Below, piece after piece: positions 1 through 64,000 of a DNA stretch of 64,000 bases. The notes beneath the pieces are model-generated. The model was given only the letters and a program-made list of their open reading frames with translations, searched no databases and was not told the DNA's origin. Position 1 is the first letter of the stretch. Each line of letters opens with the position of its first letter. A program made the translations under genes and the position numbers. This stretch comes from Echinarachnius parma (lineage: Eukaryota; Echinodermata; Echinoidea; Clypeasteroida; Echinarachniidae), in the NCBI GenBank assembly GCA_037951105.1, contig JBAMJV010003330.1, forward strand, positions 1-64,000, given 5' to 3'.

Positions 1-33
1 GGTGGGGGGGGGGGGGAGGGGGGGGGGGGGCGA
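1..33. repeat. poly-G tract
   Basis: The window opens in a nearly pure G run broken by one T and one A. Similar runs of 10-25 G recur throughout, usually inside multi-copy elements. Confidence 0.9.
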
Positions 34-79
34 CATTTCACAAAGATTACAAGCCAAGTATATCATGGTAGGTTAATAT

Positions 80-461
80 AAAGGGATAGTATAGTTTTGG
101 TAAAACAGAACTGTAGTAATCAGAACTTGCAAATTATCATTAAACTATCATAAAAAAAACAGTTATAGTTCAATGATGCTTGAATGGTAGTAAAATATAT
201 TCGTGGTTAAGTAACACAATTCGTCGTTAACACATGAGGGCGCTCTCCAGGCACCTCAAACAATTTTTTGTTTTAATTATTGAAAGTTGTTCCCCACATT
301 GATAATCTGATATACTTATGGATATACAAGCTGTTTCTGAACCAATTTTGATTAAATAAAGTCGATTCTGCTCTTTTAATGTATTACTCAGCTTTTCATT
401 ATACCTCACAACAACATTATTTCTTGAAGCGCCCTCTGTACCAAAACTGAATTATTCCTTA
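80..461. mobile_element. MITE-A family copy 1
   Basis: The left end reads AAAGGGATAGTATAGTTTTGG and the right end is its imperfect inverse (ACCAAAACTGAATTATTCCTT). It shares internal text with the copies at 4.6, 7.5, 43.0 and 60.0 kb, including the GAGGGCGC block near each end and a CCCCACAT block. It has no coding capacity. It is a non-autonomous DNA transposon, superfamily not determined. Confidence 0.75.
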
Positions 462-671
462 ATTGCTGCTTTTGAATAAAACTAACTCAAAACGTATGCG
501 ATTATGAATACTTTTACGCAAGTTACACCATCATCATCAAGTTCAGGTGGAGCTGTAGAGCGCCGAGCACTGTGGTCTTCAAAGAGCACGTCATGCAACT
601 CTATTTTTTTTGCAACGTTGCGTTGCGCCCTTCATTCCTCCTCGAGAAACATAGGTGTAAGAGGCGGGTGG

Positions 672-696
672 TGGGGGGGGGGGGGGGGGGGGGGGG
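672..696. repeat. poly-G tract
   Basis: A G run inside repeat-derived sequence. The apparent ORFs crossing it on both strands are low-complexity artefacts. Confidence 0.85.
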
Positions 697-734
697 CTGC
701 ATGGGGGCTGCAGCCCCTGGAATTTAAAAACGGC

Positions 735-1030
735 CAAATTCGGGCAAAAAGCACATTGAATTCGGGCAAAACGTGTCATATTCGGGCAAAACATGTCACA
801 TTCGGGAAAATCAATTTTCATATTCAGGCAGAACCATGTCATATTCGGGGAAAATAAGTCGCATTCGGGCAAACTTCTGTCACATTCGGGCAAAGAACCA
901 AAGATATCTTAAATTTGGGCAAATTATGACATTCGAAAGCAAAGCAACGACTTTTTGGGGTAAAAAGACGTTCCATATTCGGGAAAATCATTATTTTCGG
1001 TCTAAATCATCAACAACAGAACTTTCGGGC
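735..1030. repeat. degenerate short tandem repeat, ATTCGGGCAAA core
   Basis: At least ten imperfect copies of a roughly 20-30 bp unit containing CAYATTCGGGCAAAA follow one another with variable spacing. Some units have GGGAAAA instead of GGGCAAA. The apparent ORFs across it merely reflect the repeat. No function can be assigned. Confidence 0.75.
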
Positions 1031-1545
1031 ATCAGACCTTTTTTTTTCCTTTCAGGTGAAAGATGGGAAGGATAATGATTCGGGTAAATGACCTTAGCAC
1101 CCCCTGTGAAATATGTGCTCCTACACCGATGTCAAGAAATTCTTCATATCGTCAGATCAAGATATCGATGGATATTTTCAGTACAAGTGAAACCATAGTA
1201 TTCCTATATTTCGTAGATTTTTAGAAACCATTGAAGTTTATAAGTCCAACTAATATCATTAAACTGATGCTGCATACTGTGGAAAAGAACATTCCAGATT
1301 TAAAGGTATAAACACAGACAACATTTTTAGTAAATAATGTTTCCCTTCATTGGTCTACCGTATTTACCTGGTCTGCCCATAACTGACATTTTTTGTTTAG
1401 CTCGGGCGGTTAGACCAAATTGTATAATAGGCAAAATATTATTAACCAAATAAATCTGTACAACAAATGATACAATATAGACCCCATGGGGAGTAGATGA
1501 ACTAATACCCGGGGTGTAGAATCTAGACAATCATCTTCCCCATCC

Positions 1546-1673
1546 CCCTCATCATCATCCTCCTCCTCCTCCTCCTCATCATCATCCTCATCATTATCAT
1601 CCTTATCATCATCATCATCCTCATTATCGTCATCATCATCATCTTCATCGTTATCATCATCATCATCATCCTT

Positions 1674-1724
<51 letters not shown>
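1546..1724. repeat. TCA/TCC trinucleotide microsatellite
   Basis: About 180 bp of TCATCATCC-type trinucleotides, ending in a pure (ATC)n run. It produces poly-Asp and poly-Met ORFs on the minus strand that are not genes. Confidence 0.95.
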
Positions 1725-1726
<2 letters not shown>

Positions 1727-1739
1727 CTGGCGTACTGGT

Positions 1740-2262
1740 GGGGGGGGGGGGGGGGGGGGGCTTGGGGTGCGCTTGCCCCCCAAATAAATTTCAATCATGG
1801 CTTTTTTATCTAATTCGATTACAGTGATTGAACAAATAGTATTTCTTTAGACAAGAAAACTCACATTTTATTTCATGTCAAGTCAAATTTAATTCCCAAG
1901 GTATGCACCAGATTGCATAATTTCAGTAAAACATTGCAAAAAGCACCTTTACACCGTGCACCCACCTACCATCACACCCTCCAATTCACCCTTCCCCTCT
2001 CGGTTATTGTTTTGCTCCCTCGGGAATCGGGTCTTGTATACGTCTGGAATACAATGTTCATGTTGTTTTGTCATAAAAATAATGCTTTTGATGCACTGTT
2101 TGAACTGAATATGTCACTTTGGCGAATATTATTTTAGGGGTGCATTTTGTTTTTCTTCATGAATCAATCATAACCTCTTCTGGTTGGTAGAATCATGACG
2201 ATGATGACGCACTAACGCACATTATAGTACATGTACATGTCGTCAAGTCAGAATTTCCTTTC
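1740..2262. mobile_element. poly-G-associated repeat, copy 1
   Basis: It begins with a poly-G run just after CACTGGCGTACTGGTGG. The following 480 bp reappear in opposite orientation at 10.33-10.82 kb, including the blocks AAGAAAACTCA, GTATGCACCAGATTGCATAA and CGGGAATCGGGTCTTGTATA. Coding capacity was not detected. The superfamily is unknown. Confidence 0.7.
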
Positions 2263-2545
2263 TAGGTATGCACCAGATTGCACTGTTTCAAGTCCAAAAA
2301 TGCAAAACTTCCCTACCGTGGGGGACACCCCCCTCCCACACACTCCCCCCCGCTCAGTCGCTTCGCTCCTTCCGGCTTGGTCGCTTCGCTCCCTCGCAAT
2401 ATCCGGTGGTGATGCGGATTTGGTTCAGCCCCCCCCCCAAAGTTTTTGCTCATTACGCCACTGTCATCATCATCATCCTCATCATCATCATTGTGGTCTT
2501 CATCAAGACTTGATTCAGTCCCTACATCTATATACAAGGATACAT
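2231..2545. mobile_element. second poly-G-associated repeat ending at TACGCCACTG
   Basis: It contains GCACCAGATTGCACTGTTTC, a CCGTGGGGGACACCCCCC block and a poly-C run before GCTCATTACGCCACTG. Inverse relatives lie at 8.26-8.40 kb, 9.00-9.13 kb, 43.08-43.21 kb and 57.91-58.00 kb. A short CAT-repeat follows. Confidence 0.65.
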
Positions 2546-3088
2546 GAAATTAAAACCGCTATGTACTGATTAAAACCTTACTGCAATTAAACTACTGTGC
2601 TGATACACATCGTGCTATGTGACATTGCTCCATATAATATGTGCGGATGGGACCTTGCATATACTAATCATGTATCTCAAGACAATTTCCAATGCAAGGT
2701 CACATTATTTACCTTTAGATATCTCCCTATAAAGTGTATTAAGTTAAATCTATGATTTCTTCTCGTCATCCCCGCAACCATCATCATCATCATCATCATC
2801 ACCAACATATATAAGTCACCAAGTTGTCATGGTATTGAGGCTTTTTATTAATCCTGAAACCTTACTGCAATCAAACCAATCTTGTACGAGTAATATTGTA
2901 TAAATTCCTTTCTAAATACAATCATTACTAATACAGAGATTAAGTGAGAAGCACCGTATTTCTTGAGATTATAAAACTCGATTTGATTCCTACGTCCCTA
3001 AAGATATTAACTAATTTAGGTATCCTACAAATGAAACCCAAGATATTAATACAAGTATCTGACAACTTTTTTGAATGCAAAATTTGTC

Positions 3089-3184
3089 TATGAAATGGTA
3101 ACACTGACACTATGAAATGGTAACACTGACACTATGAAATGGTAACACTGACACTATGAAATGGTAACACCTGACACTATGAAA
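3089..3184. repeat. 22-bp tandem repeat, about 4.3 copies
   Basis: The unit TATGAAATGGTAACACTGAC plus AC is repeated head to tail. The fourth copy has a single-base insertion. Confidence 0.95.
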
Positions 3185-4255
3185 AAAAAGGAACAAAGAG
3201 AATCAAAGTAAATTAAACTGGAATGAACTGGATTTAATCTGGATCCAATGTAGTTTTTCTTTTATACAATCATTGTAAATAGGAGATACAGCAAGTAAAA
3301 TTATTCAAGACATTCCGAAAATACTTTGACAAAAGTCCCATGTTATCTTCAATCAAACTTTACACATGGAACTAGAATAATCAACATCTCACACCATTTT
3401 TAATGCAGTATCTTTTATTTTCAATATCATAATTAATAATTTAGAACATGGAGATAGAATTGCATTTTGGGAGAACATTAAACTTAAAGGTAGTTTTGAT
3501 TTGCACATCAGATGCGCAGTGCCATCTTGCAAAAGCCTTACCCGGGGAGTGAAATACACACTGGCCGAGTGTAATGTAGTTTTCATAAACTAGTCCAGCT
3601 ACACATAGATTGCCTTCTACATACATGTTCATGACAATCAATTGATAAAACATCACATAATCATGAATCTTTCAACACACTTTGAAGAAAACTTCACATG
3701 AATAATTTAGACCTCACAATGTCAAAATCAAGACTTGGTGAGAGGACTCAAATTGGCAATGCATTCTGATAAATTTGTTAACAACTCCACATGATTCGAA
3801 AATAATATCTCCCCCTTTTCAATTGTCTTCAGTCACACTTTTCCATTCTGTAAGGTAAAATCACACTATGTCATGTAGAAATGTATTCTACACATCATAT
3901 GCTGAACTATAGGGGGAGTTGTCCACCATTTTGCCAGAGTGCGTTGCCAATTTAAGTCCCCCATATAAATAAATGATATCTCCAAGAGCTACAATTTTAT
4001 AATTTATTGACTGATTGTGCTAAAACTTCAGAAATTCTTACTATTTAACCTCCTATAGTGGGAACAATAGTTTGCCTGGGATTCAATGACAATTCAGTTA
4101 TTTAATCAGATATTTGATGAAACAGAATACATTTTTCTTTGAACTTCGTAAATGGATAATAATTCATCCTTTATCACTGAGAACCTTCAAATTTCACTGA
4201 CTAGATGATTCTTGTGGTTGAACTTGAAGATGACTGCAAAAGGAGGAAATTATCT
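3185..4255. other. unannotated repeat-flanking sequence
   Basis: AT-rich DNA with no supported gene. Around 3.74 and 3.94 kb there are short stretches (AACTCAAATTGGCAA-like) that resemble 59.66 kb, suggesting remnants of another interspersed repeat. Confidence 0.5.
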
Positions 4256-4425
4256 TTAAAGGGATCTAGTAATATTGTCCAAATCCTTAAAATTTAATTT
4301 GAACTCTATCATACCTTGTTGTATTGGTATTGATGATAGAAGCATGGGACAGGTTTAAAAAAAAAAATTGTATCAACCATTCATCACTGTTTGCACATGT
4401 CAACAAAGTTACTAGATCCCTTTAA
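4256..4425. mobile_element. MITE-B family copy 1, 170 bp
   Basis: Its ends are inverted, with TTAAAGGGATCTAGTAA on the left and the inverse TTACTAGATCCCTTTAA on the right. The interior matches parts of the longer copies at 16.52 and 62.37 kb (CAACAAGGTATGA, GGATTTGGACAAT). It is non-coding. Confidence 0.85.
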
Positions 4426-4598
4426 TTTCACACCTACATGCTTTGCGACATTGATTGTTAAATTATGTACAGAAAAACATCTCACAGAAATTGATATCTC
4501 ACGACTTTCAGAATCCAATATCGTTTCTTTTTGTCAATAAAATCATTACGCTAATGGTGTTAGTAAATGTATTTAGGGAGACCATTACTGCAACATAA

Positions 4599-5142
4599 TT
4601 AAAGGGGCAGTTTAGTTTTGGTAGAGAGGGCGCTGCACATCACAATTTTGTTGTGAGGTAATGAAAAACTGAGTGTCGAATTTGAGAGAACATGCAATTT
4701 TAATGGCAGAATAAACTTTATTTGGTCAAAATCGACCCAGAAACGGCTGAAATATCAATAAATATATCTGATCTTATAATTATTTGGGGCCCAAATAATT
4801 AGATGATTTTTAGAAAAAAATTTAAATATGCTTGCACTTTTTCAAAAATTTTCAAAAGCGTTTTTTAAATAGTTGTTGATGATCTCACTATTTAATCATT
4901 ATATCAATAAAACATCACATGCATAATTTTGTATGAAAAATGGTTGAAACCAATGCCTTTTTAAAAAGCGCCCTCTTGTGTTTTAATGGCTCTTTTTTAA
5001 TGATAACAGGCTTTTTACTTAGTCGTTTGTAATTTTGTATACCTTTCGAGCATGGTGGAGTAATAACTATTAGTTTATAATGTTACTGTGCAGGTTTTGG
5101 CTACTGAAGTTCAGCCTTACCAAAACTAAACTACCCCTTTAA
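4599..5142. mobile_element. MITE-A family copy 2, 544 bp
   Basis: Clean inverted ends: TTAAAGGGGCAGTTTAGTTT on the left and the inverse, ending CTACCCCTTTAA, on the right. This is the best-preserved MITE-A copy in the window. The TTAA at both outer edges could be a target duplication. It is non-coding. Confidence 0.88.
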
Positions 5143-5556
5143 GTACCTACGTAGTTTGTGGCATTGGGTTGTTGTCAAATAAAACTGCAACTGAAACCTT
5201 ACAGAGTCATTACCTCGCGACTCAAGATGTGGTAATTACATCGAATTTTGGAAATTAAAAAATATCACTCTATCACCTACATTGTACGTAGCAACGATTC
5301 TGCAAACAAACATAAAACCATATTGCAACTAACACAATCTTCTGGTTAAGGAACAGAGGGATATTTGACTTGGTGAAGTGTGACGTCATCAAAAACCTAT
5401 TTTTAGAATTTCCAAATTTAAACTTCATTTTCCGAAAGAGCATCAAAAATGCCGAAATGTTGAAAATCAAGTTTTGGCTGAGATATGCCCATCCGAATGA
5501 ATTTTATTTCAATAGGAAATCAGTGCTATTTTGCTCTGGTTCATAACGTTATTTTA

Positions 5557-5695
5557 CAGCCAACCTGTTTATAGTGACCACCTCAGGGTAACAACAGTAG
5601 CCAATGTAGGGAGATGACCTCCATAGACAGGTTCTATCATCTTGGCCTTCTTTGCAGGGGATCACCGTAAGTGGCCACTATAGGCAGGTTGGCTG
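5557..5695. mobile_element. short foldback repeat
   Basis: CAGCCAACCTG with a following CTATAGTG/GTGGCCACTA text forms the two arms of an imperfect hairpin ending CAGGTTGGCTG. No coding capacity. Confidence 0.65.
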
Positions 5696-6449
5696 ATAGA
5701 CGGGTGGCCACTAAAACGGGTTTAACTGTATTTAAAATCTTCCTTTAAAAGATCTCAATTCCCCCCCCCCCCTATTGCATGGAAATAATTTTGAAGTGAC
5801 ACTCCCCCTCTCATGATATATAAACTATGTCATTTGAATCCCCACTAAAAAAAATCCAACATCTACCGCCAGATTTCCAGTAAGAATTGGATTAACTTGA
5901 CAAATATCACTTTAGTACCTATTATGCAGTGATTCAGCCAACAAACATGAAACCCTACTGCAATTAAGGGGCCATCTACAAAGTACATACGCAATTTTTG
6001 GTCCGAAATTGACCCCTCTCCCCCCGTACGCACTTTTTATACACGTGGTTCAATGGAGCGTACGCATCAGATTTAACCCCTCCCCCATGTGCGCACATAC
6101 TTTGTAGATGGCCCCTAACGCAATCTTCCGACACAGAAATAGAGACAGAAGGCTCTTGGTATAGAAGCATCGACAGCTTGAATGTTTTCACGGTGCAACA
6201 AATACATTACTAAGGATTATGTAGGAATTTCAACAACCAACATTGTAGAAAAGCAAACCTTTGGAATGATGCATCAAATATTCTGAACAACAAACCTTAT
6301 TTAAGGATTTCTGAACGAGAAAACATTCCCCTCTAAATTGCAAACTAGTAAAATGTTGTTTCACAATTTGCTTTGTCCTCCTTGAAGGGCTCTACAAGAA
6401 TCTTTCTCACGGCCGTTACCTCGATTGAAACATGCAAATGGATGTATGC
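5696..6449. other. 3' flank of POLR2E, nothing recognised
   Basis: Contains a poly-C run near 5,760 and a small inverted repeat at 5,960-6,115 (GGGGCCATCTACAAAGTA and its inverse). No supported gene. Confidence 0.5.
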
Positions 6450-6480
6450 TTTATTTACAGGGGAAAAATTCATATTTATT
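6450..6480 (-). terminator. candidate POLR2E polyadenylation signals
   Basis: Two AATAAA hexamers on the minus strand (6,450-6,455 and 6,475-6,480) lie about 300 nt past the POLR2E stop codon. Placement is plausible, but no transcript end can be read from sequence alone, and a repeat covers this region. Confidence 0.35.
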
Positions 6481-6625
6481 TTTCGGGGGCTACTTTTCAA
6501 GCTTGCTTGCATGAAAATAGCACTCTGATATTTGTTTTGCATTGAACTCTATGCAAATTTTCGGGGGCTCTTTGTGGCATTTCGGGGGCGAATTCGCCCC
6601 CGTGTATATTTTTCACTGCATGGCC
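6468..6625. mobile_element. CGGGGGCT repeat family copy 1
   Basis: The pattern TTTTCGGGGGCT, GCATTGAACTCTATGCAAA, CATTTCGGGGGCGAATTCGC, TTTTTCACTG is shared with 18.03-18.15 kb and, in part, 22.30-22.44 kb. It is a dispersed non-coding repeat. Confidence 0.7.
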
Positions 6626-6771
6626 TATCCAGGTAAAGCCTTGCATACCTTACCACAGATACAAGACACAGTGGAATATGGTCGAATATGGTCAAACATG
6701 GGCAATGTACAGTATGTAACAGTACTTATTTACAAAAATATACATCGTAAAAAAAGAGAGAGGAGTGTGTG

Positions 6772-27692
<20,921 letters not shown>

Positions 27693-28088
27693 TTTGAGGA
27701 AAAAAGCTATCTAGCTAGACAGCAAAATGTTTATTTTTTGTCGGTGTCGAAGAGTCGTGCAGTGAACCCCGCACAGAAGTACGCGACCACTACTCCAGCG
27801 ACCATATAGAGTGGCTTCAAATGGACAAATACAAAAATCGGCTAACTTCACGTGCACTATAAACGCAGTATAACACGTGTTTTTCACATATTACCATAAA
27901 ATTACATAGTATAACTTCAGCAATAGGATAAAAAGAGTAATAAATTGTATTTTCAATGAAAAAAAAAAGTGTAATATTGACTATATAAGGCAAAACTTCG
28001 CGAGCAATCCACAATTTCGGAAAACGTTTTACGAATGAATTGTGAACGTAATTGTACTGCGTCTTCAAATAGCCAAGTAGATAATATA

Positions 28089-31000
28089 TACTGCTTGATA
28101 GGGGGGAGGGGAAGGTAGATTCAAATGGCATTTTATTCTCGCTCAGCAGAATTTACAGCTAGTGAGATATATCAAATTAAAGATGAAGACCTCCTCTTTC
28201 ACGTGGTATAAGCCACATATCGGAACAAAATATAATTTTATTACTGTTTTAATTTGTCCGTACTGGTCGATAGAGCAAAATCGCTCACTTCGCACATAAA
28301 TGTGCAGTGTATAGCGCTTGATAGGGGGGGGGGGGAGGGGTATATTCAAATGTCATTTTCTTCTCGCTCGACAAAATTTACAGCTAGTGAGATATATCAA
28401 ATTAAAGATAAAGACCTCCTCTTTCACGTGGTATATGCCACATATCGGAACAAGAATTCATTTTCTTACTGTTTTAAAATGTCCGTACTGGTCGATAGAG
28501 CGAAATCTCTCACTTCGCACGTACATTGTATACCGCTTGATAGGGTTGGGGGGGGGGGGGGGGGGTTGATTCAGTTGTAATTTTCTTCTCGCTCGACAAA
28601 ATTTACAGCTTAGTGAGATATATCAAATTAAAGAGGAAGACCTCCTCTTTCACGTGGTATATGCAAATATTAGCGGCAAGTTGTTGTGATCTTACTGTTT
28701 TAAATTGTCCGTACTGGTCGATAGAGAAAAATCGCTCACTTCGCACATACATTGTATACCGCTTGGCAGGGTAGGGGGGGGGGGGGGTAGTTTCAATTGT
28801 CATTTTATTCTCGCTCGACAAAATTTACAGCTAGTGAGATATATCAAATTAAGGAGGAAGACCTCCTCTTTCACGTGGTATATGCCGATATTAGCGGCAA
28901 GTTGTTGTGATCTTACTGTTTTAAATTGTCCGTACTGGTCGATAGAGAAAAATCGCTCACTTCGCACATACATTGTATCCGCTTGGTAGGGTATGGGGGG
29001 GGGGGGGGGTAGTTTCAATTGTCATTTTATTCTCGCTCGACAAAATTTACAGCTAGTGAGATATATCAAATTAAGGAGGAAGACCTCCTCTTTCACGTGG
29101 TATATGCCAATATTAGCGGCAAGTTGTTGTGATCTTACTGTTTTAAATTGTCCGTACTGGTCGATAGAGAAAAATCGCTCACTTCGCACATACATTGTAT
29201 ACCGCTTGGCAGGGTAGGGGGGGGGGGGTAGTTTCAATTGTCATTTTATTCTCGCTCGACAAAATTTACAGCTAGTGAGATATATCAAATTAAGGAGGAA
29301 GACCTCCTCTTTCACGTGGTATATGCCGATATTAGCGGCAAGTTGCTGTGATCTTACTGTTTTAAATTGTCCGTACTGGTCGATAGAGAAAAATCGCTCA
29401 CTTCGCACATACATTGTATCCGCTTGGTAGGGTATGGGGGGGGGGGGGGGGGGTAGTTTCAATTGTCATTTTATTCTCGCTCGACAAAATTTACAGCTAG
29501 TGAGATATATCAAATTAAGGAGGAAGACCTCCTCTTTCACGTGGTATATGCCAATATTAGCGGCAAGTTGTTGTGATCTTACTGTTTTAAATTGTCCGTA
29601 CTGGTCGATAGAGAAAAATCGCTCACTTCGCACATACATTGTATCCGCTTGGTAGGGTATGGGGGAGGGGGGGGGGTAGTTTCAATTGTCATTTTATTCT
29701 CGCTCGACAAAATTTACAGCTAGTGAGATATATCAAATTAAAGAGGAAGACCTCTTCTTTCACGTGGTATATGCCAATATTAGCGGCAAGTTGTTGTGAT
29801 CTTACTGTTTTAAATTGTCCGTACTGGTCGAGAGAAAAATCGCTCACTTCGCACATACATTGTACACCGCTTGGTAGGGTATGGGGGGGGGGGGGGGGTA
29901 GTTTCAATTGTCATTTTCTTCTCGCTCGACAAAATGTACAGCTAGTGAGATATATCAAATTAAAGATGGACAACTCTTCTTTCACGTGGTATAAGCCACA
30001 TATCGGAACAAAAATTCATTTTCTTACTGTTTTAATTTGTCCGTACTGGTCGATAGAGAAAAATCGCTCACTTCGCACATACATTGTATCCGCTTGGTAG
30101 GGTATGGGGGGGGGGGGGGGGGTAGTTTCAATTGTCATTTTATTCTCGCTCGACAAAATTTACAGCTAGTGAGATATATCAAATTAAGGAGGAAGACCTC
30201 CTCTTTCACGTGGTATATGCCAATATTAGCGGCAAGTTGTTGTGATCTTACTGTTTTAAATTGTCCGTACTGGTCGATAGAGAAAAATCGCTCACTTCGC
30301 ACATACATTGTATACCGCTTGGCAGGGTAGGGGGGGGGGGGTAGTTTCAATTGTCATTTTATTCTCGCTCGACAAAATGTACAGCTAGTGAGATATATCA
30401 AATTAAAGATGGACAACTCTTCTTTCACGTGGTATAAGCCACATATCGGAACAAAAATTCATTTTCTTACTGTTTTAATTTGTCCGTACTGGTCGATAGA
30501 GAAAAATCGCTCACTTCGCACATACATTGTATCCGCTTGGTAGGGTATGGGGGGGGGGGGGGGGGGGGGTAGTTTCAATTGTCATTTTATTCTCGCTCGA
30601 CAAAATTTACAGCTAGTGAGATATATCAAATTAAGGAGGAAGACCTCCTCTTTCACGTGGTATATGCCAATATTAGCGGCAAGTTGTTGTGATCTTACTG
30701 TTTTAAATTGTCCGTACTGGTCGATAGAGAAAAATCGCTCACTTCGCACATACATTGTATACCGCTTGGCAGGGTAGGGGGGGGGGGGGGGTAGTTTCAA
30801 TTGTCATTTTATTCTCGCTCGACAAAATTTACAGCTAGTGAGATATATCAAATTAAGGAGGAAGACCTCCTCTTTCACGTGGTATATGCCGATATTAGCG
30901 GCAAGTTGTTGTGATCTTACTGTTTTAAATTGTCCGTACTGGTCGATAGAGAAAAATCGCTCACTTCGCACATACATTGTATCCGCTTGGTAGGGTATGG

Positions 31001-34000
31001 GGAGGGGGGGGGGGGTAGTTTCAATTGTCATTTTATTCTCGCTCGACAAAATTTACAGCTAGTGAGATATATCAAATTAAGGAGGAAGACCTCCTCTTTC
31101 ACGTGGTATATGCCAATATTAGCGGCAAGTTGTTGTGATCTTACTGTTTTAAATTGTCCGTACTGGTCGATAGAGAAAAATCGCTCACTTCGCACATACA
31201 TTGTATCCGCTTGGTAGGGTATGGGGGGGGGGGGGTAGTTTCAATTGTCATTTTATTCTCGCTCGACAAAATTTACAGCTAGTGAGATATATCAAATTAA
31301 GGAGGAAGACCTCCTCTTTCACGTGGTATATGCCAATATTAGCGGCAAGTTGTTGTGATCTTACTGTTTTAAATTGTCCGTACTGGTCGATAGAGAAAAA
31401 TCGCTCACTTCGCACATACATTGTATCCGCTTGGTAGGGTATGGGGGGGGGGGGTAGTTTCAATTGTCATTTTATTCTCGCTCGACAAAATTTACAGCTA
31501 GTGAGATATATCAAATTAAGGAGGAAGACCTCCTCTTTCACGTGGTATATGCCAATATTAGCGGCAAGTTGTTGTGATCTTACTGTTTTAAATTGTCCGT
31601 ACTGGTCGATAGAGAAAAATCGCTCACTTCGCACATACATTGTATCCGCTTGGTAGGGTATGGGGGGGGGGGGGGGGGTAGTTTCAATTGTCATTTAATT
31701 CTCGCTCGACAAAATTTACAGCTAGTGAGATATATCAAATTAAAGAGGAAGACCTCTTCTTTCACGTGGTATATGCCAATATTAGCGGCAAGTTGTTGTG
31801 ATCTTACTGTTTTAAATTGTCCGTACTGGTCGAGAGAAAAATCGCTCACTTCGCACATACATTGTACACCGCTTGGTAGGGTATGGGGGGGGGGGGGGGG
31901 GGGTAGTTTCAATTGTCATTTTCTTCTCGCTCGACAAAATGTACAGCTAGTGAGATATATCAAATTAAAGATGGACAACTCTTCTTTCACGTGGTATAAG
32001 CCACATATCGGAACAAAAATTCATTTTCTTACTGTTTTAATTTGTCCGTAGGCCTACTAGTCGATAGAGCAAAATCGCTCACTTCGCACTTAGATGTATG
32101 TAGCGCTATAGATAGGGGGGGGGGGGGGGTATATTCAAATGTCATTTTCTTCTCGCTCGACAAAATGTACAGCTAGTGAGATATATCATTTTAAAGAAGA
32201 AGACATCTTCTTTCACGTGGTATATGCCACATCTCGGAGCCAGAATTCATTTTATTACTGTTTTAAATTGTCCGTACTGGTCGATAGAATGAAATCGTTC
32301 AATTCGCACAATAGCTGTATATCGCTTGAGGGGGGAGGGGGGGGGGGGTATATTCAAATGTCATTTCACGTGGTATATGCCACATCTCGGAACTTTAATT
32401 CAGAGACTTACTGTTTTAAATTTTCCGTACTGGTCGATAGAGAGAAATCGTTCATTTCGCACTATAGATGTTTACCGCTCTATAACGGGGAGGTGGTGGA
32501 GGGGGGGGGGGGGGGGGGGGTATATTCAAATGTCATTTTTTTCCTCGCTCGACAAATTTCTCAGCTAGTGAGATATATCATATTAAAGAAGAAGACCTCC
32601 TCTTTACCGTGGTATATGCCACATCTCGGAACTTTAATTCAGAGATTTATTGTTTTAAATTTTCCGTGGTCGATAGAGAGAAATCGTTCATTTATACCGC
32701 TTTATTAACGGGGAGGTGGTGGGGGGGGGGGGGGGGTAGATTCAAATGTCATTTTCTTCTCGCTCGACAAAATTTACAGCTAGTGAGATATATGAAATTA
32801 AGGAAGAATACCTCCTCTTTCATGTGGTATATGCCACATCTCGGAACTTTAATTAAGAGACTTACTGTTTTAAATTGTCCGTGCTGGTCGATAGAAGGAA
32901 ATCGTTCAATTCGCACAATAGCTGTATATCGCTTGAGGGGGGGGGGGGGGGGGGGTATATTCAAATGCCTTTTTCTTCTCGCTCGACAAAATTTACAGCT
33001 AGTGATATATATATCATTTTAAAGAAGAAGACATCTTCTTTCACGTGGTATATGCCACATCTCGGAGCCAGAATTCATTTTATTACTGTTTTAAATTGTC
33101 CGTACTGGTCGATAGAATGAAATCGTTCAATACGCACAATAGCTGTATATCGCTTGAGGGGGGGGGGGGGGGGGGTATATTCAAATGCCTTTTTCTTCTC
33201 GCTCGACAAAATGTACAGCTAGTGAGATATATCATTTTAAAGAAGAAGACCTCCTTTTTCACGTGGTATATGCCACATCTCGGAGCCAGAATTCATTTTC
33301 TTACTGTTTTAAATTGTCCGTACTGGTCGATAGAATGAAATCGTTCAATTCGCACAATAGCTGTATATCGCTTGAGGGGGGGGGGGGGGGGGGTATATTC
33401 AAATGCCTTTTTCTTCTCGCTCGACAAAATTTACAGCTAGTGAAATATATCATTGTAAAGAAGAAGACCTCCTCTTTCACGTGGTATATGCCACATCTCG
33501 GAGCCAGAATTCAATTTCTTACTGTTTTAAATTGTCCGTACTGGTCGATAGAGAGAAATCGTTGATTTAGCACATGGATGTATATAGCGCTCCATAGGGG
33601 GGGGGGGGGGTAGATTCAAATGTCATTTTCGTCTCGCTCGACAAAATTTACAGCTAGCGAGATATATGAAATTAAGGAAGAAGACCTCCTCTTTCATGTG
33701 GTATACGCCACATCTCAGAACTTTAATTCAGAGACTTACTGTTTTAAATTTTCCGTACTGGTCGATAGAGAGAAATCGTTCATTTCGCACATGGATGTAT
33801 ATAGCGCTTCATAGGGGGGAGGGGGTAGGTTCAAATGTAATTTTCTTCTCGCTCGACAAATTCCTTAGCTAGTGAGATATATCATATTAAAGAAGAAGAC
33901 CTCCTCTTTCACGTGGTATATGCCACATCTCGGAACTTTAATTCAGAGACTTACTGTTTTAAATTTTCCGTACTGGTCGATAGAGAGAAATCGTTCATTT

Positions 34001-34350
34001 CGCAATATAGATGTATACCGCTTTATAACGGGGAGGGGGAGGTGGGGGCTAGATTCAAATATCATTTTCTTCTCGCTCGACAAAATTTACAGCTAGTGTG
34101 ATATATCATATTAAAGAAGAAGACCTCTTATTTCACCTGGTATACGCCACATCTTGGAAGTTTAAATCAGTTTCTTATAACTGTGTAACATTTTCCGTAC
34201 TGGTCCGCACGCACTTGTCGAAAGGGTTTTACCGGGCATTACTCTCTATTGAAATGATAAGGTTCATGGGAGGGGGGGGGGGGGGGGGGGGGTGGTTGGT
34301 ATATTTAAATGTAAATTTCTTTGTGCTCGACAAAATGTATAGCTAATGAA
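28089..34350. repeat. tandem satellite, about 222-bp unit, roughly 28 conserved copies, each with a poly-G run
   Basis: Each unit has TTCTCGCTCGACAAAATTTA, CAGCTAGTGAGATATATCA, a short dyad GAGGAAGACCTCCTC, CTTTCACGTGGTATATGCC, TACTGTTTTAAATTGTCCGT, ACTGGTCGATAGAG and a G run of about 10-23 bases. Unit variants differ in the segment after TATGCC (ATATTAGCGGC versus ACATATCGGAAC or ACATCTCGG). All units face the same way. The many small ORFs on both strands are repeat artefacts with the same text in every unit. Confidence 0.95.
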
Positions 34351-36110
34351 ATATCACCTTGTAGAAGAAAGTCTCCTCTTTAACGTGGTGTATATAATTA
34401 TGTCCCTCTTTAATGTTTGTGGCAAAAATTCGTTTTCTTACTGTTTGAAATTTCCGCACTATTCGAAAGGGTGGGGAGGGGATTCAAATTTGATTTTCTG
34501 CGCGCTCAATCATATTTGGAGCTAATGAAATATATCATCTTGTAGAAGAAACTCCCTTCTTTATTGTGGCTTATGCCACAAACACGAATTCTTTTTTACT
34601 GTTTTAAATTTGCCGCAGGTGTCAAAAGAGTTTTACCGGACATTTCGCTCAATAATTTACAGCTAGTGAAATATTACCTTGTAGAAGAATCTACAAAGAA
34701 GAATTTGTTTTCTAACTTGTTTACATTCGCCGCATTGGTCGAAAGAGTTTTACCTGGCATTACGCTCAATTAAAACTGTTCTTACTGTTTGAATTTTCCG
34801 CACTAGTCGAAAGGCTGGGGGGGGGGGGGGGGGGGGGGAGGGCGGAGATTCAAATTTGATTTTCTGCTCGCTCGATAAAATTGATAGAGCTCATGAAATA
34901 CATCAACTAGTTGAAGATGTCACCTCTCGCGACAAAAATTTGTTTTGTTACTGTTTTAAGTTTGCAACATTGGTCGAAAGAGTTTTACCGGGCATTACGC
35001 TCAATTAAAACTGTTCTTACTTTTTTTATATTTCCGCACTAGTCGAAAGGTTGGGGATTCAAATTTGATTTTCTGCGCGCTCGATACAATTTAGAGCTTA
35101 TGAAACATATCTACTTGTAGAAGAAACTCTCCTCTTTATTGCGGCGTATGTCACCTCTCGCGGCAAAAATTCGTTTTTTGTTACTGTTTAAAATTTGCCA
35201 CACTGGTCAAAAGAGTTTTACCGGTCATTTCGCTCAATAGAAATACATGTATGTAGTTTGGTATGTAGGCATAGTAGGGGAAGGGAAGATTCAAATTTGA
35301 TTTTCCGCGCGCTCAATACAATTTATAGAGCTAATGAAATATATCAACTTGTAGAAGAAACTCCCCTCTTTATCGTTTTTTTTTACTGTTTTAAATTTGC
35401 CGCACTGGTAAAAAAAAGTTTTACCGGACATTTCGCTCAATAATTTACAGCCAAAGAAATATTACCTTGTAGAAGAAAATCCCCTCTATAATATATCACA
35501 TCTCGCGACAAGAATTTGTTTTCTAACTTGTTCACATTTGCCGCATTGGTCGAAAGAGTTTTACCGGGCATTAAGCTCAATTAAAACTGTTCTTACTGTT
35601 TTAAATTTCCGCACCAGTCGGAAGGGTGGGGGGGGGGGGGGGGGTGGGGAGAAAGATATTCAAATTTGATTTTCTCAATAGAAATATGTAGTCCCGTACA
35701 GTGGCGTACCCAGGATTTTTTTCAAGGGGGGGTGGCGGATATTCCGCCAGGAAAAATTTGAGAGTTTTACCGGGCATTTCGCTCAATCATTTTTAGCTAA
35801 TGAAATATTACCTTGTATAAGAAAATCCCCTCTATAATAATTTGTTTTGTTTTGTTACTGTTTTAAATTTGCCACACTGGTCCAAAGAGTTTTACCGGGC
35901 ATTACGCTCAATGGAAATATATAGGTGTGTAGATAGGGGAAGGGAAGATTTAAAGGTAATTTTCTCCTCGCTCGACAAAATTTAAACTGAGCGGAAAGTT
36001 GTTCAGCTTGTATAAGGGCGTTTCTTCTTGTACAAGTTGTACATGGTATATCTTACATCTCGGAGCCAGAATGTGATTCATTGTTGTTTAAAAATTTGCC
36101 GAAATGGTCT
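34351..36110. repeat. degenerate end of the satellite array
   Basis: Units become shorter and diverged, with CTCGATACAATTTAGAGC-like and AGTTTTACCGGGCATT blocks. The last recognisable unit (35,950-36,110, CTCGCTCGACAAAATTTA and CATCTCGGAGCCAGAATG) ends only about 95 bp before the stop codon of the next gene. A poly-G repeat (GTGGCGTACCCAGG) is inserted near 35.70 kb. Confidence 0.8.
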
Positions 36111-36204
36111 AAAACAACTACTTTACCCTATATGCGCACATAATTGTAATTGAATATCATTATTTCATTTACAAATTATTGAAACGTACGGTCTAACAGC
36201 ATTA

Positions 36205-37452
36205 TTACAGTTTGAGAAGAGATCCCTCCATAAATTCATATAACATAGCACTTCTAATTGTTTGCAACATTGTTTCTGTGTTATCGAACTGGAGCCATCT
36301 TTGTTCAATAATTGACCTCCCGTACATACAAACAAACGGCCCACAATTGAAAGCGTCCTTTTGTAATTGTATCCCAGTTGGAAGTATAATGTCCCAGTTT
36401 TTAACATTCTTCACAAAGTTCACAGTCTCACAAGGGACCTTTAAAAGCCTCATGTATTCGCAAATCAAAATAATCCGTTGTGATACATCCTTCGCACATT
36501 TGGATGCACTTCCTAAGGGGTCCATTACAATTAGAGAATGCAAGTGTGGCTGTACTACAATTAAAATCAAATGATTACTAAAAGAACACGGAATAAGAAC
36601 AGTTTTATATAGCAGCCAATTTCGTTTCCTATTTATTTGTTTTGCCTCTGTGATTAACCGGTTTTGTGACTTACCATTTATTAGCTTACTTCCTGCCCAA
36701 CAAGCATCCATTACCAATACATAAATCGAATTATTAAGATCTTTTACGAAATTAAGGTAAGCGGTGATGATAACATCATTAAACCAGCTATCATCTGTTA
36801 GTATCATTAAATCTCTTTTCTCTAAAGTAAACCTACCAACTTTATGAACACTGGACAAAGGGACATGCTTTTTACTGAGAATTGATTCTAGGACATCATG
36901 TTTAAATCCATGTGGCATTTTTTCGATGAGCTTGTTTGATCTCTTGACAGGTAATGCGAGAACATGATCTTCACCTGTCCTATACACGTATATTAGAAAC
37001 AGATCCTTCCCTCGAGCATGTGCTGCCATTTCATCTGAATTTAACGGTTCTCCGTTAACTTTATTATTGATGTTGCAGTAACCATCTCGCATGTGCTGAT
37101 ATACTTCAACACTTTCAACTTCTATTATGTTCACATACAATAGTTCATAAAACAAATTGGAATTTATGGGGATGAAACCTTTCGAAAAAGCAGAAATTCG
37201 TTCATGGAGGACTTCATCATTATCCCTTCTTCCTACGACTAACATTTTAGTCGGACACACAATATGATTTGATCTTATAATGTTAGTTCTAAAGCTGCAG
37301 TCACAAGTCGAATATTTCATTTTATATTTACTGACAAATCTTTCGACCGCGTTGTCTACGCTTTCAACATTTGAGAATACTGGGGTGAGGGCAGCATATT
37401 CTGACACTATTTCATTGCACTTAAAACACTTGTCAGTACAAAGTATGTGCAT
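36205..37452 (-). CDS. Ulp1/SENP-like C48 cysteine protease part
   Basis: 415 residues from ATG to TAA. The catalytic core lies at about residues 208-400: the substrate-cleft strand LTDDSWFNDVIITAYLNF, His294 in NHLILIVV, Asp311 in VMDPLG, Gln364 and Cys370 in QLQKDAFNCGPF, with the Gln six residues before the Cys as in Ulp1. The family cleaves SUMO or related modifiers. All four catalytic residues are present. The N-terminal region has a Cys-rich start (CTDKCFKC and CDC). It follows the USP frame after a 13-bp gap in the +1 frame, so it is either reinitiated or was once fused to it. Confidence 0.88.
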   Translation of the reverse strand: MHILCTDKCFKCNEIVSEYAALTPVFSNVESVDNAVERFVSKYKMKYSTCDCSFRTNIIRSNHIVCPTKMLVVGRRDNDEVLHERISAFSKGFIPINSNLFYELLYVNIIEVESVEVYQHMRDGYCNINNKVNGEPLNSDEMAAHARGKDLFLIYVYRTGEDHVLALPVKRSNKLIEKMPHGFKHDVLESILSKKHVPLSSVHKVGRFTLEKRDLMILTDDSWFNDVIITAYLNFVKDLNNSIYVLVMDACWAGSKLINGKSQNRLITEAKQINRKRNWLLYKTVLIPCSFSNHLILIVVQPHLHSLIVMDPLGSASKCAKDVSQRIILICEYMRLLKVPCETVNFVKNVKNWDIILPTGIQLQKDAFNCGPFVCMYGRSIIEQRWLQFDNTETMLQTIRSAMLYEFMEGSLLKL

Positions 37453-40400
37453 ATATTTATCTGCATCATATGTTTTTTTCTAATTCAGATACGAATTTAC
37501 TGTGTAGGGATTCATATGTGTGATCTTTTGACAACAATTGTTTTAAGTTTATATTGTCGGTACCGAAAACATTATCATCTGGCTTCTGCAAAGGAATTGT
37601 CATTTCGAATACTTTGCTATACATTATTATGTATGCCGTCCTTTCAGAATCCTCTACCAAGTTTTTTGTCATCCGATATACATTCTCATCATCAATTACA
37701 AATTTACAATTGTTCATGTTTACGAGGGTAGTGTAATGGCCCAGATTGGCAAATGTGCCATGATGTCGAACCACCGAAACCAATTGGTATCTTGATGTAG
37801 CACCTCCTACATTCAGGCTAACGCAATCCTTTACAACAACCCTATGGTTCTTTTTATCACTATATCCCCCAAAACAAACATTGCCTGTAGATCTTTGTAT
37901 TTGCAATAACAGAACATCAGGTGTTTTCAGAACGTCTTTATGTAGAAGAGCTTCATTTTTGCTGCATTTACTGCATTTTAAATCAATTTTTTCATCACAC
38001 GCGCAAGCTAATTTATTGATCATGTCTTCGATGTCGAACTTTTCATCTATTTCACTTGATTTTGGAATTGTAAGTGTAAAGTATTTTAACGTTTCCAAAG
38101 AAGTACTCCTATTGTTACAACTAGTGCATGTTCTAGACGTCCGTATCGTCGTATCGAGTAGATCAATTAAGTTACACGATTCAAATAAAGGGAACATTAT
38201 CTTTAACATAAATTCATGGGCGTCCTGCTGCCTACCATAGACGAATAGACAATAATTACACACAGCCACAACAGCATTTTCTATAATATTCATGTGTAAT
38301 GGTTTTCTATCCTTCCCTAAAAGCTGTTTGAAAATGGTAAACAGTTCAGTACAAGCTTCATTCAGCCGAGCATCATCCCCTTTCCACAAATGGTCATCGT
38401 TTTCTAACAAAAAAGTTCTAAACGCAGGAATCTGCAACATTGCTTGTACCACAGCATTAAACCAGCAATTGTTCAAACCATTTTTCATTCCCCTCAAATG
38501 TTGTTCTTGCAGAGATGAGCTACCAATATGTTTCAGTGGATTTATCTTCGGCGCCGTTTGAAAGACGGGTCGCTTCTTCTGTTTGTCCTTTTTATTCCAC
38601 TCTTCCTTAATAGTAACGTTTTTGTTTAACTTCAAGCGTTTCCCTGTACGTGGATGATTTCCACTCGATGTATCAACATCACTAGATGTGTCAGTGTGCG
38701 ATGAATGCTGAAAGTCACTGGTCCCCATATTCGTACTAGACTTTATATCAGATTTATCATCAACATTTGATGTCCGTGCTCTCTTTATTTTACGATTGTT
38801 AACTCTACATGCATTATCTTCAAAACTTCTTTCTATCCCCTTCATATCTACTTCCATTAACCCGATAAATTCATCAACCCTATTAATTTTTTTAGTACCC
38901 AATTGAATGTTTTTCAGAACCCCCATCCGTTGTTCGGCATGCCCCGTAGTCCTTGGAATACTTGATATTTCCTTCTTGTATTCTTTATATGATTTTTTAC
39001 TCTTATTTTGTGAGTACCTAGAGAGATCTCCAAGTAGAATTCCACTCCAAATCGCACAAGTTGGTAGAAAATCGTGTTCAATCTTAAGCAGTATTTTCTC
39101 ATTATGATCTGGATTATGGGGAAGCACATTTAAATTTTCGCTTTCACTATTTGCAACTAATTTTGTCAACATCTTGATCTCAGAATTGAAGAACGACTTA
39201 AAAGGAGAGGGGATGATATTATAATACTCTCCTTCGGTTAGAACATCCGACATGCTTCCATCGTCTCCTACTTCTCCATTGGTGCAATTGGTTGCTTCAT
39301 TAACATTAATGGTATGATCATAATCGACTTTACCTAGATTCTCTATCGCATCATGTAGTTGTTTTGCATGAATTATGTACAACTTACTTTTGAAAGAGGA
39401 TAGAAGAACTATGGCGAATGACCGAAAGATGAGCTTAAATTCTTCCCAGTAAATTGCATTCATTAAGAGGCTTATTGCATATGTGACTAAACGTGACTGT
39501 TTACCTACTGTCTTACAAAGTTGCCTGACATTCTTCATGAAATGTCCCGCGCAGGCATGTGCGACAGTGAGATGCCTATAATCTTCCTCCCTACCGATGT
39601 TATTTACTATTCTCCATGCCCTTCCCATGTAACCTTGCAAATCATTGCTATTAAATACCTTTATAGTTCCTAGCAGAAAAACCCATGCTCTGTCACTGCA
39701 TATCATTTTGGGTATGCAAAGGTTAGAATGTCCAAATATTTTCTTTTCCGCCGTTCTGAAAGTATTCATCCAATCAAGAATAATTGGCTCAGTGTGTTCT
39801 TCACTAATTAACCATGTAAGTGGTAGGGTTCTACCTTTTCCTTTGACTGAGCCAATGCAGAGTTCGTAATAAAGCAACCGCTTGTCATTTAAAGAAGACC
39901 GTACACAGCTCCCTGTTGCGTCCCAAAACAAACTATTTGTGCTTGAAAGATTGTGAAACATACGTACCCCATTCTCTGTATAACAAATGACGTAAAAAGG
40001 TTTGGCGACAACTTTCTGAATCAGTCCCGGAACTATACCTGGATACTTACCCATCAAACTCTTCTTCATTACTGTTAAACTTTTCAATTCATCGACATCT
40101 TCTCGCAAGTTCGTCCTACTTTCGCTTGATATTTTTTGTAAAACATGTAGGTCGCATCCTGTAGAATCCCTATTACCTGATTGGTACACCCCTTCATCTA
40201 GTCCCGCTAATCTATCTGTGAAAATTTTCATAGGCATGGAACCAAGCCGAAACTGCTTCTTCAATTCGCCCCTAGCCTTGCCTGCAATATTTCGGCTGTA
40301 AATATTACTTTTGCAATGGTGAACATTCCCATGGTATACTACATTAGCATGAAAGGATCTGGCTACATCTACATCTACTCTAACTGCGCACCCATTAAAC

Positions 40401-43400
40401 TTACACTTAGCTTGGGCCCGGAATATGATTTCCGGCCTTCTATTTGTCGCAACCGTAACATTGTGATGCGAAAAAACAAAAACACAATATGGATTGCTAG
40501 TCTTTATACCATCTAATACTATATGTTCCCATTCATTCCTTGGAAATTGTCTACCGTTCTGCATGCCCCGCAATCTGTCCCATTCGGCCCGAGGAAATAC
40601 GAATGTGGATTTGTTAGGTAAGTTATGACAAAAAAAGTCGTCACTCAACTGATCAACACCTAGATCACTATCTTCATCATTTGTCGTACCCCTACCTAAA
40701 CCTACATCATGTGTCTCGTCGTCACTAGTTTCCTCCTCCCCGTTATTTCTACTAGTCGTCTCTTCACATGTCGTACCCCTACCTATACCCATATCATGTA
40801 ACTCGTCGTCACTAATTTCCTCCCGCCCGTTATTCATACTAGTCGTCTCTTCATCATTTGTCGTACCCCTACCTATACCCATATCATGTAACTCGTCGTC
40901 ACTAGTTTCCTCCCGCCCGTTATTTCTACTAGTCGTCTCTTCATCATTTGTCGTACCCCTACCTAAACCTACATCATGTAACTCGTCGTCACTAGTTTCC
41001 TCCCGCCCGTTATTTCTACTAGTCGTCTCTTCATCATTTGTCGTACCCCTACCTAAACCTACATCATGTGTCTCGTCGTCACTAGTTTCCTCCTCCCCGT
41101 TATTTCTACTAGTCGTATCTTCATCATACGTCGTACCCCTACCTATACCCATATCATGTAACTCGTCGTCACTAGTTTCCTCCCCCCGTTACTACTAATT
41201 GTCTCTCCCTCATATGTCGTATATATATATACCCTACCTATACCTACATCATGTATCTCGTCGTCTCTAGTTTCCTCCCCCCTGTTATTTCTACTAGTCG
41301 TCTCTTCATCATTTGTCGTACCCCTACCTAAACCTACATCATGTATCTCGTCGTCTCTAGTTTCCTCCCCCCTGTTATTTCTACTAGTCGTCTCTTCATC
41401 ATTTGTCGTACCCCTACCTAAACCTACATCATGTGTCTCGTCGTCACTAGTTTCATCCCCCCCGTTATTTCTACTAGTCGTCTCTTCATCATTTGTTGTA
41501 CCCCTACCTAAACCTACATCATGTGTCTCGTCGTCTCTAGTTTCCTCCCCCCCGTTATTTCTACTAGTCGTCTCTTCATCATTTGTCGTACCCCTACCTA
41601 AACCTACATCATGTGTCTCGTCGTCACTAGTTTCCTCCCCCCCGTTATTTCTACTAGTCGTCTCTTCATCATATGTCGTACCCCTACCTATACCTGGTGT
41701 TGCATCATCAGTTATCTCGTCGTCACTTGATTTACCATGAATTTCTGTTTTATTAGTTTTTCGTTTAGCTTCGTTTATCTTAACTTTAGAATTGTTGGCA
41801 ATATACATCTTTCCATTGTTGCAACCACGTTGCCCACAGTAGAACGTTACACTTTCCACGTTTTTCAATGTAACGGGAACATTAACACATGAAAAATGAT
41901 ACCACTCTTTACATAAATCACATTGTAGATATGGCTTCGTTTTGTCATTTTTAGTTCTACAAATACAGTACAAGGGTTGCTTTTCACGAGCTCCATCAAC
42001 TACCCAATTATCTGAAAACCTCTTTACCTTTCTTGGACGTCGCTGCATAGGTTCCAAAGATTCCTGTTCAACATTATCAGCATTTCTATATACAGAATTA
42101 TTATCACTGCGTTGTGCGTTATTATCAGAAGAATTGTTTGCCTTATTTTTAGCAAGTAACCTGTCCTTTACCATATTTTGTATGTCACCTCTATTTCCGT
42201 TCCAGTATCTACGTAAAAGATCAGCAGATTTGTTATGCCGAGATATTGGCCAACCAAGTTTACCAGCGACTTTAAGGTAAAATGCCGTATTGAGCTTTGG
42301 TATTTCAGGGCCAATGATTAATTCAGCCATCACATCAGCAATATTATCCATTCTTATATTACAATGCTTGCCATTAACGAAGTACTTCCGATTCTTTGGC
42401 GCACCACCAAGTAGTCTGCAAGTTCCTGTTTCCGTTTTCATGTTGGATTCCTGTAAACAAAATAATAAAAACGAAAGCATTATTTTACACAAATGTTATA
42501 CAGAATCAAGTATTATTTAAATATAAATATACATGTAGTATATGTTACATACAGGAGCTAGGTGCGAGGCTCCATCCGTGAGTTGTAATATTTTGTTTAT
42601 TATTACATTTGCTACAATTATCCTCGTTAAAGAGTTGTCTTTCATAATGTGTTATGCGTTATATTGACTTCTCTATCGTACTTTTACATGTAGTCAGGGT
42701 TTTGTCATAGCATGGTTATTCATTTGAATACTTCTGATACGTACCCCATTATTATTGCGTTCCTTGTTTAGGTCGTGGATTGTTGCAGCTGTTGTCAAAT
42801 TCCTTCTGTCTTTGGCAGTCATCTCTCTGTCGATTTCCTGTTACAGTGTATACAAATAATCAAAACAAAAATATCGTGATGCAATTGATAATCCCCATAG
42901 TGTCTAATATAATAATAACCCCACTGAATACTACGGATATGCTTTGATGAACTTTTACTCAACCCTGTGAAGACATGATATTAAAAGGGATAGTTTAGTC
43001 TTGGTAAAGAGAGAACAATTTTGATAAAACTGAATGTTAGTAACCAAAACCTGCACCATTAAATTACAAACCAGTGGCGTAATGAGCAACAAATTTTGCT
43101 AAATAAAATCGGGGAGGGGGGGGGGGGGGGGGGGGGGGAGGTGCGCATTTTTGGACTTGTGCAATCTGGTGCATACCTATATAAATTATGAAATTCTGAC
43201 TCGACGACCTGTACTATAATGTGGGCAAATGCGTCAAATATGCACCCCAAAAATAATATTCGCAAAGTGACATAATATACAGTTCAAACAGTGCATCATG
43301 ATTAGATTTGTATTGGGGGGGGGGGGGGGGGGGGAGAGCCTCCCCCACCAGTATGCCAGTGTTACATACTAATAACTGTACCATGCATGCTCAGAATGAA

Positions 43401-46400
43401 TAAAAACAAACTACAAATGAAACAAGCAACATCAAACTACAAATGATTAAGTAAAAAACCTGAAATCATTTTTTTAAATGCCATTAAAACTCAAGAGGGC
43501 GCTCTCTAAAAACTCATTGGTGTAATCCATTTTAAATAGAATATTGTGCATGAAATGTTTTTTGTTTAAACAGTGATTAGATAAAGAGATATCGACAACT
43601 ATTTAAAAACCACTTTTGCTCATTTTTGAAAAGAGGAAGCATTTATCAAGAAACGGCTGGATCAAAATGTTCTTATAAAATAATGTGGGGCCCCACATTT
43701 ATTGCAAATGAGTATATTTCTTGATATTTCAGCCATTTCTGAACCAATTTCAATCAAATAAAGTTTATTCTGTTTATTCTGTGTATGCCCTTTCAAATTT
43801 GATTAAAAGAAGGTAAAGGAAATGGGATTTCAACGTGAGTTGAACCCGAGACCTCCGGATTGCTAGACAGGTGTTCTTATCGACTGAGCTACAGAAAACT
43901 AATACAACCAATGCCAATTATGTGTTCAAAAAGTATCAAATGTACAAACCGAATATACTTTCCCCAAATAAAGGTTCCTCAATTATGGGACTACACACGG
44001 AAATTACCTAATCTCCTATATTTTCCTTCGTTCTTTGAAAAGTATACGGAGAAGTGTGTCAAGTGAGAATTTATTTTCCTCTATGTATACATACCTTCAA
44101 GATTTGATCAATGTCTCCGTACTTTTTGCGTCCAGAAGCGGCTTTCTGATGTTTCTTCCCTCGACCTGGCGACGTTGACTTTCTGTTGCATGTGTAATTC
44201 CTGCAGACATAGAATATGAGTACTGATTATCATGTATGCCTCTCACCATATCAACATACCTAATCGATATATAACTTGAAATGCATATGACTTATTCGAC
44301 TTTTTGGGGGTTTGGGGGTCTTTATTATTCAGTGTAAATACAGCGAAAAGGGTATAACTATTAAAGTAAACTGCATGTATCTGCATTCATATATTTTTTT
44401 CAGAACTTCTACAATAAGCACGAACCCATACAAAAAACTTACACTTTATCAAATAACGTAGATGAATCCTCTGGAAGATCTTCACTGAAACTGATATTTG
44501 CATCACCTGAATGAAATAAAAGATTGTCACAATAAAATATCATGATATTCCTGGTGATATTAAACAAATAATGAATGTATAATATTTAATGATTTTGCAT
44601 TCGCTAGGATAGGATAGGATGATCCAACTTTCAATAATTCAAGTACCTTGCCGTGGAATCATGTTTCTTACTTCGAATACAACATAACGGACAGTTTGAG
44701 ATGGGGTATGTAAAACAAATACCATGCCCTTTTTGGAGGCACCATCTGCATCTATGGGCCTCCGGTAACTTCTATACTACTGTTGAAATTACCTCAAAGC
44801 ACATATTTTCAATTATAGCATGTATAATTAAACAGCGATGTTACATAATTCATCAAATGTTTAAAGTTGAACAAATTTCAAATTTCCTTCATTATTTCAC
44901 GACTGTGAAAAATGTAACTTAATTCACCAAACACGAAGGCTTTTTTAAATTTACGAAAATGCTCCTGATTTTTTTCATATAAATTTCGTATACGTATTAC
45001 ACAATTATTCTTTCCTCCAAAAATGCTGTTTAAATACATGAATCTAAGTTTTTTAAATATAAATAGAGCTTACATTCATCCAACGAGTAGATGCGACTCC
45101 AACACAATCTGGGTTTGATGCTCGTCACTGAACCTGCTGAGGGGTAATCAAACTTAACGCGACAAGACATGAAAGGTGTTAAGTCACGTTACTCTAACTC
45201 CAGAACCAAGAATTTAGGGCCCGCTCAGGGAGGATTAAGGGGGATTTGATTTGGTTTGCTCGCTAGTGATAAAATAACTCGCTTCACAGTCTGAACAACA
45301 GACTAGCATTGTAAAATATAATTAGACTATGGATAACAATTTAGTTGCTTATCAGTTGATCCTCCTCAACTTGAGATGGTTGTTTTGGAAACCCCTTTCC
45401 TGCCTTAGATGTTTATAGTTAATTTGATACCGCTTCCTGCCTCTCTGGGATGGTATTTACTTTTACTCAGAAATTTATTTCTTTGAGATTCATTCGTTCA
45501 TGGTTGTTTGATTGGAAAGCATGTCGATCTATGTTAGTTAGAGAAACAAATATAAAATATATCTACAATGGAATTCGATTGCTGAATGTTAGTTTTCACT
45601 TGGAGTTTCAGTGACAGTAAATACTATTCTTCTTTGAATTGGATGCAACTTTATAATAGTCGTATGCTTACTTCGACGATAATGGTTCGCGTGTGACGGG
45701 ATTTGTTTCAATTACGCTTGGAGGGAGGTTGATCACGGTTTGCACATATTGGCATATTATATACATTTTTGGACTTTGACTATAGCTACAACCCAAGTTG
45801 TGTGATAACAGTTTATATTATTGCCAGATCATAGCGGCAATTTCGTCGGTCTTTCTGGCCCCGTAAAACATTATTTCGTCTCCCCTACGCGCTACAAGAT
45901 GCCAAAGGCGAAGCAGAAGACGAGTTCGCGGAGAGGCGCGCCGGCTAGCGCCACAACGTCGTCTCGGTCAGCCTCTCGACGTCCTACTCGACGTCCTACT
46001 CGACCACGGCGACAGAATGTCGATACGTCAGAGTTGCCCGCTGGACTGGATCCTGGACCAACGGCCATAGATACAGAGCCAATCAATCCCGGTGAGTTGT
46101 CATGGCCTATTATACCTTCCAATATCAATATTGAGCATGATATGGGGGTACCTCCCCCTTCCTTCCCATTATTGTCGGCGGACACGACCCCGTCTGCAGC
46201 GGCCCATGTAGATACCGCGCTTTGCGGCGTAGGGGGCGAGGCGGGTGCCCGTTACACACCAGCAATGAGCTGCGTGTGCGATGAGTTAGGGGCGGATGTA
46301 GCCGGGAATACTAAGGAGAAAATTTGGCAGGGGGAATATGTTGAGCTGGGGATGCTGGTCAGGAAAGATGCTGGGCGGGGTGATGATTCCCCCACATTCA

Positions 46401-49400
46401 GCCTGGCTCCAACCGGTGGATCTTTGCTGCTGCGTCCGCAGAATAAAATTCCGCAGATTGGAGCGATCGAGCAGTGGACTTCAGCATTCATGATTTATGC
46501 ATCCATCTGTTTGGAGCGTCACCCGACGCGCGCTAGGGAGCTGCTAAAATACATGGATATCATTAGGTCCATAACTCGGTTTGGGGGGTTTAATTGGAGG
46601 TCGTACGACGTTCAATTTCGCCTGCGGCAAGCGCGGCAACCACATCGGTCATGGGCCGTTATTGATACGGAGTTGTGGTTGACAGTCGCCGCCGTCAGTC
46701 CCACTGCAGCCACTTCGCTAGATTATATGCAGCCCTTTCGGGCTAATTACGAGCGGCCAGCCGCACGCGGAGCTAGGGGCCCAGCAGGGTCGGGGTACCC
46801 GGGTAGACGTGGGGGTAGCTACCGCGGCAATAAGACAGCGCTGCACTGCTTCGCATTTAACGGAGGTGGGTGTACCCGCTTCAGCTGCCAGTACCCCCAC
46901 AAGTGCGCGCGATGTGGAGCCACCTCACACGGTGCCAGTACATGCAAGTTGGATGCCAGTAAGCGCGCCGGCGGAAATGGTACAAATTAATAGGGAGTTG
47001 GCTCCAACCCCTATAAAGCTAGAAAAGATAACCCCCTTTTATGAGAACGTATCCTAACCGGGATGATGCATCGTTGCTAATTAAAGGTTTTCGTTTGGGT
47101 TTTTCATTGGGTTTTCAGGGCGAGCGCCGAGCTGTGTCGGCCACGAATTTGTTATCTGCGCGACAGAATGAGGACATTCTGATGGCTAAGATGAATAAGG
47201 AGATACAATTGGGCCGTATCGTGGGCCCATTTGTAACTCCCCCTCTCCCAAATTTTCGTTGCTCGCCCGTGGGACTCGTCCCAAAGCAGGCCCCCGGGGA
47301 ATATCGCCTTATTCAACATTTGTCTGCACCACGTGGGGCCTCGGTTAATGATTTCATTGACCGCGAGCATTGCTCTGTCTCATACACCTCATTTGATGAG
47401 GCGGTCAAGCTCGTGTCTGCAATAGGTTCCGGCACACAAATGGCTAAGGCTGATATTAAGTCGGCATTTCGCTTATTACCAGTCCATCCGGCGGATTTTG
47501 AGCTCCTCGGTATTCGTATTGGAGATAAATATTATTATGATCGCTGCCTACCTATGGGTTGCTCTATTTCCTGCGCACTGTTTGAGCGATTTAGTACATC
47601 CTTGGAGTATTGCTGCCGCAAAATTGCACGTACAAATCGTGTGCTACATTATTTGGATGATTTCTTTTTTGCTGGTGCCTCGGCAAAAGAGTGCGCGGAC
47701 ATAATGCGATGCTTTCTCGCCATGTGTGAGAGGTTCGGTGTACCCATTGCGGGTGAGAAATCAGAGGGGCCAGTTTCAAGCATCACTTTCTTGGGTCTAG
47801 AGATCGATGCAGCGGCGCAGCGCATACGGATTCCGCCTGCTAAACTCGAGAAGTTGCAATCGCAGCTTCAAGAAGCGCTCACATGCAAAAAGTTGACACT
47901 TCGCCAATTGCAGTCAATTATTGGTAGTCTTAACTTTGTATGCAAGGCGGTGGCCCCTGGGAGGGCCTTCCTGCGGCGGCTGATCGATTTGACCAAAGGT
48001 GCCCGTCGCCCGCATCATCGGGTGCGCATTACTGCAGGGGCCAAAGCCGACTTGCGGGCTTGGTCTATATTCTTGTCGGAATTTAATGGTAATGTGATGT
48101 TCATGGATTTTGAGTGGCATAGTAATTCGCATTTCCAGTTTTATACTGACTCGGCGGGCAGCGTAGGTTTTGGCATATACTTTGCAGGCAAGTGGGCGCA
48201 GGGGCGGTGGCCAGATACGGTGTTGGCCCGAAAGTATTCAATCGCCCTATTGGAGCTATTTCCAATAGTCGTAGGCCTGCAAATATGGGGTTCGCAGTTG
48301 GCTAATAGTCGTGTATTATTTTGGTCGGATAACCAAACAGTCGTGCAGGTAGTGAATAAGCAGACTTCAAAATGTCGGGAGATTATGAAGCTGGTTAGAC
48401 GTTTAGTTGTGGTATGCTTGCAGTACAATATACAATTTAAGGCGCGTTACGTACCGGGGGCACATAATGACATTGCCGATTCGCTTTCTCGTTTTCAGAT
48501 GGACAGATTTGCTCGCCTAGCGCCAGAAGCCGACCTCAACGGTCATGCACTGCCAGCCCATCTGTGGGAGAGCTTCGCATAGAGCAGGATCGGCTGCTTG
48601 CCGCATCCCGGGCGGAAAATACGCATGCAACATACAATAAGGCATGGGCGGCCCTTGGAAGCTTTAGGTTGCAGTACCAGTACGATATTGGTAAGGTTCC
48701 CGATGTGGAACAGATAGCACAATTTATTGCTTACTTATCCTGGCACGGTTATGCTGGCTCTACGATTAATACATATATTCATGGCGTTGCTTTCATAATG
48801 AAGTCGCGGGGACTTCCTAACATTATTGATAATTTTGTTGTACGCCGTTTATTGGAAGGTTGCAGCCGTAGGCACGCGCGACATGACACTAGATGTCCTA
48901 TTACTCTTCCTATTCTTAAGGCACTTCTCGCTGCGTTACCCCACGTTTGTGCAAGCTCTTATGACGTTATATTATTTCGCGCCGCCTTCCTTACAGCGTT
49001 TTTTGGCTTTTTGCGAATAAGTGAGTTTACATGCATTAGGCGAGGTAGGCTGGCGTTCTTGTTGCTTGGCGACGTTAGTGTAGAGCACGTTGGCGCTCTT
49101 CAACGGTTGCGGGTAGTTATTAGGAAGTCTAAGACCGACCAGTCGGCCAAAGGTTGTGAGATTGTGATTCCTAGTGGTGGTGATGCTAGCATATGTCCCG
49201 TCCGTGCGGTGATAAATTACATAGAGAAGCGCCCTACTGGCTGCCACGCATTCTTTTGTAATTTTGATTGTACGCCGCTAATGAGGCAGCAGTTCAGTAG
49301 AACCCTAAAACGAGCCGTCGTTTTTTGCGGTTTGCCGGTAGCATTTTATTCATCGCATTCCTTTCGGATTGGCGCGGCGACATCGGCTGCCATTTCGGGC

Positions 49401-52400
49401 GTGCCAGACGCTCGCATCCAGATAATGGGGAGGTGGTCCTCGGATTCGTATAGGAGATATATTCGCACCACCTCTACCCTTGACGCGTTTTAAAATGTGT
49501 AATATAATGTTGTGTGATATGTCCACTCTAGGGTTGTTTTTGAATTTTATTTTATTGTAGTATTTAAATTTTGTTGGGTCCTATCTAGGGAATTTAGTAA
49601 TTGATTTAGTATTCACATGTGCTTATGTGGGTAATGATAAACACCGTCAGTAACCCAGTTTACCATCAAATACTACCCTCCCACCCCATCCCACCCCATC
49701 ATTCTATGGATCAGACGCTTGCCTTGGTTTTGTTTTTTGTTTATGTGTCGTTGCAGGTAATATCGCTCGGTCTGGATTGCGGGCTCGAGGGATTCGCGTG
49801 TCTGCTCGGGGGATTATGTCCGGCGGTTCGGACGTGGACACTTAGCGAACACGTGAGACGATTACTGTCTCACATCGAACTCGCATGGTTTATACCAGTA
49901 CAATCCATGATATTTGGCCCGCTTCAGAAGCCAATTTGGCTTGAGTAATTCGATAGTGTAGCCACTATAAACTGGTCATTAATTTCATGACGTGCAGATG
50001 GCAACGGGCTATCAGGTAGTGACACTTTTGTTTTGTGGCGGCGGAATGGCGGTTTTGCCTTTCCGTTTGGCGAAATTGGCATTTTTTGCCACAACACAAA
50101 TTATGTTTTTGTTAATTATAAATACACGCACGAAATTGTTATTTCATTAAGCTTTTGTGCCACTTGAGAATAAGGGGTTTAATGGAAATTATGATTGATA
50201 TATAATACGCATGCAATCCCGCTCCTCTCAAATGTTGTTCATTAATGTTCTGTTGGCTATACGCTCGTCTGCCAAGGTCATGTGTCCAGCCAGCGATTGA
50301 CCTTGCACCCTAATACTTGTTGCGACGTATACGCCTAGTCTGTTATAATTCATGTTCGTTGAATTATTTTGCAGTACATATGCTGCTGGCTGGAGCACAT
50401 GTATTCATTTTTTATTTTCCCGCCTTCGCGTGGAGGATATGAGAGTTTATTAGCGGCCAGTGTCATGCTAGAAATATTTTAGTTTATAAATTTATGATGG
50501 CCCGGGCCCCCCGTTTTCTCAGGTGGTAGCTCTTAATAAACACTTGATAATTCATGTAAATAATTTAAGTGTTCTAAGTAGAATCATACTTTATTGGACT
50601 TAATAACGATAATAAGTGCGTGATGTAATTGTACTTTTGTTTCAATTTATTGTTGAAATTTCGGACATGCTTTTCGAAATTAAAACCATGGAATACCGCA
50701 AATTTGGTTGTTTGTTGTAGTTTATTTGTTGTCTGGATTAGAGTAATCAAACTTAACGCGACAAGACATGAAAGGTGTTAAGTCACGTTACTCTAACTCC
50801 AGAACCAAGAATTTAGGGCCCGCTCAGGGAGGATTAAGGGGGATTTGATTTGGTTTGCTCGCTAGTGATAAAATAACTCGCTTCACAGTCTGAACAACAG
50901 ACTAGCATTGTAAAATATAATTAGACTATGGATAACAATTTAGTTGCTTATCAGTTGATCCTCCTCAACTTGAGATGGTTGTTTTGGAAACCCCTTTCCT
51001 GCCTTAGATGTTTATAGTTAATTTGATACCGCTTCCTGCCTCTCTGGGATGGTATTTACTTTTACTCAGAAATTTATTTCTTTGAGATTCATTCGTTCAT
51101 GGTTGTTTGATTGGAAAGCATGTCGATCTATGTTAGTTAGAGAAACAAATATCCACCACCAACCCCAACCACCACAAACTATGGGGTGATAAGATAATTA
51201 GTTTAATTTATATTGCCTGAAGCTTGCTTGATCGCACGCCTCGCGTGGGTCGCAGGGGAATTTTGGTCCTTTTTCTTTCACCTTACATTATTTGTTGATT
51301 TGGAATACGATAATATTCTTTTCTTAACAAGGTGTTTTTGGAATAGGATTTTTCGCCCCTGCCAGGCGAAATTGGCATTTTTTGCCACAACACAAATTAT
51401 GTTTTTGTTAATTATAAATACACGCACGAAATTGTTATTTCATTAAGCTTTTGTGCCACTTGAGAATAAGGGGTTTAATGGAAATTATGATTGATATATA
51501 ATACGCATGCAATCCCGCTCCTCTCAAATGTTGTTCATTAATGTTCTGTTGGCTATACGCTCGTCTGCCAAGGTCATGTGTCCAGCCAGCGATTGACCTT
51601 GCACCCTAATACTTGTTGCGACGTATACGCCTAGTCTGTTATAATTCATGTTCGTTGAATTATTTTGCAGTACATATGCTGCTGGCTGGAGCACATGTAT
51701 TCATTTTTTATTTTCCCGCCTTCGCGTGGAGGATATGAGAGTTTAATAGCGGCCAGTGTCATGCTAGAAATATTTTAGTTTATAAATTTATGATGGCCCG
51801 GGCCCCCCGTTTTCTCAGGTGGTAGCTCTTAATAAACACTTGATAATTCATGTAAATAATTTAAGTGTTCTAAGTAGAATCATACTTTATTGGACTTAAT
51901 AACGATAATAAGTGCGTGATGTAATTGTACTTTTGTTTCAATTTATTGTTGAAATTTCGGACATGCTTTTCGAAATTAAAACCATGGAATACCGCAAATT
52001 TGGTTGTTTGTTGTAGTTTATTTGTTGTCTGGATTAGAGTAATACAATGTTACATTATCTTTCCCATTACCACCATGAACATGATAAGATTGCGATGAGG
52101 AAGATGTGTTGACGGGAGAAATACGACTACCGTCGTGCGCACGATTAGGTGATGATGATAAGGAAGATGGGGTATTAGACGACCGACAACTACCTACATG
52201 TATACGATGAGGTGCTGATAAGGAAGATGACGAGACAGACGGCCTATGACTACCGACATGATCACGAGATGATGATGCGGAAGATAAAGTGACATACGAC
52301 CTATGTGTGTGAGGAAGTGATGGTGAGGAGGATACGGTGACAGACGACATACGACTACCGACATGATCACGAGGTGATGATGAGGAAGATGTGGCGACAG

Positions 52401-55400
52401 AAAACCTACGAGTACGAGGGAATGATGGTGATGAAGGCATGGTGTTTGATGTAGTGCGTGGTGTGTTAGAGAATGATGATTGAGATTTAACAACAGAAGC
52501 GTATGAGCGACGATTGAGGTCACGTTTAAAATCTGGTGCAAGACAATATTCTTCATGGTTATTCGACAGAATTGGTGAAGAGATGTCACAATTACGCTGG
52601 TGTTGAGCTAAATTAGATGGGATGATCATGGGTAGAACGGGTGGATATATGGACGGAATCGGTTTGGTGAATTGGGAAAGAAGCTGTGGTACATACAGTG
52701 ATGTCACATTCAAGCACGACTGGCTGAAAGGAGGGATAGGGGTAGGAGAAGAAGAAACGCGTGATGGGTTACTAGGGATCGATGGCATACCAAAACCACA
52801 GCAAGGGGAAGAAACACGAGAAGCAGCAGTTTGAAGTTGATGATGATGAAAATTAGGTGACACATCACAAGGAGATATACTAGTTTGACATGGAAGCGGT
52901 GACGGAGAAGGAGGAGGAGGTCCACTATACTGAAAATGGGGGTACACAATGGGATAATGAAATACGCGATTATGAAAAGGAGGAGGAAAGGGAGAAGGCG
53001 AGACACATGGAGTACGGGTAGGGAAGACAGCCGGATGGTAAGAAACGCGAGGAAGAGGAGGACGAGAAAGAGAAGCAGGATAATGAGATACACCGGATCT
53101 AGGAGGAGGGGAGACATACGGGTGGTGGGAATCGCGAGGAGGAGACGGTCGAGAAAGAGAAGCAGGAGAATGAGATACACTGGGGGTAGGAGGAGGAGGG
53201 GAGACAGTCGGATGGGAAGAACTGCGAGGAGGAGAATGACGAGAAAGAGAAGCAGGAGAATGAGATACACCGAGGGTAGGAGGAGGAGGGGAGACAGTTG
53301 GATGGGAAGAAACGCGAGGAGGAGAATGACGAGAAAGAGAAGCAGGAGAATGAGATACACTGGGGGTAGGAGGAGGGGAGACAGTGGGATGGGAAGGAAC
53401 ACAAGGAGGAGAAGGACGAAAAAGATAAGGAAAATGAGATACACTGGTGATAGGAGGAGGGGAGATAGTTGGAGGAAAAGAAACGCGAGGAAGAGGACGA
53501 GAACGAGAAGCAGGATAATAAGATACATCGGATCTAGGAGGAGGGGAGACATACGGGTGGTGGGAATCGCGAGGAGGAGACGGTCGAGAAAGAGAAGCAG
53601 GAGAAGGGTACACACTAGGGGTAGGAGGAGGGTAGAAAGTGGGATGTGAATGAACGCGAGGAGGAGAATGACGAGAAACAAAAGCAGGAGAAGGGTGAGA
53701 ATCAGGAGGAGGTCGAGAAGCAGGAGAAGGGTGGGAAGCAGGAGGAGGGTGAGAAGCAGGAGAAGGATGAGAAGCAGGAGGAGGACGAGAAGCTGGAGGA
53801 GGATGAGAAGCAGGTGAAGGGTGAGAAGCAGGAGAAGGGTGAGAAGCAGGTGAAGGGTGAGAAGCAGCAGGAGGGCGAGAAGCAGGAGAAGGGTGAAAAG
53901 CAGGAGAAGGATGAGAAGCAGGAGAAGGGTGAGAAGCAGCAGGAGGGCGAGAAGCAGGAGAAGGGTGGGAAGCAGGAGAAGGGTGAGAAGCATGCGGAGG
54001 GCGAGAAGCAGGAGAAGGGTGGGAAGCAGGAGAAGGATGAGAAGCAGGAGAAGGATGAGAAGCAGGAGGAGGGCGAGAAGCAGGAGAAGGATGAGAAGCA
54101 GGAGGAGGGCGAGAAGCAGGAGAAGGATGAGAAGCAGGAGGAGGGCGAGAAGCAGGAGAAGGATGAGAAGCAGGAGGAGGACGAGAAGCAGGAGAATGAT
54201 GAGAAGCAGGAGGAGGGCGAGAGGCAGGAGAAGGATGAGAAGCAGGAGGATGGCGGGAAGCAGGAGAAGGATGAGAAGCAGGAGGAGGACGAGAAGCAGG
54301 AGAAGGGTGAGAAGGAAGAGAAGGGTGGGAAGCAGCAGGAGGGTGAGAAGGAGGGTGAGAAGCAGGTGAAGGATGAGAAACAGGAGGAGGGCGAGAAGCA
54401 GGAGAAGGATAAGCAGGAGGAGGGTGAGAAGCAGGAGAAGGATGAGAAGCAGGAGGAGGGCGAGAAGCAGGAGAATGAGATACACCGAGGGTAGGAGGAG
54501 GGGAGACAGTGGGATGGGAAGAAACGCGAGGAAGAGAATGACGAGAAAGAGAAGCAGGAGAATGAGATACACTTGGGGTAGGAGGAGGGGAGACAGTGGG
54601 ATGGGAAGAAACGCGAAGAGGAGAAGGACGGAAAAGATAAGGAAAATGGGATACACTGGTGATAGGAGGAGGGGAGACAGTTGGATGAAAAGAAACGCGA
54701 GGACGAGAACGAAAAGCAGGAGAAGGGAACACACTATGGGTAGGAGGAGGGTAGAAAGTGGGATGTGAATGAACGCGAGAAGGAGAATGACGAGAAAGAG
54801 AAGCAGGAGAAGGGTGAGAATCAGGAGGAGGGCGAGAAGCAGGAGAAGGGTGAAAAGCAGGAAAAGGATGAGAAGCAGGAGAAGGGTGAGAAGCAGCAGG
54901 AGGGCGAGAAGCAGAAGGGTGGGAAGCAGGAGAAGGATGAGAAGCTGGAGGAGGACGAGAAGCAGGAGAATGATGAGAAGCAGGAGGAGGGCGAGAGGCA
55001 GGAGAAGGATGAGAAGCAGGAGGAGGGCGAAAAGCAGGAGAAGGGTGGGAAGCAGCAGGAGGGTGAGAAGGAGGGTGAGAAGCAGGAGAAGGATGAGAAG
55101 CAGGAGGAGGGCGAGAAGCAAGAGAAGGATAAGAAGCAGGCGGAGGGCGAGAAGCAGGATAATGATAAGAAGCAGGAGGAGGGCGAGAAGCAGGAGAAGG
55201 ATGAGAAGCAGGAGGAGGACGAGAAGCAGGAGAAGGGTGAGAAGGAAGAGAAGGATGAGAAGCAGGAGAAGGGTGGGAAGCAGCAGGAGGGCGAGAAGCA
55301 GGAGAAGGATGAGAAGCAGGAGGAGGGCGAGAGGCAGGAGAAGGATGAGAAGCAGGAGGAGGGCGGGAAGCAGGAGAAGGATGAGAAGCAGGAGGAGGAC

Positions 55401-58400
55401 GAGAAGCAGGAGAAGGGTGAGAAGGAAGAGAAGGATGAGAAGCAGGAGGAGGGCGAGAAGCAGGAGAAGGGTGGGAAGCAGCAGGAGGGTGAGAAGCAGG
55501 AGAAGGATGAGAAGCAGGAGGAGGGCGAGAGGCAGGAGAAGGATGAGAAGCAGGAGGAGGGCGGGAAGCAGGAGAAGGATGAGAAGCAGGAGGAGGACGA
55601 GAAGCAGGAGAAGGGTGAGAAGGAAGAGAAGGATGAGAAGCAGGAGGAGGGCGAGAAGCAGGAGGAGGGCGAGAAGCAGGAGAAGGATGAGAAGCAGGAG
55701 AAGGGCGAGAAGCAGGAGAAGGGTGGGAAGCAGCAGGAGGGTGAGAAGCAGGAGAAGGATGAGAAGCAGGAGGAGGGCGAGAGGCAGGAGAAGGATGAAA
55801 AGCAGGAGGAGGGCGGGAAGCAGGAGAAGGATGAGAAGCAGGAGGAGGACGAGAAGCAGGAGAAGGGTGGGAAGCAGGAGGAGGATGAGAAGCAGGAGAA
55901 GGGTGAGAAGCAGGTGGGGGGCGAGAAGCAGGAGAAGGGTGGGAAGCAGACCGAGAAACGGAAATAGATGGAATGCCAGGAGAAGAGGGATAGGAACGAG
56001 CAGCGGGGGATACCTGTCTTGATGATCTACCCGATGAGTCCAGCGAAACGATGTCCAGCGCCTGACGGTACACAGCCCGAAGTAGACGGTGTATCCCGGT
56101 GCACTCGCTGAGATGAAGACCATCCCTTGCCCACAGCCTCCTGTTGGAAGGCGGGAAAGCTGCGGTGACATCCAACCATGTCGCACCCTCTTCCGCGCTG
56201 ATCCTTGCAAATCCGCGGTTGTACCTCTCAACAAAGCTCCCTTTCCAATCAAGTCGTGGTGCGATGCTGACCGCTACAACCTGTACAAGAATGCACCCAA
56301 GAATACCAAATCGTAAAAAACATATGATTCTCGCTTCTGTTATTTTTATTTGATGAACGTCGATGACCACGGATAATTTCATAACATTAAACGTACTAAT
56401 TAATTTAAACATATAGGGAACGTGCTAGAAAATCCCGTAAGGATGCGTTTTAATTAATCATAATAACAAAATCATACCTATCGAGATACTGACCGGAAAT
56501 ATATAATGTGATTGAAAAAGAGCAAAGAAAAAAATAATACGTATTTTGACATCCAAATAATTCCGTATCACAGCTATTATTTCTTAGTATGATAATATAT
56601 ATACAGGGTGGCCCAAAAAAAAACGGAACGGGGCACTTCCCAAAATAATGTAACAAATGTGTCTTTTCAAATGAACAACGATACCAAGAACAGTCAATTT
56701 GGTCGTGTAGTTTTTGTTTTATGGCGCTGTGAGTGACACCATGTCAGGTTCTCTTTTTTGTCAATTTGTATTGAGCCAGCGCTTGATGAATCGCACGAAC
56801 CGCCGTTCATAGCGTTCGAGCATCGCGCACTATTGTTAGTGTGCACTCAGCCGTGTGCCGAGAGAATGGACATGGTATTGCGGGCAAGGAGAGCGGTTAA
56901 ACTGGCATTGACTAGGTCGAAATAGACATAAATCGGCGCCTGACATGGTCTCACTCACAGCGTCCTTAAACAAAAACGACCTGACCAAAATTACTGTTCT
57001 TGGTATCGTTTTTCATTGGAAAAGACACCCTATCCGATGAACATAAACATTGTGGTATTATATTTTGGGAAGTGCCCCGTTCCGTTTTTTTTGGGCCACC
57101 CTGTATAGAGAACAAAAATCGATATCGAATTGTTATATGCATTCGAATACACCACAAAAGAAATGATTATGATTTTATTTTGCATAATTATGATTATATC
57201 ACAATGTGGCAATATTAGCTGCTCAACTTGAACAAATATTGATACAACATGAATTACCTTGGAAGTAATGTGCAAGGCTGTCTGAAGAAGTTCTCGGAAC
57301 TGCCCGCACGCTGCATCGAAGGACTCCGAAGACGGGTTGATGTTGTTGGTCCCAACAGAAAGGAAGATGACATCCGGCCTCTGGAAATCCCTGAAGTCCC
57401 TCAGTTCCTGCCTGATGTGATGACAAGTCCCCCCAGGTGTGCTGTTGATGACGAGTCGTACAGGAAGATGCGGGATGTCAACATCCCCCTGTACGACAGG
57501 TCGCAACTGACTGTCTCCGAAAACGTAGGCAACCTGTGAAAGGATAAATAAAACAAAATGTAATAATGATAGTGCTACAAATATAACAAATAGTGCTACG
57601 CAGAATCAAACTATACGTAGCTTACAATGCCAATAATCATATCAAATCTGGTTTTTCTGACCGACAATCCATCTAATACCTAGGTCACAAATGATCCGGG
57701 CGCCGTACGATTTTTGTGCCGTACGGGCATCGCAAGATACTCTTACGATATCATGCGATTTGACAATCCATCTAATGCCTAGGTCACAAATGATCCGGGC
57801 GCCGGATTTTTGTCCTGGGGGATGATTTGCCGTTCACCGGACCAAGACCAATTTGTTCGCGGCCGAGACCACCTGCTGAAATATTTCGAAACCAAGACAA
57901 TTGTCCTCTCAGTGGCGGGGGGGGATGGTGTGGGAGGGATGGTCCCCCCTCCCACGGTAGGGAGTTTGCATGTTTGGACTTGAAATTGTGGAATCTGATG
58001 CGAACCTATACCTCGCACAAAAAGTTCCGCAATCGAGGTTTGCACATTAATAACTGTTTTATTGCGTTATTACCATTCATGAATTTGGTATCATTGGAAA
58101 GCGTGAATCCTCCTCTTTACATTGATGTAACATTTGCTATGAATATGTTATCATGGAATGTGCATAGCATCCAAATGTAGGGCAAATGTTGCAAAATGCA
58201 CTGATTTTGTCAACAGAGTGCCTTCCTTGGCTTGAATGGGGGTGAGGTGGTCATGCATTCAAGCCACGTTTTAATCTTCAAACAAAAGGAAGGCACACTG
58301 TTGACAAAATCAGTGCATTTTGCAACATTTAAATTTTTACTTTGCCCTACATTCGGATGTAATGCACATTCCATGATAAAATATCCATAGCAAATGTTAT

Positions 58401-60768
58401 ATCAATGTAAAGAGGAGGATTCACGCTTTCCAATGATACCAAATTTATGAATGGTAATAACGTAATAGGTATTCAAGCCACATTTTAATCTTCAAACAAA
58501 AGGAAGGCCCTTTGTTGTCAGAATCAGTGCATTTTGGAACATTTCACTTTTGACTTTGCCCTACATCTGGATGCGATGCACATTCCATGATGAAATACTC
58601 ATAGCAAATGTTATATCAATGTAAAGGGGAGAATTCACGCTTTCAAATGATTTCAAATTTATCAATGGTAATAACATAATAGAAAAGTTATTAATGCGCA
58701 AACCTCGATTGCGGAACTTTTTGTGCGAAGTATAGATTCATGATTTGATTGACCAGAAATTTTATTTTCACGAAGAAAACAAATAATTGAAATACTATAG
58801 AATATGCACCCAAACACAAATATTGTATTTATATTTAGCGTCATACACAGTTCCAACATCACCATATGCCACATTATGTATGATCCTACAACTTAACCTA
58901 TTGCCAAGAATGAGTCCTGAGGGGCGAAGCTACCGAGGGCTAAGACAGAGCCAAATAGGGAGGGTTTGGGAGGGGGTATCCCCCTCCCACGGATAAGATT
59001 TTGCACTTTTGTTTGAGCTGCTGTGAACCAAATGATTTTAAGATGCTCTTGAGGGCTATTGTTCACTAATGCACCTTATATAAAAACATTTTTAAAAAAA
59101 TGGTGCAATTTGGTGCACGTCACACAAACAGCCAGAGAAATACCAGCCTACACTGGAACTACGTGGTCCGGTATACATACAGAAATACTCACCCCAGACC
59201 ATACGCAATTTACACAACAAACGTTATAATTAACAAGTCTTAGCTCATACAACTAATGTTTTCTTTCCCAATCGTATACAGATACACACACACACACAAA
59301 TATATCCTTCCCTAAAACCTGGGGGATGAGTACTATATTCACATTTCTCTTTGTATAAAATAAACGTTATGTATTACATGTACAATGTTACGTCTTATTA
59401 AAAATGGCATCAATACTGAGAAATAAAGTATGTAGCCCTGCACGGATCTAAAATAATACATGTAAACAAAAATGATATATAGGCATGCCAATCATAATCC
59501 TCAAAACGGACTATATGAAAGTTATGAACACATTACATTATATGCTTAAAGGACAATGAAACCCAGTCAAAATGATGCTTTCATAGACTTGAAGAGATGA
59601 AGAGGAATAATCTCTAAAAGTTAGAGCATAATTGGGCGATGTCCATTTATTCCTTTGGGGAACTCAAATTGGCAACACACTCACACAAATGTTCCCATTT
59701 TGGCATGCAGTCTGGTTGTTCTGTCTTATATGTATTTTCCCAATAATACAATTTATTTCAAAATAAACGATTGCTGAACAAAAAAAAATCATTTTGATAT
59801 TGCAACGCACTAACGGTGTTGTCGGAAAATCGGATTGATTGATTCATCCATACACTCAATATGTGCTGGGAGAGTGGCGAAGTGCATACTGATACAATAA
59901 CGATGCACACAATTGTTTTGTGACAAACAATATGAAAAATGCCAGATGCAATCAACTGTTATGAATATCCAAACCCAAAAACAAACATAGACTTTGAGAT
60001 CAAAGGGATAGTTGAGTTTTGGTATAGAGGGCGCTACACATTGTTTTGTTGTGTGAGAAAATTAAAAACTGAGTGTCGAATTTGAAAGAGCATACAATTT
60101 TAATGACAGAAAAACTGTATTTGATCGAAATCAGTTCAGAAATGGCTGAAATATCCATACACGTAACAATTTTTCATATAAATGTGGGGCCCCACAAGTA
60201 TTCAATAATTTTGAACCAATCGTTAAATTAAAAAAAAAATGCTTCCTCTTTTTAAAAATGTTAAAAAGAAGTTTTTAAAAGTTGTTGATTATCTAATCAC
60301 TATTTTTACAAACCATTACATGCACAATATTTTATTTTAAATGGTTGAAACCAATGATTTTTTAGAAAGCGCCCTCTTGAGTTTGAACGGCTCTTTTTTA
60401 TGATAACATGTTTTTTACTAAGTCGTTTGTAATTTTGTATTCCTTTTGAGCATAGTGGAGTTACAATGTTTAGTTTATATTGTAATGGTGTAGGTTTTTG
60501 TTACTAACATTCAGTTTGACCAAAACTGTACTCTTTTTACCAGAACTCAACTATCCCTTTAATGTAATACATTCAACCAATATGTAATTACCGGTCTGTT
60601 GATACTCGACTCGTATGTGTCAATCCGTGTCCTGTTCTGCTTGCCACTGATGCCCCTTGGCCACCGCTCAGCCTTGTTCCGATATCCAGTCCCCTGTCTC
60701 GCATCCAGTTCTCCAAACGCCGACAAGCTTCCACAACGTCCAGTCATCATCAACAGATCAAATTGTTC
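36205..60768 (-). CDS. giant multi-domain gene: SGNH hydrolase, Pro-rich tail, PHD, acidic repeats, MULE-like transposase, USP protease, Ulp1 protease (now disrupted)
   Basis: Seven coding exons: 60768-60592, 57533-57258, 56280-45074 (containing a Ngaro insertion), 44506-44443, 44200-44095, 42837-42745 and 42450-36205. Every junction is GT-AG and each phase fits the next (0, 0, 1, 2, 0, 0), which argues for one transcription unit encoding roughly 3,700 residues before damage. A TATA box precedes it. Three lesions are visible: the Ngaro element in exon 3, a 1-bp shift near 41.18 kb and a stop with frame change at 37.46 kb. The mix of a DDE domain with two deconjugating proteases and a PHD finger suggests a giant DNA transposon. 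Plant Mutator-like elements with Ulp1 domains (Kaonashi group) are a known partial parallel. A domesticated gene is the alternative. Confidence 0.8.
37466..41152 (-). CDS. MULE-like DDE transposase fused to ubiquitin-specific protease
   Basis: 1,228 residues in this frame. Residues 1-160: acidic repeats. About 245-285: zinc-finger-like C-x4-C (Cys250, Cys255) then HGNVHH, similar to the WRKY/GCM1 type common in Mutator-like transposases. About 390-600: DDE-like core with Asp411 (FWDATGS), Asp487 (ICSDRAW), HACAGH (532-537) and Glu570/571 (YWEEFK). About 888-1183: USP domain with Cys box GLNNCWFNAVVQAM (Cys896), QDAHEF, two CxxC pairs (CTSC, CSKC) for a zinc ribbon, and His box GHYTTLV (His1139) with Asp1154/1155. 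The GNT of the usual Cys box is missing. USP assignment is secure. MULE assignment is good but rests on motifs only. Confidence 0.87.
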   Translation of the reverse strand: MGIGRGTTYDEDTTSRNNGEEETSDDETHDVGLGRGTTNDEETTSRNNGREETSDDELHDVGLGRGTTNDEETTSRNNGREETSDDELHDMGIGRGTTNDEETTSMNNGREEISDDELHDMGIGRGTTCEETTSRNNGEEETSDDETHDVGLGRGTTNDEDSDLGVDQLSDDFFCHNLPNKSTFVFPRAEWDRLRGMQNGRQFPRNEWEHIVLDGIKTSNPYCVFVFSHHNVTVATNRRPEIIFRAQAKCKFNGCAVRVDVDVARSFHANVVYHGNVHHCKSNIYSRNIAGKARGELKKQFRLGSMPMKIFTDRLAGLDEGVYQSGNRDSTGCDLHVLQKISSESRTNLREDVDELKSLTVMKKSLMGKYPGIVPGLIQKVVAKPFYVICYTENGVRMFHNLSSTNSLFWDATGSCVRSSLNDKRLLYYELCIGSVKGKGRTLPLTWLISEEHTEPIILDWMNTFRTAEKKIFGHSNLCIPKMICSDRAWVFLLGTIKVFNSNDLQGYMGRAWRIVNNIGREEDYRHLTVAHACAGHFMKNVRQLCKTVGKQSRLVTYAISLLMNAIYWEEFKLIFRSFAIVLLSSFKSKLYIIHAKQLHDAIENLGKVDYDHTINVNEATNCTNGEVGDDGSMSDVLTEGEYYNIIPSPFKSFFNSEIKMLTKLVANSESENLNVLPHNPDHNEKILLKIEHDFLPTCAIWSGILLGDLSRYSQNKSKKSYKEYKKEISSIPRTTGHAEQRMGVLKNIQLGTKKINRVDEFIGLMEVDMKGIERSFEDNACRVNNRKIKRARTSNVDDKSDIKSSTNMGTSDFQHSSHTDTSSDVDTSSGNHPRTGKRLKLNKNVTIKEEWNKKDKQKKRPVFQTAPKINPLKHIGSSSLQEQHLRGMKNGLNNCWFNAVVQAMLQIPAFRTFLLENDDHLWKGDDARLNEACTELFTIFKQLLGKDRKPLHMNIIENAVVAVCNYCLFVYGRQQDAHEFMLKIMFPLFESCNLIDLLDTTIRTSRTCTSCNNRSTSLETLKYFTLTIPKSSEIDEKFDIEDMINKLACACDEKIDLKCSKCSKNEALLHKDVLKTPDVLLLQIQRSTGNVCFGGYSDKKNHRVVVKDCVSLNVGGATSRYQLVSVVRHHGTFANLGHYTTLVNMNNCKFVIDDENVYRMTKNLVEDSERTAYIIMYSKVFEMTIPLQKPDDNVFGTDNINLKQLLSKDHTYESLHSKFVSELEKNI
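40670..41694 (-). repeat. 90-bp coding tandem repeat, about 11 copies (30-residue acidic unit)
   Basis: The unit GLGRGTTNDEETTSRNNGGE plus ETSDDETHDV is repeated in frame. One central copy (around 41.16-41.24 kb) is decayed: it has an (AT)n expansion, a 3-bp loss and a C-run of six instead of seven, which shifts the frame. Neighbouring copies are nearly identical, so unequal exchange is likely. Confidence 0.92.
41143..42450 (-). CDS. PHD finger and acidic-repeat part of the giant gene
   Basis: The exon starts after acceptor GTTTACAG with ESNMKTETGTCRLLGG. A basic region precedes a C4HC3 PHD finger at 41,821-41,967: CIC, CDLC, WYHFSC, FYCGQRGC. PHD fingers read histone H3 tails, so chromatin targeting is plausible. 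Six acidic 30-residue repeats follow until the frame shifts and stops at 41,143. The true frame continues in the overlapping downstream segment. Confidence 0.88.
   Translation of the reverse strand, partial: ESNMKTETGTCRLLGGAPKNRKYFVNGKHCNIRMDNIADVMAELIIGPEIPKLNTAFYLKVAGKLGWPISRHNKSADLLRRYWNGNRGDIQNMVKDRLLAKNKANNSSDNNAQRSDNNSVYRNADNVEQESLEPMQRRPRKVKRFSDNWVVDGAREKQPLYCICRTKNDKTKPYLQCDLCKEWYHFSCVNVPVTLKNVESVTFYCGQRGCNNGKMYIANNSKVKINEAKRKTNKTEIHGKSSDDEITDDATPGIGRGTTYDEETTSRNNGGEETSDDETHDVGLGRGTTNDEETTSRNNGGEETRDDETHDVGLGRGTTNDEETTSRNNGGDETSDDETHDVGLGRGTTNDEETTSRNNRGEETRDDEIHDVGLGRGTTNDEETTSRNNRGEETRDDEIHDVGIGRVYIYTTYEGETISSNGGRKLVTTSYMIWV
42745..42837 (-). CDS. giant gene coding exon 6
   Basis: 31 residues (EIDREMTAKDRRNLTTAAT then IHDLNKERNNNG), phase 0 at both ends. 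Acceptor TGTAACAG, donor GGG|GTACGT. No known domain. Confidence 0.75.
42983..43800. mobile_element. MITE-A family copy 4, interrupted by a poly-G repeat
   Basis: The left end is AAAAGGGATAGTTTAGTCTT. It is interrupted at 43,073-43,365 by a poly-G-associated repeat (GTGGCGTAATGAGC to CACCAGTATGCCAGTG), then resumes with AGAGGGCGCTCTC and GGGGCCCCACATTTATTGC. The right end is not recognisable. Confidence 0.65.
43823..43893 (-). pseudogene. tRNA-like pseudogene or SINE head
   Basis: The minus strand reads GTAGCTCAGTCGATAAGA (box A), a CTAGCAA loop and GGTTCAACTC (box B). The acceptor ends and the anticodon stem do not pair, so it is not a functional tRNA. Confidence 0.6.
44095..44200 (-). CDS. 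giant gene coding exon 5
   Basis: Encodes a strongly basic stretch (NYTCNRKSTSPGRGKKHQKA then ASGRKKYGDIDQILK) that could be a nuclear localisation region. Acceptor TGTCTGCAG, donor AAG|GTATGT. The first base completes a Val codon from exon 4. Confidence 0.78.
44443..44506 (-). CDS. giant gene coding exon 4
   Basis: A 64-bp exon encoding an acidic stretch (DANISFSEDLPEDSSTLFDK). It completes a Cys codon left open by exon 3. Acceptor TTTCATTCAG, donor GT|GTAAGT. Confidence 0.75.
45074..45143 (-). CDS. 3' remainder of giant gene coding exon 3, cut off by the Ngaro insertion
   Basis: If the Ngaro element is removed at its GTAAT core, the exon 3 frame runs on through PSAGSVTSIKPRLCWSRI and reaches a strong donor (GAAT|GTAAGC) whose phase matches exon 4. 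This is the main evidence that the SGNH and PHD/transposase parts once formed one gene. Confidence 0.75.
45144..45553 (+). repeat. Ngaro split direct repeat A1
   Basis: From GTAATCAAACTTAACGCGAC to AGAGAAACAAATAT; repeated 5,599 bp downstream. It probably contains the 5' transcription start region. Confidence 0.93.
45899..46990 (+). CDS. Ngaro gag-like protein
   Basis: 363 residues from the first ATG; the frame is open a little further upstream without an ATG. It starts with a basic Arg/Ser-rich region and ends with a Cys/His cluster, CFAFNGGGCTRFSCQYPHKC then ARCGATSHGASTC, a zinc-binding pattern typical of the first frame of DIRS/Ngaro elements. It presumably binds element RNA. Confidence 0.85.
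   Translation: MPKAKQKTSSRRGAPASATTSSRSASRRPTRRPTRPRRQNVDTSELPAGLDPGPTAIDTEPINPGELSWPIIPSNINIEHDMGVPPPSFPLLSADTTPSAAAHVDTALCGVGGEAGARYTPAMSCVCDELGADVAGNTKEKIWQGEYVELGMLVRKDAGRGDDSPTFSLAPTGGSLLLRPQNKIPQIGAIEQWTSAFMIYASICLERHPTRARELLKYMDIIRSITRFGGFNWRSYDVQFRLRQARQPHRSWAVIDTELWLTVAAVSPTAATSLDYMQPFRANYERPAARGARGPAGSGYPGRRGGSYRGNKTALHCFAFNGGGCTRFSCQYPHKCARCGATSHGASTCKLDASKRAGGNGTN
47041..48582 (+). CDS. Ngaro reverse transcriptase and RNase H
   Basis: 513 residues. RT motifs: YRLIQHLSAPRGASVNDF, KADIKSAFRLLPVHP, LPMGCSISCALFERF and the YLDD box (VLHYLDDFFFAG). RNase H: FYTDSAGSVGFG (Asp), ALLELFPIVVGL (Glu), WSDNQTVVQVV (Asp) and AHNDIADSLSR (Asp). The typical lead-in TPIKLEKI lies just upstream in another frame (about 46,980-47,048), so the ATG may follow a 1-bp shift or a recoding site. 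Confidence 0.95.
   Translation: MRTYPNRDDASLLIKGFRLGFSLGFQGERRAVSATNLLSARQNEDILMAKMNKEIQLGRIVGPFVTPPLPNFRCSPVGLVPKQAPGEYRLIQHLSAPRGASVNDFIDREHCSVSYTSFDEAVKLVSAIGSGTQMAKADIKSAFRLLPVHPADFELLGIRIGDKYYYDRCLPMGCSISCALFERFSTSLEYCCRKIARTNRVLHYLDDFFFAGASAKECADIMRCFLAMCERFGVPIAGEKSEGPVSSITFLGLEIDAAAQRIRIPPAKLEKLQSQLQEALTCKKLTLRQLQSIIGSLNFVCKAVAPGRAFLRRLIDLTKGARRPHHRVRITAGAKADLRAWSIFLSEFNGNVMFMDFEWHSNSHFQFYTDSAGSVGFGIYFAGKWAQGRWPDTVLARKYSIALLELFPIVVGLQIWGSQLANSRVLFWSDNQTVVQVVNKQTSKCREIMKLVRRLVVVCLQYNIQFKARYVPGAHNDIADSLSRFQMDRFARLAPEADLNGHALPAHLWESFA
48564..49493 (+). CDS. Ngaro tyrosine recombinase
   Basis: About 309 residues overlapping the end of the RT frame. The catalytic set is complete: Arg in FLRISEF, Lys in RKSKTD, HSFRIGAATSAA (His-x-x-Arg), GRW and the nucleophilic Tyr in SYRRYIRT. 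No ATG lies near the start (the first candidate is GTG), so it may be made by frameshift from RT. It would integrate the circular cDNA by recombination at a short core. Confidence 0.95.
   Translation: MGELRIEQDRLLAASRAENTHATYNKAWAALGSFRLQYQYDIGKVPDVEQIAQFIAYLSWHGYAGSTINTYIHGVAFIMKSRGLPNIIDNFVVRRLLEGCSRRHARHDTRCPITLPILKALLAALPHVCASSYDVILFRAAFLTAFFGFLRISEFTCIRRGRLAFLLLGDVSVEHVGALQRLRVVIRKSKTDQSAKGCEIVIPSGGDASICPVRAVINYIEKRPTGCHAFFCNFDCTPLMRQQFSRTLKRAVVFCGLPVAFYSSHSFRIGAATSAAISGVPDARIQIMGRWSSDSYRRYIRTTSTLDAF
49494..50068 (+). other. Ngaro 3' non-coding region before repeat B1
   Basis: Part of the element with no protein match. A 109-residue ORF (49,619-49,948) has no recognisable motif. Confidence 0.6.
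50069..50747 (+). repeat. Ngaro split direct repeat B1
   Basis: From GGCGAAATTGGCATTTTTTG to CTGGATTAGAGTAAT; repeated at B2 with offset 1,296. Confidence 0.93.
50743..51152 (+). repeat. Ngaro split direct repeat A2
   Basis: Second copy of A1, joined to B1 through the shared GTAAT. Confidence 0.93.
51365..52043 (+). repeat. Ngaro split direct repeat B2
   Basis: Second copy of B1 and the outer right end. A 212-bp unique spacer (51,153-51,364) separates A2 and B2. B2 supplies the stop codon that now ends the SGNH/Pro-rich frame of the giant gene. Confidence 0.93.
52044..56280 (-). CDS. giant gene coding exon 3: C-terminal SGNH block and Pro-rich hexapeptide tail
   Basis: Acceptor TTCTTGTACAG opens VVAVSIAPRLDWKG, then RYNRGFARI and RDGLHLSE, the Asp-x-x-His block V of SGNH/GDSL hydrolases (Asp198, His201 from the first Met). 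After about residue 225 come roughly 1,200 residues rich in Pro, Ser, Ala and His built on the hexapeptide S-[RH]-P-[PS]-P-A (18 bp). The end (about 52.05-52.5 kb) is a Ser-rich region with SSSPRDHVGS-like repeats. The frame is fully open over 4.2 kb despite its repetitiveness. It stops inside Ngaro repeat B2 at 52,018. Confidence 0.85.
53640..55970. repeat. 18-bp purine-rich minisatellite encoding the hexapeptide tail
   Basis: The plus strand is nearly all purine (GAGAAGCAGGAGAAGGAT-like units). Because the unit is a multiple of three with few stops, all frames on both strands are open, producing Lys/Glu-, Arg- and Leu-rich shadow ORFs. Confidence 0.93.
56604..57103. mobile_element. 500-bp mariner-type MITE with about 44-bp terminal inverted repeats
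   Basis: Ends CAGGGTGGCCCAAAAAAAA and the inverse, both flanked by TA. The inverted repeats continue through CGGAACGGGGCACTTCCCAA. Inner blocks are also partly mirrored. It lies in intron 2 of the giant gene. No transposase frame. Confidence 0.9.
57258..57533 (-). CDS. giant gene coding exon 2: N-terminal SGNH hydrolase blocks
   Basis: 92 residues, phase 0 on both sides; acceptor CCTTTCACAG, donor AAG|GTAATT. VAYVFGDSQLRP carries block I (Ser61 in GDS), STPGGT gives block II Gly, and LSVGTNNINP is block III (Asn116). With exon 3 the Ser-Gly-Asn-His set is complete. SGNH enzymes hydrolyse esters; the substrate here is unknown. Confidence 0.88.
57663..57803. repeat. 42-bp direct repeat, 99-bp offset
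   Basis: GACAATCCATCTAATRCCTA and the following GTCACAAATGATCCGGGCGCC occur at 57,663 and 57,762. Confidence 0.85.
57905..58005. mobile_element. fragment of the poly-G-associated repeat
   Basis: AGTGGCGGGGGGGGATGG, CCCACGGTAGGGAGTTTGCA and TTGGACTTGAAATTGTGG match the copies near 9.0 and 2.3 kb. Another fragment (GGGGTATCCCCCTCCCACGG) is at 58.97 kb. Confidence 0.6.
58013..58728. mobile_element. 716-bp foldback element with partial internal duplication
   Basis: TCGCACAAAAAGTTCCGCAA and the following CGAGGTTTGC on the left are mirrored at the right end. The arms also mirror GATACCAAATTTATGAATGG and CATTCCATGAT blocks. The right arm carries its inner part twice (58.26-58.47 and 58.47-58.70 kb). 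It lies in intron 1 of the giant gene. Confidence 0.88.
58730..60001. other. intron 1 of the giant gene, minor repeats only
   Basis: Contains a short (CA)n run near 59.28 kb and AAAGGACAATGAAACCCAGT (59,549), which looks like the end of another MITE. No exon could be recognised. Confidence 0.5.
60002..60561. mobile_element. MITE-A family copy 5, 560 bp
   Basis: Ends CAAAGGGATAGTTGAGTTTT and the inverse AGAACTCAACTATCCCTTT. The interior parallels the copy at 4.6 kb almost block for block (GAGTGTCGAATTTGA, AAGTCGTTTGTAATTTTGTA). Confidence 0.88.
60592..60768 (-). CDS. giant gene first recognised coding exon
   Basis: 59 codons in phase 0 after a pyrimidine-rich acceptor (CTCCCCCTCTTTGACATACTGCAG region). 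The first ATG of the frame is at 60,750, giving MMTGRCGSLSAFGELDARQG then a basic stretch. Donor CCG|GTAATT leads in phase to the GDS exon. No ATG lies between the TATA box and this exon, so an untranslated first exon is likely. Confidence 0.7.
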
Positions 60769-61010
60769 CTGCAGTATGTCAAAGAGGGGGAGAAAAAAAA
60801 AAGATACGCTTCTCGAAAGTGCGTGGTTAATACTAAAATCGACTACAGAAAAGTACAATTATCTCCGTGATAGGAAGATTGCACACCAAAATGAATCAGA
60901 AAAACGTGAATAATATACGATGAGCAGCTAAATTGTTGAGCGCGAAGAGAGCAAATCGAATCTTAATGACACTAAAGGCCAAATGAGATGACGGAGCGTT
61001 GAACTGCTGC

Positions 61011-61018
61011 CTTTTATA
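61011..61018 (-). promoter_or_regulatory. TATA box of the giant gene
   Basis: The minus strand reads GAGTATAAAAGGCAGC. An initiator-like CTCATTT or TCATCTC lies about 30 bp downstream (around 60,985), and the coding exon begins about 240 bp further on. A good match to a core promoter. Confidence 0.65.
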
Positions 61019-61029
61019 CTCGTGAACAT

Positions 61030-61870
61030 ATTCGGTAGATTTTGTAATAGTGACAAAAGAAAACGTGTAATCACGTTAATACAAGAAAACTAGTTAACGC
61101 AACGTCCTCTATCCGCGGCGTTAATCTGTGAACAATGCAGTCGGCTTGACAGTCGGGTGCTTTGATAAAGCGCGAAATGAACGTCGTTTTCGTCGATGAA
61201 AGCCTATCTCTCATTTAGACTCGACTTATACAGGTTCACGATACTTTAAATAGTGACAATTTGTGGTGACATGTTTTTTTAATTTTTTTACACGAAACAT
61301 TGTATATAATGAATGTCAGCGGGGAGAAATCAAATCGAATACAATAAAGTATTATACAGTAGCCTACCTGCCTATTATGTATAGTGGCCAGCAAATTGAC
61401 ACCTGCATATAAACACACCAACAAAGAACCTTTCTGTACTATGGCAACTTTTCTTGTTTTACTTTGGCTATCAATATACATAGGTTTGACTGCAGCTAGG
61501 CTTTAATTAAAATGATTCGAAACTTATGAGCAAGTTCATTTAATACATTTTAGGAAACGAAGTAACGTTATAATGAACACAATAAGACTTGAACTTGAAC
61601 TCTTTAGGCACACACAATCAGTACACATTTTTGAGCGGCCAGTTCTATGTTATAATACAAATAGCTATATAAAAAAATATACATAACCTATTCTTGGTTT
61701 AATTGTATGTGTTCTTATTGTGCACCAGCTGAATTAGAGATTATTGTGGGCATTTGTACCATTAATATGACCGTATTTAAAAAGAACGTACAAACAAACC
61801 AACAAACATGCCGATATAGTTCTATACAAATCAATCTGTAAACAGTTTCAAGTTTCAATTTTTGTTTCCA
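61030..61870. other. upstream flank of the giant gene, nothing recognised
   Basis: No coding or repeat match was found. If the gene is a transposon, its 5' terminus should lie here, but I could not pair any sequence with the 3' side. Confidence 0.4.
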
Positions 61871-61879
61871 TATGCAGAT

Positions 61880-61986
61880 AAAAACAACAAATACAAAGTA
61901 TACTAATAAGCGCTTAGAGACTTAAATTTATTTTTTGTGATTAAACGCTATATAAAAATGGTTTATTATTATTATTATTATTATTC
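61880..61986 (+). mobile_element. retroposon 3' tail ending in (TTA)n
   Basis: TAAGCGCTTAGAGACTTAAA and AAACGCTATATAAAAATGG followed by about seven TTA repeats are typical of SINE or RTE/L2-type 3' ends. Confidence 0.6.
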
Positions 61987-62365
61987 ATAAGATGACAAAT
62001 AAACAAAATAACATTTAGAAGATATAATAATAAGTATGAGTGTAATTGTATCTATAGCTTATGGAAGGTATCTTGGCAGGAAGTCATTGACTTATAAAAT
62101 GCCGATACCTAAACATAATATGAAATATAATTATATATAGAAATAAAGCAAGCCCTAAAAAACATCAACACCAACAACAATCATGCCTATACAAAATGCT
62201 ATATAATACATAATGCATGATCATGACTGTTCGAAAAGGTTAAACAAAATATTACGGTGTATAATTCAAAATGAAGTGTTTTTTAAAGTTTCGCTCAAAG
62301 TTTGGTTCAATGAATTACATGGTTAATAGGTAATTTTAGTGAAAAGGCTAACTTTGCCATGTCTC

Positions 62366-62682
62366 GTTTGGGATCTAGTAACTGTGTTAACATGTGCAAA
62401 AGGTGATGAGTGGTTGATACAATTATTGTTGTTATATGAGATGTTTTGTGTGAAAATGGCCGAGTAATGGGCAAAAATGCAAAATGATATTCACTAACTC
62501 ATTGCACTCATATTGTACACAGTTTTCGTGGTCCAGTGGATAATTTAACATCTGAACACTTCAATCGTAAATATCTTGTCATAAAAGGATAATTTGAAGA
62601 TAGAAAAAAATGAAACCTGCCCCATGGTATTATTGTTAGTGCAAATACAACAAGGTATAAGGGGAACCGCTAGAATTCCTCA
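62366..62682. mobile_element. MITE-B family copy 3
   Basis: Begins TGGGATCTAGTAACTGTG; the ordered blocks match 16.52-16.86 kb up to GGGGAACCGCTAGAATTCC. Confidence 0.7.
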
Positions 62683-63147
62683 TTATACAACTGGAAAAAA
62701 ATACCAACCAGTTTAGAGATTGTGATGAACTTTCTCATGGAAATATTCATATTCCTAAATCCTTAAACCATATAGTTGGCTGACAGTGACGCGTATATCA
62801 TTGGGCAATGATTGACAGTTTGTAAAGCGAAATCCTGCCAATCATGATGCTTTTGATGAACGCCGCGGCGGCCGCCAATACACAGCATTGTTGTCGGTTG
62901 TAGGTTAATCGTCAAGTGCTTCAAGTCTATTGTTGCTCATTACTCGCCCATTACGTCGCATCTATTGTTCACCTAACGATGCGGGCAGCAGAAGCTGCTA
63001 TAATCAGAGCCTATACCCATCGATTTTAATATCAATGGCCGTACCGGATCTGGTGCTTTACCAAAGAGATTTGTTTTAACTTTTATGTTCGATGCCGCCG
63101 CGTTCTACTATGACTGTAGTGAATGTGCTCATTTGAAAGGGATTTTA
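62683..63147. other. intergenic, nothing recognised
   Basis: A locally GC-richer patch (GCCGCGGCGGCCGCC) occurs at 62.86 kb. No gene is supported. Confidence 0.4.
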
Positions 63148-63149
63148 TT

Positions 63150-64000
63150 TATTTATTCAGTTTATTGACAATATAAAAACAGCCAATGGAAAACAGAAAT
63201 GGCAGAAGCCCGAACAAATGTATGTTTCCCTAATTATACAATTACAATCAATAAATACAACAAGTGTATAAAACAGCAAATGAATGCTTATTGCTTAATG
63301 ATAGTTACAATTGTACAATTAAAACATATTGAAGTTTTACACTCACTCAATTAACCAGTAAAAAGAGCTATACAATATGTAAATGTAACTTCAGAGCCTT
63401 TTTGAAAGACGTAAGGGAAGGGCTATTTATGATATACTGCGGAAGTGTATTCCAATCACGAGCTTTGTTTACATAAAATGAATTCATATAATAAGCTGTT
63501 CTAGAAAATGGTACGTTTAATTTCAATGAATGGTAATTTCTTCCAATCCTATCGATGCATATGTAAATTTGTGTGTATAGTTTACAAGCATCAAATTATT
63601 TTGTAATTTATAACAAGCAACCAATCTATAGTACAATCTTCTTTTTTCTAAGGTACATAATCCCATTTGATTTAATAATTGTTCATAATTATGAGGTTTC
63701 CCAATCACTACACATCATCCTAATGCAACGCTTTTGAATACGGCAAGTATAATTCTATGACTTTCCCAAGCAATACAACATTATTCTAAGCGTGATCTGC
63801 TTCATACAGTTGATTTAGAATATGTTGGGGACAATTAACAAATGATCTTCGTAACACACCTATAAGCTTATTACAAACTTTATATAATTCCTGACAATGG
63901 AATTTCCAATTCAGAGTATCATTTATAACAATGCCAAGATATTTTTCAGTATGTGTTATATATAATGCATATCTAGTTGAGTTCTGGTATTAAGAAAGTA
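63150..64000 (-). pseudogene. decayed 3' end of a CR1/Jockey-like LINE reverse transcriptase
   Basis: Read on the minus strand from the window edge: KYLGIVINDTLNWKFHCQEL, then after stops YEQLLNQMGLCTLEKRRLYY, then RTAYYMNSFYVNKARDWNTL and SFKKALKLHLHIV. These are the conserved C-terminal blocks of CR1/Jockey-group LINE proteins. The frame is broken by stops and shifts. The 3' end finishes in AATAAATAAA repeats near 63,150. The rest lies outside the window. Confidence 0.8.

Follow-up and report, generated by a model that had tools for sequence, protein, structure and literature searches.

The gene and its modules

The window, that is, the whole stretch of 64,000 bases analysed here, corresponds to bases 1-64000 of contig C3329 (81,494 bases), and genome searches were run over the 1.2-Gb assembly. 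Judged by its introns and homologues, the DNA is eukaryotic and probably animal. On its minus strand, from 60750 to 36208, we found a gene whose seven exons join in phase. Stop-to-stop frames of this strand cover an SGNH hydrolase, a Pro-rich tail, a PHD finger, a DDE transposase core, a USP domain and an Ulp1 domain. The features are given below in the direction of the gene, with the diverged paralogue C8694 as a reference.

61019..64000, no strand: 5' portion of the element, lacking long ORFs and extending in C3329 as far as an inverted satellite array
61011..61018, minus: TATA box TATAAAAG, upstream of exon 1
60592..60750, minus: exon 1, 53 codons from ATG; 90% amino acid identity and same splice donor in C8694
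57258..57533, minus: exon 2, first half of SGNH with the GDSQ and GTNN blocks
52044..56280, minus: first part of exon 3, with the second half of SGNH followed by the Pro-rich tail
45074..45148, minus: exon 3, last part, past the DIRS insertion, with a GT donor; continuous with the tail in C8694:39823-39927
44443..44506, minus: exon 4, splice sites and frame kept in C8694
44095..44200, minus: exon 5, splice sites and frame kept in C8694
42745..42837, minus: exon 6, splice sites and frame kept in C8694
36208..42450, minus: exon 7, with an N-terminal domain and the six features that follow
41833..41967, minus: PHD finger (Pfam PF00628, E 1.6e-8)
40669..41695, minus: 90-bp tandem repeat between PHD and DDE, encoding acidic repeats
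40307..40618, minus: WRKY/GCM1-like zinc finger
38768..40306, minus: DDE transposase core (conserved columns of a ten-sequence alignment; model and fold matches)
37619..38491, minus: USP/C19 domain (Pfam UCH, E 1.6e-27; Cys and His boxes seen by eye)
36253..36786, minus: Ulp1/SENP-type protease domain (Pfam Peptidase_C48, E 7.6e-8)

The TATA box was also present in C9819, and C8694:30001-32000 held no exact match to it. No ORF beyond 103 aa was detected at 61-66.7 kb. The sequence-only reading of this DNA had joined the modules, WRKY-like finger included, in one giant gene of seven exons. All of them were present on one strand in the order it gave, the matching phases were borne out, and the corresponding splice sites of the six introns were all kept in C8694 (12/12). 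The SGNH blocks that it called complete were recovered as GDSQ, GTNN and DGLH in 57533-57258 and from 56280. Its Pro-rich tail does exceed 1,000 residues, but the exon there is split by a DIRS-type element: the Pro-rich frame has 1,468 codons, and its stop lies inside the inserted retroelement. Thus, although the modules and exons of the giant gene stand, the window copy as assembled cannot give the whole protein because of the DIRS insert and two frame changes in exon 7.

Since the two SGNH exons stayed below the cut-off of the Pfam GDSL-like lipase family (E 0.0057 and 0.0036), the SGNH assignment rests on the motif blocks, a three-sequence profile and four invariant catalytic positions. The catalytic Ser (GDS), Asn (GTN), and Asp and His (DxxH) of the superfamily are all in place and, as S8, N63, D145 and H148, are invariant in the window, in the Lytechinus protein P0010 and in a second family, C10611. 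The three-sequence profile matched a chain named sialate O-acetylesterase/lysophospholipase L1 (5.8e-6), and a weak profile match to 4c1b, the ZfL2-1 ORF1p esterase, was obtained (E 0.0088). In the DDE core, the ten-sequence alignment placed the two D codons at 39920-39922 and 39692-39694, CxxH at about 39542-39553 and the E codon at 38933-38935. The best fold match of the modelled core was ISCth4 (IS256/Mutator type), and P element, Hermes and RAG1 were matched as well. The His, Asp, Gln and Cys positions of Ulp1 align with SENP1, as read by eye.

The retroelement in exon 3 is foreign to the transposon and is organized as follows.

45144..52047, plus: DIRS-type retroelement with Gag-like, RT-RNase H and tyrosine recombinase regions
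45144-45553, 50069-50750, 50743-51152 and 51365-52047: its split direct repeats A1, B1, A2 and B2, respectively

A1 and A2 show no difference over 410 bp, and B1 and B2 are 99.7% identical over 683, indicating that this DIRS/PAT-type insertion is recent. The insertion site is a shared ATTAC; C8694 has the empty, uninterrupted site, and the frame read across it leads to a GTAAGC donor. The two frame changes of exon 7, near 41.19 kb and 37.47 kb, both lie in homopolymer runs and may be real damage or assembly error. A programmed frameshift at 37.47 kb, the USP-Ulp1 junction, was considered and rejected, as C8694 reads through in one frame there; a sequencing error or a change peculiar to this copy is the likelier cause. 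A small intron near 41.19 kb was also rejected, because the change sits where the 90-bp repeat has a run of G, which makes a length change likelier. Two introns contain compact repeats. A Mariner-like short inverted-repeat element with ends TATACAGGGTGGCCC occupies 56600-57107 in the SGNH intron, and a 90% identical copy of it lies at C8694:30829-31367, near exon 1 there. The other, at 58002-58739 in the first intron, consists of a 214-bp duplication plus inverted copies.

Related copies and the extent of the protein

We compared the window with C8694, C9819, C1637 and C4923. C8694 contains all seven exons in order. Its amino acid identity to the window is 88.5% and 79% for the SGNH halves, 65-80% for pieces of the tail, 97% over 35 aa at the end of exon 3, 71%, 80% and 63% for exons 4-6, and 89-97% for exon 7; exon 4 is 3 bases longer there and exon 6 is 15 bases shorter. 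In the stretches compared, identity is 88-94% over exons 1-6 and the PHD part, while the two introns measured reach 80-81%. The DDE, USP and Ulp1 parts are 98-99% identical, a figure that says less because the surrounding 3' half is nearly as similar (95.7%). Between these two copies, with the Pro-rich and 90-bp repeats left out of the counts, dN/dS was 0.26 and 0.50 in the SGNH exons, 0.59 in exon 1, 0.75 from the end of exon 3 to exon 6, 0.57 in the PHD part, 0.28 in DDE, 0.65 in USP and 0.90 in Ulp1, where there are few changes. Significance was computed for the SGNH exons and for exon 1 to the PHD part jointly, and synonymous change was in excess in both (p 1.7e-4 and 9.7e-5, respectively).

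The copies are also damaged, which counts against the reading developed below. In C8694, a stop interrupts the PHD exon stretch and another the DDE stretch, and the open frame of its SGNH exon ends at 581 codons. Its SGNH and tail are in different frames, as are its PHD part and DDE; the multiple-of-three rule is thus broken in the Pro-rich and 90-bp repeats. In C9819, parts of exon 1, SGNH, the Pro-rich region, exon 6 and exon 7 follow one another in order, but everything between the end of the tail and exon 5 is missing, as is part of USP, and there are frame changes. None of the window, C8694 and C9819 is intact over the whole gene, and C1637 and C4923 hold only pieces of exon 7. A partial duplication was seen in exon 7 of C8694 (42153-45770), where part of the PHD-exon sequence occurs twice and the 90-bp repeat array is longer.

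C9819 and the window locus may be alleles. This, together with the homopolymer position of both frame changes, would suit an assembly chimaera or a haplotype artefact in which unrelated pieces were put together. We regard such an artefact as the most improbable of the explanations weighed here, since C8694 is only about 70-90% identical to the window in its 5' half, hence no allele, and yet has the same order, and since C10611, given next, belongs to a different family.

C10611:22449-34829, one strand: SGNH, DDE, USP and Ulp1 frames of a diverged family

The DDE of C10611 is 36% identical to that of the window, and SGNH lies upstream of it. Its two SGNH exons start at the same residues as those of the window, each behind an AG; no PHD finger was recognisable in this copy. 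In the whole genome, the DDE query gave 37 matches and the SGNH query 22. SGNH matches were located on 12 contigs, five of them with a DDE match (C3329, C9819, C8694, C10611 and C2510, the nearest pair on the last being 22 kb apart) and seven without, which also counts against the main reading. Further DDE relatives have long open frames (C9528, 1,982 aa; C13534, 1,704; C2544, 2,200; C3292, 1,828), and the first three represent families of 29-31% identity. The SGNH query did not match any of these four contigs at the sensitivity used.

Two protein searches with the DDE region returned nine relatives, P0001-P0009, the first of which is 62% identical over the queried region. PHD, USP and Ulp1 occur together in P0001, P0002, P0003 and P0008, with the PHD of P0003 just under the cut-off; PHD is above the Pfam cut-off in P0001, P0002, P0006 and P0008. 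P0004 has USP and Ulp1, P0005 USP, BAG and a weak PHD, P0006 PHD and USP, and P0009 USP, while P0007 gave no Pfam match. The paralogues and these nine homologous proteins from elsewhere exclude a chance arrangement. In none of the nine was SGNH recognisable (best E 2.7), which again speaks against the main reading. A protein search with SGNH, among candidates of about 340-1,080 aa, gave one protein, P0010 from the sea urchin Lytechinus pictus (46%). The P0010 model (LOC129276577) also holds NOP2/Sun-type methyltransferase domains, and this fusion may stem from a faulty gene model or from an insertion close by.

The lack of SGNH in the P0001-P0009 models would be in keeping with SGNH exons captured by chance beside the transposase at the window locus alone. 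We find this very unlikely, because SGNH is linked, on one strand and in order, to the PHD/DDE part in C8694 and C9819 and to DDE in C10611, across 36% DDE identity and with matching SGNH exon starts, and because the SGNH exons are under selection. Paralogues in which the two parts are never linked were what the sequence-only reading had named as its refutation, and these three copies show the opposite.

A more serious alternative is that one transposon carries two genes, an SGNH/Pro-rich gene and a downstream gene with its own promoter encoding a PHD-DDE-USP-Ulp1 protein of about 2,000 residues. P0001-P0003 are modelled at 1,937-2,024 aa without SGNH, and in-frame ATGs are present in exons 6 and 7. 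However, models such as P0001 begin inside a conserved domain and plainly lack 5' exons. Moreover, where the site is uninterrupted, the SGNH exon stays open up to a donor whose phase fits exon 4, and neither the frame nor the splice sites of exons 4-6 are lost in C8694. We therefore consider two genes unlikely, and a single polypeptide from SGNH through Ulp1, as predicted from the exon structure, likely; the latter step is counted inside the overall figure given below.

Ends of the mobile unit and satellite arrays

The gene lies inside a much larger unit, whose outer features are the following.

27768..28100, no strand: 3' terminus, beginning CCCGCACAGAAGTACGCGACCAC, where homology with C1637 starts; seven 3' ends compared, with flanks differing between copies
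28101..35373, plus: 3' satellite array, built of poly-G-bearing units of about 222 bp (218-233 bp in some)
66731-81494 of C3329, minus: 5' inverted satellite array, to the contig end

The 3' terminus sequence had 41 matches genome-wide. In a separate search, matches starting at query base 1 (31/38) do so by construction and were left out of the boundary evidence. Homology between copies stops sharply on the 3' side (window 27767/C1637:411941) and on the 5' side (C1637:430642, C8694:25364 and C4923:23317). The outermost 3' C is common to the window and C1637 only, and the element proper starts at 27768. Over the 5' ends of eight loci, identity was 0.27 outside and 0.94 inside; over the 3' ends of seven loci, it was 0.26 outside and 0.61 inside, a figure that small indels in two of these loci depress. 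Both ends were located in six contigs. In two of these, perfect 9-bp target duplications were found, GATGTTGTC on both sides of C1637 (18.7 kb) and CAAACGAAT on both sides of C1617 (4.7 kb), and in the other four (C2717, C7926, C6809 and C463) none was found. The C1617 copy (100696-105404) is a foldback-like short form with 3'-type sequence on either side, capped by 33 bp from the 5' terminus.

The outermost 15 bases of the two ends are not complementary, which, like the four pairs without duplication, counts against the main reading. Subterminally, 20 of 22 bases match in inverted orientation by eye (GCGACCACTAC...CAGCGACCA), followed by the inverted satellite arrays. A query with the 222-bp unit gave 29 matches in 27768-35700, all plus, and 67 minus and one plus match on the 5' side of C3329. 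One weak match fell in the gene region and none in 1-27767. Arrays of opposite orientation also occur in C8694 (4/11), C1637 (14/40) and C4923 (46/2), and on the one side of C9819 that was covered there are 24 matches, one of them opposite. Since the 5' array runs off the contig and the window copy's own 5' end lies outside the assembly, the size of the element is a lower bound, >53.7 kb (27768 to past 81494), the inserted retroelement accounting for 6.9 kb of it. The C3329 copy is predicted to end, beyond 81494, in ATTGGGCTACTTTTGGCGACCAC. Inverted pairs at 42984-43766 and 59999-60563 were rejected as element ends, because they resemble short elements in their own right and lie inward of the shared ends; they are two inverted copies of another short element inside the giant unit. 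A different satellite (about 223-226 bp) at C9819:270-15849 directly adjoins the 5' array there, and other tandem repeats with 149 and 255 bp units lie outside the element at 9649-10152 and 14114-14612.

That the element is a giant DNA transposon is well supported, as defined ends are common to loci with unrelated flanks, 9-bp duplications flank two of six copies, the core has a DDE fold and copies in the genome are 98-99% identical at the DNA level over the stretch searched. A host gene family or domesticated transposase lying by chance in satellite-rich DNA could account for the selection on the SGNH exons, the few long copies, and the SGNH relatives without a DDE match, including the one in a fused Lytechinus pictus gene model. 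To this we give little credence: the same ends recur in eight loci with unrelated flanks, two of the duplications are perfect, and truncated and deleted copies reach that 98-99% identity.

Altogether, we estimate at roughly four in five the probability that this is a giant Mutator/Rehavkus-type cut-and-paste DNA transposon whose seven-exon gene encodes one transposase of ~3,750 residues with SGNH, PHD, USP and Ulp1. The giant transposon at 36205..60768 proposed earlier was thus rightly identified as a transposon, but the mobile unit is far larger; the satellite-array ends went unnoticed there, and so did the resemblance to Rehavkus, the closest kind described. Paralogue flanks, where terminal inverted repeats and target duplications of 8-10 bp had been expected, yielded the duplications in part and no complementary outermost bases.

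Relation to known elements and proposed mechanism

The closest described kind is Rehavkus, an assignment by features rather than by descent, Rehavkus being known here by its description only. Rehavkus elements, reported from arthropods and annelids, are of the MULE-like kind; they carry a PHD finger, have a minisatellite ahead of the 3' TIR and make 9-bp duplications (PMC6446971). Rehavkus-1_TC of Tribolium is 9.5 kb long with 164 bp satellite repeats in its inverted termini (PMC6446971; PMC10218199). The present element shares the MULE-like transposase with a PHD finger (E 1.6e-8), the satellite in inverted termini and, in two of six pairs, the 9-bp duplications. It differs in its size, in arrays of 29 and 67 matched units, in its seven exons and in the added SGNH, Pro-rich tail, USP and Ulp1. 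Whereas Rehavkus TIRs measure 26-400 bp, the inverted match here consists of the subterminal motif and the arrays only.

WRKY/GCM1-type fingers occur in MULEs, and some MULEs have no terminal inverted repeats. With MULEs our element has in common the IS256/Mutator-like, RNase H-like DDE core with CxxH between the second D and E, a duplication size within 8-11 bp (perfect 9 bp in C1637 and C1617) and Ulp1. Ulp1 is on record in Mutator elements of hydra, lancelet and plants (PMC2836005), the plant ones having been mentioned in the sequence-only reading. The element is far longer than 322 arthropod MULEs described at 1.4-10 kb (PMC13359780), and no SGNH or USP in a MULE was found among the literature matches listed. 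Ginger1 elements (2.6-7.1 kb) fuse Ulp1, and in one family Ulp1 and PHD, to a DDE transposase, but their DDE is of the Gypsy-integrase type, which has an H2C2 finger and a GPY/F motif, and the table passage on them gives no SGNH or USP (PMC2836005); here, no Pfam integrase match was obtained and the best folds were of IS256, P element and hAT types. A C19 peptidase is recorded with a protist transposase_11 (PMC2836005).

How such a protein might work can be outlined from its modules. The WRKY-like finger and the N-terminal domain would recognise the subterminal GCGACCACTAC...CAGCGACCA motif and possibly also the arrays, and the DDE core would cut both ends and insert them into target DNA at cuts staggered by 9 bp. 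PHD may dock on histone tails at the donor or target, while USP and Ulp1 could act at the cut, freeing the transposase, repair factors or chromatin of ubiquitin and SUMO. By analogy with the proposal for the non-LTR retroelement esterase, SGNH might remove acyl groups or aid membrane association. The inverted arrays would grow by unequal exchange, giving much of the element's length, and may offer extra binding sites or simply be a tolerated expansion. The gene structure, the linkage, the ends, the 9-bp duplications, the satellite arrays, the DDE-type fold and the selection on the SGNH exons are demonstrated; the domain content suggests a transposon that would handle chromatin and ubiquitin/SUMO regulation by its own enzymes. 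On balance we favour, with less assurance than the reading above, a >50 kb cut-and-paste transposon whose single gene encodes one ~3,750-residue protein, transposase, ester hydrolase, chromatin reader, deubiquitinase and SUMO-type protease at once, with expandable inverted satellite arrays as ends and an SGNH-to-Ulp1 architecture that is old, being common to families only 36% identical in the DDE core. As the catalytic residues are conserved and the SGNH exons are under selection, each module is testable by mutation.

In size and domain content, for which the literature searched gave no match, the element would widen the Rehavkus/Mutator kind. Among the literature matches listed, from a search with Repbase, bioRxiv and most subscription papers outside it, there was no SGNH-USP-Ulp1 transposase and no DDE transposon with SGNH, and no paper was found combining four of UCH, Ulp1, transposase, PHD finger and DNA transposon. 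It ties together in one object three questions, on the repeated gain of ubiquitin/SUMO proteases by transposases, on the role of SGNH in mobile elements and on the seeding of satellite DNA by transposon ends. An SGNH esterase is known in the ORF1p of the non-LTR retrotransposon ZfL2-1 (PMC3905857), and GDSL esterases in giant rotifer retroelements (PMC6431247); SGNH-type esterases in mobile elements appear in PMC5408684 too, and in platyfish an SGNH gene was captured by a Helitron (PMC4021074). In contrast to the retroelement esterases, which belong to reverse transcriptase elements, the esterase here sits in a DDE transposase gene without any reverse transcriptase. Finally, in the D. virilis foldback element Tetris, tandem repeats of about 220 bp in the inverted termini expand into satellite arrays (PMC4079207); Tetris is apparently nonautonomous, whereas here the transposase gene lies between the arrays.
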